This document shows positions 1 to 64,000 of a stretch of DNA of 64,000 nt, in pieces. Source of the stretch: Corynebacterium sp. (GTDB lineage: Bacteria > Actinomycetota > Actinomycetes > Mycobacteriales > Mycobacteriaceae); the NCBI RefSeq assembly GCF_030532965.1, contig NZ_JAUNKC010000004.1, forward strand, positions 88,426-152,425, in the 5' to 3' direction. Below the pieces are notes generated by a model. It did not search any database and had not been told where the DNA came from. It saw only the letters and a list, made by a program, of their open reading frames with translations. Position 1 is the stretch's first letter. Each line of letters begins with the position of its first letter. The position numbers were made by a program, and so were the translations under genes.

Positions 1-1213
1 CGGTCCACGTGTGGCCGGGGTCGATGATTGTCAGGTTGGCAGGTTCGCCTACGGAAATTGGACGCCCATGGCCAGGCAGCCGGAGAATCTCGGCGGGCCG
101 TTCACTCATGATCCTCGCTATGAAGCGCCAATCCGCCAGGCCCGTTGCAACAAAGAGCTTTGCGACGATCGCCAGGGAGGTTTCCAGCCCGAGCATTCCG
201 GGTTTCGCGTGTTCAAATTCGCAGCACTTTTCCTCCGAACCGTGCGGTGCATGATCCGTTGCGATGCAGTCGATGGTGCCATCCAAAAGCGCATCGCGTA
301 GCGCCAAGGTATCTGATTCTTCGCGCAATGGTGGATTGACACGATTGACTCCGTCATAGGTGCGCAACCGTTCGTCGGTAAGTAATAGGTGATGTGGCGT
401 AACCTCCGCGGTTAATGGGATTCCTTGGGATTTCGCCCACCGGACTAGCTCCACCGTCCCGGCAGTCGATGCATGGCAGATGTGCATGCGATTGCCGTAA
501 TCCCGGCACAGCAATGCGTCACGGGCCACGATGGATTCTTCCGCCACCCGCGGCCACCCGCGCAGCCCGAGTGTGGCTGCCACTTCGCCTTCGTGCGCCA
601 CTGCGCCTTCGGTTAGCCGCGGGTCCTCGCAGTGCTGTGCCAAAAGCACATCAAGGCCTTTGGCATATTCGATCGCGCGACGCATAATCAACGGATTGTC
701 GACGCATTTTCCGTCGTCGGAAAACATGCGAACCTTGGCATCTGAATGAGCCATCATGCCAAATTCTGTGAGTTCCTTGCCCGCCAGCCCTTTCGTTATG
801 GAGCCGACGGGATGGACGTCGCATAGACCGACCTGTTGCCCCTTGTACCACACCGATTCGGCGATGACTGGCTGGTCCATAACTGGCATGGTGTTAGCCA
901 TGGTGAACACGGCGGTAAACCCGCCCTTTGCTGCTGCTGCGGATCCGGTTGCGATGGTTTCGGTGTCTTCGCGGCCGGGCTCACGCAGGTGAACATGCAT
1001 GTCCACTAAACCGGGCAATAGCACCCCACCGCGGCCATCGACCACCCGATCGGCGTCGAAAAGCTCAGTCCCGACCTCGGCGATAACGCCATCAATGACG
1101 AGCACGTTGACGCCCTCGCCCTCACCGTACGGTTTAACATTCGTGATTAACAGCGAACCTGGCTCTACCGGCCCAAGCTGTCCTGTTTCTGGATAATCCA
1201 ATTTTTCAGTCAT
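1..1213 (-). CDS. pyrC: Dihydroorotase, 3' end cut by window edge
   Basis: Cyclises N-carbamoyl-L-aspartate to dihydroorotate, the third step of de novo pyrimidine synthesis, in the cytoplasm. Reading leftward from ATG 1213-1211 gives an open frame of about 404 codons that runs off the left edge, so the last residues are missing. The N-terminal metal-binding motif [10 protein letters not shown] lies near 1000-970, and a later stretch reads [10 protein letters not shown], the conserved metal/substrate region of the amidohydrolase family. It lies 31 bases after pyrB and is surely cotranscribed with pyrR-pyrB; carA/carB would be expected further left. The frame is never closed inside the window, so the true C-terminus cannot be described. 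Confidence 0.95.
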
Positions 1214-1244
1214 TTTCTTTCCTACAGTTACACCTTTGGTCGAA

Positions 1245-2186
1245 TTAGAAGCCTGGGTTCTCGGCGCCAGCGATTAACGTAAACAGCACCGCCATGCGAG
1301 TGTGCACGCCATTTGATACCTGCTGCAATATCGCTGAGCGCGGCGCGTCGGCAACAGCATAGTTAATTTCCATTCCGCGCAACATCGGCCCCGGGTGCAT
1401 GACAATCGCCCCGTCTTTCATCCGGGATTCCCGCTGCTTACTCAGGCCGTATAACGTCGCATACTCCCGATGGGAGGGGAAGAATCCGCCGAGCATTCGT
1501 TCTTGTTGCACCCGCAGCATCATCACGACGTCTGCGTCTGGAATTTCCGGATCCATGTCATAGTTGACTCGAACCGGCCAGTTTTCCACCCCTGGTGGCA
1601 GCAACGTGGGGGGTGCGACCAACACGACCTCCGCGCCGAGGGTGGCAAGCAAATCAACGTTGGAACGAACCACCCGAGAATGCAAACAGTCGCCAACAAT
1701 GACGATCTTGCGTCCAGCGATGTCGCCGATCCGTTGCCGCATCGTCACCGCGTCCAGCAATGCTTGTGTTGGATGCTGATGCGAACCGTCGCCAGCGTTG
1801 ATAACCGAAGGCCCTACCCCACCTGGAGCTACCCACTGCGCTAACTGCTGCGCCGCGCCGGAGGACGGGTGGCGGATAATCAACGCATCCGCGCCGATAG
1901 CTGACAGGGTGAGTCCCGTGTCTTTCAACGATTCGCCTTTTTTCACCGACGACGAGGAAGCGGAGATATTGATGACATCCGCGCTCATCCATTTACCAGC
2001 GGTTTCAAAAGACGAACGGGTGCGGGTCGAGTTTTCATAAAAAACGGTGAAGATTGTTCGCCCCCGCAAGGTGGGAAGCTTTTTTAATTCCCGTCCTTCA
2101 AGCGCTTCCCGGAACCGGTCGGCTTCGTCCATGAGGCCTGTGATTTCGTCTTTCGATAGATCTGCGATGCTAAGCAGGTGTTTCAT
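1245..2186 (-). CDS. pyrB: Aspartate carbamoyltransferase, catalytic chain
   Basis: Condenses carbamoyl phosphate with aspartate to give carbamoyl-aspartate, the committed step of pyrimidine synthesis. The product has 313 residues, the normal catalytic-chain length. The carbamoyl-phosphate loop STRTR is at residues 53-57, the 80s loop SSSVKKGES at about 78-86 and the HPTQALLD motif at 138-145. No regulatory chain gene (pyrI) is seen, as usual in actinobacteria, where control is through PyrR. The start overlaps the 3' end of pyrR by 17 bases, which suggests translational coupling. Second gene of pyrR-pyrB-pyrC. Confidence 0.97.
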
Positions 2187-2763
2187 CTATTCCGTCACCT
2201 CGGGTTAACACGATGGCATCTTTGCCATCAATATCGGCAAGTAAGACTGCAACATCTTCGGTGCGGGAAGTAGGTAGATTCTTACCCACGTAATCCGCCC
2301 GAATCGGCAATTCCCGGTGTCCCCTATCCACCAACACCGCTAATTGCACAGAAGCCGGTCGCCCCACATCGCGCAGCGCATCAAGTGCTGCTCTGATGGA
2401 ACGACCGGAAAACAAAACGTCATCAACCAAAATAACCGTCGCCCCGTCGACCCCGCCGGGAGGGATACGCGTTGGTCGGAGGGCGCGATGCGGCTTCGAC
2501 CGCAAATCATCCCGATATAGTGTGATGTCTAAACTGCCTACCGGTACAGTAGCGCCGGTGAATTGCGCAATCTTGTCCGCCAGCCGGTTAGCCAGTGGCA
2601 CTCCCCCCGATGGAATGCCGAGCAACATCACTGACTGGGTTGCCTGGTTTTCGGGTGCGTCCAGGGCAGTTTTTTCAATGATCTGGTGCGCGATGCGTGC
2701 AATAGTACGAGACACGTCGTCGCTGCTTAACAACTCGACTGTCTCGTGCCGATTCTCACTCAT
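2170..2763 (-). CDS. pyrR: PyrR, pyrimidine operon regulator / uracil phosphoribosyltransferase
   Basis: RNA-binding attenuator of the pyr operon that also has uracil phosphoribosyltransferase activity in characterised relatives. The chosen ATG at 2763 gives 197 residues starting MSENRHE; it is preceded by AAGGAGG at good spacing, while the longer frame to 2811 lacks a ribosome site and adds 16 untypical residues. The PRPP-binding motif [13 protein letters not shown] is at residues 110-122. First gene of the operon, overlapping pyrB. A hairpin with a PyrR-like loop lies just upstream, so autoregulation at the level of translation or attenuation is likely (inference). Confidence 0.95.
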
Positions 2764-2775
2764 CGTGACCTCCTT

Positions 2776-2795
2776 CCCCGCCTCACTGTGCGGTC
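2776..2795 (-). promoter_or_regulatory. Candidate PyrR-binding hairpin in pyrR leader
   Basis: On the minus strand the leader contains CCGC-ACAGTGAG-GCGG, a 4-bp stem (2778-2781 with 2790-2793) whose loop carries CAGTGAGG. This resembles the CNGNGAGG core of the loop bound by PyrR in Bacillus and mycobacterial pyr leaders. It sits directly against the AAGGAGG ribosome site of pyrR, so binding could block translation. The stem is short and the assignment rests on motif resemblance only. Confidence 0.45.
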
Positions 2796-3396
2796 CGTTA
2801 AAGGATGTCAAGCATGACGGCTACAAAATGTAAAGCCCGGCTGTAGGAAACTTAAGGCACTAAATTTTGTGGGGTCATACTTTTCTAGTTGAGATTAAAT
2901 TAGGTGGTGATTCTGCACTCTATTCACCTGGCGATGATCAAGCGCAGCACTGCAACAAACTTTATCACCTTAATCCCGGGTTTAAGCCATCCCCCAGCTC
3001 AGCTGCGTCCATCCGACAGCAATCTATCTGATTCTTCCCCATCTTCTCATTGCCGCCCAGTACCCCATCGCCCGTCTATCGGTTTTTTCAAAAACCATAC
3101 CCACGTATCCAGGCGAGAGGTCGCAGCGGTAAAAGTTGAACATTTTTCGTACGACCACTACATCGAACCCGCCGCGGGCTGACATGAAGCACCCAATATG
3201 AAACACCGGCATGTATTTCCCCGACACATTAACTAACACCCAATAAGTCAAGAATCCAAAGCAGCTTCCAACCAGTGCCGCAAGTTTCACTTATGCTTGT
3301 CAACCAGAAGCACAATTCCCCAACCATTAACGACCACCACCTTAGGTAGCGGTAATTTCCCGCAGCCAAAGGAATCTAAGAGAAAACAGGATCGCC
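2796..3396. other. Long intergenic region between pyrR and SDR gene
   Basis: About 600 bases between two divergent genes. It must hold the pyr promoter (leftward) and the promoter of the 3397 gene (rightward), but neither has a clear pair of -35/-10 boxes by eye. Short frames exist on both strands; only the one at 3024-3290 is worth noting. No repeats or long hairpins were seen. Confidence 0.5.
3024..3290 (-). CDS. Doubtful small hypothetical protein (88 aa)
   Basis: A GTG-started frame of 88 residues beginning MKLAALVGSCFGFLTYW, with one hydrophobic N-terminal segment and a basic, aromatic C-terminal part. It fills an otherwise empty gap of about 600 bases, which is why it is listed. Against it: no ribosome binding site precedes the GTG, and no family is recognised. 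It may be chance coding potential or the remnant of a small membrane protein. Confidence 0.2.
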   Translation of the reverse strand: MKLAALVGSCFGFLTYWVLVNVSGKYMPVFHIGCFMSARGGFDVVVVRKMFNFYRCDLSPGYVGMVFEKTDRRAMGYWAAMRRWGRIR

Positions 3397-4779
3397 ATGA
3401 GCCTCGTAACCAGCCACATTGTCCCAGGTTCCCGTGAAGATGTGTGGAATTGGCACAGCCGCCCGGGCGCGGTTGCAAGGTTGACGCCGCCGTTTTTCCC
3501 GTTCACGCCTATTCAGGAGACTACTGATTTGGCGCGGGGTACGACGGTATTTTCGTTACCTGCCGGGTTGCGGTGGGAGGCGCGTCACGATCTTTCTGGG
3601 TACGTTAAGGGGTTTCGGTTTACTGATGTGTGTGTGACCGCGCCGATTCGGGCATTGGCTAATTGGCGGCATAGTCATGCGTTTTGTGAGGTGGAGGTTG
3701 ATGGGGTTGCGGCGACGCGGATTACGGATGAGGTGCGTACCCGGTTGCCAAAGGCGTCGCTTGCGCCGATGTTTGCGTATCGGCAGCAGCAGTTGATTCA
3801 CGATATTAAGAAGATGTCAGAATTTGCAGAGTTAACGGAGAAGCCGTTGCGGTTTGCCGTGACGGGTTCGCGGGGGCTTGTGGGTCGGGCGTTGGTGGCA
3901 CAATTGACGACCTTGGGTCACAGTGTGGTTCGTTTGGTGCGTGAGCAGCCTGGCGATGGGGGGTCGCCGGACGCGGTCGTTTCGGAGCGGTTCTGGGATC
4001 CGGAGAATCCTGACGCGGGGCTTGTCGCTGATGTGGATGTGTTGATTCATTTAGCTGGTGAGCCGATTTTTGGTCGGTTTAATGATGCGCATAAGAAGGC
4101 GCTTCGGGAAAGTCGGGTGGGGCCGACATCTCGGTTGGCTGCGTTGGTTGCGGCTTCGGATAAGTGCCAGGTGATGGTCTCGGCTTCTGCGATCGGTTTT
4201 TATGGTTTCGATCGTGGCGATGAGGTATTGACGGAGGATTCAGGTTTAGGTTCGGGTTTTTTGGCGGAGTTAACGCGCGATTGGGAGGCGGATTGTGCGC
4301 CTGCAGTATCTGCGGGTAAGCGGGTCGTGATGGTGCGAACTGGGGTGGTTTTGAGTGCGCGGGGTGGTATTTTGCCGGTTTTGCGTACAGTGTTTTCGAC
4401 TGGTTTGGGGGGAAAGTTTGATGACGGCGCGGCGTGGTTTTCGTGGGTGTCCTTGGATGATTTGACGGATACGTTGATACGTTCTGCGGTGGATTCGCGG
4501 CTGGTTGGTCCGGTGAATGCGGTGTCGCCTACTCCGGTGACGAATGCAGAGATGGTGCGGGCGTTGGGTGCGCAGTTGCGTCGCCCTGCGCGGTTTCCGA
4601 TTCCAGCGATTGGCCCGAAGGTGTTGTTGGGTGCACAGGGAGCGGAAGAACTGGTATTGGCATCGCAAAAGGTAATGCCGGAGCGGTTATTGCGGTTGGG
4701 GCATGAATTTCGCTATTCGACGATTGAGCAGGCGTTGGCGCATGAGTTGGGTGGGGAGAAGCTTTTCGACGCTCCGTAG
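3397..4779 (+). CDS. SRPBCC domain fused to TIGR01777-type SDR epimerase
   Basis: Protein of 460 residues with two domains. Residues 1-140 look like an SRPBCC/polyketide-cyclase-like ligand-binding fold (the start SHIVPGSREDVW is typical). From about 150 onward there is a Rossmann-type extended SDR of the YfcH/TIGR01777 epimerase family, with the dinucleotide loop GSRGLVG at 157-163 and the family stretch VMVSASAIGFYG further on. The substrate is unknown in this family. AGGA precedes the ATG at suitable spacing. The fused form is common in corynebacteria (recalled, not searched). The DNA here is markedly G/T-rich on the coding strand, unlike most of the window. Confidence 0.85.
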   Translation: MSLVTSHIVPGSREDVWNWHSRPGAVARLTPPFFPFTPIQETTDLARGTTVFSLPAGLRWEARHDLSGYVKGFRFTDVCVTAPIRALANWRHSHAFCEVEVDGVAATRITDEVRTRLPKASLAPMFAYRQQQLIHDIKKMSEFAELTEKPLRFAVTGSRGLVGRALVAQLTTLGHSVVRLVREQPGDGGSPDAVVSERFWDPENPDAGLVADVDVLIHLAGEPIFGRFNDAHKKALRESRVGPTSRLAALVAASDKCQVMVSASAIGFYGFDRGDEVLTEDSGLGSGFLAELTRDWEADCAPAVSAGKRVVMVRTGVVLSARGGILPVLRTVFSTGLGGKFDDGAAWFSWVSLDDLTDTLIRSAVDSRLVGPVNAVSPTPVTNAEMVRALGAQLRRPARFPIPAIGPKVLLGAQGAEELVLASQKVMPERLLRLGHEFRYSTIEQALAHELGGEKLFDAP

Positions 4780-4909
4780 GACGGGGCGCGTTGTCTGCGG
4801 GGTGACTTGGGGTAGCAAATATTAAATTTCTTTCATATTTGCACTTGGGTTGCACGTCTTTGCTGTGTCGCTGTTCCGCTACCTGCTTGGTCACCCATAT
4901 TTTTAAACT

Positions 4910-5380
4910 ATGTCTGCGAAGAACGTTGCGGAGAAGCTGACGGTTTGTGGTTTTGCGCTGCCCGACGTGGCTGAGGTTTTAGCTGCTGAGGGGCTGGAGT
5001 TTCTCGATGAAGGTGACCGAATAGTCACCGGATTCGTAGATCAGGCCGTATTTTTCCAGGTGAAGGGCGATTTCTTGGTTGTGTGTTCCGTGTGGCGTGG
5101 CACGGTTCCGGTCGCGAAGGCGACCCGGTTACTGTCGTTGTGTTATGACTGGAATACGATGCACGATGCTCCTACCTTGCAGTTTGAGGAGACGGGCTCT
5201 GGTTCGTTGGAATTGCGGTGTCGGCGTAGTTTGCGGGTTGGTGACGGGGTTAGTTTTAACCAGTTAGGGGCGTTTGTGATCACTACCCTTGATGCGTTTA
5301 TGGCATGTTGGAATTATGTGGCTGGCGAGTTGCCCTATTACGTGAATTGGCCGTTGCCGGGTGTTAATGGGGTTTCGTAG
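4910..5380 (+). CDS. YbjN domain protein (first of a pair)
   Basis: A 156-residue protein of the YbjN family, a type III secretion chaperone-like fold of unclear cellular role in actinobacteria. Recognised from the layout VCSVWRGTVP, the conserved N-terminal strand region, then LCYDWNT and a long final helix (LGAFVITTLDAFMACW). No good ribosome site precedes the ATG, so translation may start on a short leader. It is followed after 10 bases by a second YbjN gene, so the two are probably cotranscribed and could form a heterodimer (inference). No signal peptide or membrane segment. Confidence 0.8.
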   Translation: MSAKNVAEKLTVCGFALPDVAEVLAAEGLEFLDEGDRIVTGFVDQAVFFQVKGDFLVVCSVWRGTVPVAKATRLLSLCYDWNTMHDAPTLQFEETGSGSLELRCRRSLRVGDGVSFNQLGAFVITTLDAFMACWNYVAGELPYYVNWPLPGVNGVS

Positions 5381-5390
5381 GAGGGGTGTC

Positions 5391-5867
5391 GTGGTGAGGA
5401 AGTCGCGTAAGCCAGCGGATTCGCAGCATATTCCGGTTGCGGTGAATTTTGGTATGGTGATTGCTGCTATGTCGGAGTTGGGGATTGCGATTCATCCGGC
5501 TTCGCAGAAGGCCAACAGAGGTCGGGCCAGTATTAATGGCGTGCCGTTTTTGTTTGCGTTGCTTCCTACCGCCGCTATTGTGCGGGGTGTGGTCGAGTTT
5601 CCGGATCCGAGCGCGGCTGATGATGTGATTCCGCATGTGTCATGGTTGTTGGCGTGTAATCAGGTGAATGTTTCGCTTGATTGCGGTCGCGCTTCGGTCG
5701 TTTCGGTTCCGGATGGATATCAGTTGCGTGCTGAGGTGGAATTGCCGCTGGCAACTGGGTTGAGTCGTCGCCAGTTGCGCTCAGGGTTGCAAGCTGCGGT
5801 GGATCAGGTTTTCAGCATTTTGGAGGAGACTGAAGCGGCGCAGCTTAGTACCGGTTCTCGGCCTTAA
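5391..5867 (+). CDS. YbjN domain protein (second of a pair)
   Basis: About 158 residues from GTG 5391; GTG 5394 is nearly as good, and both follow the AGGAGG at 5379-5384. The longer frame from 5361 would overlap the preceding gene without need. The product has the YbjN pattern again, with a C-terminal helix ending RSGLQAAVDQVFSILEE, but its sequence is clearly diverged from its neighbour. The N-terminus is basic (RKSRKPAD). The final codons lie inside a perfect 15-bp inverted repeat that probably acts as terminator. Function unknown. Confidence 0.78.
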   Translation: MVRKSRKPADSQHIPVAVNFGMVIAAMSELGIAIHPASQKANRGRASINGVPFLFALLPTAAIVRGVVEFPDPSAADDVIPHVSWLLACNQVNVSLDCGRASVVSVPDGYQLRAEVELPLATGLSRRQLRSGLQAAVDQVFSILEETEAAQLSTGSRP

Positions 5868-5879
5868 GCTGCGCCGCTT
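5833..5879 (+). terminator. Perfect 15-bp inverted repeat at end of YbjN pair
   Basis: Arms 5833-5847 and 5865-5879 are exact inverted copies (AAGCGGCGCAGCTTA) around a 17-base loop. The left arm is inside the coding sequence and the stop codon lies at 5865-5867. There is no U-tract after it (TGTGTCTAAG), so it is either a weak intrinsic terminator or an RNA 3'-end stabiliser. Confidence 0.55.
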
Positions 5880-5911
5880 GTGTCTAAGGGATAAGGCACA
5901 AATATTTCTTT

Positions 5912-5934
5912 AGCGGCAACCTGTCGCTGCCGCT
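5912..5934 (-). terminator. Candidate terminator after nusB
   Basis: Seven-bp stem AGCGGCA/TGCCGCT (5912-5918 and 5928-5934), 17 bases past the nusB stop. On the minus strand it is followed by AAAGAAATATTTG, only weakly U-rich. Together with the convergent repeat at 5833-5879 it separates the two opposing transcripts. Confidence 0.4.
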
Positions 5935-5950
5935 TAAGTCGGGCCCGAAT

Positions 5951-6838
5951 TTAGTCCTCGACTCCTGGTTGCACGTCATTGCTGGGTGGCTGCATGGACG
6001 CATCGTTTTCGGTATCGACCAGGTCAGCTGCTGTCGATGACGACATGGTTTCCTCAAGCTGATTGCCAGTCGCTTCAACTGCTGACGTCGTTTCTGAGTC
6101 GTTCATGACCTCCTCGGCGCTGGCCTCTTCCACAGCCTCGTTTGCGATGAAGGTCTCGCTATGAACAGTGTCGTCATCGTCTGTGTCCTGGGCATCGACG
6201 ATGGAGGTTTCCGCTGCCGCGAGTGCCTCCTCGAACGATAACGCTAAGATCCCATCGTCGCTAAGCTTTTCGACGTCGCTTGCCGTCGCGGTTTCCGAAT
6301 CAGACTCAGCATCTTCATCGGATTCAATGTCGTCGCCAAGCTCCGGCGTTGGGGAGCGCAGTTCGTCGATGTTTTTTAAGGCGGAGTCTAAAACGGCGTT
6401 GATGTATGCCGGTGCGGTAGCGCCAGAATACTGGGCTGCCATTTCGATCGCCTCGGTCATTGCGGTTTTCAGCGGAACGTCTTCGTTGAAGATCATTTCC
6501 CACACGGCCACCCGCAGGATAGCCCGGTCCACCGCTGAGATCCGATGGAGTTCCCAATCTTCTGACAGGTAGGAGGCAATAACATCGTCGATGCGATTGA
6601 GTTCCTCCGCGGCGCCAGCAATGATTTCACGGGTGTATGCGGCGACTGGAGCAACGATGGATTCGTCGATTCGGGACAAATGTACTCGGTCTTGCACGAT
6701 AGCTACCGGATCGACGTCGCGGGCTTCGGCTTCGTACAGGATATCAACGGCACGGCGGCGTGCTTTGAAGCGGGATCCGTGCCGTTTCCAGTTTTTCGCC
6801 TGGTTGCGCGGTGAGTGTGATGTGTTCGAGTCAGCCAC
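5951..6838 (-). CDS. nusB: Transcription antitermination factor NusB with long acidic tail
   Basis: Binds boxA RNA with NusE/S10 in rRNA antitermination. Residues 25-160 hold the all-helical NusB domain ([17 protein letters not shown], then [10 protein letters not shown] and [11 protein letters not shown]). Residues 161-295 are an extra tail: of 135 residues, 41 are Asp/Glu and only one is Lys, so it is strongly acidic and probably disordered. Usual NusB proteins end near 140-200 residues, so the tail is unusual. GTG start 2 bases after the efp stop, in the same operon. Role of the tail unknown. Confidence 0.92.
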
Positions 6839-6840
6839 GA

Positions 6841-7404
6841 TTAGTTGTTCACGCGGGAGAGGTAGGAACCATTACGGGTGTCGACTTTGACGACGTTGCC
6901 GGTTTCAATGAACAACGGCACCTGAATCTCAGCACCGGTTTCAAGGGTTGCAGGCTTGGTGCCGCCGGAGGAGCGGTCGCCTTGCAGGCCTGGTTCGGTG
7001 TGGGAAACGGTGAGGTCCATGGAAATCGGAAGCTCCGCGAATAATGGTTCGCCGTCGTGGAAAGAAACCTGAATGGTGGTGTTTTCCAACATGAACTTTG
7101 CACCGTCGCCGACGAGGTGCTCGTCGAGTTCGATTTGTTCGTAGGTTTTATCGTCCATCACCACGTAGGAGGAGCCATCGTGGTACAGGTAGGTCATGTC
7201 GCGGCGGTCGACGGTAGCGGTTTCGACTTTCACACCGGCATTGAAGGTTTTGTCGGTGACCTTGCCGCTGACAACGTCCTTGAGTTTGGTGCGGACGAAA
7301 GCTGGGCCCTTACCTGGCTTTACGTGCTGGAATTCGATGATTTGCTGGAGCTTGTTGTCGATCTTGAGTACAAGACCATTTTTGAAATCAGCTGTGGTTG
7401 CCAC
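6841..7404 (-). CDS. efp: Translation elongation factor P
   Basis: Relieves ribosome stalling at proline runs. The 187-residue length and three beta-barrel domains are standard. The tip loop reads [10 protein letters not shown] with Lys32 at the site that is modified in some bacteria; the PGKGP loop is the actinobacterial type, which acts without that modification in characterised corynebacteria. The C-terminal signature [17 protein letters not shown] is present. GTG start with AGGAAG upstream. It follows pepQ after about 300 bases with a strong hairpin between, so efp-nusB may have its own promoter. Confidence 0.97.
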
Positions 7405-7705
7405 GACAGGTTACTTCCTAACAGGTTTGAATTTTTCAAGGGTTTAACACAAAAACCGCAATCTGGTTTTCTAACTGTGCAAGGGTACACCACTTTAGCA
7501 ACGATGCGCTAACCCGCAACGACGCAATAAGGAAGAAATCTTGGATATTTCATCACACGCAACCACAGCATCTATCTGTTCGACAGCTGAAAATTTTCGT
7601 ACAATGCCTTAAACTGCAACGACCACTGGCCCACCGACACAAGCTGTAAGCTGCGTGTCGGCGGGCCAGGTAACCAGCGATAATGGTTGCGCACCGGGTG
7701 CGTTA
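7405..7705. other. Intergenic region between pepQ and efp
   Basis: About 300 bases without a gene. It contains the pepQ hairpin (7626-7669) and must contain the efp-nusB promoter if the hairpin terminates, but no convincing -35/-10 pair was found by eye. Confidence 0.5.
7626..7669 (-). terminator. Strong hairpin after pepQ
   Basis: Arms 7626-7640 and 7655-7669 pair over 15 bases in minus-strand RNA, including one G-U pair that would be an A-C mismatch in plus-strand RNA, so the structure is kept for the leftward transcript. No U-run follows, which makes it a U-less terminator or 3'-end protector. Confidence 0.55.
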
Positions 7706-8797
7706 CTACACGATCAGTAGGTCTTTCGGTAACCGGGTGAGGTTTTCGGCAACACCGCTGGTGATCAGAAGCGTATCCTCAATGCGCACTCCCCCCTTAC
7801 CCGGAACATAAATCCCCGGCTCGATGGTCAAGGTCATGTTCTCGGCCAATTCACCAGAACCGGTAACTGCGGCCCACGGAGCTTCGTGCACATCCAAACC
7901 GATCCCGTGGCCAGTGGAGTGAACGAAATAGTCGCCGTAACCCGCGTCGGTGATGACATCGCGACACGCCTTGTCGACGTCGACAAGCTGCGCCCCAGGA
8001 ACGGCGGCCGCGCAGCCTGCTAATTGTGCCCGCAACACGATCTCGTAGATTTCTTGAGCAAAATCGGAAGCCTCGCCCACCACGACCGTACGGGTCGTAT
8101 CGGAATTAAAACCTCGATCATGGGCACCAAAATCAATAGTGACCAGATCCCCTACCTCAATAACCCGATCAGTTGCGCTGTGGTGCGGCTTGGCGGAATT
8201 CGGCCCGGAGGCAACAATCGTATCGAAGCTTGGCCGTTCCGCGCCCTTGACGCGCATCCTGTATTCCAAGTCGCCCGCGACTTCGCGTTCGGTGCGGCCA
8301 GCCCGAATGAGGCCAGCATCGACGATTTCTTGGAACGCAGAATTTGCAAGCTCCGCCACCGCGCGTAGCCGTTCCCGTTCCAATGGGTCCTTGGTTATCC
8401 GAATCTCCTCAATCACCCCGGAGATCGGCACCAAGGTGACGTCTTCGCCGCAGACCTCTTCGAGTTTTTTAAACTCCGCCACCGAAACGAAGTCCGCTTC
8501 GAAACCGACCCGGCGCGGCCCCGTAATCTTCGATAATAGGGTGGTTGCGCAGGCACGGGCGTTGATGGCCTCAATATCAGGGACTTCTTCGGCGATTTGG
8601 GTGGTGTATCGACCGTCCGTTGCCATCAAGGCGGAGAGGTCTTTATACACTGTCAACGCCGCATTGGAGCCGGAAAAGCCGGAGAGATATCGAACGTGGG
8701 TGAGATGGGTTACCAGCATGACGTCTACGCGTTGGGCTGCTAGTTTCGCCGCCAGTGCGCGACGCCGGGTTAAGAATCGAGTATCCGATAAAGCCAC
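7706..8797 (-). CDS. pepQ: Xaa-Pro aminopeptidase / dipeptidase, M24 family
   Basis: Cytoplasmic metallopeptidase cleaving next to proline. The 363 residues comprise an N-terminal creatinase-like domain (about 1-130) and the C-terminal pita-bread catalytic domain. Metal ligands are seen in TIDFGAHDRGFNSDTT (Asp pair), VHSTGHGIGLDVHEAP (His) and LTIEPGIY / RIEDTLLI (Glu pair). GTG start with AAGGA seven bases upstream. Its position between aroQ and efp is conserved in corynebacteria and mycobacteria. The exact substrate range cannot be told from sequence. Confidence 0.93.
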   Translation of the reverse strand: MALSDTRFLTRRRALAAKLAAQRVDVMLVTHLTHVRYLSGFSGSNAALTVYKDLSALMATDGRYTTQIAEEVPDIEAINARACATTLLSKITGPRRVGFEADFVSVAEFKKLEEVCGEDVTLVPISGVIEEIRITKDPLERERLRAVAELANSAFQEIVDAGLIRAGRTEREVAGDLEYRMRVKGAERPSFDTIVASGPNSAKPHHSATDRVIEVGDLVTIDFGAHDRGFNSDTTRTVVVGEASDFAQEIYEIVLRAQLAGCAAAVPGAQLVDVDKACRDVITDAGYGDYFVHSTGHGIGLDVHEAPWAAVTGSGELAENMTLTIEPGIYVPGKGGVRIEDTLLITSGVAENLTRLPKDLLIV

Positions 8798-8871
8798 GAT
8801 GAATCCTTAAGATCGCAAGTAGGCTGAGGTCAAAGACTTCAACCAGTTATTTTATGTGTATGTGTCACCCG

Positions 8872-8897
8872 CCTACCGGCCATTCATAACCGGTAGG
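8872..8897 (-). terminator. Hairpin after aroQ
   Basis: Perfect 8-bp stem CCTACCGG/CCGGTAGG (8872-8879, 8890-8897) with a 10-base loop, between aroQ and pepQ on the leftward transcript. No U-tract follows, so partial read-through into pepQ is likely. Confidence 0.45.
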
Positions 8898-8936
8898 TTG
8901 TGCTGGTGAAAGGTTGTGATTTTTATAATAAGCGGT

Positions 8937-9374
8937 TTAGGGTTTCTGGGTGCTTAATGCATCAATGGCGAGTAGATAACCGTGAGTTCCTAAACCTGCG
9001 ATCACGCCGATCGCTAACGGCGACAGGTAGCTATGGTGGCGGAACGGTTCCCGCGCGTGGATGTTGGAAATGTGCACTTCGATGAAACCAGCGAGATCCG
9101 CAACCTCGGCTAGTGCGTCGCGTAGTGCGACGGAGGTGTGTGTGAATCCGCCTGGGTTGATGATGACTGGCCAGTTATTATCTGCTGCTTCGTGGACCCA
9201 TTCGATCAATTGCCCCTCGTGGTTTGATTGCCGACAATCTAGCGTAATGTTCCGGGATGCGGCGTGGCGGGTGATTTTTTCTTCCAGGTCGGTCAGTGTA
9301 GTTGAGCCGTAGATTTCCGGTTGTCGTTTGCCCAGGCGATCTAAGTTTGGGCCGTTGAGAACCAAAATGTGCAT
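8937..9374 (-). CDS. aroQ: 3-Dehydroquinate dehydratase, type II
   Basis: Third step of the shikimate pathway, trans-dehydration of 3-dehydroquinate. The start at ATG 9374 gives 145 residues, the normal dodecameric type II length, beginning [21 protein letters not shown] lies 5-6 bases before. The longer frame to 9458 reads into aroB and adds residues unlike the family. Catalytic features: the Tyr of [15 protein letters not shown], and the His of [11 protein letters not shown]. It lies 14 bases after aroB, in one operon. Confidence 0.96.
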
Positions 9375-9388
9375 GAGGACTCCTTGCG

Positions 9389-10465
9389 TTAGGCTTCCGA
9401 TAGTGCCTGGTAGGCGGCTAACAGTTCGGTCTGGGTGGCATCTTCCAGGCGGGTGCATTCGCCGACGGATTGAAGCGCCACGAATCTAATCTTGCCGTCC
9501 CGATTCTTCTTGTCCTTGGTCATTGCGCCGTACAGTACGTCAAATTCTCCGGCCTTATAGCTCGTTGGAAGGCCAATCGATGCCAAAATGTCGTAGTGGC
9601 GCTGTAGCAGGTCCGCGTCAATCAAGCCGCGACGGTGGCTTAATTCGGCGATGAAGATCATGCCCACTGCTACGGCGCATCCGTGGCGCCAATGGAAGTT
9701 TTCGGCTAATTCGATGGCGTGGCCGAAGGTGTGACCGTAATTCAGGATTTCCCGAAGTCCTGATTCTTTCAAATCTTGACCGACAACGGAGGCTTTCACT
9801 CGCACTGACCGGGCTATCAATTCGGGGAGATGCCCGTCTACGTTTAAGCATTGGTTGGGATCTTGTTCGTAGAGTTTGAGGATTTCTGGGTCGGCGATGA
9901 ATCCGGTTTTGATAATTTCTGCCGAGCCTGCGACGAGTTCCTCGCGCGGTAGCGACTGTAATAAATCGAGGTCAATGTAGACGCCTCGGGGTTCGTGGAA
10001 TGCCCCCACGAGGTTTTTTCCGGCTGCGGTATTGATCCCGGTTTTTCCGCCGACTGCGGCATCAACCATCGCCAACAGTGTTGTTGGCACCTGAAGTACT
10101 GCTATTCCACGCATCCAGGTTGCTGCGACGAATCCGGCAAGGTCGGTGGCAGCGCCGCCGCCTAGGCCGATTACTAGGTCGCGTCGGCCGAAGGATTTCT
10201 CCCCCAGTTGATTCCAACACGTTTCTGCGACGCTGAGGGTTTTTCCGGCTTCGGCATCCGGAATCGTGATGATGTGAGTCTCGATACCGTTTTCTTCCGC
10301 GCGTTGTGCCACTGTGTGTGCGTAGTTTGCCACGACGTCTTGGGTGATGATTGCCACTTGGCTAGGTTTTATGTTTGTAATATCGTTCAGAATCGTGTCA
10401 ATGAGGCCATGGCCGATATGTACGGTATAAGGCTGCGCGCTAGCAACAGTAACTGTGGTGTTCAT
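9389..10465 (-). CDS. aroB: 3-Dehydroquinate synthase
   Basis: Converts DAHP to 3-dehydroquinate using NAD and a divalent metal; second shikimate step. 358 residues. The NAD region [19 protein letters not shown] and the following [20 protein letters not shown] are family hallmarks, and the metal-binding GYTFGHAIE-type segment appears as [14 protein letters not shown] 10465 has AAAG upstream. About 100 bases separate it from aroK, and it overlaps nothing. Part of aroC-aroK-aroB-aroQ. Confidence 0.97.
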
Positions 10466-10568
10466 AGGTGTCTTTCGTGTTCAAGGTGCCATTTGTTGAA
10501 TGATCCGAAACCGAAATCTGCGTGACAGTGGGTAGTTTTCTTAGTGCGGGTTAGGCGACAGTTGTCGG

Positions 10569-11087
10569 TTAAGCCTGTTTGTTGTTGTCGATTACAGAAA
10601 GTATATCGGCCACCGCTTGCTGTGGGGTACGTAGATCCGTGCGGATTTTTTGGTCGGCAACCTCGGCGTACAGGTGGTTTCGGTTATCAAGTAATTCTTG
10701 ATATCGCGCATGGGGGTTTTCCGCGTGAAGAATTGGGCGGGAATCATCGTGGCTGGTTCGACGAACCCCTTCATCGGCGGGGATATCTAGCCACACGACA
10801 AACACGTCTAAAAGTTTCATCCGGGTAGAATCCGTCACCACCGCGCCGCCGCCGAGACTGAGCACTGCATGTTGTGTCAAGGCCGCGGCGACTTGTTCTG
10901 CTTCGACCCGACGGAACTCGGGTTCACCAGCAGCGGTAAAAAACTCACCACACGCCATACCTGTCGACTCTTCGATAAGGAGGTCGGTGTCTAGAAACTG
11001 CACGCCCAACGCCCGGGCGAGCCGCCGACCGATGGTTGATTTACCCGAGCCTGGTGGCCCAACGAGGACAACTGCGGGTTCTGCCAT
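10569..11087 (-). CDS. aroK: Shikimate kinase
   Basis: Phosphorylates shikimate at the 3-hydroxyl with ATP. 172 residues. The P-loop GPPGSGKST is at 10-18, the shikimate/Mg region FLDTDLLIEE follows, and LSLGGGAVV is the conserved GGG substrate loop. AAGGAA precedes the ATG. It lies 33 bases after aroC on the same leftward transcript. Confidence 0.97.
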   Translation of the reverse strand: MAEPAVVLVGPPGSGKSTIGRRLARALGVQFLDTDLLIEESTGMACGEFFTAAGEPEFRRVEAEQVAAALTQHAVLSLGGGAVVTDSTRMKLLDVFVVWLDIPADEGVRRTSHDDSRPILHAENPHARYQELLDNRNHLYAEVADQKIRTDLRTPQQAVADILSVIDNNKQA

Positions 11088-11120
11088 ATGCTTCCTTTTA
11101 AACCTAGGTGACCGTGACGA

Positions 11121-12323
11121 TTAAAACTGCAGCCGCTTTTCGACGCGCTCAAGGTAGCCTGCGATGTTACGTTTGGTTTCCGACAGGCTGTCGCCGCCGA
11201 ATTTCTGCAACACCGCCCGGGCCAACACCAACGCCACCATGGCTTCGGCCACTACCCCGGCCGCTGGCACTGCACACACATCAGAGCGTTGGTGAATTCC
11301 GGTAGCAGGTTTTCCGGTAGCCATGTCCACTGTTTTTAGCGCACGCGGCACGGTCGAGATGGGCTTCATAGCGGCGCGCACCCGAAGCGTTTCACCGTTG
11401 GTCATGCCGCCTTCAAGACCACCGGCCCGATTGGTGGTTCGCCGGAGGATGCCGTCTTCACGCACCATTTCATCGTGCGCCTCTGATCCCCTGCGCCGAG
11501 CCTCGGCAAACCCGTCACCGATTTCCACGCCTTTGATTGCTTGAATGCTCATTACTGCGGCCGCGAGCTGTGCATCTAAACGGTCCTCGGCCGAGATGTG
11601 AGACCCCAAACCAATCGGTAATCCGCTGACCAGAACTTCAACGACGCCACCTAAGGTGTCGCCTTGTTTCTTCGCGGCTTCGATTTCAGCGATCATGCTA
11701 GCCTCTGCTTCCGCGTTAGCTGCCCGAACTGGTGATGCATCAATGCGTTGCAGATCGTCAAAAGTCGGGTCGTCGCCATCGGCGGGTTGAGAGGCACCAA
11801 TGGAGATAACATGGGAAAAGACTTCCACTCCGAGAGTTTCCCGGAGGAAATTCCGCGCCACAGTTGCCGCCGCAACCCGGGCCGCGGTTTCACGTGCGGA
11901 AGCGCGTTCCAAGATTGGGCGAGCCTCGTCCAGATCGTATTTCAACATTCCGGCGAAGTCCGCATGGCCAGGCCGAGGGCGGGTGAGTTTAGCCGCACGG
12001 CCGGAGCTCATCGCCGAGGCGATCTCCGGATCATCGAGATCAAGCGGGTCGGCGGACATGATGGTCGTCCATTTCGGCCACTCGGTATTGCCGATCATGA
12101 TGGCGATCGGACTACCCAGCGTCTCCCCATGGCGCACACCGCCTAGGATGGTCACATCGTCTGCTTCAAATTTCATGCGCGCACCGCGACCGTAGCCCAG
12201 TCGGCGCCGGGCTAACTGATACGAAATATCATCGCGGGTGATGGGCACACCTGCGGGCATGCGCTCAAGCATTGCGACCAAAGCTTGGCCGTGAGATTCT
12301 CCTGAAGTAGTCCAACGAAGCAT
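11121..12323 (-). CDS. aroC: Chorismate synthase
   Basis: Makes chorismate from EPSP with reduced FMN, the last step of the common aromatic pathway. 400 residues, a usual actinobacterial length. The N-terminus [20 protein letters not shown] and internal [13 protein letters not shown] match the family signatures. No clear ribosome site precedes ATG 12323, but the N-terminus is family-typical, so the start is kept. It heads the aroC-aroK-aroB-aroQ group and follows the prepilin peptidase after about 50 bases. Confidence 0.97.
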
Positions 12324-12373
12324 GTTGGCAATTATGACACGCTGAAGCGGAAAACTTGGCTTTTACCCCCGGT

Positions 12374-12958
12374 TTATGGGGAGAAAATACGCGCCTCGGG
12401 ACACAGCACCATAACAACAGCAGTAGCCACTAACATTGCGGGACCATGCGGAACTTTCACTCGACCTAGACGGCGTGCCTGATAATACGAGCCGTCGTTA
12501 TTTATCACATCTGAAGTGCCCACCCAGGCAGGATTGTTCTCCCGATACTCTTCCAGCGTCACGGGCGTCTTTCGTAACCACCTATTTGCAATAACCGCTG
12601 AACCGATGCTGAGTAATTGCGCCAGCAGCACGGCACCAAACACTGGTACAAGACCAGCTTTTCCAATCAGTGTTCCCGTGACCAGGGCAAGTTTTATATC
12701 CCCACCACCAATTCCGCCTGTGGCTTTGGCACTCAATAGCACTGCAACAATATGGCTTAAGAAATACAATCCTGACCATACCAACCCGCCGAGGATAGCC
12801 TTCGCCTGGCCAGTGAGTACTGCCAATACCACGATCACAACTACGCCGGGCACAACCAGAAAATTAGGCAGCCGGTAGTGCCGTAAATCCCACCAGCTAA
12901 GGGCAATCGCCCAACTACAACACGCGATATACAACCCGACAACAGCTACTGACTCCAC
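12374..12958 (-). CDS. Type IV prepilin peptidase-like membrane protease (A24)
   Basis: A 194-residue polytopic membrane protein of the A24 aspartyl protease family, which cleaves class III signal peptides of pilin-like proteins. The two catalytic aspartates are in WWDLRHYRLPN (Asp24) and GGGDIKLAL (Asp87). It lacks the N-terminal methyltransferase domain of classical PilD, so it is the short, FlaK/TadV-like form. No pilin or secretion ATPase gene is in the window, so its substrate must be elsewhere. Its place between aroE and aroC appears conserved in corynebacteria (recalled). Confidence 0.85.
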   Translation of the reverse strand: MESVAVVGLYIACCSWAIALSWWDLRHYRLPNFLVVPGVVVIVVLAVLTGQAKAILGGLVWSGLYFLSHIVAVLLSAKATGGIGGGDIKLALVTGTLIGKAGLVPVFGAVLLAQLLSIGSAVIANRWLRKTPVTLEEYRENNPAWVGTSDVINNDGSYYQARRLGRVKVPHGPAMLVATAVVMVLCPEARIFSP

Positions 12959-12981
12959 GAAACCTCACCCCACCGGAGTCG

Positions 12982-13824
12982 CTACATATCAAGGGCTTGG
13001 CACAACGCCTGCCACATTGCTTCCTTCGGCGCCGAGTGGCCGGTAAATTGTTCAAACTGACCGTATGCCTGATGAGCCAACATCACATGCCCACCCACCG
13101 CGGGAATTCCGCTGCCGTGAGCGTGCGCCACCAACGGAGTCGGCCATGGGTCATAGATCACGTCAAGCAGGGGTGCTTCGGCGATAAGGTGTACGTAATC
13201 AGCCAGTCCGGTAGAGGGCACAGTGGACACAATCAACGTGGCGTTGGCGCATATTGCTGAGATGTCTGCATCGAAACCCTGGAAATCCACCGTCACACCG
13301 CAGGACGCGGCCAATGAAGCAAATTCGCCGCTTCGATCGGAACGGTTAATGATGACGATTTTTCCCGCCCCCAACTGCGCAGCCGCCCACACAGCAGGGC
13401 GCGCCGTACCCCCAGCGCCGATGATTACCGCATAGTCCGTTTCGGTAAAAAGCTTCCCTCCGACATCAGATCGATCGAACAGCACCTTGACCGCGCCGAT
13501 GATCCCGTCGCAATCGGTATTATCCGCAACCCATTGAGATTCATCACGTCGAACCAATGTATTCGCCGAACCAATCACCCGGGCTCGTTCAGTTGCTTCA
13601 TCCGCCAACGCCAGTGCCTCGAATTTGCACGGCATGGTCACCGAGAAGCCTCTATAGTCGCTACTGGCTTCGGATAGGACGCCTGCGAGATCAGACTCAC
13701 CACATTCGATCCTCCCGTACTGCCAATCCCTTAACCCAAGGGCTGCATAACCCGCATTGTGTAAAACCGGGGACAAGGAATGTTCAATGGGCTTACCCAA
13801 TACCGCTGCGCGAAAACCAGTCAC
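12982..13824 (-). CDS. aroE: Shikimate dehydrogenase
   Basis: Reduces 3-dehydroshikimate to shikimate with NADPH. The GTG at 13824 gives 280 residues starting MTGFRAAVLGKPIEHSLSP and is preceded by AGGAAAGGGG; the longer frame to 13869 adds 15 residues with no ribosome site. Shikimate is bound by the SLS of IEHSLSP, the catalytic Lys is in VTMPCKFEA, and the NADP loop is IIGAGGTARP. NTDCDG carries the conserved Asp. First gene of the aro group. Confidence 0.94.
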   Translation of the reverse strand: MTGFRAAVLGKPIEHSLSPVLHNAGYAALGLRDWQYGRIECGESDLAGVLSEASSDYRGFSVTMPCKFEALALADEATERARVIGSANTLVRRDESQWVADNTDCDGIIGAVKVLFDRSDVGGKLFTETDYAVIIGAGGTARPAVWAAAQLGAGKIVIINRSDRSGEFASLAASCGVTVDFQGFDADISAICANATLIVSTVPSTGLADYVHLIAEAPLLDVIYDPWPTPLVAHAHGSGIPAVGGHVMLAHQAYGQFEQFTGHSAPKEAMWQALCQALDM

Positions 13825-14000
13825 GGTTCCCCTTTCCTGCCGATAGAAATTAGTTGCGTCGCAAAGCAATAAACCCGCACCACCGTTACAAATAGGCGCG
13901 GCTGCTCTCTAACGCTAAGCTGCTTTTCTTCTCAATGCAACACACTTCAAAAACTACGACAATCGTGCCCCAAACCAGCTGTACCCAAAAGTGTTCAGCA

Positions 14001-14048
14001 CAAAGAAAACCCACCACCCGTGGCATAATCATTGCCTCGCGTGGTGGG
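14001..14048 (-). terminator. Terminator after mltG
   Basis: Eight-bp stem CCCACCAC/GTGGTGGG (14010-14017, 14041-14048), followed on the minus strand by TTTTCTTTG. It lies just past the mltG stop and separates the alaS-ruvX-mltG transcript from aroE. Confidence 0.7.
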
Positions 14049-14056
14049 AAACAAAG

Positions 14057-15208
14057 CTACCGGTTGGAATCCAAAACCCCGTTTGCCAGCGACTCATCAA
14101 CTGCCGCTAAGTGTTCATCATAAGTATTGGTGAAAACTGTGGTTCCTTGTTTGTCGATAGTGACGAAGAACAACCACTCACCTTCCGCAGGATTCTCCAT
14201 CGCCTCAATGGCTTGGATCGATGCCGCGGCGATCGGAGTCTCCGGCAAGCCTTCTTTAGCGTAGGTGTTCCACGCGGTTTCGCGCTTGCGATCTTCTTCA
14301 GTGGTGGCAACTTCAACGGTTGTCAGGTCGTAATTAACAGTCGAATCAAATTCCAAGCGCATCGGTGCATGGAGCCGGTTGAGAATCACCCGGGCAACTT
14401 TGTCGAAGTCACCAGCCGGTGCCTCCCGCTCGACCAGCGACGCCGCGGTGAGCAACTCATATGGAGTTAAGCCGATCGCCTGGGCGCGTTCCTCAATCTT
14501 TGTATTGTCGAAGTTCTTCGCCGAGCGAGAAATCAAGTCCGCCAAAATCTCCTGGGCATCACTTTCTGGGTCGACAACATACTCACCCGGAACAATCAAT
14601 CCCTCCAGTCGCTTCGGGTCGTTCCCCCGCGCACGCACTTGCTCCGCTGCCCAGGTTGGAACCCCTAGCTGCTCCGGATCAACGGTGGCCGCCACCTGCT
14701 GGAGCGCCTGAACGCTAATGCAATTGGTCGAACCTTCAGCGCAGGTGACCTTAGAAATCTGCGAGAAGATACCATCACGGGTGCCACCAGCCACGACATT
14801 GACGTCCATCAAGGTGGCGCCACCAGCGATATCTAGTAACTCGACTTGATTAGCCGGATCCAGCAACGCGGCCACTGCGGCGGTAGCACTCATTTCCTGC
14901 TGCAGCCGGTACACGCCAGGTTTAATGTTATGCGCCTTGGGGTTACTTAATGCAGCCGCTTGGAAGACCTGTTCAGTCGCCACGATGTTTCGTTGAACCA
15001 GTTCGGGTCCAAGTTCGGAAATGGTGGAACCTTCCGCAATCGTGACTAATTCCACCTGACCATTTCCGGTGCCTTCGTAGTCAGACGGACCCCGGTTAAA
15101 CACTGTCACCCCGATATACGCCGTTGCCCCAATGAGCAGAACCAAGCAAGCAATAAGAACCGCTAAGCCTCGTTGCCGCCGTCTAACGTACTTCCGTTCC
15201 ATACGCAT
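14057..15208 (-). CDS. mltG: Endolytic peptidoglycan transglycosylase MltG (YceG-like)
   Basis: Cleaves nascent glycan strands at the membrane and so sets their length. 383 residues: a short basic cytoplasmic N-terminus, one membrane helix at about 15-35 (LAVLIACLVLLIGATAYIGV), a LysM-like region, then the catalytic YceG domain with the conserved Glu in AASLVEREAP. ATG 15208 has AAGGAG about 14 bases upstream, longer than ideal, so ATG 15202 cannot be excluded. It follows ruvX and alaS as in many actinobacteria. Confidence 0.92.
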   Translation of the reverse strand: MRMERKYVRRRQRGLAVLIACLVLLIGATAYIGVTVFNRGPSDYEGTGNGQVELVTIAEGSTISELGPELVQRNIVATEQVFQAAALSNPKAHNIKPGVYRLQQEMSATAAVAALLDPANQVELLDIAGGATLMDVNVVAGGTRDGIFSQISKVTCAEGSTNCISVQALQQVAATVDPEQLGVPTWAAEQVRARGNDPKRLEGLIVPGEYVVDPESDAQEILADLISRSAKNFDNTKIEERAQAIGLTPYELLTAASLVEREAPAGDFDKVARVILNRLHAPMRLEFDSTVNYDLTTVEVATTEEDRKRETAWNTYAKEGLPETPIAAASIQAIEAMENPAEGEWLFFVTIDKQGTTVFTNTYDEHLAAVDESLANGVLDSNR

Positions 15209-15259
15209 AATCTTTTAGGATTCTCCTTGCCATAGGGACACTAACGGCAACCAATTTTA

Positions 15260-15787
15260 CTAATCTTGGGGACTAATCGGGGCGTGACGCTCCATAAAAG
15301 ACCGACGTCCATCTAGCCAAGATTGGAGGATTTCCACTGCGGCTGCTTGGTCGACAACTTTGCGGCCCGCCTTTTCGCTTCGCCCGCTGGAACGTAACGC
15401 GGTAGTTGCGATCACCGTTGACAAGCGCTCATCGCCCATGCGCACCGGAATTTCGTGTCCGGCATTTCGAAGCCGCCTGCGAATCCGAAACGCTATTTCC
15501 TTAGCATGTTTAACGCTTTTCGAACCGTTGCCCTGTAAATCCCTAGGCAAACCGACGACTACTTCCACAACATCATTATCGACAATGAGCTCAATGAGCC
15601 GATCAATATCGGCCTTATCGGAATCCTTAAAACCCGTTAGCCGGGAAATGGTCTCCAACGGCATCGCCATCGTGGCTTCTGTCCCCGACAATGCCACCCC
15701 AATACGCACACTGCCGACATCTACGCCTAATCGCCGACCCGGACCAGGATCGTCAACACCGGGTTGATCTGGTTTCACTTCAGCCAT
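15260..15787 (-). CDS. ruvX: RuvX/YqgF family RNase H-fold nuclease
   Basis: Putative pre-16S rRNA 5'-end nuclease with a Holliday-resolvase-like fold. 175 residues; the RNase H motif [16 protein letters not shown], then [16 protein letters not shown] and DERLSTVIA carry the conserved acidic residues. The N-terminus is about 20 residues longer than in E. coli. Located between alaS and mltG, the usual order. Confidence 0.93.
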
Positions 15788-16027
15788 AGTTTTCGCTAAT
15801 CCATTTCCTCAAAGGTGCTAGGCACAGTGTAAATACGACACCGGCTGGCCGGTTTCTCAGCTAGACGAAGCCGTAACCTGTCCCCACTATAAAACAAAAC
15901 AATGAAGTGGGCTTTCGCGCTTAGATCCGCAATGCCACTTCTATTAAGAAACACCAATTAAGAGTGCGGGGGCATAGTCATACGATCGTCAATAAATATC
16001 GATGGACTAGTCGCCTAAGGCGTCACT

Positions 16028-18694
16028 TTAAAATTTAGACACCTGCTCGTAAATCGCCTTGAAGCCAGCTTGAATCCCGTCAGCGTCTGTTCCGGAACCT
16101 TGAGCCATATCAGGCTTACCGCCACCGCGTCCATTGACGTATTCGCCGAAGCTCTTGACCAAATCACCGGACTTCACACCCAACGCCGTGGCTGCCGAAG
16201 TAGCACCGACAACATACGGAACCTTGCCGTCGGTTACGGCGGTTAACACCACAACCCCTGGTTCAGAGCCGAGTTTCGCTTTAATATCTGAAGCCAAGGA
16301 ACGGAGATCACCCGCAGTAGTTCCATCATCCAACCTCACGGCGATCACCCGAATCTTGCCGGATACCAAAGCACTGGAAAGCAGCTTAGCCGACTGTGCC
16401 AGCAACTGTGCTTGCCTGAGATCAGCGATCTGCTTCTCTGCTTCTTTCAGCTTCGCAGCCAATTGCGCAACCCGGTCTGGCACCTCTTCCGCTGGTGCTT
16501 TCAACGAGGTAGCCAACCCTTCAACAAGCGCGCGTTCCTTAGACAGGTACCTAAACGAATCAAGGCCGGAATATGCCTCGATACGTCGAGCACCGGATCC
16601 GATGGACGATTCGCCCAACACCGCAACTGGTCCGATCTGGGACGAGTGATCCACATGGGTGCCGCCGCACAGTTCCATGGAGAACGGCCCACCGATCTCC
16701 ACCACGCGCACAAGGTTGCCGTAGTTTTCGCCGAACAACGCCATCGCGCCCATTTTCTTGGCTTCATCAAGAGTGGTTTCAATGGTGTTGACCTGCCAGT
16801 CGGTATCAACAGCCTCGTTGGTGATCGCCTCGATCTGCTCTAGCTGATGCGGCGTCAAAGCCTCGGTGTAATTGAAATCGAACCGCAGGTAGCCCGGCTT
16901 ATTCATCGAACCAGCCTGAACAGCGGTAGGTCCCAGGACTTCCCGCAGCGCCGCATGAATCAAGTGCGTAGCCGAATGCGCCTGGCGTGCAGCATGCCGC
17001 CACTTCGGATCGACCGAAGCTGCGACCGTATCGCCAACACCCAGGCCACCGGTTTCCACCACAGCCCGGTGGACCCACAGCTTCTTACCCACCTTCTGGA
17101 CATCCTGCACATTCAGCCGCGTGTCGCCCATCGTGATAAGACCCCGGTCACCGATCTGGCCACCCGATTCAGCATAGAAGCTGGAGGCATCAAGGATGAC
17201 CTCAACCTCCTGGCCTGTGTGAACCTCATTAACCTTTTGACCATCAGCGATCAAACCGATGACCTTAGATTCGGACTCAAGATCATCAAATCCAACAAAA
17301 TCAGTCGGATGCTCATCTACCCACTGCCGATAGATCGACAAATCCGCATGCCCGTGTTTTTTCGCCTGAGAATCAGCCTTCGCCCGGGCACGCTGCTGCG
17401 CCATCAACGCATCGAAGCCTTCGGTATCTACTTCCAAACCAGCTTCAGCCGCCATCTCCAGCGTCAAATCGATCGGGAAACCGTAGGTGTCATGCAGCGC
17501 AAAAGCATCCGCACCGACTAAGGTTTTTGAACCTTCAGCCTTAACCTTTGCCGCTGCGTCCTCAAACAGCTGAGTGCCGGATTCCAACGTCTTCAAGAAG
17601 GCATTTTCCTCAGTAACCGCAACCCGAAGAATCCGCTCCCGGTTCTCGGCGATCTCAGGATACGACGGCGTCATGGTATCCATGATCGTGTTCATGAATT
17701 TCTCCATGGTTTTACCCGTAGCACCCAACAACCGAGCAGAACGAATAATACGACGCAACAACCTTCTAAGGATATAACCCCGACCCTCATTACCTGGAGT
17801 AACGCCGTCTAGAATCAGCATCATCGCGGTGCGGGAATGATCGGCGATCACCCGGAACCGGATGTCTGATTCCTGATCCTTTCCATAGGTCGCGGAGGTT
17901 ACCTCTTCAGCGGCATCAATGACCGGACGCAGCAAGTCAGTTTCATAGACGTTATCAACGCCTTGCAGCAGACATGCAACACGTTCAACCCCCATACCGG
18001 TATCGATATTCTTCTTCGGAAGCGGCCCGATTATATCGAAGCTATCCTTGCCGGTTCCCTCGCCGCGTTCATTTTCCATGAACACAAGGTTCCAGATCTC
18101 CAAATAGCGAGAATCATCAGCGATCGGCCCACCTTCCTTGCCATATTCTGGACCACGGTCGTAATAGATTTCCGAACACGGACCACACGGACCAGGCACG
18201 CCCATGGACCAATAGTTATCGGCCATTCCCAGCCGCTGAATCCGCTCAGGTGGCAAGCCAATTACCGTCTCCCAAATCTGTGCAGCCTCATCGTCATCTA
18301 AGTAAACGGTGACCCAGAGTTTCTCCGGATCAAAACCGTAGCCGCCTTCAGAAACCGGCTTAGTCAATAGTGACCAGGCGTATTTAATAGCGCCTTCCTT
18401 GAAGTACTGGCCGAACGAGAAATTGCCTGCCATCTGAAAAAACGTATTATGGCGAGTGGTAATACCCACTTCCTCGATATCCAGCGTGCGAACACACTTC
18501 TGGATACTGGTGGCCGTACCACTAGGAAACGGCGGGTTTTGCTGACCCAAGAAATACGGTTTGAACGGCACCATTCCGGCGTTGACGAACAACAAGTTCG
18601 GATCGTCCAGAATCAATGACGCTGACGGCACATATTCGTGGCCAGCAGAAGTATAGTGATTAATAAACCGTTCCCGGATTTCATGAGTTTGCAC
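16028..18694 (-). CDS. alaS: Alanyl-tRNA synthetase
   Basis: Charges tRNA-Ala and edits Ser/Gly mischarges. 888 residues: class II aminoacylation core at the N-terminus, tRNA-recognition region, editing domain with Zn ligands in [13 protein letters not shown] and [15 protein letters not shown], and a C-terminal DHHA1-like domain rich in glycine near the end ([12 protein letters not shown]). GTG start with AAGGA upstream, and the N-terminus [13 protein letters not shown] is family-typical. About 240 bases separate it from ruvX, with no clear terminator. Confidence 0.98.
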
Positions 18695-18777
18695 GACAAA
18701 CGTCCTTAAAGTTTCGTTAAATAACTCGGTGAATCTATACCAAAGCGTGGTTGATTACGCGATGGCACACAATTTGC

Positions 18778-20130
18778 TTACTTTAGCACTTCGCCCCGGA
18801 TTAATGCGCGTAGCTTGTCGACGACCCCACGAAGCCGCTTCTCATTGCCGTGATTAGAGGGACGATAATACTCCGCTTTACCCAACAACGTATCCGGCAA
18901 ATACTGCTGCGCGATCACCCCAGCCGGATAGTCATGTGGATACTGATACTCCACCGCATGTCCTAATTGCTTAGCACCCGAATAATGCCCATCCCGAAGG
19001 TGCGGTGGCACCACCCCGGCCTTCCCCGCCCGCACATCAGCGATGGCTGCATCAATCGCCCGATACACAGTATTGGACTTCGGGGCGGTAGCCAGATAGA
19101 TCGTCGCCTCGGCCAGTGGAATCCGTGCTTCTGGCAAACCAATAAACTGCGCAGCCTCCGCCGCTGCGACCGCGATTGGTAGTGCGTGCGGATCAGCCAT
19201 ACCCACATCCTCAGCCGCATGCACAATCAACCGGCGCGCAATGAACCTAGGGTCCTCCCCGGCCTCAATCATCCGCGCCAAGTAATGAATCGCAGCGTCG
19301 ACATCCGAACCCCGGATCGATTTAATGAACGCGGAAGTCACGTCGTAATGCTGATCTCCATCTCGATCGTAGCGAACCACTGCCCGATCAATGTTGGCAC
19401 TTATCACATCACTATCGAGGACACCACCATCAGCGACCGCTTCCGCGGCCGCCTCCAAATACGTCAGTGCGCGCCGGGCGTCACCGCCTGATAACGCTAC
19501 CAATTGGTCAAGCGCTTCAGCCGTGACGCTAATACGATTAGCCAATCCCCGGTCATCGGAAATAGCGCGGTTCAGGACGTCCCGGATTGCGCCGTCGTCA
19601 AGCGGCTGCAGCTGCAGTAGCAATGACCGCGAAAGTAATGGCGCTACCACCGAGAAACTGGGGTTTTCGGTGGTTGCCGCCACCAAAAGTACCGTCCGGT
19701 TTTCCACAGCTGCCAATAATGCATCCTGTTGGGTCTTAGAAAAACGATGGACTTCGTCGATAAAGAGCACTGTACGAACCCCATCGATCAACGCCCGTCG
19801 CGCCTGGTCAATGACCGCCCGTACTTCCTTAACACCCGAGTTCAACGCTGACAGCCCAACAAACGTATGCCCAGTCGCCGAGGAAATCAGCGAGGCTATG
19901 GTGGTTTTTCCGGTTCCGGGTGGGCCATATAGGATAACGCTAGCCGCGCCGGAACCTTCAATGAGCCGACGAAGCGGTTTGCCGGGCGCTAAAAGGTGTT
20001 CTTGACCAGCAACTTCTTCCAAACTTCTCGGCCGCATTCGCGCCGCCAACGGCGCGTGGGAGCCCACGGTGAAGAATTCTTTTCCGTCACCGTCACCGCC
20101 CTGGGGTGCGTCGAAAAGCGTTTCGGCCAC
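18778..20130 (-). CDS. rarA: Replication-associated recombination protein RarA (MgsA)
   Basis: AAA+ ATPase related to clamp loaders that acts at stalled forks. 450 residues: Walker [11 protein letters not shown] at about 69-78, Walker [10 protein letters not shown], the arginine-finger region after [13 protein letters not shown], and a C-terminal tetramerisation part ending in the conserved [10 protein letters not shown] and [10 protein letters not shown] segments. GTG start; it lies 5 bases after the kinase-like gene, so the two are coupled. The order aspS - kinase - rarA - alaS is the usual actinobacterial one. Confidence 0.95.
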
Positions 20131-20135
20131 GATAA

Positions 20136-21395
20136 TTACCGTTCTTGGACAGTGAGTCGGGAAACCACTTCACGCGCGAACGCTGCGATCGGCCCAAAGC
20201 TTGGGTTATTGCCACGGGCGGCGAACCGCTCTAATGCCTCGAAGGTTTCGTAGAGATCTAGCCGGATGAGCCGCATGTCGTCTTCTGGTTCCACCGGTGT
20301 GCCGCTGAGCAAGTCGATAGCCCACGGCGAGGCAGATTCCACCAGCTGTGCAATCATCTCTTCGTTCACATCGATGGCTTTACCGTTTGGCAGGATCATT
20401 TCTAGTATTTCCGGATCATTGATGTCGAAATGCATCAATGCAACCGAGGAGAACGACCAACCAATCATTGCGGCCACGATCCGGGCGTTTAACCGCTCCC
20501 GATTATTGACGTTCGGCCACATAGTGTTCACTTCCCGCACCCAGGAATCTATGAAAACATCCGCTTCTTCATCGGAGATTGGACGCGTAGAAAGATTCTG
20601 GGGGAACCCAGCCACCACGCACGCGACATCAAAAGCTGCGTCCCTAAACCCTGCCCATTCGTAATCCAGAAAATGGGTACGATCAGAAACAATCACGTTC
20701 TCGGGGGTCAGATCAAACGGGGTAAATGCCCGGTGGTGTCCGGAGCTCAGCCTGCGGGCAGCCTCAGTTGCAAAATTAATCACCTCATCGGGGATTTCTA
20801 TTCCAGCGGCGCGCACAAGCCGTTCACCGATGGTGATTGCCGCCACCGGCATTTGCTCCCGAACCCGATGCACTTCTTTAATCCGCGGGTGCTTAGCCAG
20901 CATTCGTCCGAGCAAAATCTTAAAATCCTGCTCTTTAGCCGCAGTGCTGGCGTGCATTTTACCGATTGCTTTCCCCAAGGCACGCAGAATCTCAATGCGG
21001 TTAGATTGAGATGATCGCATCAAAAGCTCTGCGAATGTGTCACCATCGCCAGCATCAGTGATGACTAAAAGCTTCTTCTCGACGTCGTGAGTCAGCAATA
21101 CCGGACCGGGCCTGACATCTTCTTGCAGGCTGGTGGTGAATTGATAAGCGACGATCTCCCGAATGAGATTGGCCTCATCGCCGATATTCCCGGCACCGGG
21201 AACGTATTTCAAAACGACAGACCGTTGCTGCAAAAACGGCGATGGCGCCACTTTCGCACGCAAGACAACAGCATTTCCAGATCCGCTTAATTCCTTGACT
21301 TCCGTTAACGACTGATTGCCGCCGAATCGTTGCGATAACAACCCTTCTGCAGTAATCACAATGTCACGAATTAGCTCTGGGCTTGGGCTGTTCAT
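20136..21395 (-). CDS. Kinase-like (APH/choline kinase fold) protein, unknown substrate
   Basis: A 419-residue protein with the aminoglycoside/choline phosphotransferase fold. The N-lobe has a Lys in [10 protein letters not shown] for ATP. The catalytic loop reads PFDLTPEN (Asp228, Asn233) and so lacks the usual His two residues before the Asp. The metal Asp is in FLDYEWAGF (Asp244). No resistance context exists; it sits between aspS and rarA and is probably a housekeeping small-molecule kinase. GAGGTG precedes the ATG. The substrate cannot be inferred. Confidence 0.75.
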
Positions 21396-21567
21396 CTGAG
21401 CGTTTCACCTCGAAGTACATAAGTGAATAGAAGAAAACTAGCTAGCATTTCGCCAAAAAGCTGCTAGCTGGTTCTAGCGTTAAGCCTACGTTAGGTATGG
21501 CTACCGTGTAGGCCCAAACTGTTAAGCGTTACCGAATTGTAGGTTCAGTAACGCCGGAAATTAATAG

Positions 21568-23358
21568 CTACTTGGCTTCGGATTTCTTAGGTTTGAAATC
21601 CACGCCAGTTTCGCGACGCTGCTCTAACGGAATTGGCGCTGGTGCATCGGTCAATGGGTCGACACCACCGCCGGACTTCGGGAAGGCGATGACATCGCGA
21701 ATGGAGTCGAATCCACCCAGCAAGGACACGATTCGATCCCAGCCAAGGGCGATACCGCCGTGCGGTGGTGCACCAAAAGCAAAGGCCTCGAGCAAGAAGC
21801 CGAATTTCTCGTTCGCTTCCTCCTCGGTGATACCCATGACTTTGAACACTCGCTCTTGGATATCCCTGCGGTGGATACGGATCGAACCACCACCAATTTC
21901 GTTTCCGTTGCATACGATGTCGTAGGCATATGCGAGCGCTTCGCCCGGGTTGGAATCGAAGGTTTCAACGCACTCTGGTTTCGGCGAGGTAAACGCGTGG
22001 TGAACCGCTGTCCAGGCTGAATGCCCAAGAGCAACGTCACCGGACGCGGTGGCATCTGCCGACGGCTCAAACATTGGAGCATCAACGACCCACGTAAACG
22101 CCCAGTCGCCGTCTTTAATGAGGTCGAGTTTCTTGGCAATTTCACCTCGTGCTGCCCCCAACAGCGCCCGCGAACTCTTGGTATCGCCTGCGGCGAAGAA
22201 GATGCAGTCACCTGGTTTCGCACCAACGTGTCCAGCGATTCCGGCACGCTCAGCATCGGAGAGGTTCTTGGCCACCGGGCCGGAAAGCTCGCCGTCTTCG
22301 CCCACCAGAATATAAGCAAGCCCTTTCGCGCCCCGCTGCTTTGCCCATTCTTGCCAACCATCTAACTGTCGGCGTGGTTGGGAGGCACCACCAGCCATCA
22401 CCACAGCGCCAACATATTCGTTTTGGAATACCCTAAACGGAGTGTCCTTGAAGAACTCGGTGCACTCGACCAATTCGATATCGAATCGAAGATCCGGTTT
22501 ATCTGAACCAAACCGGCGCATTGCCTCGTGGTAAGTAATCCGAGGAATCGGGGTGGTTATTTCGTATCCGATGAGTTTCCACAATTCCACCAGGATTTCC
22601 TCGGCAAGCGCGATAACGTCGTCTTGATCGACGAAGCTCATCTCGATGTCGAGCTGGGTGAATTCCGGTTGGCGATCCGCCCGGAAGTCCTCATCGCGAT
22701 AACAACGTGCCAGCTGGTAGTAACGTTCCATGCCGGCAACCATCAATAACTGTTTGAACAGCTGTGGGGACTGCGGCAATGCATACCACGAGCCAGGCTT
22801 AAGCCGGGCTGGCACCAAGAAGTCACGTGCACCTTCCGGGGTGGAACGGGTCAATGTTGGTGTCTCGATCTCCACAAAATCATGATTGCCGAGCACTTTC
22901 CGAGCAGCCTGGTTGGCGCGAGAGCGCAACCGCAGGGCCTCGCCTTGGTGTGGTCGGCGCAAGTCGAGGTACCGATACTTCAGACGGGCTTCTTCGCCAA
23001 CTTCACCGCCTTTGGCGGCATCATCGATTTGGAACGGCAGCGCGGCAGCCTCGTTGAGTACTTCGAGTTCGGTGACGTTAACTTCAACATCGCCGGATGG
23101 TAGGTTGGGGTTTTCCGAACCTGCCGGACGCAATTCGACCGTTCCGGTGACCTTGAGGCAAAATTCGCTGCGCAGGTGGTGGGCTTCTTCTGCCACTGCA
23201 TTATCGCGGAAAACAACCTGTGCGATCCCGGAAGAATCACGCAGATCAATGAAGATAACACCGCCGTGGTCTCGGCGGCGGGAAACCCAACCGGTTAAGG
23301 TGACAGACTGTCCGGCAGTCTCCTTACGAAGTTCTCCTGCGAGATGAGTGCGCAGCAC
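21568..23358 (-). CDS. aspS: Aspartyl-tRNA synthetase
   Basis: Class II synthetase charging tRNA-Asp, possibly also tRNA-Asn if the species uses the GatCAB route (not decidable here). GTG 23358 gives 596 residues starting with the family-typical [12 protein letters not shown], with AAAGGA about 10 bases before; the TTG three codons earlier sits too close to that site. OB-fold anticodon domain first, then motif 2 ([20 protein letters not shown]), the bacterial GAD insertion, and motif 3 ([13 protein letters not shown]). Confidence 0.97.
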
Positions 23359-23638
23359 TGGCCTCAAATCCTTTCAAGAAAGCCATGCTTAACCCAAGAA
23401 CCAGTTTCATTACGGTTTGTATCAATTCACCCTATGTCACTAGCTCAAGTAGGAATGCTTGGCGATTGTGCGGTTATTTGATTGTTATCAGACCCTAGAA
23501 GTCTACCGTTATCGGGGCGAAAAGGCGCATTCTGTGTGCTAAACCCAACCATCTACGGATCACTTGTCCCATTAAAGCTGGTAGCTACTGGTGGTCAATC
23601 CTTCACTGTCACAGCGTTTCATGGAAGAATATATAACT

Positions 23639-24502
23639 ATGACATTCCGACCTGATGTTACTAGACGTAGCGATCGCGTGCAGCGCAGTGGCAGCGCTCG
23701 CGGCATGGCCGTTGGTGGCGGCGGCATAGGTATTTTGCTGCTCGCTGGGATCATGTATTTCATGGGCGCCGACCCTAGCCAGATTGCAGATGTTTTGGGC
23801 GGCAATCAACAAAACAATGTAGCTGAAGATCAAGCAGCGCGATTTAATCGCGATTGTAAGACAGGTGCTGATGCCAATGAACAAGCCGATTGCCGTGTAG
23901 CTTTTACGGTCGAATCTCTCGATCCCATTTGGGCAAAAATTCTGCCAGAACAAGCTGGAATCGCGTACGTTCCACCCGGAGTCCGTATTTTCGATAACTC
24001 CATCCAGTCTGGCTGCGGAATGGCAACTGCTGCCACTGGCCCGTTTTATTGCCCTGGCGACCAAACGACATATTTCGAAGTTTCCTTCTTCGAGAAGCTT
24101 CCGCAGTTTGGTGCTAAAAACACCCCGTTTGCGCAGGAATATATCGTGGCGCACGAATTTGGCCACCATATCCAGAAACTGCAGGGAACGCTCCATTTGT
24201 CCAATTACAATGAGCCGGGTGCCGATTCCAATGCGGTGAAGATTGAATTGCAAGCAGACTGCTACGCCGGTATTTGGGCGCATTATGCGGATAAGGGTGA
24301 AAATGCTTTCCTCCAACCCATTACCCAGGAAGAACTAGCAGGTGCTATCAACGCCGCCCGGGCAGTGGGTGACGATAATATCCAGAAGCGGTCCGGCGGC
24401 ACTGTTCGCCCAGACCTATTTACTCATGGCACCTCAGAGCAACGCCAGCAGGCATTCCTCAATGGATATCAAACTGGTCAGCTGTCTAGCTGCCCACTAT
24501 AA
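23639..24502 (+). CDS. YpfJ-type neutral zinc metallopeptidase, membrane anchored
   Basis: 287 residues from ATG 23639. A basic N-terminus is followed by one membrane helix at about residues 25-43 (GGGGIGILLLAGIMYFMGA) and an extracytoplasmic domain with the zinc motif HEFGHH at 172-177. Four or more cysteines outside the helix suggest disulfides. The family (zinc_pept / YpfJ) has no well-defined substrate. The frame could start up to 48 bases earlier, but those residues are polar and precede a weak site. Convergent with the SNF2 gene. Confidence 0.85.
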   Translation: MTFRPDVTRRSDRVQRSGSARGMAVGGGGIGILLLAGIMYFMGADPSQIADVLGGNQQNNVAEDQAARFNRDCKTGADANEQADCRVAFTVESLDPIWAKILPEQAGIAYVPPGVRIFDNSIQSGCGMATAATGPFYCPGDQTTYFEVSFFEKLPQFGAKNTPFAQEYIVAHEFGHHIQKLQGTLHLSNYNEPGADSNAVKIELQADCYAGIWAHYADKGENAFLQPITQEELAGAINAARAVGDDNIQKRSGGTVRPDLFTHGTSEQRQQAFLNGYQTGQLSSCPL

Positions 24503-24568
24503 AGTTTGCTGTAAGTCTTTTTAGTGGTCGTAGGCACTGTCGTAGCCCAGGGGTACCATCGTTTGATG

Positions 24569-24624
24569 TCAGATGCACAACGTCCGGTCCAACGTTTTAT
24601 AACGTGGGCCGGACGTTTATCTGA
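24569..24624. terminator. Large hairpin between two convergent genes
   Basis: Inner arms AACGTCCGG/CCGGACGTT (24579-24587, 24609-24617) continue with one wobble and one bulged base, and an outer TCAGAT/ATCTGA pair closes the structure. It lies in the 180-base gap between the metallopeptidase and the SNF2 helicase and probably terminates both. Confidence 0.6.
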
Positions 24625-24683
24625 TTTCGGCTTTCAATTTTACTGCGGTTTCCGCTTGTCGACGTCCCTGGGTCGCAACCCAA

Positions 24684-27491
24684 TCACTGGATTGGTTGGT
24701 TACTGTCGTTTGTGGAATCTGGTTCTTGCGCGGGTATTGTTGCTGTTGCTGATTCGGATGTTTCGGATTCCGTTGCATCTTCCGCATTGTTAGTTTCTGT
24801 GTCGTCGGTGATTCCCAGGCGTTTGCGTTCGGCTGCGATGATGTCTGCGGCAAGCTGTGCTTCAGAAACATCGACGGCGTCGTGGACGTCGGCGGCTTCG
24901 GATTCGCGCGCGTATTGATCAAATAATTGCCGTTTTTCTTTGGTTATTTCCAGTAACCGTTCGTCGACCGTGTCGTCGCCGATGATTCGATGAACGTGCA
25001 CGATTTCGGTTTGTCCCATACGGTGCGCCCGGGCGATTGCTTGATCTTCCAGGCTGGGCTTGACTTGTACCTCAGCCAAAACAACAATCTGGGCCTTTTG
25101 AATATTCAGTCCCACACCACCGGCACCGATTTGCGCCAACAGTACGCTACCGCCGACGCCGAGATCGTCGACAAGCAACTGGCGCTGGGCTGGTGGAACG
25201 TCACCGTTAATAACACCGACCGATTTAGTGGCGAATTCTTCTTGCAAGCGCTCCAAAACATCGCGGAAGTAACTAAAAATCAAGACATTCTTATTTTCAG
25301 TTTCCGCGTCGGCGACGATTTCCCGGATGCGTTCGACCTTGGCACACATCGGCGACTGGGCTTGAAATGCCGCCCGGCGAGCCCGCATCCAGTTGGAGTC
25401 GGTGATAGCGGCCGCGTAGTTCTTTTCGTCAGCGGAGCTAAGCGTCACCCAATCAAGGTTCTCAACCTTTTCTGGGAGTTCATCGAGCACGTCTTGCTGG
25501 TTGCGTCGCAAGTATGCGGGTGCCACCCGTACCCGAAATTGTGCGGGACGTTCGGCAGAATCCTCGGGGCTATCTGACAGCAATTCGGGCTGAACGTAAC
25601 GGACTAGTTGTCGGAATTCCTTCAACCGGTTTTCCATCGGTGTACCGGTCATGAGCAGCGCATAGTCGGCTTCTTCGATGAGTTTTGCGACCGCTTTGGA
25701 TCGAAGCGCTCCCGGATTTTTCACGAAGTGCGCCTCGTCAACTATCACCATCTCTGGCGCGGCGATATCCATACTGCGGGCACCATCGTAGGTGACTATG
25801 AGGAATCCCCCGGTTTCCGCCCAGCTAGAAACAGCCACTTCTTTCGCTTCACCGTGCCCAATGTGGACGGGAATATTGGTGAATTTCGTTATTTCGCGAC
25901 TCCAGTTCACGATCAATGACGCAGGAACAACCACCGCAATTCGCGCGGCAGGCTGTGCTGCGGAAAGATGGGCTGCCGCAGCCAAAGCTTGCACGGTTTT
26001 TCCAAGCCCCATCTCGTCGCCCAGAATCGTTTTCTTGCGCACCAAAGCGAATTTGGCACCGAAGCTCTGATAGCCACGCAGGTACAGATCGTGGAGCAAT
26101 TCGTCGTTGAGTTGTAAAGCGCGGATCGCTTCGATCGTGGATTCGTCCAGACCCGCCAGATTCGTCGCAGCAGCACTATTTTCTAGCAGCGCGTCGAGCA
26201 ACGACTGATAATGCGCCGGTCGGGATAGATAATCCACCCACGCATCCTCGCTGAGCTGCCGTGCCGTCGCCAGGGTGTCTGCTCCGACCGGTATCGAGGT
26301 GGCCTGAGTCATCAATGACTCTGGTGCCGCGACTGCCCACGCAATGTCATCCAAAAACTGTCCGTAGCAATTCTCCCCTGCTTTCACTACAACCAAGGCA
26401 GTTCCAGCCGGGTTCATGTTCTCCGGAAACTCGGCGAAGTACCGAATCAGGCGTTCCCGCCGGTTTTTCTGATCGATCGTCAACGTATCGGTCAGTTCAA
26501 ATACTTTCAACACACCGACCAGGTTTTTCGCTGCCGGTGACGCTTCGGTACCTATCGTGGCGGTATCAGCTGCCTGTGCTTCCGAAAGCAACGTTTGGGC
26601 GGCCGCCTTGAGCCGATTGGCGGTCTGGAGTCCAATGCCTGACACTTGGGTCAACGTCGTTATCGGTGTATGCAAAACATCGTGCACAGTCGAAATCCCG
26701 ATTTCCGCTAATCCGGTAGTTCGGAGCCGGTCGTTCGTGACCGTTTTTAAATGATCAACGGGCAATTCCCGCATCAGTAGTTCGGCTCGTTCGCTCTGAA
26801 GCTGGTGCAATTGCCGCCTGGCTTCTTCGGTTAACTGCGGCTGGGCAAGCGGATCGTGGATTATACGTTGCACCAGCATGAATGTCGGATAGACGTAGTT
26901 CCGATCGAGCGTATCAAACCCAATTCCTACGGCATTTTCCAACCCCAGCTCCGCAATCAATGCGTTGCGGGCGGCAGAAATATACGAATCGGGCAGCCCA
27001 TGGACGCCTGGGCTAAGGTGCACACCGCGAAGCTGAAGGTTATTGGCAAGCTGCGCCCGGTGCAAGACATCTTTAGCCACGGTTTCTAATTCGGAAATTG
27101 CGGGATCCGTCAGCCGAAGCTCCAGTTCCTCAGCCGCGGCCTGAGCCGCAGCGTTATTTGCGGCCGAAGAAAACAGCGAACCAAACAGACTTCCTGCTTT
27201 CTCACTCGCCCGATAAAGCTGGCCAAGCGGCGCGATCAGGTTCAGGAACTTTTGTAGGGATTCGAGGGCATCGGCGCATTCAACCCGAACGAACAGGCCA
27301 GGCGGCCACGTTATCATGGCGGGATCTATCACGTGGACCGATTCCGCACCGTCGATTAAGCCGATTTGCGTGGAAACACGGGCTGGAAGTGGTTCTGCCG
27401 TTAGGGTGGCAATTAACGCTTCGACGGTTGGAATGTAGTCGATTAACGCGGCGGCACGGTTGCGTAATGCATTGACTCGGGAACGATCCAT
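24684..27491 (-). CDS. SNF2-family helicase with N-terminal HhH region
   Basis: A 935-residue DNA-dependent ATPase. The helicase core starts late: motif I GDEMGLGKT at 491-499, DEAH at 585-588, and motif VI-type QAIARAHRMGQ in the C-terminal helicase domain. The first 480 residues are not a known catalytic domain, but 265-300 (VHDVLHTPITTLTQVSGIGLQTANRL) look like a helix-hairpin-helix DNA-binding element. The last 40 residues are acidic and Ser/Thr-rich. Role in chromatin-like remodelling or repair is unknown. It follows the YhgE gene by 9 bases. Confidence 0.85.
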   Translation of the reverse strand: MDRSRVNALRNRAAALIDYIPTVEALIATLTAEPLPARVSTQIGLIDGAESVHVIDPAMITWPPGLFVRVECADALESLQKFLNLIAPLGQLYRASEKAGSLFGSLFSSAANNAAAQAAAEELELRLTDPAISELETVAKDVLHRAQLANNLQLRGVHLSPGVHGLPDSYISAARNALIAELGLENAVGIGFDTLDRNYVYPTFMLVQRIIHDPLAQPQLTEEARRQLHQLQSERAELLMRELPVDHLKTVTNDRLRTTGLAEIGISTVHDVLHTPITTLTQVSGIGLQTANRLKAAAQTLLSEAQAADTATIGTEASPAAKNLVGVLKVFELTDTLTIDQKNRRERLIRYFAEFPENMNPAGTALVVVKAGENCYGQFLDDIAWAVAAPESLMTQATSIPVGADTLATARQLSEDAWVDYLSRPAHYQSLLDALLENSAAATNLAGLDESTIEAIRALQLNDELLHDLYLRGYQSFGAKFALVRKKTILGDEMGLGKTVQALAAAAHLSAAQPAARIAVVVPASLIVNWSREITKFTNIPVHIGHGEAKEVAVSSWAETGGFLIVTYDGARSMDIAAPEMVIVDEAHFVKNPGALRSKAVAKLIEEADYALLMTGTPMENRLKEFRQLVRYVQPELLSDSPEDSAERPAQFRVRVAPAYLRRNQQDVLDELPEKVENLDWVTLSSADEKNYAAAITDSNWMRARRAAFQAQSPMCAKVERIREIVADAETENKNVLIFSYFRDVLERLQEEFATKSVGVINGDVPPAQRQLLVDDLGVGGSVLLAQIGAGGVGLNIQKAQIVVLAEVQVKPSLEDQAIARAHRMGQTEIVHVHRIIGDDTVDERLLEITKEKRQLFDQYARESEAADVHDAVDVSEAQLAADIIAAERKRLGITDDTETNNAEDATESETSESATATIPAQEPDSTNDSNQPIQ

Positions 27492-27500
27492 GCCCTCATT

Positions 27501-29510
27501 CTAAACAGATACTTCAGGCCGGAAGTCTTTCATCTTCCAACGGCGATCCCGCCGGGCGGACAAACCAGAGGCGGTCAAGAATAACGCCATAACGACCACA
27601 AGGAAGAGCGCCGCTTCTATGGCCCGGTCGTCATAGGCAGCATCAATTCCAAAAATCATTTCTCGCGTTAGGTTCACTGAATAGGTCATGGGGTCAATGG
27701 TATGGAACCACCGAAGCGGAGCAGGCTGGGTTTCCGGTGGATAAAGCCCGCCGGAGGACACTATCTGCAGCGTCATTAATCCCAAACACAGAACACGGCC
27801 AACCGTTGCCCCAAAAATATTGTTCAAACCTTGAGTTATGGCGATGAACGCGACGGAGATCAGGCACATGCTCGCCCACAGTCCGAATTCGTGGACTGCA
27901 TGTAGCCCCAGTGCGAATCGCTGGACGCAAAACATAATTGTGGCTTGGGCTATGCCCACCACGATCGCGGGCAAATACGATGCCATGACGCCGCGGATGG
28001 GAACCGCACCGGAGTCGATGGCGCGGCGCTGTGATGGGCGCAGCAGCATGAATATTACGGTGGCGCCCATAAACAGGCCGATGGAGATGAACATTGGGGC
28101 GAGTCCCACACCAAATAGCGAAAGTTCGTCTTTGGTTTGTTGTTCTTTAACCGGAGTGGCGAACGAGGCGGACGCTCCGTCCGCGAAACCAGGAACTTGT
28201 TCCGCACCTTGGTTTAATTTCAGCGCGAGTTCGCCACTGCCTTCGTCTAAGCGAACCATGCCGCTGGCTAGTTGGTTCGCGCCGACGGTTAATTGCTGTG
28301 CTCCTTGCGACAACTTAGAGGTACCGTCTGCCAGCTTTCGGCTGCCAACGACCAGCCGCTCGGACCCGTCGGAAAGCTTGTGCACGCCTTCAGATAGCTG
28401 ACGAGCGCCGTCTGTTGCTCTGTTTAGTCCTGCCCGGTATTCGGCTGTCGGATCTGTTAGCTGCCGGTGTAATTCTTGCGCGCCAGCAGATAATTGGTTG
28501 AGTTTGCTGATGGCGTCATCACCGTTACCCAATCCTTGGTTGCGGATATTCCAAACGATGGCATCTGCTTGCTGTGCAAGGTCTGTTGCCTGCGGAATAT
28601 TCAACGATCGCAGTTGCGCTGCGAGATTGATCAACGGGGTCAGTGCTTCTTCTTGTGCACCGGCCACCGTTGCTGCCGGACCAGTGAGCTTGGTTACCCC
28701 TTCACTGATTTGCCCAGCACCGGCACCTAATCGATCAGTAGCAGCGTTTAATTGGCTCATGCCGTCGGCTAGCGATTGCGAGGCCCCAGCTGCAGTATTC
28801 AGATTTGTGCTCAGTGTTTCAGACCCGTCAGCGAGTTGCTGGGCTGCGTCGTCTGCGGTGATCAGGCCGTCAGCTAGCGTGCCTGCTCCACCATCGAGTT
28901 TTTGGGCACCATCGGTTGCGGTGTGCGCTCCATCAGCGAGTTGCTGCGCGCCGTCTCCTGCTTTGCCAAGATTGTCCTTGATAGTGCTGAAGCCGACAAG
29001 CAATTGGTCGACAAGTTTCTCGCCTAGATTTTCATTGACAATCATCAACACTTGATTGACAACTTGATTGCCCAAAGCGGTACCAAGTAATCCATTGGTG
29101 TTGTTAAACACCGCATTCATCGTGGCGTGATGTGGATTATCGGTATTGACGCTAGAAACTGCTTGGGAAAAGTCTTCCGGAAATTCGATGGCAAAATAGT
29201 ATGTTCCGTTCGCCACACCTTCTTGGGCTTCCTCGACCGTGGTTTCGTGAAAGTCGACAGCACCGGAGGCGAGTAGCTTTTCGACGATCAAATCGCCAGC
29301 GTTCAATTCTTCGCCATTAACTTCTGCCCCATCATCGGAATTGATCACCGCGACAGGCAAGTTATTCAGTCGCCCGATCGGGTCCCAGTAGCTCCAAACG
29401 AAGAGTCCGCCAAACAACAATGGAAGAAGCATGATAACTGCCAAAGCCAAGGGCGGCAGTTTGCCGCGAGAAAATCGCCGCAGCTCCGAGCCGATATGAA
29501 ACGTGCTCAT
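27501..29510 (-). CDS. YhgE/Pip family membrane protein (ABC-2-like)
   Basis: A 669-residue protein with one N-terminal helix (PPLALAVIMLLPLLFGGLFVW), a long extracytoplasmic region and about five membrane helices at the C-terminus. The middle (roughly 190-470) is a repetitive Ala/Gly/Leu array with units like LADGA and LSDGSERL, typical of YhgE/Pip proteins and likely elongated coiled coil. The family includes the lactococcal phage infection protein and ESX-linked proteins; the role here is unknown. Its start abuts the stop of the ABC-like gene (TAA-ATG), implying translational coupling. Confidence 0.85.
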   Translation of the reverse strand: MSTFHIGSELRRFSRGKLPPLALAVIMLLPLLFGGLFVWSYWDPIGRLNNLPVAVINSDDGAEVNGEELNAGDLIVEKLLASGAVDFHETTVEEAQEGVANGTYYFAIEFPEDFSQAVSSVNTDNPHHATMNAVFNNTNGLLGTALGNQVVNQVLMIVNENLGEKLVDQLLVGFSTIKDNLGKAGDGAQQLADGAHTATDGAQKLDGGAGTLADGLITADDAAQQLADGSETLSTNLNTAAGASQSLADGMSQLNAATDRLGAGAGQISEGVTKLTGPAATVAGAQEEALTPLINLAAQLRSLNIPQATDLAQQADAIVWNIRNQGLGNGDDAISKLNQLSAGAQELHRQLTDPTAEYRAGLNRATDGARQLSEGVHKLSDGSERLVVGSRKLADGTSKLSQGAQQLTVGANQLASGMVRLDEGSGELALKLNQGAEQVPGFADGASASFATPVKEQQTKDELSLFGVGLAPMFISIGLFMGATVIFMLLRPSQRRAIDSGAVPIRGVMASYLPAIVVGIAQATIMFCVQRFALGLHAVHEFGLWASMCLISVAFIAITQGLNNIFGATVGRVLCLGLMTLQIVSSGGLYPPETQPAPLRWFHTIDPMTYSVNLTREMIFGIDAAYDDRAIEAALFLVVVMALFLTASGLSARRDRRWKMKDFRPEVSV

Positions 29511-30224
29511 TTATTCCACCTCCCCGTTTCCTCGATGGTTATGCACCGCGACTACATGATGGCAAATGGCATCAGTATCCGGGTTAACGCTCATTGCGAC
29601 AACCGGCATGGTGGCGCTGAGCGAACGTAAGTTACGCAGTAGGTTATTGCGCAATTCAAGGCTACGCAGTTGATCGATGTCATCGACCAATAGCAATGCT
29701 GCATCCGGCCGCGACATTATCGCCAACACGATTCGCAATACGAACCGGCGGTACGGGTCTAATTGTCCTACGAGGGTGCGCTTGGCGGCTTCATTATCCA
29801 TATCAAACCCAAGCAGATCGGCTGCCTTGCGGTATGAGGCAATGGTATCGATGTTTCGCGGGGTTGGTTTCCACCATTTTTCATGCCACGCAGCTTGTTC
29901 TCTAATGACGGTCCGTACCGGCACCAGACGTTCGAGGGAGTCTATTTCTGGTACTCCGGCTATAGCTGTGTGCAGAAAACGTTGTTTTGGAGAGTGAAAT
30001 TCCTTGCCATCTGCACCACATACAATCACCGAACCTGAGGCTTCTTTCATTCTTCCGCACAGTGTCATGCTGAGAGTAGTTGCTGCTTGTTCCCGATCGG
30101 TGTGGATAAGCGTCAAACCAACGGTCGGAACTTCGATATCGGGAAACTGCACACCGGAGATGACCTCAAGCCCGGTTGCCTTGATGCACATCGAAACTTC
30201 AGTTGGGGTTTCTACAGTATCCAT
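29511..30224 (-). CDS. ABC ATPase-like protein with degenerate Walker A
   Basis: A 237-residue protein whose length and order of segments match an ABC transporter ATP-binding subunit. A Walker B-like stretch ALLLVDDID is at 176-184 and a signature-like region LVGQLDPYRR at 151-160. But where the P-loop should be (about 41-50) it reads HTDREQAATT, without GxxGxGK, and the Walker B lacks the catalytic Glu. It is therefore probably a non-hydrolysing partner of the YhgE protein, with which it is coupled. ATG 30224 or Met12 could be the start. Confidence 0.65.
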   Translation of the reverse strand: MDTVETPTEVSMCIKATGLEVISGVQFPDIEVPTVGLTLIHTDREQAATTLSMTLCGRMKEASGSVIVCGADGKEFHSPKQRFLHTAIAGVPEIDSLERLVPVRTVIREQAAWHEKWWKPTPRNIDTIASYRKAADLLGFDMDNEAAKRTLVGQLDPYRRFVLRIVLAIMSRPDAALLLVDDIDQLRSLELRNNLLRNLRSLSATMPVVAMSVNPDTDAICHHVVAVHNHRGNGEVE

Positions 30225-30565
30225 ATTCTTTCTTTGCTTTTTCGCGTTTCGTATTAAGGTTCATCAATTGTGATGAGGGGTGAATAAGCGGGAAAACGTT
30301 AATTGCCCCGCGAACAAAACGGACATTATTGCCCCATTCTTCGCCATTCATCCACGTTTGTCACGTTTTGCAATGTGTGCCAACATCGTGAAACTTCTAT
30401 TTATAATTTCAGCATTAGCTAATTAGCTTTTTAAGTTTTTGCACATTTGAGTCCCCCTTTTTGGTAAAAATAACACCCCCTTGCCCCTACTTTTATCAGC
30501 GGAAATAAAGTTGAAGGCCAATTTCTGTTTGTTTTTAAAGATTTTAAGTTATCGTGTGAAGTGTT
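30225..30565. other. AT-rich divergent intergenic region
   Basis: About 340 bases between the ABC-like gene and the FMN reductase, clearly more AT-rich than its surroundings. It holds a 10-base palindrome GCTAATTAGC at 30418-30427 and an inverted TCACG/CGTGA pair near 30361-30391, which may be operator sites for one or both divergent promoters. No promoter could be fixed. Confidence 0.4.
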
Positions 30566-31090
30566 ATGGCTACATTAACTATTATTTCGGCTGGGCTTGC
30601 ATCGCCTTCTTCTTCCGTGGAACTGGGGCAATTAATCGCTGCCCCTATCCTTTCCGCGCGTGATGACATGGAACTAAAAGTTATTGAGATCAAGGATTTA
30701 GGCCACGATCTTATAGATTTCATGACGACGGGCGGAATTTGTACCCCGCAGCTTGAACAAACCATCGACACGGTCACCGAGTCCGATGCATTAATCGTGG
30801 TCACTCCCGTTTTTCAGGCTTCCTACTCCGGGATATTTAAGCTGTTTTTCGACGCAATCCCCATGGAATCACTCAAGAACACGCCAGTTATCCTTGCTGC
30901 TAACGCGGGTTCGCAACGGCACGCACTCGTCATTGAATACGCGATCCGGCCGTTGTTCTCTTTCTTCAAAGCCCGCATAGTCCCAACTGGCATCTTGGTT
31001 ACTCCTGCCGATCGAACCCCTGAGGCCTGGCCGCTTCTACTAGAGCGCATTGATCGCGCCGCCAACGAAATGTGTTCGCTGATTAAGTAA
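30566..31090 (+). CDS. NADPH-dependent FMN reductase family protein
   Basis: A 174-residue flavodoxin-fold protein of the MsuE/SsuE-like FMN reductase family, giving reduced FMN to a partner oxygenase or acting as a quinone/azo reductase. The FMN-binding part is the loop after the first strand (ISAGLASPSSS) and the TPVFQASYSGIFKLFFDAI segment; NAGSQRHALVIEYAIRPLF forms the later helix. No partner monooxygenase gene is near. The HEPN-CBS-like gene follows 68 bases downstream. Confidence 0.85.
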   Translation: MATLTIISAGLASPSSSVELGQLIAAPILSARDDMELKVIEIKDLGHDLIDFMTTGGICTPQLEQTIDTVTESDALIVVTPVFQASYSGIFKLFFDAIPMESLKNTPVILAANAGSQRHALVIEYAIRPLFSFFKARIVPTGILVTPADRTPEAWPLLLERIDRAANEMCSLIK

Positions 31091-31158
31091 CGCAAATCGG
31101 TGATTGTCACATCACTCGCTGCTGTCATGAGCCAGATCGGCTCACTACTATTGGCGGT

Positions 31159-31899
31159 ATGGACGTCGATCTTAACCATCACCGCGCGTTCCCGTTCCTC
31201 GCAGCCTTTAACGACATCGAGCGGCATCTCCGGCATCGGCTCAGCGCCCGACACAGCGATAGCTTTAGCAGAATGGTTCGTGATGCCGAGCGCATTCGCA
31301 TCCTTGGTTCGCAGGAAGCGGAAACGTTGCTGGAGTACGCTGAGCTGCGCAACGCCATTTCACATGGTGAATACGACGAAAATTTCCAGCCAATCGCCGA
31401 GCCGAATGTCGATACGCTTCGGCGCATTGAAAAGATCCGCGACCAGCTACTACATCCGGCAACGGCACTGCAGGTATTGGGCGGACAACGAGTGGCAACA
31501 TACTCTCCTTCCACGACTTTTGGTGAACTTCTCCGCGCCCGCCACGGAAAGTACCCGGTGTATTCCGAAGGCTCATTTATCACGGTTGTGCAGGATCAAG
31601 ACGTGGTGCGATGGATTGCAACTCGTCCCCGGACAGACTCCCTGATAACCATCGATACTAACGACACCATCGACGAGCTTCTGCGCTCTGAAGTCATGGC
31701 TATCAGCCGAAAATCATGCGTTTTCCTAGGCCGCAACGCCACCCCAACCGCAGTTATAACAGCCATGACCACACCGCTTGATGGGCACCTGCCAAGTGCC
31801 ATAATCATTAACGAATCCGGTAAACCGCATCAGAAACCGCTGCGGATCGTGACTGGTTCCGACGTCGCGCTATTGGTGGAGAAGCTTTCCCGCGCCTAA
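31159..31899 (+). CDS. HEPN-like N-terminal domain plus CBS-like C-terminal region
   Basis: A 246-residue protein not assigned to a named family. Residues 10-105 are helical, with FNDIERHLRHRL and then ELRNAISHG; RNAISH (Arg64, His69) fits the R-x4-H motif of HEPN ribonucleases. Residues 105-240 resemble two CBS repeats (VATYSPSTTFGELL..., PVYSEGSFITVVQDQDVVRWIA). A nucleotide-sensing RNA-binding or RNase protein is conceivable (inference). Its neighbour is an AAA ATPase 240 bases on. Coding strand is C-rich like the rest of the area, so no sign of recent transfer. Confidence 0.6.
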   Translation: MDVDLNHHRAFPFLAAFNDIERHLRHRLSARHSDSFSRMVRDAERIRILGSQEAETLLEYAELRNAISHGEYDENFQPIAEPNVDTLRRIEKIRDQLLHPATALQVLGGQRVATYSPSTTFGELLRARHGKYPVYSEGSFITVVQDQDVVRWIATRPRTDSLITIDTNDTIDELLRSEVMAISRKSCVFLGRNATPTAVITAMTTPLDGHLPSAIIINESGKPHQKPLRIVTGSDVALLVEKLSRA

Positions 31900-31956
31900 C
31901 GCAGCCGCTTGTCGACGCCCATCAAGCGCCCGGTCGAGCCCCGCGTCGACCGTACC

Positions 31957-31980
31957 AGCCCCACGGTTAGCCCCACGGTT
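31957..31980. repeat. Tandem 12-base direct repeat
   Basis: AGCCCCACGGTT occurs twice in immediate succession just after the HEPN-CBS-like gene. It is too short to assign a role. Confidence 0.6.
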
Positions 31981-32023
31981 ATGGCGGCATTGATGGTGTT
32001 TCGGTGGTTTTAAACTTTCTATA

Positions 32024-32052
32024 TTTTCTACAAAATTTACGTTTTCTATAAT
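32024..32052 (+). promoter_or_regulatory. Candidate promoter of AAA ATPase gene
   Basis: A perfect TATAAT at 32047-32052 follows, after 17 bases, TTTTCT at 32024-32029, inside an AT-rich tract. The -35 is poor, but the -10 is ideal. This suggests the ATPase gene is transcribed independently of the HEPN-CBS-like gene. Confidence 0.5.
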
Positions 32053-32141
32053 ATCTATCGATTCTTCGGTCTGAGCCGGGTACGATGGCGGTGACAGTTA
32101 AGCCATCAACACACCACCGGCCAGGAAAAGCGACAATAACT

Positions 32142-33320
32142 ATGAATGCAGCACGCAAGAATCCATCAACACGCCGCAATGCTGAGAAGCCCCAAGCGCG
32201 TAATCAATTCCGCCCCAGTTTCGGGATGTCGCCGCTGTACCTAGCAGGTCGCGATAACTGGATTCGCTCTTTTCAACTCAGCTTGTTTGAACCAGGCAAC
32301 CCGATCCGTGTATCACTCGTATCCGGTCCGCGCGGTATCGGTAAAACTGTTTTGCTTAATGAATTTGAAGACATAGCAACGCAATACGGCTGGATCGTGT
32401 TACGGGCAGACCCTCGCCCCACCATGATTACCCACCTGATGGAGACCGTCATTCCCGCCGCCGTCACTGCACTTCAAGACCCCGGCGATGGAAAGACCAA
32501 ACGAAGTGACGGCACAAAACGCACCATCAGTGGCATCTCCATAGCAGGTGTCGGCGGAATAGACTTCGATATTTCTGCCGCAGCGGCTCCGGTTCCCACG
32601 CTCAATACGATGTTGCGTGCACTATTGACTGCCGTCGAAGGAGTCTTTATCACCATTGACGAGGTGCAATCCGTACCGACCGAACAAATGCGAGAATTGG
32701 CTACTACCATTCAGGATTTACGACGCGACGATCTTAATATCGCATTCGCCGGGGCCGGGCTCGCCGCGGGAATCAATGATTTACTCACCCACGAAGGCAT
32801 GACCTTTCTTCGGCGCGCCGAATACATCGAATTAGGAATGGTCGATGCCAAATCCGCAGCCGCAACGTTGGAAGAAACCATGGCGGAAGGACAAAAACAG
32901 TTCGATCCCGACGCGCTGTCACTGGCTACGGAGATCACCAAAGGATATCCCTACCTGATTCAAACTGTCGGTTCCCTATCGTGGGCACAAGCAGAAATTG
33001 ACCACAAAGACACGGTCGATGTTGCCACCATCGAAACCATCACAGCGGACGTCATCTACCGGATGGAGCAACAAGTCCATCGCCCAGCGTTTCTTGGGCT
33101 AAGCGAACGCGAGCAGGAGTTCCTGCACCACATGGCTATGTTAGGTCCGGAACCTGCCAGCACCGCGGAGATAGCCAATCGGATGGGATTAAAGGCAAAT
33201 GTTGCCTCGCAGGTGCGCGCCAAGCTGATCAGCCGCGAATTAATATACCCGCCGGTTCGCGGCAAAGTAGATTTCACGCTACCTTATGCGCGGGAGTTTG
33301 TGCTTTCACATGGCAGCTAG
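32142..33320 (+). CDS. AAA (AAA_16-like) ATPase with C-terminal winged helix
   Basis: A 392-residue ATPase. The P-loop GPRGIGKT is at about 62-69 and the Walker B FITIDEVQ at about 170-176; a Sensor-1-like FAGAGLA follows. The end (from about residue 320) looks like a winged helix with STAEIANRMGLKANVASQVRAKLI. This matches the archaeal-type/STAND-like ATPases often seen beside toxins or prophage. The start is uncertain: ATG 32142 has AGGAAAAG 13 bases ahead, while ATG 32085 has almost no site; the conserved part begins at FRPSFG. Function unknown. Confidence 0.75.
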   Translation: MNAARKNPSTRRNAEKPQARNQFRPSFGMSPLYLAGRDNWIRSFQLSLFEPGNPIRVSLVSGPRGIGKTVLLNEFEDIATQYGWIVLRADPRPTMITHLMETVIPAAVTALQDPGDGKTKRSDGTKRTISGISIAGVGGIDFDISAAAAPVPTLNTMLRALLTAVEGVFITIDEVQSVPTEQMRELATTIQDLRRDDLNIAFAGAGLAAGINDLLTHEGMTFLRRAEYIELGMVDAKSAAATLEETMAEGQKQFDPDALSLATEITKGYPYLIQTVGSLSWAQAEIDHKDTVDVATIETITADVIYRMEQQVHRPAFLGLSEREQEFLHHMAMLGPEPASTAEIANRMGLKANVASQVRAKLISRELIYPPVRGKVDFTLPYAREFVLSHGS

Positions 33321-33339
33321 ATCCAGCACCAAGCCGTTG

Positions 33340-33385
33340 AAAAAACCAAAAAGTGCGCCGCAAGCAAAACCCACTGCGACGCACT
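33340..33385 (-). terminator. Terminator after hisS
   Basis: Eleven-bp stem (33352-33362 with 33375-33385) that is complete only in minus-strand RNA, where one pair is G-U; it is followed by TTTTTGGTTTTTT. It is a standard intrinsic terminator for hisS. Confidence 0.85.
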
Positions 33386-33405
33386 CTGTTAATCGGATTC
33401 GGTAA

Positions 33406-34689
33406 CTAGGCCTCGTTGTCGATCAAGGCGGAAATGGTCTCCACCGCACTTTCAAGCGCAATGGTTTCTTGCTCGTGATCGCGCAAATTCTTCACCGCAA
33501 CCGTCCCGGTTTCCAGTTCGCTTTCGCCAAGAACTAATGCGAACTTTGCACCCGCCCGGTCAGCGCCCTTCATCGCGCCTTTCAGTCCCCGATCGCCGTA
33601 ACTCATATCGGTACGGATACCGGCGGCACGCAGCGCGTCAACAAGCGTGACCATGCGTTGCTTGGCGGCGCTGCCCAAGGCGACGCCAAATACGTCCACC
33701 CGGCTACCATCCGAAGCCGATTTTTGTTCCGCCTGCAACGCTAATAATGCGCGGTCAACGCCCAACCCGAAACCAATACCGGAAAGCTCCTGGCCGCCTA
33801 ATTGAGCCATCAAACCGTCGTAACGACCGCCGCCGCCGATGCCGGATTGTGCGCCAAGACCGTCGTGTACGAATTCAAAACAGGTTTTAGTGTAATAGTC
33901 CAGGCCCCGGACCATGCGGGGATTGACCTCATAGGCGACCCCTAGATCATCCAATAAACCAGTAACGGTTTCGAAGTGAGCTCGGCATTCATCTGAGAGA
34001 TAGTCCAGCATGAGCGGGGCATCCGCTGTCATTTCTTTCACCTCGGGGCGCTTATCGTCGAGCACCCGTAGCGGGTTTATCTCCGCGCGGCGTCGGGTTT
34101 CGTCGTCAAGCGGTAATTTGAACAAAAACTCTTGCAGTTTTTCCCGGTAGGTGGGCCGACAACTGCTATCGCCCAAAGATGTCAGCTCCAGTCGGTACCC
34201 CGAAAGCCCGATGCTTCTAAAGCACCGGTCAGCCAGGGCGATTACCTCAGCGTCGAGCGCGGGATCGTCGACACCTATAGCCTCAACGCCCACCTGTTGC
34301 AATTGCCGGTACCGACCAGCCTGCGGACGTTCATAGCGGAAAAACGGCCCGTAGTAGCACAACTTCACCGGCAACTGGCCCCGATCCAGGTTGTGTTCGA
34401 TAACCGCACGCATTACGCCAGCTGTGCCTTCTGGGCGCAGCGTAACCATGCGATCACCACGATCGGCGAAGGAGTACATTTCCTTGGAAACAACGTCGGT
34501 GGATTCACCAACACCACGGGCAAACAGCGCAGTTTCTTCGAAGACAGGAAGCTCAATATGGTCGTATCCCGCCAACCGAGCCTGATGCGCAAATGTATCC
34601 CGAATGTTAATGAACTCGGCGGATACTGGCGGGATATAGTCCGGCACGCCCTTGGGTGCCGTTATTTTAGAAAGCTTCTTGTCAGTCAC
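33406..34689 (-). CDS. hisS: Histidyl-tRNA synthetase
   Basis: Class II synthetase charging tRNA-His. 427 residues: motif 2 region [23 protein letters not shown], the His-A loop as [12 protein letters not shown], motif 3 [13 protein letters not shown], then a C-terminal anticodon domain. GTG start with AAGG upstream. It follows the MBL hydrolase gene after about 45 bases on the same strand, the arrangement usual in corynebacteria. Confidence 0.97.
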
Positions 34690-34734
34690 GCTCTAATACC
34701 TTAGTAGGCGGAGGCCTGGTAATACCAGTATCGG

Positions 34735-35373
34735 TTAGGCAAAGTCCGCCAAAAATGGGTTGCCGCGTTTCTCAGCCCGCACTGTCGTCATCGGACCGTG
34801 CCCCGGCAGCACCTGGAGATCATCGGATAAGCCCATGACCTGCTTCTGCAGCGACTTCATCATGTCAGAATGCGAGGAATGCGGGAGATCGGTCCGCCCA
34901 ATTGAGCCTTGAAAAAGCACGTCTCCGCTGAATACGATTTCCTCTCCCGCAATCATCACGCACCCTGGGGAATGCCCTGGCGCATGCTTTACGACGAATT
35001 CTTCACCGCCGATCTCAATCCGATCTTCATCCGAAAAGAACCGAAGATCCTTGATCGGGGTCATGTTTTCCGCATCGAATAGGATCTGTGATTCGCGGGA
35101 CACCCCTTCCCCGCATTCCAACATAAATGCATCTGCTTGATGGATATAAACTGGAACCCCATAACGCGCCGCAAGAGTGCCCGCATCACGCGTGTGGTCG
35201 ATATGTCCGTGAGTAAGGACGATTTGTTCGAGCTCAATACCATTTTCTGTAAAGTACTCCACCAATTGCTTCGCGGCATGCATACCTGGGTCGATGACCG
35301 TTGCTTTTGAATCATGAACAGCGACAAAACAATTAGTTTGATAAGGCCCCGCGGGGAAACCGAAAATCTCCAT
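34735..35373 (-). CDS. Metallo-beta-lactamase fold hydrolase (glyoxalase II-like)
   Basis: A 212-residue MBL-fold hydrolase of the YcbL/GloB-like group. The metal motif is THGHIDHTRD, with the further ligands in KHAPGHSPGC, FSGDVLF and LPGHGPMTT. In corynebacteria, which use mycothiol rather than glutathione, the thioester substrate would not be a glutathione ester. It starts at ATG 35373 with no strong site. Adjacent to hisS; cotranscribed with it is plausible. Confidence 0.88.
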   Translation of the reverse strand: MEIFGFPAGPYQTNCFVAVHDSKATVIDPGMHAAKQLVEYFTENGIELEQIVLTHGHIDHTRDAGTLAARYGVPVYIHQADAFMLECGEGVSRESQILFDAENMTPIKDLRFFSDEDRIEIGGEEFVVKHAPGHSPGCVMIAGEEIVFSGDVLFQGSIGRTDLPHSSHSDMMKSLQKQVMGLSDDLQVLPGHGPMTTVRAEKRGNPFLADFA

Positions 35374-35393
35374 GGGCTTTACCCTACCCCAGA

Positions 35394-35429
35394 CAAAGAA
35401 AAACCCAGCCGACTGAGCAATCGGCTGGG
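35394..35429 (-). terminator. Terminator after tpx
   Basis: Nine-bp stem CCCAGCCGA/TCGGCTGGG (35404-35412, 35421-35429), followed on the minus strand by TTTTTCTTT. Classic intrinsic terminator. Confidence 0.9.
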
Positions 35430-35446
35430 CGCTCGTCTTTCAGGAC

Positions 35447-35944
35447 TTAGCTCAGTGCTGCGATAGCAGCATCGTAATCTGGTTCGTGACCGATCTCATT
35501 GACCAGCTGGGAATGAATAACTGTGCCGTCTTCGTCCACAACGATGACCGCACGTGCCAGCAAACCGGCCAGTGGCGATTCCGTTAAAGTCACGCCGAAG
35601 TCGGAGCCAAAGCTGGAGCGGAACGACGAAGCCGCAGTAACGTTTTCGATTCCCTCCGCGCCGCAGAACCGGTCCAAGGCAAACGGCAAATCCGCGGAGA
35701 CACACACCACATTGGCGTTCTCCAACCGAGAAACTTCTTCGTTGAAACGTCGAACCGACTGTGCGCAAACACCAGTGTCGATTGATGGGAAAATATTGAG
35801 GACAATGCGTTTGCCAGCAAATGATCCTTCGGTGATGTCTGCCAAATCCGTTCCTACGACGGTAAACGATGGGACCTTGCTACCTACGGTCGGCAATTCG
35901 CCAGCAGTGTCCACTGGGGTGCCTTTGAAATGAGTTTTAGCCAT
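35447..35944 (-). CDS. tpx: Thiol peroxidase
   Basis: Atypical two-Cys peroxiredoxin that reduces hydroperoxides, probably via thioredoxin. ATG 35944 gives 165 residues beginning [11 protein letters not shown], close to E. coli Tpx; AAGG lies 7 bases ahead. The peroxidatic Cys is in [12 protein letters not shown] and the resolving Cys in LDRFCGAEG. Transcribed alone, away from the cyclophilin gene. Confidence 0.95.
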
Positions 35945-36285
35945 GCCCATACCTTAAGTACTTTTTCCGACGTCCGCCACACTTACATGCACAGCACGGC
36001 CACACAAGACACCGTTAATGACCGTGACCATGGCTTTTAGAACCCCCTTTTAACGAAACGACGTCCCAGAAAACCACAACTGCTAGTTGTGGATTCGCTT
36101 TTCGACGCTAAAAGTTGCTCCCATCCCCGACCAAACACAACCACTGGCGCGTCTTCATTCGCCCGTTCTTTCGGCGAGCTTTGTCTATTTGGTTTTTCTA
36201 AGGGTTAGAATGGTCGCTGGTTCTCGTTCCGCATATCGTTGGAGCGACGTTATCGTAGACGCACATTCAAAGTGAGGAAATTAGG
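35945..36285. other. Divergent intergenic region tpx / cyclophilin
   Basis: About 340 bases. One copy of the GCTTTTCGACG word lies at 36097-36107, outside any gene. No clear promoter, repeat or RNA was found; TAGAAT near 36205-36210 could be a -10 for the cyclophilin gene but lacks a good partner. Confidence 0.4.
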
Positions 36286-37146
36286 TTGAGCGACAACAAG
36301 CAACGCCGTCAAGAGGCAATGAGAAGCCTGGAGAAGGAAATCAATAGCCGCGATCGTTCCGAAAAGATGAAGCCACTCGGCGTCATTGTGTCAGCAGCAT
36401 TGGCAATCGTGGTGATCGTCGTCGGCATCGTTTTCGCAACCAAATACAACGGAAGCGAAGAATCAATCGAAGCCTCTGCTGAACCCACATCGACTGAAGC
36501 TTTGCCGGAACAGAACCTCACTCCGCTGAGCCTCAGCCGCAAAAATCCGCTGCCAGAGACAGTCACCTGTGCATACAACGAGGATGGGTCGGAAGCAGCT
36601 AAGAAGGTCTCGCTCCCTCCTACTGAGAATGTCTCTACTTCTGGCACCGCGAAAGTAACCTTGCAAACAAACAAGGGAGCCATCGAATTAGAGCTTGATC
36701 GCGCCGTATCACCTTGTACGGTCAACGCAATCACGCACCTTGCTTCCGAGGGTTACTACAACGACAGCGTGTGCCACCGCTTAACCACTTCCGGTATCAA
36801 GGTTCTCCAATGTGGCGATCCATCAGGTACAGGCGCAGGTGGTCCTGGTTTCCAGTTTGCTAACGAGTTCCCAACCGATGAAGCCTCCGACGCCGAAAAA
36901 CTGGCTCCTGTGGTTTACCCACGAGGCACCATCGCTATGGCTAATGCAGGTGCCGATACCAACGGTTCACAGTTCTTCCTCAACTACGGTGATTCGCCTC
37001 TTGAGCCGAACTACACCTACTTCGGCAAGATTTCCGAATCTGGACTTAAGGTTCTGGACGAAATCGCAGCCGCTGGCACCAAGGAAGGCAATGAGGATGG
37101 CAGCCCGGCCGAAGAAATTAAGATTGAATCTGCTTCGGTTAGCTAA
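36286..37146 (+). CDS. Membrane-anchored cyclophilin-type peptidyl-prolyl isomerase
   Basis: A 286-residue protein: basic N-terminus, one membrane helix at about 31-52 (GVIVSAALAIVVIVVGIVFA), a Ser/Glu-rich spacer, then an extracytoplasmic cyclophilin domain (110-280). The domain has the family core MANAGADTNGSQFF and PNYTYFGK. It should help fold secreted proteins. TTG start at 36286 with a purine-rich AGTGAGGAA before it. It stands directly before three small secreted proteins but is separated from them by a strong terminator. Confidence 0.93.
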   Translation: MSDNKQRRQEAMRSLEKEINSRDRSEKMKPLGVIVSAALAIVVIVVGIVFATKYNGSEESIEASAEPTSTEALPEQNLTPLSLSRKNPLPETVTCAYNEDGSEAAKKVSLPPTENVSTSGTAKVTLQTNKGAIELELDRAVSPCTVNAITHLASEGYYNDSVCHRLTTSGIKVLQCGDPSGTGAGGPGFQFANEFPTDEASDAEKLAPVVYPRGTIAMANAGADTNGSQFFLNYGDSPLEPNYTYFGKISESGLKVLDEIAAAGTKEGNEDGSPAEEIKIESASVS

Positions 37147-37160
37147 AATTCACACAACTT

Positions 37161-37212
37161 AAGAAAAATGCCACGCTCGCCCAATTCCGGCTTTCGTGGC
37201 ATTTTTTCTTTT
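37161..37212 (+). terminator. Terminator after cyclophilin gene
   Basis: Nine-bp stem AATGCCACG/CGTGGCATT (37167-37175, 37195-37203) flanked by AAGAAAAA and TTTTTCTTTTT, so it could work in both directions. Confidence 0.9.
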
Positions 37213-37554
37213 TACGACCTAGTTTTGCAATTTACATGACCCAGCCTTGCGCAATATTTCACATCTCCACCCCACCCAATAAGGGGTAAATGCTCACTTT
37301 TAACTCATTATTTCAAGCTTTTTCTTCGTTTATATTTATATTTCTGTTAACTCAATGTAACATTTAGCCCATCAACTCAGTTGATATTAAATGAAGCCCT
37401 CAAGCTTCTTGCCAGCAACGGCAATAAAGCCTATCTTGTTGGTAGCGATCCGAAGGCCTCAGCCTATTTGCCGACTGCGGTTTGGATCGACAAAACCCGG
37501 ATTCCCTCAAGGGCTTCCGACGATCTACACCCACCGTTTCGAAAGAAGACAAGT
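37213..37554. other. AT-rich leader/promoter region before first small secreted gene
   Basis: About 340 bases of AT-rich DNA. A frame of 58 codons runs into the secreted protein gene but carries no recognisable protein and no ribosome site. Several short complementary stretches (for example AAGCCCT near 37393 and AGGGCTT near 37510) could fold. No promoter could be fixed. Confidence 0.4.
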
Positions 37555-37827
37555 ATGAAGCGCATTCTCCGCAATTCTCTTGTGGCAACCGTTGCTGCGG
37601 TTACCATTGCTACCGCAACCCCAGCCATGGCCCAGGAAGAAACCACCGAGGGTGGCACCTCGTTTGGTGACGTTCTCATCGGCATGTCATCGCTTTCCAC
37701 CGATGAAAACGGACTTTTAAGTGCCACCAAAACGAAGGAATGGATCAATCTAATTGATACCATCATCCGAACCATCACCAATGCTTTCTCCCTGGCAGGC
37801 AACACCTTCACCCAATTCAATAAATAA
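37555..37827 (+). CDS. Small secreted protein 1 of tandem family (90 aa)
   Basis: A 90-residue Sec substrate starting MKRILRNSL, with a signal peptide ending in the likely cleavage site AMA-QEE (about 26/27), so the mature part is about 64 residues. The mature start is acidic; the end is a hydrophobic/amphipathic stretch WINLIDTIIRTITNAF followed by FNK. The part SFGDVLIG...GLLSAT..EWI aligns by eye with the next gene's product, so they are paralogues. The longer frame from 37381 has no ribosome site. No known family; a surface or mycomembrane peptide is possible. Confidence 0.8.
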   Translation: MKRILRNSLVATVAAVTIATATPAMAQEETTEGGTSFGDVLIGMSSLSTDENGLLSATKTKEWINLIDTIIRTITNAFSLAGNTFTQFNK

Positions 37828-37995
37828 GAACATCGCTTACCCTTCTACTTTCATTGCGCCCTTGGTTCTTCAAATACTGAACACCTAAACGTGACTGGGC
37901 TACGGATTATGTCGAAATCTGTCTTTAGCCACGAGGTTCAATGAAAGAAAACGGAAGTGACAAAGACGACACACAGGAAAATCCCATTGTTTTCC

Positions 37996-38024
37996 TTGCA
38001 AATGTCCAGCTCTTTCGTTATAGT
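37996..38024 (+). promoter_or_regulatory. Promoter of second small secreted gene
   Basis: TTGCAA (37996-38001), 17 bases, TATAGT (38019-38024). Transcription would start about 36 bases before the ATG at 38068. This is the clearest promoter in the window and shows the second gene can be transcribed alone. Confidence 0.7.
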
Positions 38025-38067
38025 AGTCGCAGGCTTGTTCCTAAAGATTCAAACATAAGGAAAATTC

Positions 38068-38430
38068 ATGAAGCTTTTCTCCCGCAAAGCAGTCCTCGCA
38101 CTAACCACCGCAGCAGCAGTTTCCGTTTCTGCATTCAGCCCAGCGATTGCACAGGAAAATGACTCCCAGAGCGGTTCCGGCAGCTCCTCGAGCAGCTCTT
38201 CCGCATCCGAAAGTTGCGAAAAGAAGCACGAGGGAAACAAAGAGGAAATCCGCAAGTGCAATGAAAACCTTTCTTTCGGTGAGCAGCTGAAGCAAGGCTC
38301 TCGGGACAAGGACGGAAAGATTTCCGCCAAGGGCATCGGCGAATGGATCGCTATCATCGGCACCATCATCACTGTGATGACCTCCGTTCTGACCTTCGTT
38401 TCCAAGGTTCCTAACCTGTTCAACAAGTAA
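38068..38430 (+). CDS. Small secreted protein 2 of tandem family (120 aa)
   Basis: Starts MKLFSRKAVLAL; signal peptide with a likely cut after AIA (about 28), giving a mature chain of about 92 residues. Mature part: a Ser-rich spacer, then two cysteines (SESCEKK and RKCNEN) that may form a disulfide, then SFGEQLKQGS...ISAKGIGEWI shared with protein 1, and a hydrophobic C-terminal helix IAIIGTIITVMTSVLTFVSK ending FNK. Preceded by TTCAAACATAAGGA, a good ribosome site. No recognised family; resembles short membrane-active or channel-forming peptides in layout only. Confidence 0.82.
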   Translation: MKLFSRKAVLALTTAAAVSVSAFSPAIAQENDSQSGSGSSSSSSSASESCEKKHEGNKEEIRKCNENLSFGEQLKQGSRDKDGKISAKGIGEWIAIIGTIITVMTSVLTFVSKVPNLFNK

Positions 38431-38455
38431 TTCGTTACATGTGTTTTCTTCCAAT

Positions 38456-38482
38456 CGCCTCCCCCGCGGGAGGCGTTTGTTG
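38456..38482 (+). terminator. Terminator after second small secreted gene
   Basis: Eight-bp stem CGCCTCCC/GGGAGGCG (38456-38463, 38468-38475) with a CCGC loop, followed by TTTGTTG. It separates the second and third genes. Confidence 0.75.
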
Positions 38483-38534
38483 TAGGATCACGCATGTATT
38501 TACGTCATTCTTTCGAATAAGGACATCCCACCAC

Positions 38535-38969
38535 ATGAAGCTAAAGAAAAGCCTGATTGCGATGGCAACAGCAAGCGCTGTTGTATTCAGTGGCACTATC
38601 TCCCCGGTACACGCACAGGAAACCACCACCACTGAGGCTGTCACCGAGACCACAACCACCACCGATGAAGTAGTTTCCGTCGAAACCGACTCGGACAAGA
38701 CGGCAGCGAACACCACCGCAACGGAAAAGCCTGGTGATTCCAAGAAGGAAAGCACTGGTTCTTCCACCTCAAACGTGCTCGATACCATTCGGGGGATCTT
38801 CGGTTACAAGAAGTCTGATGACAGCACTTCTGATTCTGACACATCCGGCGAGGACAAGCCAGAATCCAAGACGGATACCATCTTGTCATGGATCAAATTG
38901 GTATCAGTCGTAATCACGACCTTGACCGGCTTGGTCACCTTGATCTCAAAGGTTAATAGCCTGAATTAA
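38535..38969 (+). CDS. Small secreted protein 3 of tandem family (144 aa)
   Basis: Starts MKLKKSLIAMATAS; signal peptide with a likely cut at VHA-QE (about 27). The mature chain is Thr/Ser/Glu/Asp-rich (for about 90 residues, low complexity, possibly glycosylated) and ends with SWIKLVSVVITTLTGLVTLISK..NSLN, the same kind of hydrophobic C-terminal segment as its two neighbours. A second hydrophobic patch LDTIRGIFGY lies mid-chain. AAGGA precedes ATG at about 12 bases; the longer upstream frame contains the previous terminator and is not coding. Unknown function. Confidence 0.82.
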   Translation: MKLKKSLIAMATASAVVFSGTISPVHAQETTTTEAVTETTTTTDEVVSVETDSDKTAANTTATEKPGDSKKESTGSSTSNVLDTIRGIFGYKKSDDSTSDSDTSGEDKPESKTDTILSWIKLVSVVITTLTGLVTLISKVNSLN

Positions 38970-38989
38970 ACAGAGATTAGCCAGAACTC

Positions 38990-39025
38990 AAAGGCGGTGC
39001 CAGAACTTGGTACCGCCTTTGTTTT
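38990..39025 (+). terminator. Terminator between third secreted gene and rel
   Basis: Twelve-bp stem with one wobble (38990-39001, 39009-39020), followed by GTTTT. It lies against the rel stop codon and should end the rightward transcript; on the other strand it also starts with A-runs, so it may serve both. Confidence 0.85.
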
Positions 39026-41306
39026 ACCCACCAGAGGTCACCCGGTAAACGTCAAAAACCCCTTCAGTATTGCGCAACTGGGTCATCAGCGACCCCAATT
39101 GCTTCGTGTCGGAAACGGTAAACGTAAAGCGCACGGTGGCGACATGGTCTTCCGAGCAATGGGAATTCATAGCTACCACGGATACTTGTTGTTCGTTTAT
39201 CACCCGGGTGAGTTCCATCAACAGGCCATTGCGATCCAAGGCCTCAAGCTGCAAGGTGGCTTGGAATACCGAACCATGTCCTTCTGAAGCCCACGAAACA
39301 TTAATCATCCGTTCCGGTTCTTCGGCAAGTTTCTCCGAATTGGTGCAGTCGGTTCTGTGCACCGACACCCCACCACCACGGGTTACAAAGCCAAAGATCG
39401 CATCGCCTGGTACTGGCATGCAGCATTTAGCCAGCTTCGCCATCACATCAGGGCTGCCCTCGACTAGCACCCCGGTTCCATCCGCCACTGCCTTGTGCTT
39501 GGCATTAACCAGTTCGCTAAACGGTGTACGGGCAACAAGAGTGTCAGCCGCGTCATCGGCATCACCGAAAGCAGCCATCAGGCGATTGGCAACATGCGCA
39601 GCTGATACGGAACCGGAGCCGATTGCAGTGTACAAGGCATCAACGTCCGCGTAGTGCAGTTCGGCGGCGACCGCCTTCATTGATTGTGCGGTAAACAGCC
39701 GGTGAATCGGCAATCCACCCCGTTGTACTTCAGCGGCTAAGGCGTCGCGTCCAGCTTCGAGGTATTCTTCCCGCCGTTCTTTTGCAAACCACTGCCGTAT
39801 TTTGGCCTTGGCACGGGGAGAACGCACAAATTCCTGCCAATCCCGAGACGGTCCGGCATTGGGGTCTTTGGATGTAAAGATTTCCACCCGGTCACCCGAT
39901 TTGAGCGTTGATTCTAAAGCAACGAGCTTGCCATTGATTTTCGCACCGATACAGCGGTGTCCAACCTCCGTGTGAACCGCGTAGGCGAAGTCGATTGGGG
40001 TGGCGTCCATCGGTAGATTAACCACGTCGCCTTTCGGGGTAAAGACGAAAATCTGTTTACTGGTTAAGTCGTACCGCAGCGAATCAAGAAATTCGTTGGG
40101 ATCGGCGGCCTCTTTTTGCCAATCAAGAAGCTGGCGCATCCAGGCCATTTGATCGACCTCAGCCTGTTCGCCGCTGTGGCTACCTTTGGTCTCTTTATAA
40201 CGCCAGTGCGCGGCGATGCCGTATTCAGCGTTGAAGTGCATTTCATGGGTGCGAACCTGGACTTCCAGTGGTTTGCCACCGTCACCCATCACTGTGGTGT
40301 GTAGCGACTGGTACACACCGAACTTCGGTGAGGAAATATAGTCTTTAAACCGCCCGGGCATCGCAGCAAACAGTGAGTGCACAACACCGATAGCGGCGTA
40401 ACAGTTATTGAGACTATCGACTAGGATTCTGATCCCCACGAGGTCGAAGATCTCGTCGAAGTCTTTGCCCCGAACGATCATCTTTTGATAGATCGACCAA
40501 TAGTGTTTTGGTCGTCCCATAACTTCTGCATCAATGTTGTTTTCCTTCAAACCTTGTTGCAGAATTGCCGTGATCTCTTTCAAATACCGATCCCGTGACG
40601 GTGCCCGGTCAGCAACTAATCGAACCACTTCGTCGTATTTTTTGGGATATAAGATCGCAAATGACAAATCTTCTAATTCCCATTTCACGCTGGCCATACC
40701 CAACCGGTGCGCAAGTGGGGCAATAACCTCTAAGGTTTGTCGTGCTTTCTTGGCTTGTTTCTCCGGCGGCAAGAACCGCATGGTGCGCATATTGTGAAGC
40801 CGGTCGGCAACTTTGATCACCAGAACGCGGGGATCGTGTGCCATGGCCACGATCATTTTGCGAATCGTCTCGGCCTCAGCGGCCGCCCCTAATGCGACTT
40901 TGTCCAGCTTTGTCACGCCGTCGACAAGCCGGGCGACTTCCTCGCCGAAGTCTTTCGTCAATTCCTCCAGGCTATAGTCGCAGTCTTCCACGGTATCGTG
41001 CAACAGAGCGGCAATAAGCGTTGTGGTATCCATGCCGATTTCGGCAGCGATAGTTGCCACGGCGAGCGGATGGGTGATGTACGGATCACCAGACTTGCGG
41101 AAAACTCCCTTATGCAGCCGCTCAGCGGTATCGTAAGCCCGCGAAAGCGCGTCCACATCCGCTTTCGGGTGGAACTCCCTGTGGATACTCAATAGCGGTT
41201 CCAGCACCGGGTTGATCTTCCCCCGGTTTCCGGTCAGGCTCCGGGCTAGGCGTGCGGACATGCTACGCATAGTGCTCGACTGTTTCATCGTTCGCTGCTG
41301 TGTCAT
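39024..41306 (-). CDS. rel: Bifunctional (p)ppGpp synthetase/hydrolase Rel
   Basis: Makes and degrades the stringent-response alarmone. ATG 41306 gives 760 residues and has AAAGG seven bases ahead; the ATG five codons earlier has no site. Domains in order: HD hydrolase (HDTVEDCDY motif), synthetase domain ([21 protein letters not shown]), TGS domain, a zinc-finger-like/helical region, and a C-terminal ACT domain ([18 protein letters not shown]). Both active sites look intact. Follows apt, as in C. glutamicum. Confidence 0.97.
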
Positions 41307-41467
41307 GGTCACGCCTTTCAAAAGGAAGGTAAATTTTAATTTTAAAGCTTTCTACAAGCGGATGCAGCCGTTACCCGAATCACGCAAGGAAAAATCGCTT
41401 CGTATGGGAAGCCAAACCGTGTAAGGAGCTTCCCTTTAGAAGGAGGGCATTGCCTAAAGGAACAGCA

Positions 41468-42022
41468 TCACGAAGCTTCGGCGTCATTGACGACAAAAAC
41501 GGGCGCGCCCTGTAGTTTTTGCCGACCGTTCAAGTTTGCGACTTCAAGCACCACACCGTACCCGGCTACTTCCCCACCAAGCTGACAAATAAGATCCCTT
41601 GCTGCGACTAACGTACCGCCTGTTGCCAGGACGTCGTCGATAAGCACAACTTTCACGCCCTGTAAGTCGATGCCGCTTGCCGGAAGCTCTAATGCTGCGG
41701 TTCCATATTCCAACTCGTATTCTTTGGTATGCACCGGCGGCGGTAACTTGCCACGCTTGCGAATGGCTAAAATCCCGAGGCCCAATTTGTAAGCGACCGC
41801 AGAACCGAGAAGGAAGCCACGTGCATCGAGCCCGCCGATCATTTCGGCACCCATCTCTTGTGCTGCGGCGGCTAGTTCGTCGACAAGCAATTGAAATGCC
41901 TCGGCGTCTGCCAATACTGGCGTGAGATCTTCGAAAATAATCCCTTCTACCGGGAAACCTGGCACAAAGCGAGTTTTAATACGCAGTGCCTCACGAGCGT
42001 CGCAGTAAGTACTAACAGACAT
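41468..42022 (-). CDS. apt: Adenine phosphoribosyltransferase
   Basis: Salvages adenine to AMP with PRPP. 184 residues, with the PRPP-binding motif [14 protein letters not shown] and the N-terminal [18 protein letters not shown] of APRTs. Located between dciAE and rel, the known corynebacterial order; purine salvage and (p)ppGpp metabolism share GTP/AMP pools. About 160 bases lie before rel. Confidence 0.95.
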
Positions 42023-42148
42023 GAATAAAAAGCGCTTTCGTTAGAAACCGAGGGACAAGTGGTGGAGCAGTTCTCCCTCATAAAGGTATTTGTTCTTGAC
42101 AGGCGACACCAAATTTTCGGTTGGTATTGCCCCCGGAAAAATAAGTGA

Positions 42149-43822
42149 TTAATTGTGGATTACGTCTTCTCCCCACCGATCGAGGTTCCAACCGATTCCG
42201 TATAAATCAGTATTGTGAACAACATTTTTCACTGATCGATCAACAATAAACACCCGAGGTTGACTTGCCAATGGGATTGTTTCCACTTCGTCCCAGCTGG
42301 CGGCCTCCGCGCTCCGAACAGCGTCAATGTCGTTTGACACGTGTTGAACGGCGTCGAAGCTGTATTGCGGATCCAGTGCCTGCAGCATCGCATCGGCGCC
42401 GCCATCCGTAGTAAAGGTCGTGCCGTAGCTATTTTCAAACGTCCGCGGCAGGTTACCGATGGAGGCAAAATCAGCCGATACATCTTCCACGGTGATTCCG
42501 GCCTCCGCGCAGGAACTGCGGATAGATTCCACCATCGCAGCCTTTCGGGCATCAGGCGCAAAGTATCCGATCCGAACTGTCTTGCCCTCCAGCTTGCGCG
42601 CGGCATCAAAATCAAGTCCCAACCGCGGATCTGTGATGTCGGAAAGATGTTGATTGATGCTGTCGCGGGCACGGATTGTTCGAGTCGCCACAGGGTCCAC
42701 GGTCACGCCTGAGCTTTTCGACGACGCCCGGGCGACGGCGGCTTGGTCCACACATGCCGCGAACGCTTGTCGGCTCTCCTTCGATTCAAAAACCCCAGCC
42801 GAGCCCAGAATCAAATGATCCGTTAAAACCCCGGCTGTAGCTTCAATATCGTAAATGTTTTCCGGATCATTGCGGTCGATCCATTTTGTTTCGGCAACAC
42901 TATCGACTTCGGCAATCTGCAGATTGCCTTCAGTGGCTAACTTTTGTAGATCAGTGCCTTTCGGCCAAACAACGAGCTTATCAAGCACCGGTTTTTCGCC
43001 GTAGTACTTATCGTTGCGGCTTAAGGTGACCTCCCCTTGCGCACCTACCGATTCGATGAAAAATGGACCCGAGCTTACCTGCAATTGCGGATCAAACGTC
43101 TGAAGGTCGAAACCGGTATTCCATACTTGGGCAATATCCGGCAGGAGGTTAGCGTCGTAAGTCTGCAACGCTTGATTGAATGCTTCAAGGCTTAAGTTAA
43201 GCTTCGCTGCTATCGCGTGTGCAGGTAGCAAACTTCCGCCGCTGAACAGGAACCGCCAACGGTCACCGTAATCTTCTTTAAAGACCACGGTGGCTAGTTT
43301 AGAACCAGGGGTGCAGTCAACCCGTTCGACTTGATCCATCAGCGGAATGTATGAATCGAACAGCGGCCGAGCCGAAGCCGCAACGAATGCCAATAGAAAC
43401 GAGTCGCACGTTATCGGCTGGCCATCCGAATACACCGCTTTATCGGAAATCCGATATTCCACTCGCTGTTGAGCACCTGGCAAGGCACGCACTTGAACGA
43501 GATCCGAGTTAGGAATACGTTGCCCCTTCGGACCGTTAACATAGACGCCCGGATACAACCGCCCCACCAATTGGTGGGCATTGCTGGAGAAGCCGACGGT
43601 TGTCGAGACATTCGTCGTAATCAAATAATCATCAATGGCATAGCCGAAGTAGTCATGTGAATTCGCATCGTCGGAGTTGGAACCGAATCCACAGCTTGTC
43701 AGTGTTAATGAGATTCCCAACATAGCACTCATCGCGCCTGTGCGTAGTTTCCGCGAAAAAAGTCGTTGCACGCTTTTTCGTATTGGCTTCGCCGTGGCGT
43801 GCAGCAATCGCGATTGAGTCAT
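42149..43822 (-). CDS. dciAE: Extracellular solute-binding lipoprotein, family 5 (DciAE-like)
   Basis: A 557-residue peptide/nickel-type (SBP family 5) binding protein. After a long basic N-terminus the hydrophobic stretch ends in a lipobox LTSC (Cys44), so it is a lipid-anchored protein. The family motif at the start of the mature domain is blurred, and the chain is close to normal length. No permease or ATPase genes are adjacent, so it is an orphan binding protein, as described for dciAE of C. glutamicum at this place. Substrate unknown. Confidence 0.85.
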   Translation of the reverse strand: MTQSRLLHATAKPIRKSVQRLFSRKLRTGAMSAMLGISLTLTSCGFGSNSDDANSHDYFGYAIDDYLITTNVSTTVGFSSNAHQLVGRLYPGVYVNGPKGQRIPNSDLVQVRALPGAQQRVEYRISDKAVYSDGQPITCDSFLLAFVAASARPLFDSYIPLMDQVERVDCTPGSKLATVVFKEDYGDRWRFLFSGGSLLPAHAIAAKLNLSLEAFNQALQTYDANLLPDIAQVWNTGFDLQTFDPQLQVSSGPFFIESVGAQGEVTLSRNDKYYGEKPVLDKLVVWPKGTDLQKLATEGNLQIAEVDSVAETKWIDRNDPENIYDIEATAGVLTDHLILGSAGVFESKESRQAFAACVDQAAVARASSKSSGVTVDPVATRTIRARDSINQHLSDITDPRLGLDFDAARKLEGKTVRIGYFAPDARKAAMVESIRSSCAEAGITVEDVSADFASIGNLPRTFENSYGTTFTTDGGADAMLQALDPQYSFDAVQHVSNDIDAVRSAEAASWDEVETIPLASQPRVFIVDRSVKNVVHNTDLYGIGWNLDRWGEDVIHN

Positions 43823-43923
43823 AGTGTCCAGGACTCCTCATTTTGTTATCAGGATGTTATTTACCTCATTGATTGTATCGCTAAATCTCTCAACCTCAAC
43901 TTTCAACTTTGGAATTCAGCAAT

Positions 43924-43976
43924 AAGAAAACCGCATCAGATCCTATGCCTGCTTTAACATGGAGAATCTGATGCGG
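43924..43976 (-). terminator. Terminator after secD-secF
   Basis: Eleven-bp stem CCGCATCAGAT/ATCTGATGCGG (43931-43941, 43966-43976), followed on the minus strand by TTTTCTT. It separates secDF from dciAE, so dciAE-apt-rel should have its own promoter. Confidence 0.9.
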
Positions 43977-43990
43977 CTTTACGTAAAAGA

Positions 43991-45118
43991 TTACGATTGT
44001 CGATTCGGCCGCCAGCTAGTGCCAGTGGAGCTTGGCCCCTGCCCGCTAGGCCGGGAATCAGCTGGGCGCTCAAAACCTGAGACCCGGCGTTTAGCCTCAA
44101 CGGCGCTGTCCTGAGGTGTATCGCCTCCGGAACGGAATGCAGCAACTTCAGCGTTATGCTGCTTTGTTTCCTTGCTGAGATTCTTCAGGGACACCAAGAA
44201 CGGCGTCGCCAGGAAAATGGAGGAAACCGTACCCCAGGTCACGCCTATGAGCTGAACAAGCGCGAGATCTTTCAGCGTGCCTACTCCCATCAGCCACACG
44301 GCGATCACCATCAAGGCGAGGATAGGCAACACGGAAATGACCGTGGTGGAAATAGAGCGCATGACCGTCTGGTTAATTGCCAGGTTAGCGTGCTCGCCAT
44401 AGGTCATTTGTTTATTTCCGAGATACCCTGCTGTATTTTCACGTACCTTGTCAAAAACAATGACCGTGTCATATAAGGAGAACGCTAAAACTGTCAGCAA
44501 ACCGATCACCGACGCCGGTGTTACTTCGAATCCGATCAACGCATATAAGCCAGCGATGAACGACAGGTCCACAAACAACGCGGCTAAAGCAGCAACGGCC
44601 ATTTCGCGTTGCAGCCGCAGCGCGATGTATACAAAGACCGCGAGCAAAAATACGCCCATGGACATCAACATGCGGTTGGTAATGGTCGAGCCCCAGGATT
44701 CACTGACTGTGGAATCACCAATCACGTCAGGGCTGGGCTTTCCGTCTGCATCTGTCGGCTGATACTTCTCGAAGATCGCTGCACGTGCTGCATCAATCTG
44801 ATCTTGGCTTAACCGCTCGGAGTTAATTTCCAAGATCCGGGTGTCACCCGAGCCGACGATCTGCGCAATGACAGGTTCGACGCCAGTGGCGTCTTTAAAG
44901 GTTTCCGAAACAGCGGCGGTTTCTAACGAACCCGCTGGCATGTTGATCTTAGTTCCGCCTTCAAAATCGATACCAAAATTGAAACCGCGCACCAAGATAC
45001 TCAGTAGGCACACTGCGAGGATGGCCAGCGTCACCCAATAGGAAACCCGTCGTTTGCCGACAAAATCAATGCCACCTTCACCGGTGAAGATCTTTTCCAT
45101 AGTTTTAGTGGAAGACAT
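43991..45118 (-). CDS. secF: Protein translocase subunit SecF
   Basis: With SecD and YajC uses proton flow to help Sec export. 375 residues, six membrane helices; the first periplasmic motif appears as GFNFGIDFEGGTKI, and the last helices include FVYIALRLQREMAVAALAALFVD. The C-terminal 60 residues are hydrophilic and unusual in composition (Pro/Ser/Arg). Its start overlaps the secD stop (TAATG), so the two are translationally coupled. Confidence 0.96.
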   Translation of the reverse strand: MSSTKTMEKIFTGEGGIDFVGKRRVSYWVTLAILAVCLLSILVRGFNFGIDFEGGTKINMPAGSLETAAVSETFKDATGVEPVIAQIVGSGDTRILEINSERLSQDQIDAARAAIFEKYQPTDADGKPSPDVIGDSTVSESWGSTITNRMLMSMGVFLLAVFVYIALRLQREMAVAALAALFVDLSFIAGLYALIGFEVTPASVIGLLTVLAFSLYDTVIVFDKVRENTAGYLGNKQMTYGEHANLAINQTVMRSISTTVISVLPILALMVIAVWLMGVGTLKDLALVQLIGVTWGTVSSIFLATPFLVSLKNLSKETKQHNAEVAAFRSGGDTPQDSAVEAKRRVSGFERPADSRPSGQGPSSTGTSWRPNRQS

Positions 45119-47088
45119 TATTTCTCCCCTTCCGATTCTGATGGTCGAGATTCGGGCTGATCAGAGTTAACCGGATCGGAGATCAAATGCCCGTGGGTTC
45201 GCGCTAACCGCTGTTCCACATCTTCGACCTCTGGCTCAGCTTCCGCCTGGTCCCTTTTCCACTCCCAGCCGCGTTTAGGCTCGTTATGGAATTGCCGAGC
45301 AGCTCCTGTCTTTTCGGCTAGAGCGAAAACTTTTGCCAATCCATTGACAGATGGCTTGGCCGTCCATGGCTTACGCGATGCCAGGATGATAAGCGGTGCC
45401 GTCAGCAGGAATGTTACGAGAAGGTCGAAAACCGTCGTAAGGCCCAAGGTGAAAGCAAATCCCTTGACTTCACCAACAGCAAGGAAATAAACAACCACAG
45501 CGGCAATCAGCGTGACGAAGTTACCCGTAATGATTGTCGACTTAGCACGCTCCCATGCATGCGGAACCGCCGACCGGAACGTCCGGCCGCTTCGGACCTC
45601 GTCCTTGATGCGTTCATAAATGACCACGAAGGAGTCCGCCGTGGTGCCAATACCGATGATCAAACCGGCAACACCTGCCAAGTCCAGTGAATAACCGATC
45701 AACCGCCCGAGTAAGACGAGAGAGCCATAGACGAAGACGCCTGAAAGAATCAGCGAGAATAAGGAGATGAGTCCAAAGTACCGATAGAAGTAAAGCGAAT
45801 AGAGTGCCACGAGAGCAAAACCAACGAGGCCCGCAATCAAACCTGCTTTCAGCGATGCAACACCAAGGGAAGCCGGTACCGTGATGGCGGTTCCGCCCTG
45901 TTCCCCGTTTTCGCCAGCAAAGCTCAACGGAAGGGCACCGTACCGAAGGTTATTCGCAAGTTCCGTCGCTTCAGCCTGGCTAAAGTCGCCGGTAATTGAG
46001 GTCGCTTCACCCACCGAAGTTGCAGCCCGAATTACTGGGGCGGAAATAATCTTGGAGTCTAACGTGATCGCAACCTGCTGCTCCAAATACTGTTGCGTTA
46101 ATGCCGCCCAGGTAGCCGACCCCTGATCGCCATTGCCCGCTTTGAAAGCAAACGTGATTTCCATTTGGCTGGTGTGCGGATTCAACCCACCAGTGATCGG
46201 ACGACCGGTATCAATCTCATCGCCTGTTAACCTCTTGCCCTTGACCGGATCCGTCTGCCCTTGCAGCAACGGAACTTCGCCCAAGACATACACCTGCCCT
46301 TGGCTAGGATCGCAAGCTACGAGCGGTTTTGCAGGATCGTCTGACCCTTGCAGCGGGTCTGGAATGTCGTCGCATACTAACAGTGTGGAAGCCGCCAACT
46401 GCACTGCCGGATCGCTAGATTGCCGGTCAGCTTTCAGAACTTCCAGCGCTTTTTCCCGCTGCTGCGTCGATTCAATCGAATTGGCTGGTTCAGCCGGTGC
46501 GGATGCAGACACCTTTAGTTCGGGCTTTTCAGGAGCAGGCTGCTCCTTGTTTTCACCCTCCTCCGGTGCAGGTGGCGTGGCCGCTAAAAGTTCTTCCGCT
46601 TTATCTAATTGCTCCTGTGCTTTCTCTGGGGTTATAGCCCCCACTTCGACCCACCGGTTTGCCATCTTCTCAAGTTCAGGCACCACCGTTGCATTATCAA
46701 CAGCACCAGGTACAGCTACTGGCCGGAAGAACAGTTGGGAAGTCTGTCCGACTGCCCGGGCTTGCGATGTGTCTTCGCCCGGAACTGTGACTACCAACGT
46801 GTCCCCGTCGATTACCACATTGGCTCCGGAAACGCCCATTCCGTTCACGCGGTTTTCCAGAATTGTGCGCGCTTGGCTTAGTTGATCGGGCGTTGGTTTT
46901 TCGCCTTGCGGCACAAGAGTTACTCGAGTACCGCCCTGCAAATCGATACCGAGCCGTGGGGTGGCACTACGGTCACCTGTGAAAAAAATAAGTGCGTATA
47001 CCGCTAATAGAAGCAGGATAAACAAAGCAATAGCTTTCTTCGGCCATGTCTCCCATCGGGTACCGCCGCTTCGGAGTCGCGAAGCCAA
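45118..47088 (-). CDS. secD: Protein translocase subunit SecD
   Basis: Partner of SecF. 656 residues, starting with TTG 47088 (AGGAG about 8 bases before). One N-terminal helix, the motif RLGIDLQGGTRV, a large extracytoplasmic domain, and five further helices with the conserved GIGTTADSFVVIYERIKDE segment. The extracytoplasmic domain carries a Pro/Glu-rich insertion (about 170-210), and the C-terminus a 60-residue acidic hydrophilic tail. Co-linear with secF. Confidence 0.96.
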   Translation of the reverse strand: MASRLRSGGTRWETWPKKAIALFILLLLAVYALIFFTGDRSATPRLGIDLQGGTRVTLVPQGEKPTPDQLSQARTILENRVNGMGVSGANVVIDGDTLVVTVPGEDTSQARAVGQTSQLFFRPVAVPGAVDNATVVPELEKMANRWVEVGAITPEKAQEQLDKAEELLAATPPAPEEGENKEQPAPEKPELKVSASAPAEPANSIESTQQREKALEVLKADRQSSDPAVQLAASTLLVCDDIPDPLQGSDDPAKPLVACDPSQGQVYVLGEVPLLQGQTDPVKGKRLTGDEIDTGRPITGGLNPHTSQMEITFAFKAGNGDQGSATWAALTQQYLEQQVAITLDSKIISAPVIRAATSVGEATSITGDFSQAEATELANNLRYGALPLSFAGENGEQGGTAITVPASLGVASLKAGLIAGLVGFALVALYSLYFYRYFGLISLFSLILSGVFVYGSLVLLGRLIGYSLDLAGVAGLIIGIGTTADSFVVIYERIKDEVRSGRTFRSAVPHAWERAKSTIITGNFVTLIAAVVVYFLAVGEVKGFAFTLGLTTVFDLLVTFLLTAPLIILASRKPWTAKPSVNGLAKVFALAEKTGAARQFHNEPKRGWEWKRDQAEAEPEVEDVEQRLARTHGHLISDPVNSDQPESRPSESEGEK

Positions 47089-47364
47089 TGATCTATCTCC
47101 TCAAATACTGGTCGAACACGAGGGTGTTCGACTATTTAATGCACCTTTTCTAAGTCACCGTTAGCACAGGCTAACAGCCACGGTGTTTCCATGCCTTAAG
47201 AAAACCTCAAAACACACAACGAAATATGCTACGGCATAGGCTAGCTTAAGTGCGATGTGACAGGAAAGTTCCGCACTATTTTTGCAACCAAGAAGCCCCA
47301 ATCCTCCCCTGTTGCAAAGGTCTTGATTGCGATGCACCTCATCTAGTGCGGTCCCCCGCGTTCG

Positions 47365-47655
47365 TTATGAGGTTGGCGTATTAGCGACCGGTTCCTGCGT
47401 GATATTGCGGAGAATTGCGTACTTTTCCCAGGTAGAAACAACGCCGGGTGCGATTTCCAATTCAACAGTGTCCTCGGAAATACCCCGAACCACCGCATGA
47501 AGTCCGGCCGTCGTGACGATGGTATCGCCGATAACAACGGAGTCTTGGATCTGGCGTATCTTTTCTAAGTGCTTTCGTTGTTTCCGTTGAATGATGAAGC
47601 TTGGAAGCGCCACCAAGGCAAGCACCACTATAAGGAGAAATACTGAATCAATCAT
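47365..47655 (-). CDS. yajC: Preprotein translocase accessory protein YajC
   Basis: Small membrane protein of the SecDF-YajC complex, 96 residues: one helix at residues 4-19 (SVFLLIVVLALVALPSFII), then a basic linker and the YajC domain with IGDTIVTTAGLHAVV. Separated from secD by about 275 bases without a gene and from ruvB by about 55 bases, so it may be in the ruv transcript. Confidence 0.92.
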   Translation of the reverse strand: MIDSVFLLIVVLALVALPSFIIQRKQRKHLEKIRQIQDSVVIGDTIVTTAGLHAVVRGISEDTVELEIAPGVVSTWEKYAILRNITQEPVANTPTS

Positions 47656-47709
47656 GGTTGATAATATGCCAGAAAACCGCCGCTTTTGACGATTGCCCCA
47701 CCAAAAACT

Positions 47710-48783
47710 CTAAGAGAATAGCGGTGCTGTACTCCCCTCCGGCGGCTCTAACCCCAGATGGTGCCATGCTGCAGCGGTAGCGACTCGGCCGCGGCCAGTT
47801 CGGGTAATCATTCCCGCACGCACCAAGTACGGTTCACAGACTTCTTCAACCGTCGACGGTTCTTCACCTACTGCAATAGCTAAGGTGGATACTCCCACTG
47901 GCCCGCCACCGTGACTGACAACCAACGCTTCCAGAACTGCCCGGTCCAGCCTATCTAGCCCTTTTTCGTCAACATCAAAGACGATAAGCGCCTGTTGCGC
48001 TGCATCAAGGTCGATATGCCCGTCAGAATGCACTTCCGCGTAATCGCGTACCCGGCGGAGCAACCGGTTCGCGATTCGAGGGGTGCCTCGTGAGCGAGAA
48101 GCGATTTCAACCGCAGCGTCGTAATCGATCGGTACCCCAATAATCTTCGCGGCGCGGGTTACCACCTGCGTCAAGTCGTCAGTGGCATAGAATTCCATTT
48201 GAGCGGTGAACCCAAAGCGATCGCGCAGCGGCCCGGTTAACATTCCGGACCGTGTCGTGGCGCCAACCAGTGTGAATGGTGCCAATTCCAGCGGAATTGA
48301 GGTGGCTCCGGGACCTTTGCCCACTATGACATCAATCCGAAAGTCTTCCATGGCCATGTACAGCATCTCTTCGGCAGGCCGTGCCATTCGGTGGATTTCG
48401 TCAATAAAAAGTACGTCCCCCTCCATGAGGTTCGACAGCATTGCCGCTAAATCACCCGCTCGTTCCAGAGCTGGGCCCGAGGTCATCCTTAAGCTGGTTC
48501 CCATCTCGTAGGCGATAATCATCGCCATCGTGGTTTTACCAAGCCCAGGAGGGCCGGACAATAAGACATGGTCAGGAGTGACGCCGCGGTTTTTGGCGCC
48601 GGTTAAAACCAAATTCAATTGGTCGCGAACCTTAGGCTGGCCAATAAACTCATTGAGGCTGCGAGGCCGCAACGTCGTTTCGATGTCGGTTTCCTCCGGC
48701 AAGGCATGCGCATTTATTGCGGCATCATCGCTGCGAGCTGGCGGTGTAGGAACCGAAAACTCTGTCTTTTCGACATTCGCCAT
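47710..48783 (-). CDS. ruvB: Holliday junction branch migration ATPase RuvB
   Basis: Hexameric motor that drives branch migration with RuvA. 357 residues: Walker [10 protein letters not shown], Walker [10 protein letters not shown], sensor region [19 protein letters not shown], and a C-terminal winged helix for DNA. AAGGA precedes ATG 48783. It follows ruvA by 18 bases. Confidence 0.98.
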
Positions 48784-48801
48784 AGTGTTAAGGTCCTTGT
48801 C

Positions 48802-49416
48802 TTATTTTTTAGCCAAAGCGCTTAGCGCCGCACGTAATACGGCGCTTGTGTTGGCATCAGGGTTCTCCACGATGACAGCCGAAACCACAGGCTCTGCAAC
48901 TTTTTCGGTGAAACCTAATCCGGTTAACGCCTCCAAAACTTGCGCGGCGACAGCAACGTGGGCAGCCGAGGTATTAGCTGGTACACCGCCAGCAGTCTGC
49001 GCTGCAGTTGCGTCAAAGGCTGAGACTTTATCTTTCAGGTCGACTACCATCCGCTCCGCCATGCGCTTACCTACACCTGGAATCTTCTGCAGGGTTTTTG
49101 CGTCGCTATGGGTGATTGCATGAACCAATTCTGGGACCGAATACACCGATTGCGCTGCCAACGCTAGTTTTGGACCGAGTCCGGACACGGTCTGTAGCAG
49201 ACTAAACATCTCACGGGATTCATCATCGATAAATCCGTACAACGTTTGTGAATCTTCGCGCACTACCATCGTCGTAAGCAGGAAGGCTTCTTCACCGCGG
49301 GTCAGCTGACCCAGCGTTCCGGCGGTGGCGAGCACTTTATAGCCAATGCCGTTGCATTCTAAGACCGCGTATTGCAACTGAATGTCCAAAACAGTTCCGC
49401 GCAGTGAAACAATCAT
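48802..49416 (-). CDS. ruvA: Holliday junction DNA-binding protein RuvA
   Basis: Binds the junction and recruits RuvB. 204 residues: N-terminal OB fold, two HhH motifs (the second near IPGVGKRMAERMV) and a C-terminal domain that meets RuvB, ending in the usual acid-poor helix. GAGAAAG before the ATG. Middle gene of ruvC-ruvA-ruvB. Confidence 0.97.
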   Translation of the reverse strand: MIVSLRGTVLDIQLQYAVLECNGIGYKVLATAGTLGQLTRGEEAFLLTTMVVREDSQTLYGFIDDESREMFSLLQTVSGLGPKLALAAQSVYSVPELVHAITHSDAKTLQKIPGVGKRMAERMVVDLKDKVSAFDATAAQTAGGVPANTSAAHVAVAAQVLEALTGLGFTEKVAEPVVSAVIVENPDANTSAVLRAALSALAKK

Positions 49417-49524
49417 TTCCTTACTTTCTCATTGTTAGATGGTGGTGCGTCGAAAAGCATTGCTTGCCGACGATTCTATGTCGCTTTTGCAATAAACCAT
49501 AGGTCTATCCATACCCAGCGGACA

Positions 49525-50196
49525 TCATCGTTTGGTCGGGAGGCCGGAAGTCCGAAATGCTTCTTCGCGCGCCCTGTTCGCCTGCTGCGATTGCGCCCGT
49601 AGGGATTGCGTTGCCAGTTGTTTGGCTTGCCCCAAAACTCCGTTCATATGTCGTGCTTGTGTAACAGCTAACCGCTCAGTTTCACGATGTTTGGCTAGTA
49701 GTGGCGCCCGCCAGCAATGGCAGACAGCAAGTGCAAGGGCGTCGGCAGCGTCAGCTGGCTTCGGTGGCTCAGTCAACCCCAAGATTCGGGTTATCATCGC
49801 GGTCATTTGTTTTTTGTCTGCCCGGCCGTTGCCACTGACTGCCTTTTTCACTTCGCTGGGCGTGTACAAGTGAACCTCAATGTCCCGCTGAGCGGCGGCT
49901 AGCATCAAAACCCCAACCGCATGTGCTGTATTCATCACGGTGGAGACGTTTCCCCGCTCAAATACGCGCTCAATTGCAACCACATCCGGCTTATAGGAGT
50001 CCATCCAGTCGTTGACCGCCTCGCTTAACTCCCGCAGCCGAAAAGCAATATCTACGTCTGTCGGGGTGCGCACCACCCCTACGGCAACTGGGATAACTGC
50101 ACGTCCACGACCAGCTTGAATTACCGACAGGCCGCACCGTGTAAGGCCTGGGTCAATTCCCATGACCCGCAGCCCTTCAATTGAAACAACTGACAC
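49525..50196 (-). CDS. ruvC: Holliday junction endonuclease RuvC
   Basis: Cuts junctions after RuvAB migration. 223 residues, longer than E. coli RuvC because of a basic C-terminal extension of about 45 residues. Catalytic acids are visible in GIDPGLTRCG, VAIERVFERGN and DAADALALAVCH. GTG start, with GGAAGG about 11 bases before. First ruv gene; its promoter should lie in the gap up to yebC. Confidence 0.96.
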   Translation of the reverse strand: MSVVSIEGLRVMGIDPGLTRCGLSVIQAGRGRAVIPVAVGVVRTPTDVDIAFRLRELSEAVNDWMDSYKPDVVAIERVFERGNVSTVMNTAHAVGVLMLAAAQRDIEVHLYTPSEVKKAVSGNGRADKKQMTAMITRILGLTEPPKPADAADALALAVCHCWRAPLLAKHRETERLAVTQARHMNGVLGQAKQLATQSLRAQSQQANRAREEAFRTSGLPTKR

Positions 50197-50599
50197 TTAT
50201 ATGCAACCTTCCCTAGCATTCGACATGGCAGAAACCGCAGACAGCAACCATATACACGCATCCGAACGAAAAGACTCACCGTAACTAAACATTGGTGACG
50301 CTCTATGCTCTGGCACGTAACCGCAGGACAATCATTCGGACATCGAACGTTATTTCTAATATAGTACCATGCACCCAGCGCCCACCACGCTACTTCCACG
50401 TTTGCCAGTAGCTCTATTGTCATGCCAGTGAGGAATGTAGCACATCGGTGCTAACAGCTGAGCAAGACACCGCCAGAAAACCAGCCATCAAATATAAAGA
50501 CGGTGGTCGTATTGCTACTAACCACCGTCTTTTTTAAAATCACTGCTGCACAATCTGGCCACGCACCCACCACCTGGATGCACTGCGAGCCGACGAGTA
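50197..50599. other. Gap between yebC and ruvC
   Basis: About 400 bases without a supportable gene. It holds the yebC terminator (50496-50537) and, closer to ruvC, the ruv promoter region, where AATATAGT-like sequences near 50355 are the best -10 candidates. A 100-residue minus frame (50121-50423) lacks a ribosome site and overlaps ruvC. Confidence 0.45.
50496..50537 (-). terminator. Terminator between yebC and ruvC
   Basis: Twelve-bp perfect stem AAAGACGGTGGT/ACCACCGTCTTT (50496-50507, 50521-50532) with a 13-base loop. On the plus strand TTTTTT follows; on the minus strand ATATTTG follows. It ends the yebC transcript and could also act rightward. Confidence 0.8.
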
Positions 50600-51355
50600 T
50601 TATTCTGCGTTCAGCTCTGCAATAACCTCATCGGATAAATCCATGTTGGTGTAGACGTTTTGAACGTCATCGGAGTCTTCCAACACGTCGATGAGTTTAA
50701 AAATCTTCTTCGCGTCAGCGGCTTCTAGTGCCACCTCCACCGAAGCACGGAAATCCGAGTCAGAATCTTCTACTTCGATGCCCGCATCGGCGAGGGCTTC
50801 TTTAACTGCGGTCAGGTCTCCCGGCGCGCATACGATTTCGAATTTTTCGCCGATGGTGTTGACTTCTTCTGCCCCAGCATCAAGGACTGCCAATAATACG
50901 TCGTCTTCGGTTAAGTCACCGACCGCTACTAGCACCACGCCTTTGCGGGTGAACATGTAGCTCACGGCGCCGGATTCCGCCATGCTGCCGCCGTTTTTGG
51001 TCATTGCGGTGCGGACTTCGGTTGCGGCACGGTTTCGGTTATCGGTGAGGCATTCGATAAGCACGGCGACTCCGTTGGGGCCGTAGCCTTCGTACATGAT
51101 GGTTTGCCAGTCTGCACCTCCGGTTTCTTCGCCGGAGCCACGTTTGCGTGCACGTTCGATGGCGTCGTTGGGCACGGATGCCTTTTTGGCTTTCCGGATC
51201 ATATCGTCGAGGGTGGGGTTTGCCGCCGGATCGCCGCCGCCAGTGCGGGCCGCTACTTCAATATTTTTAATGAGTTTGGCGAATTCTTTTCCGCGTTTTG
51301 CGTCGTTTGCTGCCTTCTTGTGTTTCGTGGTTGCCCATTTTGAGTGGCCGGCCAT
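50600..51355 (-). CDS. yebC: YebC/TACO1 family protein
   Basis: A 251-residue member of the YebC group, called a transcriptional regulator but also reported to help ribosomes at difficult sequences. Begins with the family hallmark [32 protein letters not shown] before the ATG. Three domains of the family are present, and the length is normal. Placed directly upstream of ruvC, which is the common bacterial order. Confidence 0.95.
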
Positions 51356-51513
51356 GTGTTTCCTTTCGTAGGCTTTTATGTTGTGCGCTGCGTGTTTGTC
51401 GACAAGCGCTACGTTTGTAGTTGTGTTTTGGTTTGGGTTTTAAAGTAACGCAGAAATTATACGGCACGTTGGGGGTACCGGAATAGTTGAGTGGTGTTGG
51501 GGTTCGGTTGTGG

Positions 51514-52401
51514 CTATTGCTGTCCGGTGGCGAGGTTTTTCAGCGGTAGGGCTCGTTGTCCTTGTTTAAGGTTCCTGGTCAGTCCTTCTTGGGTAACGAT
51601 TGCAACGAGGTCACCTGTTCGGTTGAAGACCCGTCCGTGGGTTAGTGCGCGTCCTGCGTGTGCTGATGGTGAGATTTGGTCGTAGAGCAGCCATTCGTCT
51701 GCGCGGAAGGGTCGGAGGAACCACAGTGCATGATCGAGGGATGCCATTTGGACGGGGTGGCCGACGTGCGGTACGAGTGCAGTGTGCAGCAGGGTCATGT
51801 CCGACATGTATGCGAGGGTGCAGAGGTGGAAGGTTTCGTCGTCCGGTAGCCGGTTTTTGGTTTTGAACCAAACTAGTTGCTGGCCGTGGGTGAAGCGGTT
51901 GTGTTCGTAGCTTTCTGGTGGTACGCGGCGAATGTCCCAGTCGGCCCATTCTTCGAGAAGTGCGCGGCTGCTGGCGGGTAGGTTGTCGGGTTGTACTGAA
52001 ATGGTTTCTGGGGCTGGGACTTCCCGCATGTCGTCGGAATGTTCGATGCCTTCGTCGGTGCGTCTGTGGAAGGAGCATTGCATGCTGAATATGGTTTCAC
52101 CGTTTTGGATGGCCGTAACGTGTCGTGATGTGAAGGAGCGTCCGTGGCGGATGTGGTCGACGTTGTAGATAGTGGGTTGGGTTGAGTCGCCGGGGCCGAC
52201 GAAGTATCCGTGGAGGGAGTGCACACCCATGTCGTTGTTGACGGTGCGGATCGCTGATACCAACGCTTGGGATGCTACTTGGCCGCCGAATGTTCGGGTG
52301 AACGTTGAAGGTATTACGGGACCGCGGAAGATGTTGGCATCGATTTGCTCGACGTCGAGGATTTTTTCGATTTTGCTACGTTCCTGTTGAGGAGTGTCCA
52401 T
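51514..52401 (-). CDS. tesB: Acyl-CoA thioesterase II
   Basis: Hydrolyses acyl-CoA to fatty acid and CoA. 295 residues with two hot-dog folds. The catalytic Asp lies in MASLDHALWFLRPF, the Thr in ALTHGRVFNRTG and the Gln in AIVTQEGL, the three conserved residues of the E. coli TesB type. AAGGAA precedes ATG. The coding strand is C/A-rich, the reverse of the neighbouring genes' trend. Confidence 0.94.
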   Translation of the reverse strand: MDTPQQERSKIEKILDVEQIDANIFRGPVIPSTFTRTFGGQVASQALVSAIRTVNNDMGVHSLHGYFVGPGDSTQPTIYNVDHIRHGRSFTSRHVTAIQNGETIFSMQCSFHRRTDEGIEHSDDMREVPAPETISVQPDNLPASSRALLEEWADWDIRRVPPESYEHNRFTHGQQLVWFKTKNRLPDDETFHLCTLAYMSDMTLLHTALVPHVGHPVQMASLDHALWFLRPFRADEWLLYDQISPSAHAGRALTHGRVFNRTGDLVAIVTQEGLTRNLKQGQRALPLKNLATGQQ

Positions 52402-52638
52402 GGGTTGGTTTCCTTAGTGTGTGGGTGGTCGTCGTGTTTATTTAAGCACTTTTGGTTTGTGTTGGGGATGTGGGAAATCAGTGGAACGGTTTTATCGGTT
52501 GTGTGGGTTGAGCGTGGTGCGCGGTCGTTGGGTTTTCAACCGGTTGGTTGATTGGGGTTTGAGGTCATTTGGTTGATTTTAGGTGCGGAGCTGGTGTGGA
52601 GGTGTACTTGCTTCAAATCTGTCGGTTACTGTTGGTGC

Positions 52639-53154
52639 ATGGTTGATTACTCAGATTCTGCTGTTGGTTCGCATGATGGTGTCTTTGCCTCGCCCCGAAA
52701 GCTGCATAAGGTTGTGGCGTATATAGAGATGGGGACCTGGACATTTCTTATTCTCGGAATGGTGCTGAAGTACAGCGGTATCACTGAAGCGGTTGTTCCG
52801 ATAGCTGGTTCGGTTCATGGCTTTGGGTTTTTGTGTTTTATTTTTGTCACCCTGGGTATTTGGATTAACGATAAGTGGTCTGTGCCGTGGGGCATCGCGG
52901 GTTTAGCGGTTTCGGCAATTCCGTGGGCGGCCTTGCCGTTTACGGTCATGGTCGATCGCCGTGGCATGTTAAGTGATTCGTGGCGGTTTCGTCGGGGTGA
53001 TTCGCCTGCATCGTTTGCGGAAAAGGTGTTGGCAATTGTGGTGCGTAATCCAGTGAAGAGTTGCGTGGTTTTGGTTGTTGTCGTGGCTGTAGTGTTTTCC
53101 GTTTTGCTTTATCTTGGTCCGCCGGTTGATGTGGAGGGGGTATTAACTAATTAG
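52639..53154 (+). CDS. DUF3817 family membrane protein
   Basis: About 171 residues from ATG 52639 (MVDYSDSAV). Three to four membrane helices, one N-terminal polar region, and the DUF3817 pattern KLHKVVAYIEMGTWTFLILGM ... VHGFGFLCFIFVTLGIW. The longer frame to 52552 adds 29 residues with cysteines untypical for the family. No function is known; genes of this family often stand alone. Coding strand G/T-rich. Confidence 0.8.
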   Translation: MVDYSDSAVGSHDGVFASPRKLHKVVAYIEMGTWTFLILGMVLKYSGITEAVVPIAGSVHGFGFLCFIFVTLGIWINDKWSVPWGIAGLAVSAIPWAALPFTVMVDRRGMLSDSWRFRRGDSPASFAEKVLAIVVRNPVKSCVVLVVVVAVVFSVLLYLGPPVDVEGVLTN

Positions 53155-53257
53155 GGATTAGTCTCTTCCAGATGGCGGTCTATCGCTACACTATGAGTGT
53201 TGTTGCGTCGGTTTTGTCGTAACAGCACTCTTTTTCATCGGTGTAAAGGTTTCTAAG

Positions 53258-54541
53258 ATGTCTGGTGCCACTGGGATCAAGGTGGGCGAAGTGCAGCCGC
53301 GGGTGGTGCGACTATTGTGGCTGTGGTGGCTGATCGCACATGGTTTTTTGCTGCGGCTTTTGGTTGTCAATACTGTCCCAGATGGTGACGTCCGTTATTA
53401 TTTTGACGCGGTTTCGGGGCTTAATCCGATAGCGATGCGGGAGTATCCGATTGTTGGCACGTGGCCGGCCTACATTGCGTTATGGGTGAGTAATGGTTCC
53501 GCTGACCACTACTTGGCGATGTTTTCGGTGGTGTGCTGTGTCCTTGATGCGTTGTTTTTTGCAGTGATCCTGCACGCTCGTATTGCTGTTTCTGCGCAGG
53601 CGAGAATAATGGCTGCGGTGTTTTGGGGTGGTTTTTCCCTAAGCGTTGGACATGTTTCCGTCTACCGGCTTGATATTTTTCCCTCGGTGGTTGTCGGTGT
53701 CGCCGCGATTTGTTTGTTTCTGGCGCCCCGGTGCAGCGCCGCGTTGTTGGCGGTATCGGTGATGATTAAATTATGGCCAGGGGTTTTAATCGTGGGGTTA
53801 GTGGACTCCATTCGCCGCAGCAGGACTTATGTGCGTATTGGCATTTTCGTTGCGGCTTTGGTGTTAATAACGGGGGTTGTTGTTCCGTTTTCTGGTATCG
53901 ATCGATTGCTTTCACCGTTTTCGTATCAAGGCGAGCGTGGGCTACAAATCGAATCGATTGCGGCAACGCCTGCCATGTGGTTAGCGAACACTACTGCTGC
54001 TGATACCTACGTGGTGTTTTATGCTGCGTCGAAAAGCTATGAAATCAGCGGGCCGGGCGTTAATACCGCCATCGGGCTGTCTAGTATTTTGCTGTTAGCG
54101 ACGTTGTTGTCTGCCGCCTTGTGGGCTTTTCGACGGCTGTGGGTGGGCGGTTGGAATCCGGATCAGACGGTGGTGCTGTGGATTTTCTTGATTTTGATGC
54201 TGATCATTTCCAATAAGGTGTTCTCGCCGCAATATGTGGTCTGGCTCGGGCCGATCTTGGCGGTCGCGCTGCTACGTGCTCGCAACCCCCAGTTTCCGGT
54301 GACGTTGGCGATCCTCACCTACTGCATGGCACTGCTTGGCCAGTTGGTGTACCCATTCCATTATCACGAGCTCACCGACAATGTCGGCGGTATCTCCTTA
54401 GGTATCTTCGGGTTGGCCGCGCGAAATATTCTCATGGTTGTGGCTACTATCATCGCCGGTATGTGGCTGGTGAAAACACCCGGGGGCGGAAAATCGAAGC
54501 AAGCTGTCCGGCTTCCTGAGCCCCAGCCGGGCCATTATTAA
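53258..54541 (+). CDS. GT87-type polyprenyl-phosphate-dependent mannosyltransferase
   Basis: A 427-residue membrane protein with about ten helices, belonging to the DUF2029/GT87 group that makes mannan on the outer face (LM/LAM elongation) using decaprenyl-phosphomannose. The GT-C acidic motif appears as DGDVRYYFD near residue 48. Another conserved stretch is RLDIFPSVVVG. AAAGG precedes the ATG at about 8 bases. Adjacent to the PIM synthesis genes, which supports a role in lipoglycan assembly (inference). Confidence 0.8.
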   Translation: MSGATGIKVGEVQPRVVRLLWLWWLIAHGFLLRLLVVNTVPDGDVRYYFDAVSGLNPIAMREYPIVGTWPAYIALWVSNGSADHYLAMFSVVCCVLDALFFAVILHARIAVSAQARIMAAVFWGGFSLSVGHVSVYRLDIFPSVVVGVAAICLFLAPRCSAALLAVSVMIKLWPGVLIVGLVDSIRRSRTYVRIGIFVAALVLITGVVVPFSGIDRLLSPFSYQGERGLQIESIAATPAMWLANTTAADTYVVFYAASKSYEISGPGVNTAIGLSSILLLATLLSAALWAFRRLWVGGWNPDQTVVLWIFLILMLIISNKVFSPQYVVWLGPILAVALLRARNPQFPVTLAILTYCMALLGQLVYPFHYHELTDNVGGISLGIFGLAARNILMVVATIIAGMWLVKTPGGGKSKQAVRLPEPQPGHY

Positions 54542-54568
54542 CCCCTCGTCACATGGTTCGGTTAGCGC

Positions 54569-55030
54569 CTACACTGTCAGTTCGAAATACTCCGGTAAGC
54601 GGGCGGTTCCGCCGAGGCGGAGCAATCGGACGGCAGGGCGAACTCGCAGAGCACGGGTATCGCTGACCGCGTCATTATAAAACCGGTGCGCTAATTGCAG
54701 GCGTGCCTCCGCCTCGACGATGCTTATCGGCGGTTGGGGGCCTAACGCTGCAATTGCGGCGGTGATTGCCCGTTCTTTTTCCGCCCGGTGCGAAAACGAG
54801 TCGTATTCCAGCATCACAGATTCCGCGGAGTGCGCCATAGCACTAGCCGAGGGATCTACCGCCGCTAACACCGCTGCCCGACGATCGAGTGCTGCTTGCA
54901 ACGCTAGTCGCGCAGCATCCGTGCGAACGTGAAGTCGGTGCAAGCGTTGGGCGGTACTTGATGCCCAAAAGACTGCTGCCGTTACAATGACGGCGATAAT
55001 GACTGCAATTATTGTGCCCATTGCCGCCAC
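54569..55030 (-). CDS. LemA-like small membrane protein
   Basis: A 153-residue protein with one N-terminal helix (IIAVIIAVIVTAAVFWAS) and a long helical cytoplasmic or external part rich in Ala/Arg (LHRLHVRTDAARLALQAALDRRAAVLAAV), similar to LemA. The GTG start at 55030 overlaps the end of pimA by 22 bases, so it is probably translated by coupling. A related membrane/LemA-like gene follows pimA in mycobacteria (Rv2609c region), consistent with synteny. Function unknown. Confidence 0.7.
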   Translation of the reverse strand: MAAMGTIIAVIIAVIVTAAVFWASSTAQRLHRLHVRTDAARLALQAALDRRAAVLAAVDPSASAMAHSAESVMLEYDSFSHRAEKERAITAAIAALGPQPPISIVEAEARLQLAHRFYNDAVSDTRALRVRPAVRLLRLGGTARLPEYFELTV

Positions 55031-56157
55031 TTCGATTCCGGTTTCGCCGCTAGCTTGACCTTGGTACCGTCGGAGACGGTCTCATAGACCCGCAACACAG
55101 ATCTGGCCACATGATCCCAATCGTAGTTATGGCATCTTTCCGCGCCAGCCCGCACCAATTGCTCCCGCAATTGGGGATCATTGACGACGTGCTCAATGGC
55201 ACGTGCTAAGTCCTGCGGATCGCCAGTTTTGAATAATAATCCGGCTGGGGTTTCCGAATCGGCGGCACAAACCGCGGCGAATGCCTCAAGATCACTGGCT
55301 ATCACGGCACAGCCTGCTGCCATGGCTTCGACTAAAACAATGCCAAAGCTTTCGCCGCCAGTATTGGGGGCAACGTATATGTCCGCCTCGCCCAAAAGCC
55401 GTGCTTTCTTATCATCATCAACTCGGCCAGCAAAATACACACCACGCATCTTTCGTCTGCCTTTTCCGCCCCCAATAACGGTGATATCGCACAGATAGTC
55501 CGTCAATTGGTGTGCCTTTAATAAAACATCTAATCCTTTGCGGGGTTCATCTATTCGGCCGAGGAAAGCGATCCTCGGTTTCGTTCGTGGTTCTTCAGGA
55601 ACGTTTATAGTTTTTGACGCCGCATGCTTAGCAAAAAACTCAATATCCACTCCGTTGGGAATGAGAACTGGATCGCCGCCTAATTGTTCCACCTGCCACC
55701 TGCGAGCCATCTCCGATACGGCAATTCCACCTCGGATGCGTTCTAAATATGGTCGCAATATCGGCAGGGCGAGTTTCAGCAGGATGGAACCTTGCGCCGA
55801 CGCGTGATAGGTCGCTACGATCGGGCCTTCGGCGAGCATCAACGCGGCGAGCGAGAAACTTGGTGAATTAGGTTCATGGATATGCAGAATATCGAAATCC
55901 CCATCAGTAATGAACTTTTTCACCTTCGCAAATGTGCGCGGACCGAACGACAAACGGGCAACCGAGCCATTGTATCGGATAGGAAAACTCCGGCCACCGC
56001 GCACCACAAAATCCGGGACATCAGTGTCCGGGCCGCACGGGCCGATCACTTTCACATCATGCCCTTGTTCTATTAATTTCGTAGCCAGATCAAGGATATG
56101 GGCTTGAACTCCTCCTGGTTCGTCAAAAGAATAGGGACAAACAAAACCTATTCGCAT
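55009..56157 (-). CDS. pimA: Phosphatidylinositol mannosyltransferase PimA
   Basis: Transfers the first mannose from GDP-Man to phosphatidylinositol at the inner membrane face, starting PIM synthesis. ATG 56157 gives 382 residues starting MRIGFVCPYSFDEPGGVQAHI, the family N-terminus; the longer frame to 56220 adds 21 unrelated residues. The GT4 C-terminal motif GGESFGIVLVEAMAAGCAVIASD and the GRIDEPRKGLDVLL segment are present. Follows the acyltransferase and pgsA as in mycobacteria. Confidence 0.95.
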   Translation of the reverse strand: MRIGFVCPYSFDEPGGVQAHILDLATKLIEQGHDVKVIGPCGPDTDVPDFVVRGGRSFPIRYNGSVARLSFGPRTFAKVKKFITDGDFDILHIHEPNSPSFSLAALMLAEGPIVATYHASAQGSILLKLALPILRPYLERIRGGIAVSEMARRWQVEQLGGDPVLIPNGVDIEFFAKHAASKTINVPEEPRTKPRIAFLGRIDEPRKGLDVLLKAHQLTDYLCDITVIGGGKGRRKMRGVYFAGRVDDDKKARLLGEADIYVAPNTGGESFGIVLVEAMAAGCAVIASDLEAFAAVCAADSETPAGLLFKTGDPQDLARAIEHVVNDPQLREQLVRAGAERCHNYDWDHVARSVLRVYETVSDGTKVKLAAKPESKWRQWAQ

Positions 56158-56340
56158 AACTCTAAACCCATTCCATCCTCGTGCTTTTGCCTTTTCCATT
56201 GGCAAAAGGCAACCGCACAATGCCGTGACTTCGACACCCGATTGGCATCCGTGTCGACACGCATTGCCGCACCATCACTGAACTTTATTACCTATGTAGC
56301 ATAACGGAGCTGCACCGTCATTATTGGCTTTGACTATTTT

Positions 56341-57309
56341 TTAACCGGCCCTGTCCGCGATCCAAAACGGTTGCAGCACATGCCAATCGGTCGGGTGACT
56401 GCGAATATTATCCGCCATGATCGTGCTGTACCTGCGCACAACATCAGCGACATCGTCAGTGGGATTCACCGGGATCGGCGGCGAAAACCGCATCCCCCAC
56501 CCCGGCTCTAAGATCGTGCCCGTAAACCAATTATCAATCACCAACAACGTCGCACCGGTCTCCAATGCTAACCGGGCAGCACCCGTTGGCAAGGTCGTGA
56601 CTTCGCCGCAGAATTCCACTTCCACGCCTCGACCGTTCAAATCCCGATCGCCGACAATAGCGACCGTTCCACCGGCAGTCACCACATCTTTCAGCCGCTC
56701 GTAAGGAGGGCGTTGTCCCGGCGTTCTGCTGTGCGCCAAAACATTAAAGCCCAAGGTTTTCCGGAACCGCACAAAAGCGTCGAAAAGCTTCTCCGGCTTT
56801 AGGCGTTCCGCGACTGTCGTGAACGTCCCGATCTGGGACGCTACGTACATTCCCGCCAGATCCCAGTTTCCACTGTGGGTAGCCACCACGATCGTTCCGG
56901 TTGGCTTCGCTACTGCTTCCAACAGATGCTGTTTTCCAATGACTTCACGATCGATCTTTTCGATGACCCCTTGGTCTTTCATTATCGCTGGTAGGCGAAA
57001 CGCCTCGTACCAATAGCGTGCATAGGATCGCATCGAATCGCGAATCAGCTGACGGGTTACGTTTTCTTTTCCAACGACTCGGCTCAGATTCCTCCGCAGT
57101 TGGTTCATGCCAGCGCCGTTATCGCTAGCATGATCCGCACCCCAGAGAAATATCCGGGCGGTAAGACGCCTCGGCAGACGTGTCATGAGCCCCCAACCCG
57201 CGTAATACCCCCATGCGCTCATTGTTTCTCGGCTCGGTAGGGCCGTCGAAAAGCGTGAGAACACGGAACCCACCCAGTCAGGGACGCTACTACTCATTGT
57301 CACAGTCAC
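56341..57309 (-). CDS. Phosphatidylinositol mannoside acyltransferase (PatA-like)
   Basis: 322-residue LpxL/HtrB-like acyltransferase that acylates mannose in PIMs. The catalytic HxxxxD motif reads ATHSGNWDLAG (His, Asp), and the GDRDLNGRGVEV segment is the second family motif. N-terminal hydrophobic segment for membrane contact. It corresponds to Rv2611c. GTG start 17 bases after pgsA. A copy of the CGTCGAAAAGC word sits at 56778, and another at 57244, inside it. Confidence 0.92.
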   Translation of the reverse strand: MTVTMSSSVPDWVGSVFSRFSTALPSRETMSAWGYYAGWGLMTRLPRRLTARIFLWGADHASDNGAGMNQLRRNLSRVVGKENVTRQLIRDSMRSYARYWYEAFRLPAIMKDQGVIEKIDREVIGKQHLLEAVAKPTGTIVVATHSGNWDLAGMYVASQIGTFTTVAERLKPEKLFDAFVRFRKTLGFNVLAHSRTPGQRPPYERLKDVVTAGGTVAIVGDRDLNGRGVEVEFCGEVTTLPTGAARLALETGATLLVIDNWFTGTILEPGWGMRFSPPIPVNPTDDVADVVRRYSTIMADNIRSHPTDWHVLQPFWIADRAG

Positions 57310-57326
57310 AATTCCTTATACCGCTG

Positions 57327-57995
57327 TTACTGCTGCTGCGGCGTAATCGGCTCGCACTCTGTCGCCCCAACCGGTGCTGCAATCGCTTCGGCCGCCTGCG
57401 GGCTTTTCGCGACAATCAATAGACGCTGCCCCACCGTAATCACGCTACCCACGGCTAAGAGCCACAATGCGGCGTCGATGGCGTAGGGAACCCCTAAACC
57501 CGTCAAACCGATACCGGCAAGACCGATGATTAACCGTTCCGGCCGCTCAATCAACCCGCCAACAACTTCAAAACCCGAGGCTTCCCCGCGCGCTTTAACG
57601 TACGAGATAACTTGAGACGACACCAAAACGACGAAACTCGCCACGATCACACTGGAATGCGGCTTGTAGGTATAAATCAACCACCAAGTAATCGCCGCAA
57701 ACAATGCCCCATCGGTTATGCGGTCACAGGTAGCATCCAGCGTCGCCCCGAACTTCGTGCCGTAGCCTTGCAGCCGCGCCATCGTTCCATCCACCATGTC
57801 CAACGCCGCAAAAACACCGGACAGAACGGCCGCTAAAACGAGATGGCCGGTAGGAATAAAAATCACAGCGATTGCCGTTGTAATCAAGGCACCCAGCACG
57901 GTCACGGTGTTTGGACTCAACCCCAATTTGTTTAAAAACCGCGCTAACGGTTCAATGACAACCGCCGCTGGTTTACGCCCGCTCACACTAAGCAT
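57327..57995 (-). CDS. pgsA1: Phosphatidylinositol phosphate synthase (CDP-alcohol transferase)
   Basis: Joins CDP-diacylglycerol with inositol phosphate to make PIP, the precursor of PI and PIMs. ATG 57995 gives 222 residues; GGGGG lies 6 bases ahead. The CDP-OH signature is complete: DMVDGTMARLQGYGTKFGATLDATCDR fits D-x2-DG-x2-AR-x8-G-x3-D-x3-D (written here only as pattern). Six helices. The start overlaps the HIT gene end by 8 bases (coupled). Homologue of mycobacterial PgsA1. Confidence 0.94.
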   Translation of the reverse strand: MLSVSGRKPAAVVIEPLARFLNKLGLSPNTVTVLGALITTAIAVIFIPTGHLVLAAVLSGVFAALDMVDGTMARLQGYGTKFGATLDATCDRITDGALFAAITWWLIYTYKPHSSVIVASFVVLVSSQVISYVKARGEASGFEVVGGLIERPERLIIGLAGIGLTGLGVPYAIDAALWLLAVGSVITVGQRLLIVAKSPQAAEAIAAPVGATECEPITPQQQ

Positions 57996-58635
57996 GAGCG
58001 ACCCCCGGAAACGCAGGATCGGTTGCCGCCAAATCAAACCATGCCGCAGCTAACAACCGGCGAGTTTCGCGTAACAACTGCGGCAGAACCTTGGTTTCGC
58101 CAAGGACCGTCATGAAATTCGCATCCCCATTCCACCGAGGAACAATATGCATGTGGAGGTGCTCCCCTACTGACCCACCCGCCGACCGACCGAGGTTGAA
58201 CCCAACATTGCAGGCATCCGGGCGCGAAACAGTTTTGAGCACCCGAACCGCAGCCTGGGCAAATGCCATAAGCTCCGTCGATTCCTCCGGCTTTAAGTTT
58301 TCTAGATCCGGCTCCTGCCGATACGGTACAACCATCATGTGTCCCGAGTTATATGGAAAAAGATTCAATACACAATAGACGAAATCTCCCCGCGCCACGA
58401 TAAGGCCATCCTCGTCCGATAACGAGGGAATTTCAATAAAGGGATTGGGGCGATGGCGGTCTCGCCTCGAATGGTTTTCGTCGGGATCGCCATCGGTTTT
58501 CGACTGCGTTGTTGTAACGTCGCTACTTTTAACTCCGTCATTGCGGATATAGTTCATCCGATAGGGCGCCCACAACCGTTGCAGCCGATCGGGAGTACCA
58601 ACACCTTGATCGATGAAATCCTTAGAGTCACTCAC
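57988..58635 (-). CDS. HIT domain protein (Ap4A phosphorylase-like)
   Basis: A 215-residue HIT-family protein; the nucleotide motif HLHMHIVPRW contains the histidine triad. The mycobacterial neighbour in this place (Rv2613c) is a diadenosine tetraphosphate phosphorylase, so the same activity is likely here. GTG start. The N-terminal 60 residues are polar and poorly conserved. Follows thrS after about 200 bases. Confidence 0.9.
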   Translation of the reverse strand: MSDSKDFIDQGVGTPDRLQRLWAPYRMNYIRNDGVKSSDVTTTQSKTDGDPDENHSRRDRHRPNPFIEIPSLSDEDGLIVARGDFVYCVLNLFPYNSGHMMVVPYRQEPDLENLKPEESTELMAFAQAAVRVLKTVSRPDACNVGFNLGRSAGGSVGEHLHMHIVPRWNGDANFMTVLGETKVLPQLLRETRRLLAAAWFDLAATDPAFPGVAHA

Positions 58636-58832
58636 AGCCGTTTTTCGTCCTCACGTAACTTTGCGGAGGTACCTGGTACATACCAAATACCTCCGGCGCC
58701 TGCTTTTCGACGTTTCCATCAGCGCTTCTACCCAACCTTAGTGAAAGCCCCACCCAAAGTGTTGACAATTTCAGGCGAGGCTTGCACTTTGTTATAGACC
58801 GGATATGCAATCTAAATGCAGATTATCCCGAG

Positions 58833-60890
58833 CTAGTGAGAAAAAGCGTCAGCGGATGGCTGTTCGTTGCGTTGGGCACGAATCCAGTTTTCAATCCGAT
58901 CAACGGCCTCGGAAACGGAAACCCCATTGACTTGAGTCCCGTCCAAGAATCGGAAACTCACCGCATCCGATTCAACATCCCGGGCGCCAGCCAACAGCAT
59001 GAACGGAACCTTAGCCTGGGTATGGTTTCGGATCTTCTTCTGCATCCGGTCGTCGGAGGTATCGACATCGGCACGTATGCCACGTGCCCGCAGTTGAGCC
59101 ATAACAGCCTCCAAATGTGGACTGAAGCTATCGGCGACGGGAATACCGATCACCTGGTGCGGCGCCAACCATGCTGGGAACGCACCCGCGTAGTGCTCCA
59201 GCAATACGCCGAAGAATCGCTCAATAGAACCGAACAAAGCACGGTGAATCATAATCGGACGCTTCTTCGTACCATCCGAAGCCGTGTATTCCAGGTTAAA
59301 GCGTTCCGGCAGATTGAAATCCAACTGAACGGTGGACATCTGCCAGGTGCGGCCGATAGCATCACGCGCCTGAACCGAAATCTTTGGACCGTAGAAAGCG
59401 GCACCGCCCGGATCCGGAACTAAACTCAGGCCGGAGGCATCAGCAACCCGCTGAAGAATCTCCGTTGATTTCTCCCAGATTTCATCAGATCCAACGAACT
59501 TATTCGGATCCTTGGTGGACAGCTCCAAATAGAAATCATCCAAGCCATAATCGCGAAGCAACGAAATGATGAAGTCCAAGACCGTAGTGAGCTCAGATTC
59601 CAGTTGGTCCTCGGTGCAGTAGATATGAGCATCATCCTGGGTGAATCCGCGCGCCCGGGTAAGGCCATGAATAACGCCCGATTTTTCGTAACGGTACACC
59701 GTGCCGAACTCGAATAACCGCAATGGCAATTCGCGATACGAGCGGCCGCGCGAAGCAAAGATGAGGTTATGCATCGGGCAGTTCATCGGCTTTGCATAAT
59801 AGTCCTGTGGCGGCTTTACGACGTTTCCTTCGTCATCGTATTCGCCATCCAGCTGCATTGGCGGGAACATGCCGTCGGCATAAAAATCGAGGTGACCGGA
59901 TTTTTCAAACAACTCACCCTTGGTCAAATGCGGAGTATTAACAAAAGAATACCCCGCGGCAATATGCCGACGACGGGAATGCTCTTCCATCTCCAAGCGG
60001 ACAATGCCGCCATTCGGGTGGAAGACAGGAAAACCCGAACCGATCTCATCTGGGAAGCTGAACAAATCTAGTTCCGCCCCTAACCGACGGTGATCGCGTT
60101 TCTCCGCCTCAGCGAGCTTGTGCTCATACTCTGCCAACGCTTCCTTCGACTCCCACGCAGTGCCGTAGATACGCTGTAATCCGGCATTGGCCTGATCCCC
60201 TCGCCAATAAGCCGCAGAGGAACGTGTCAGTGAAAACGCCGGAATATACTTCGTCGTTGGAACATGCGGACCCCGGCACAGGTCGTACCATTCGACCTCG
60301 CCCGTACGCGGGTTGAGGTTATAGTACCCGGTGAGTTCGCCTGCACCGACTTCCGTGGCCTCGTCGGAATCTGGATCAACAGATCCCTTATCCGCAATGA
60401 GCTCCAGTTTATACGGCTCGTCTTTCAAGGCGGCGCTCGCGGCATCGACGCTTTCATAGACACGCCGCTCGAACTTCTGCCCCGACTTGATGATTTTCTT
60501 CATTCGCTTCTCGATGCGTTGAAGATCCTCCGGCGTAAACGGTTCCGCGACATCGAAGTCGTAGTAAAAGCCGTTTTCAATCGCCGGACCGATTCCGAGT
60601 TTGGTGCCGGGGAACTCAAGCTGTACAGCCTGAGCTAACACGTGAGTGGCTGAATGCCGAATGACACCACGGCCTTCCTCAGTATTAGCGGGAACTGGTG
60701 TAACCATGACGGTTGTCTCAGGTACGAAGGACAAATCGCGGAGGTTACCCTCAGAGTCTTTCACACACACGATCGCCGTAGGGCCGGTGTTCGGTAGCTC
60801 CAATTCCCGCATTGCTGCCCCGACCGGTGTACCTGCGGCCACCGAAAACGGGGAATGAGGATTGACGGCGGCATCAGTCAGCTGTGCCAT
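58833..60890 (-). CDS. thrS: Threonyl-tRNA synthetase
   Basis: Class II synthetase for Thr. ATG 60890 gives 685 residues starting [10 protein letters not shown], a usual actinobacterial N-terminus; AAGGAG lies about 13 bases before. The frame continues to a TTG at 60953 (706 residues), which cannot be excluded. Domains: TGS (about 20-85), editing domain, catalytic core with the zinc-binding Cys in [11 protein letters not shown], motif 2 with [13 protein letters not shown], and the C-terminal anticodon domain. First gene of thrS-HIT-pgsA-PatA-pimA. Confidence 0.95.
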
Positions 60891-60960
60891 AAGTTCACTG
60901 CGCTCCTTACTGCGCTCAGGCACCCACGCGTCATACCGGGACGCGAGATGCAACGAAATT

Positions 60961-60989
60961 ACCTGCCTTGAAAAAGCCCCAAGACAGGT
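60961..60989 (-). promoter_or_regulatory. Leader hairpin before thrS
   Basis: Ten-bp stem (60961-60970 with 60980-60989), one wobble pair in minus-strand RNA, loop of nine, between the DyP stop and the thrS start. A second 7-bp hairpin CGGTTTC/GAAACCG is at 61000-61016. Either could terminate the DyP transcript, but neither has a U-run; a thrS leader structure is the alternative. Confidence 0.4.
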
Positions 60990-61051
60990 ACCATAACGAC
61001 GGTTTCACCGAAACCGGGCTAACCGTTGGTGTTCAATCTTACCCCGCGACC

Positions 61052-62344
61052 TTAAGATTGCAGAAGTGCTGCACCCCAGAACTTGTCGCCCCCCTCGCCT
61101 TCTTCTGACGTTCCCGGCGGCACTGCGTACACAGCTGAGCCAATGTGGGTGATCCATTCGTTCATGCGGTCACTATCGTTTAACCGCTGTTGAATGGGAA
61201 CAAATTGCTGCACGGGATTCTGCTGGAAGCACACAAAGACCAAACCGGTGTTTGAGCTTTGTCCGGAACCGGGAATCGGTGGTTCACTGAAGTTGTACGC
61301 ACGTCGCCGAATACGCTGATTAGGGATATCCAATGGCGGTGCCGCCAAAGCCATATGGGAACGAGGATCGATAATTGGTAGCCCAATCTCATCGGTGGCA
61401 TCGAAATCCGCTGGGTCAAATTCGTCCGTGCCCGACAACGGGGCGCCGGAATCAAGGAACCGACCCATAGCCACTTCGCGTGAGGATCGATCGAGTTTTT
61501 CCCAATTATCAAGATTCATATTGATGCGGCGCACCACCATCGCGGTCCCCCCAACCAACCATTGAGGAGCTTTCGAGTCATCACCAATCCACACATACTC
61601 GTCGTATTCAGATTCGGTTGAGGGATTGACGGTTCCGTCCTTTTGACCGAATAAGTTTCGAGGGGTGGCACCCTTTTGCGTTGCACCCACCGCGTTGAGA
61701 AATCCCTGTTGCAGCCACAGGGTTTCAGCATAAGCGGCACCGGATCGAATCATGTGACGAGTGGCAAACGCTAAAGTGACTGGATCATCACAACAGATTT
61801 GCAGTGCTATATCCGACTGCCCCCACCCCTCTTCCAATTTGTCACTGCTGAATTCCGGAAGAGGCTGTAACCAATCGGGGCGTTCGTCTTTTTTGTCGAT
61901 AATGTCAAAAAACCGCGGACCAAACCCGCAAGTAATGGTCAGATTGGCTGTAGATTCTGCGAGCTCCGGCTCGAGGCTACCGACTGGATTCTCACCACGT
62001 GTTAACCGGCGAGCGTCTTCTGTCCATAGCGTCATCAATCGACGCACCGCAGCCAGGTCAACGCCAGCCCTGAGATTAAACGCCACTAAGTTAAGCAACG
62101 CCTGGCCGGGCGTAGCTACGCCTGCTTGGTGCAAGCCGTCGAAAGGCACGACTTGGGTGGCTAAAAACGCCTCACCCTCTGTACTGCTGGATTCAGCTGA
62201 GTCGGTAGCTCCTGGACGCGCGTTGCTGCAGGCCGCTAATGCGGTTGCCGAAGTTGTGACTGTGGCTCCAATGAGAAAACTACGGCGGGACACAGGCTTC
62301 TGCGGGTCCTGAGGGTCGGGGGGAATGGCGCCAGCCATGAACAA
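61052..62344 (-). CDS. Dye-decolourising (DyP) heme peroxidase, Tat-exported
   Basis: Heme peroxidase acting outside the cytoplasm. 430 residues from TTG 62344, which sits 6 bases after AAAGG. The Tat motif SRRSFLIGA is at about 19-27, followed by ALAACS, which may be a lipobox (lipid-anchored Tat substrate). The DyP motif appears as FGQKDGT near residue 233, and the proximal His region as RSHMALAAPP. The neighbouring genes encode copper carriers, a link seen for DtpA of Streptomyces. Substrate unknown. Confidence 0.9.
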   Translation of the reverse strand: MFMAGAIPPDPQDPQKPVSRRSFLIGATVTTSATALAACSNARPGATDSAESSSTEGEAFLATQVVPFDGLHQAGVATPGQALLNLVAFNLRAGVDLAAVRRLMTLWTEDARRLTRGENPVGSLEPELAESTANLTITCGFGPRFFDIIDKKDERPDWLQPLPEFSSDKLEEGWGQSDIALQICCDDPVTLAFATRHMIRSGAAYAETLWLQQGFLNAVGATQKGATPRNLFGQKDGTVNPSTESEYDEYVWIGDDSKAPQWLVGGTAMVVRRINMNLDNWEKLDRSSREVAMGRFLDSGAPLSGTDEFDPADFDATDEIGLPIIDPRSHMALAAPPLDIPNQRIRRRAYNFSEPPIPGSGQSSNTGLVFVCFQQNPVQQFVPIQQRLNDSDRMNEWITHIGSAVYAVPPGTSEEGEGGDKFWGAALLQS

Positions 62345-62427
62345 TCAATGCCTTTCGCTACGTGTGGTGCCGAAAAATCACGAATGATCTCTTCTGCACC
62401 GTTGTTGTCTGCAGTTACACAACAAAT

Positions 62428-62472
62428 GGCTTTCGTGGACACAAAATCTGAGAGTGCGTTGCCACAAAAGCC
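62428..62472 (-). terminator. Hairpin between PCuAC and DyP genes
   Basis: Eleven-bp stem (62428-62438 with 62462-62472) with one wobble pair in minus-strand RNA, followed by ATTTGTTGTG. It starts about 20 bases after the PCuAC stop and would reduce transcription into the DyP gene. Confidence 0.6.
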
Positions 62473-62490
62473 TCCTGTTATCTGTACCGT

Positions 62491-63102
62491 TTAATGCTTG
62501 TGTTCGCTGTGATCGTGGTCGCCGTGTTCGGAATGATCACCAGCATATTCTTCATCGCCAGCTGCAACCGTGCGAACTGGAATGTCTTTGAAGTCAACCT
62601 TGGAACCATCGCTCAATTCCACAGTGAGATTGACGGTGTCGCCAGCCTCCACAGGCTTGGAAACATCCATGACCATGAAGTGATCGTGGCCTGGCTCCAA
62701 TTTATGGGTCTTGCCAGCAGGGATCACGAAGCCGCCTTCTTTCTCCTGCATCTTTCCATCGACGACTTCATGCAGCTCGAAGGAACCCGCGTCGATATCG
62801 GACTCGAATCCAACGATATTAATTTCACTATCGGTGTTATTGGTGATCGAACCAAATACCGCGGTCATCTTCGCGTCTGCTTCCATAGCACGAACAAACG
62901 CGTCATCGAAGCTAATATCTTCTTTGCTCATTTTTTCGCCAGCTTCTTTAGCTGCACTGGATGCAGCGGTTGCCATCGCAGAAGTTACGGTATCAATCTT
63001 ATCCGCAGAATCCTTCTCAGAGGTCGTGCAGCCCGTAAGTGCTAGCGCGGAAATTGCGATTAGGCCGAGCCCTTTGGTGCGGATCTGTCGAAAATTCAGC
63101 AT
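62491..63102 (-). CDS. PCu(A)C-type copper chaperone lipoprotein
   Basis: About 203 residues from ATG 63102 (MLNFRQIRTKGLG), with the lipobox LTGC at about 22-25 (GLGLIAISALALTGC), hence a membrane-anchored extracytoplasmic copper carrier. The PCuAC domain contains HEVVDGKMQEKEGG and GHDHFMVMDV, giving the His/Met ligands. The C-terminus is a His/Asp-rich tail (HSEHGDHDHSEHKH). The longer frame adds polar residues before the signal. Delivers copper to oxidases or DyP-linked targets (inference). Lies between CopC-like and DyP. Confidence 0.9.
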   Translation of the reverse strand: MLNFRQIRTKGLGLIAISALALTGCTTSEKDSADKIDTVTSAMATAASSAAKEAGEKMSKEDISFDDAFVRAMEADAKMTAVFGSITNNTDSEINIVGFESDIDAGSFELHEVVDGKMQEKEGGFVIPAGKTHKLEPGHDHFMVMDVSKPVEAGDTVNLTVELSDGSKVDFKDIPVRTVAAGDEEYAGDHSEHGDHDHSEHKH

Positions 63103-63186
63103 GGGAGAAATCACTTTCTGTGCGGTGGCTAAGCCACCACCACTGGTTGAGGTCATTTGGTAGTAATCGACGACGACGATTATTGA

Positions 63187-63792
63187 CTACCGCGCCTTCC
63201 TGTTGCGAAGGACGATGATTATAAAAGAGGAAAGCACAACAATGATACCAACCCCAGCGCCTACTTTAATCCAAGTAGCAGAATTCTGGGCAGGCGCTTG
63301 AGTTGCTTCGGAGCTGGAGGTATTTGGTTGAGTTTCCTGGCCCGAAGAGGTCGATGACGCACCTGATTGTTGGATGGAAAAAGTGGTCTTTCCACGAGTG
63401 GAGTGCCCATCGGAGGAGGTAATTTGAAAACCAATCGTATATTGACCCGGCGAAAAATTAATGTCGCCAGGCACGTCTAATACGATATTACGGCCTTCTA
63501 CAGATGGTTCGCCTCGGAAAAGCACGTGCCCATTACTGTCGGTGACGGCGAGAGTATTGAAGCCAGTTTTTGGTTCACCAGAAAACTCCAACACAATTTT
63601 TTCCGGCGGCGTTGTTAACACTTCGCCATCTTTTGGCGCCCCACCAACGACCACGTCATGGGCAGAAACGATAGTACCTGGAGAAACAAGCGCCACCGCC
63701 CCCATACCCAGAAGCACAAACGCGACTGCAATCATCACGCGCGCGCATCGGTAGATTAACGGTTGCGTATTGCCACGACCAGCCAATATCAT
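63187..63792 (-). CDS. CopC-domain copper-binding protein, membrane anchored
   Basis: 201 residues: a signal-like N-terminal helix (about 20-42), then a CopC domain starting right after the SAHDVVVGGAP cut site, so the mature N-terminal His is a likely Cu(II) ligand; SSDGHSTRG supplies another. A Ser/Gln/Thr spacer and one C-terminal membrane helix follow. AAAGGA lies 4-5 bases before ATG 63792. First gene of the copper/DyP group. Confidence 0.88.
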   Translation of the reverse strand: MILAGRGNTQPLIYRCARVMIAVAFVLLGMGAVALVSPGTIVSAHDVVVGGAPKDGEVLTTPPEKIVLEFSGEPKTGFNTLAVTDSNGHVLFRGEPSVEGRNIVLDVPGDINFSPGQYTIGFQITSSDGHSTRGKTTFSIQQSGASSTSSGQETQPNTSSSEATQAPAQNSATWIKVGAGVGIIVVLSSFIIIVLRNRKAR

Positions 63793-63891
63793 TGTGTCCT
63801 TTCTTTAGAACAGCACTTGAGTAACCACGATACAAGTAATGGTTCGCGTGCTACACAGTAGTCGGTGACAAACTGAAAAAAGTTCCCGTGA

Positions 63892-63938
63892 CCGTAAAAC
63901 GAAAACAAAGCCGCCTTTCCGATGAAGAAAAGCGGCTT
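63892..63938 (-). terminator. Terminator after tRNA-Gly
   Basis: Twelve-bp stem with one wobble (63908-63919 with 63927-63938), 7-base loop, followed on the minus strand by TTTGTTTTCGTTTT. It lies about 10 bases past the tRNA 3' end. Confidence 0.9.
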
Positions 63939-63948
63939 GTTTCATGAG

Positions 63949-64000
63949 AGCGGATGACGAGACTCGAACTCGCGACCCTCACCTTGGCAAGGTGATGCGC
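63949..64000 (-). tRNA. tRNA-Gly (anticodon GCC), 5' part cut by window edge
   Basis: The minus strand shows the anticodon arm CACCTTGCCAAGGTG with GCC in the loop, a TTCGAGT T-loop with its 5-bp stem, and acceptor-strand CATCCGC with discriminator T. CCA is not encoded. The 5' half (acceptor, D arm) lies beyond 64000. Confidence 0.95.

Follow-up and report, generated by a model that had tools for sequence, protein, structure and literature searches.

A short word recurs in the DNA of a Corynebacterium, and the question raised by this locus is what keeps it there. The window, by which we mean the whole stretch of 64 kb that was analysed, contains 22 matches to the 11-base word GCTTNTCGACG while a mean of 0.23 is expected, and none of 100 dinucleotide shuffles reached 22 (Table 1). 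The base at N is T in 14 copies, G in seven and A in one, and the T form is found eight times forward and six times reverse. The copies extend from position 1054 to position 58712, as an earlier note on this DNA had reported. That note had also placed copies between genes, which is correct, but it had counted three of them; 16 of the 22 lie inside open reading frames (ORFs) of at least 90 amino acids and six outside. When the sixth base is freed, giving GCTTNNCGACG, the window total rises to 32. Over the whole source genome (3.2 Mb), GCTTNTCGACG occurs 1351 times (644 forward and 707 reverse), about one copy per 2 kb, against 30 (17 and 13) for the reversed control, and the over-representation claimed from the window therefore holds genome-wide.

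Table 1. Copies of the word, its NN-forms and a pilus-related gene in the window (G118, G109 and G051 are other genomes compared)
Feature	Position	Strand	Observation
word GCTTTTCGACG	1054..1064	-	outside ORFs of at least 90 aa; ACTTTTCGACG in relative G118
word GCTTTTCGACG	4761..4771	+	conserved in G118
word GCTTTTCGACG	6265..6275	+	overlaps opposite NN-form 6256-6266; G118 unaligned
word GCTTGTCGACG	7978..7988	-	conserved in G118
word GCTTTTCGACG	11135..11145	+	conserved in G118
word GCTTGTCGACG	18813..18823	+	conserved in G118; in G109 with different N
word GCTTTTCGACG	20109..20119	-	conserved in G118 and G109
word GCTTGTCGACG	24654..24664	+	outside ORFs; ACTTGTCGACG in G118
word GCTTGTCGACG	25166..25176	-	conserved in G118 and G051
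word GCTTTTCGACG	29276..29286	+	conserved in G118; in G109 with different N
word GCTTGTCGACG	31907..31917	+	outside ORFs; G118 differs by 1 base
word GCTTTTCGACG	36097..36107	+	outside ORFs; G118 unaligned
word GCTTGTCGACG	40919..40929	-	conserved in G118 and G051
word GCTTATCGACG	41635..41645	-	G118 differs by 1 base
word GCTTGTCGACG	41878..41888	-	conserved in G118 and G051
word GCTTTTCGACG	42713..42723	+	conserved in G118
word GCTTTTCGACG	49448..49458	-	outside ORFs; paired with opposite NN-form 49462-49472; G118 unaligned
word GCTTTTCGACG	54027..54037	-	conserved in G118 and G109
word GCTTTTCGACG	54125..54135	+	conserved in G118
word GCTTTTCGACG	56778..56788	-	G118 differs by 2 bases
word GCTTTTCGACG	57244..57254	-	conserved in G118
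word GCTTTTCGACG	58702..58712	+	outside ORFs; conserved in G118
NN-form GCTTTGCGACG	157..167	+	sequence match
NN-form GCTTAGCGACG	6256..6266	-	sequence match
NN-form GCTTGGCGACG	6331..6341	-	sequence match
NN-form GCTTTGCGACG	13857..13867	-	sequence match
NN-form GCTTGACGACG	19593..19603	-	sequence match
NN-form GCTTTCCGACG	28367..28377	-	sequence match
NN-form GCTTGACGACG	34101..34111	-	sequence match
NN-form GCTTTACGACG	34986..34996	+	sequence match
NN-form GCTTGCCGACG	49462..49472	+	sequence match
NN-form GCTTTACGACG	59813..59823	+	sequence match
prepilin peptidase gene	12374..12958	-	PF01478, Pfam E 2.6e-13

The word is selected as DNA and not through protein, as had been proposed, because it exceeds a synonymous-codon control and is read in all six frames. 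In 377 kb of the source genome (308 ORFs), 99 coding copies were seen while 100 synonymous shuffles gave a mean of 2.75 and a maximum of 7, and codon bias was rejected as the source of the word. Among 100 genic sites in these 377 kb, sense phase 2 (44) and antisense phase 2 (26) are the leading frames. Regions outside ORFs, which make up 9.7% of this sequence, hold 34 of the 134 sites. Neighbouring copies less than 100 bp apart are inverted in all 15 pairs of the source genome, while close pairs in six other genomes are not mostly so (four inverted, four not). Taken one by one, eight segments of 64-100 kb, in which replication polarity should appear, have balanced strands (129 against 135 copies over the eight, G051 being the only uneven one, 5 against 13). 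The orientation of the copies does not follow replication, and the argument of the earlier note that a lack of strand bias speaks against Chi and KOPS is upheld. Downstream of the word, C occupies position 13 at 98% of the sites of genome G106 and 93% of those of G001, and its recurrence at positions 22, 25 and 28 we read as a codon-position effect. One-mismatch variants are barely in excess (148 against 129 expected), Haemophilus having a larger excess. Such a small number of near copies runs against a model of spread by drive, which predicts decayed copies.

We then considered how far the word extends. Within the genus, 187 of 242 genomes bear a word of this kind, in hundreds to more than a thousand copies per chromosome: the GACG form reaches our cut-off of 40 or more copies per Mb in 169 of the 242, with 47,839 and 47,801 copies on the two strands when pooled, and a second dialect, GCTTNNCGATG (GATG), is found in 17 further genomes. 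G012 has a private word (661 copies against 9 for its control), with no evident core in common with the GACG and GATG dialects. Ten of the 242 genomes are weak and 45 are without the tested words, and no comparable excess was found in 140 genomes from 30 other genera of the family. On a helicase tree of 20 genomes, the GATG label forces at least two changes. In 80 kb of each of four lacking genomes (G007, G011, G043 and G132), no other dispersed word was found. A possible further dialect, GCTCNNCGACG, reaches at most about 3.6 times its control, in some GC-rich genomes including bearing ones. The G043 repeat CAGAACGACGATCG forms a tandem array and not a dispersed word, and the window palindrome GCCCGGGC has only 16 copies against 7.3 in 377 kb.

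Conservation at orthologous sites, which had been suggested as a check on the word, was found in the relative G118: 14 of the 19 aligned source sites are kept there, whereas background words are kept at 24% (p 8e-6), and 14 of 16 are kept in the opposite direction, with three more sites unaligned each way. The seven sites that differ between these two genomes all do so by substitutions. Switching in place was observed, as 18 aligned GCTTNNCGACG sites of G106 correspond in G001 to six GATG words, two GACG words and ten sites without a word; the dialect has changed in six of the eight word-to-word sites. The word is also rare in mobile DNA. Twenty small replicons from 13 genomes (380 kb) carry six copies while 98.9 are expected; 17 of them carry none, and in two the depletion is not clear (3 copies where 4.4 are expected, and 2 where 5.5 are). 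Each of the corynephages CL31 and BFK20 has a single copy, where source-genome density would predict about 18-19. That an uptake word should be rare in DNA unable to recombine with the chromosome is a criterion of our own and does not come from PMC12616744.

The dialects, the conservation and the rarity in mobile DNA favour one of the parallels listed in the earlier note, and the word is probably a DNA uptake sequence, read by a Tad pilus and a ComEA-ComEC route. Free DNA would be bound at GCTTNNCGACG, or at the local dialect, by a receptor on the cell surface, probably one of the minor Tad pilins. Retraction of the pilus, together with ComEA, would then carry the bound DNA across the mycolic outer membrane that Corynebacterium possesses, and ComEC would pass a single strand into the cell, where it would recombine with a homologous region. 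Since DNA of the same kind would enter more often when it bears the word, alleles with the word would displace alleles without it, and such a drive could over time seed both chromosome strands with copies wherever the sequence tolerates the word. Plasmids and phages, which would not recombine with the chromosome, would not accumulate it, and a change of receptor would shift the preferred word so that existing sites are converted in place, giving rise to dialects. We infer natural competence of Corynebacterium, uptake raised by the word, a protein that reads it and the drive. Genes for ComEA, ComEC, the Tad pilus and a prepilin peptidase are present; the prepilin peptidase encoded in the window is probably the processing enzyme of Tad pilins and possibly part of the putative uptake machinery. 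If the uptake reading holds, which is the best explanation of these results, the word is the first DNA uptake sequence outside Neisseriaceae and Pasteurellaceae, the two Gram-negative families that are, to our knowledge, the only ones with uptake labels so far. It would then be a third independent case, in Actinomycetota, suggesting that labels of this kind arise again and again, perhaps in every setting where an outer membrane has to be crossed by DNA. A hidden natural competence would be predicted for the genus, including the industrial C. glutamicum, whose LOG and glnH genes carry the word at their starts, and donor DNA to which the word is added would serve as a direct genetic tool.

HIP1, another parallel considered, is a palindrome of cyanobacteria and resembles the Corynebacterium word in being a high-density, DNA-level word limited to one bacterial group. 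However, the Corynebacterium word has dialects; it is also not palindromic, which excludes a HIP1-type palindrome, and GCGATCGC reached 22 copies against 15 expected in 377 kb. The uptake sequences of Pasteurellaceae (USS, receptor candidate ComN/PpdA) resemble it in being spread over the whole genome and in having an extension downstream that is less conserved, which is C-rich here and not AT-rich, in other bacteria and with another pilus. For the uptake sequences of Neisseriaceae (DUS, read by the minor pilin ComP), PMC12616744 describes non-palindromic words some nine to twelve bases long that are present hundreds to thousands of times, dialects that vary between related species around a conserved core, and frequent inverted pairs, all of which have counterparts here. 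The Corynebacterium word is nevertheless unrelated, bipartite with two free bases and accompanied by few one-mismatch copies, and belongs to Actinomycetota, in which a Tad pilus takes the place of the type IVa pilus, along with a receptor and an uptake that we infer. Of the features looked for in DUS and USS systems, the Corynebacterium word shows a high copy number, placement on both strands with selection at the DNA level, dialects, inverted pairs (15 of 15 in the source genome, four of eight elsewhere), intergenic enrichment, rarity in small replicons and phages, and an encoded uptake machine, although the last is found in the lacking genomes too. The actinobacterium Micrococcus luteus has a pilus of the Tad type, and ComEA and ComEC have roles in its competence. 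Its natural transformation with Flp pili and com genes is described in the available parts of PMC6370729 and PMC8467076, which do not mention an uptake word.

Could a protein of the chromosome itself account for the word? A genus-specific protein of nucleoid organisation, segregation or nucleoid occlusion, binding to chromosomal copies only, would fit the chromosome-wide spread, the rarity in small replicons, the strand balance inside segments, the sharpness of the word with few one-off copies, and a spacing slightly more regular than chance (CV 0.862, against a 95% range of 0.863-1.136 for random placement). Nevertheless, 45 of the 242 genomes are without the tested words, and others have a second dialect or a private word; hundreds of sites would therefore have changed together with the organising protein, and we regard this explanation as unlikely. 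Quite improbable is a signal for a recombination or repair enzyme acting without replication polarity, in the manner of a bidirectional Chi: the high density, the presence in genes and between them and the maintenance of sites agree with it, but known Chi sites are polar, while only G051 is uneven among the segments with 129 and 135 copies, and phages that recombine might benefit from a site of this sort, yet CL31 and BFK20 have a single copy each. That the word is a modification mark, recognised by an orphan methyltransferase or by a defence system which leaves marked DNA of its own cell intact, would explain why self-DNA is marked and mobile DNA mostly is not, and dialects could follow enzyme specificity; known modification sites are however shorter and not enriched, unlike a long, non-palindromic word at one copy per 2 kb, and we regard it as similarly improbable. 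Mutation bias, codon bias or an inserted repeat might also leave such a word behind, as the preference for one frame per orientation (44 sense and 26 antisense sites among the 100) might suggest, but this is already contradicted by the 99 coding copies against 2.75, by small replicons in these assemblies being mostly free of the word, by the seven differing sites being substitutions and by a conservation above background.

Finally, returning to uptake by a Tad pilus, we searched for its machinery and a candidate receptor. ComEC is present in 241 of 242 genomes, TadA in 239 of 242, the DUF4244 pilin in 64 of 65 and the prepilin peptidase in 79 of 80, and ComEA adjoins ComEC in 20 of 20 loci from bearing and lacking genomes. 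None of these five genes separates bearing from lacking genomes by its presence, and their presence or absence was rejected as the cause of the lacking genomes, all being found in both sorts. A literature search found no report of DNA uptake or transformation in Corynebacterium. TadA scores are weaker in lacking genomes (E 1e-126 or weaker in 30 of 44, against 3 of 81 in a comparison sample of others that omits G048), while ComEC scores differ little (p 0.025); the weaker Tad scores may reflect common descent. The score of a TadE-like pilin, for which Pfam has no family (PF13400 matches its neighbour), is lower than in any bearing genome for 26 of the 29 lacking genomes examined, barely so in G029, a divergence that is confounded by descent. 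Perhaps, and we propose this tentatively, a self-recognising DNA uptake system arose in Corynebacterium independently of Proteobacteria, with this TadE-like minor Tad pilin reading the bipartite word and drawing in kindred DNA across the mycolic outer membrane; shifts of the pilin would create dialects that wall off gene exchange between species groups. A test of how word and receptor coevolve would be possible in this genus, which offers almost 190 bearing species, two dialects or more and dozens of species that lack the word. Three genomes in which the tested words are absent, G132, G207 and G043, nevertheless have TadE-like, TadE/G-like and Flp pilins of the kind seen in bearing genomes.

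The word GCTTNTCGACG, which has one free base, occurs 22 times in the window (T at the free base in 14 copies, G in 7 and A in 1), while 100 shuffles of the window gave a mean of 0.23 copies and a maximum of 2, and the strong over-representation reported there in the earlier note extends to the whole genome. The assembly (3,214,386 bases, 59 contigs) contains 644 forward and 707 reverse copies, about one word per 2.4 kb, as compared with 17 and 13 for the same pattern read backwards, that is 45 times this reversed control. The anatomy of the word was studied in 377 kb, composed of the window and 313 kb of other stretches of the same genome. The sixth base is partly free as well, leading to the core GCTTNNCGACG, present 192 times versus 5.5 expected under a model for which the sites were masked. 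Changing a single base at one of the nine fixed positions gives 27 variants, and these amount together to only 148 copies versus 129 expected, indicating that the word is sharp-edged, with few decayed copies. In the same genome, G seldom precedes the word and positions 12 to 16 are rich in C, and C occupies position 13 in 98% and 93% of the sites of G106 and G001, respectively, two other genomes of the genus. A periodic C farther downstream coincides with the third position of codons in the preferred frame, in our reading a codon effect. The palindrome GCCCGGGC was seen 9 times in the window, yet just 16 times versus 7.3 expected in the 377 kb.

All six reading frames are used among the 100 genic sites of the 377 kb, sense phase 2 (44 sites) and antisense phase 2 (26) leading, and 34 of the 134 sites lie outside ORFs of at least 90 amino acids although only 9.7% of the sequence is non-ORF. 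Synonymous-codon shuffling of 308 ORFs left a mean of 2.75 copies (maximum 7 in 100 shuffles) versus 99 observed. The shuffles and the use of six frames speak against a protein or codon effect as the cause of the word and uphold the earlier proposal that selection acts on DNA and not on protein. Eight segments of 64-100 kb hold 129 forward and 135 reverse copies, the only uneven one being that of genome G051 (5 and 13). Since such a segment should mostly fall in one replichore, this balance does not support polar words like Chi and KOPS, already doubted for want of strand bias. Regarding arrangement, all 15 neighbour pairs less than 100 bp apart in the window's genome are inverted (8 convergent, 7 divergent), and 4 are inverted and 4 are not in six other genomes. 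Over the seven genomes, neighbours are opposite in 241 of 400 cases (p 5e-5), and in 204 of 350 at distances of at least 300 bp (p 0.002), an excess coming mostly from the window's genome (97 of 158 there, and 107 of 192 across the six others).

Word density is bimodal over 242 Corynebacterium genomes, with less than 15/Mb in 61, 15-40/Mb in 12 and at least 40/Mb in 169 (maximum 511/Mb). Word scans of 80 kb from each of five low-group genomes revealed one, G001, rich in a second word, GCTTNNCGATG, hereafter the GATG dialect as opposed to the common GACG one. This word was surveyed in 80 genomes, namely all 73 of low or middle density and seven others; it reaches at least 80/Mb in 17 of the 73, the remainder showing about 10-32/Mb. 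G001 carries 1021 copies versus 7 of the control, and G024, one of the 169, is mainly GATG (1337 GCTTNNCGATG versus 117 GCTTNTCGACG). Another genome, G012, has a private word, ATGACGNCGCG, with 661 copies in 2.0 Mb versus 9 of the control and at most 47 in each of 49 other genomes searched; often preceded by TTG, it is unlike the common word in sequence and like it in density. In total, the 242 genomes divide into 187 that are word-bearing, 10 weak ones (17-38/Mb) and 45 lacking the words tested. No like excess of GCTTNNCGAYG was found in 140 genomes from 30 other genera of the family, the largest being about 2.7 times the control. As side observations, 80 kb of G202 (L299-L302) contain 8 copies of ATATNCCCCCG versus 0.12 expected, either another dispersed word or a repeat, and in G043 (L145-L148) a unit resembling CAGAACGACGATCGCGACGAC is repeated in tandem, perhaps inside a repeat protein.

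Conservation at orthologous sites was checked against G118, whose matching region is 83% identical to the window, three sites being unaligned in each direction. Of the window's 19 aligned sites, 14 are preserved in G118 versus 24% of neighbouring ten-position words (p 8e-6), and of those of G118, 14 of 16 are preserved in the window (p 7e-8). More distant relatives keep 4 of 12 sites (G109) and 3 of 8 (G051), with 3-4% for background words. Seven aligned sites differing between the window's genome and G118 do so by one or two substitutions each, with no insertions; in relatives farther away, many sites carry changes at several bases and one has a gapped alignment. For dialect switching, we compared G106 (GACG) with G001 (GATG), which share 77% identity over 69 kb. 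Of the 25 G106 sites, 18 could be aligned, and in G001 six of them are GATG, two GACG and ten no word, so that the words seem to follow a reader acting in trans. In a helicase tree of 20 genomes, the starred branches require the GATG label to have changed at least twice.

We also counted the word in 20 small contigs, presumed plasmids, from 13 word-bearing assemblies of few contigs, each taken whole or over its first 20 kb (380 kb together). They hold 6 copies versus 98.9 expected from their hosts, and 3 of the reversed control; 17 of the 20 have none, and those of G031 (3 versus 4.4 expected) and G040 (2 versus 5.5) are not clearly depleted. Corynephages CL31 and BFK20 have a single copy apiece; the density of the window's genome would predict about 18-19 in each, and the density of G065 (948 copies in 3.3 Mb) about 12-13.

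Taken together, the word is probably a DNA uptake sequence, judging from its likeness to those of Neisseriaceae (DUS) and Pasteurellaceae (USS) in high copy number, presence on both strands, dialects, inverted pairs and rarity in non-recombining DNA. To our knowledge, uptake sequences alone among known systems unite such numbers, both strands, in-place dialect switches and inverted pairs, and rarity in DNA not recombining with the chromosome is a further trait of this combination. Set against it, a site of a chromosome protein appears unlikely and a recombination signal quite unlikely; a modification mark deserves little credence, and a mere by-product next to none. Among the papers listed in a literature search judged by title and opening of the abstract, with preprints and most subscription-journal articles outside it, none described an uptake or other genome-wide word for Corynebacterium and none dealt with its natural transformation. 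According to PMC12616744, such words are known from no families other than Neisseriaceae and Pasteurellaceae. In C. glutamicum, the word is contained in a primer at the LOG gene start from PMC4979012, and in a glnH primer from PMC9769921. The LOG primer matches exactly over 19 bases in G034, G038, G065 and G214, which have 829-1067 word copies apiece and where these bases open a protein that is LOG-like as judged by eye; this identifies the genus concerned as Corynebacterium.

Candidate uptake machinery is widespread: ComEC is present in 241 of 242 genomes, TadA ATPase in 239 (above the family cut-off in 232), a DUF4244 Flp-like pilin in 64 of 65 and a prepilin peptidase in 79 of 80, while ComEA, named by position and likeness among loci, adjoins ComEC in 20 of 20 loci. 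The presence of none of these five splits bearing from lacking genomes.

Candidate uptake gene located in the window
Feature	Position
Prepilin peptidase gene	12374-12958

Of 44 lacking genomes, 30 have a TadA family match no stronger than 1e-126, versus 3 of 81 others (G014, G075 and G095, with matches weak enough for fragments), and ComEC scores differ little (p 0.025). A TadE-like pilin profile was built from five sequences, three of the bearing and two of the lacking sort. With it, every one of the 17 genomes examined that are bearing or weak scores 7.1e-22 or better, as do lacking G132, G207 and G043; the other 26 lacking genomes examined score 5.6e-21 (G029) or weaker, the profile finding no such pilin in three of them, one of which (G079) has a locus cut short. 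The motif R-x-HAIG is found in the TadE proteins of 12 of the 17 and of these three lacking genomes, and in none of 23 other lacking-genome TadE proteins inspected by eye. Common descent could explain the TadA and TadE divergence of lacking genomes, and the exceptions G132, G207 and G043 weigh against a simple link between pilin and word. Finally, in six lacking genomes, G045 (L315), G101 (L318), G082 (L323), G081 (L328), G175 (L332) and G177 (L333), the TadE-like and TadE/G-like pilins appear to begin at the mature end or close to it (MNTVEGA, MSTVYGA), the leader peptide being seemingly lost.
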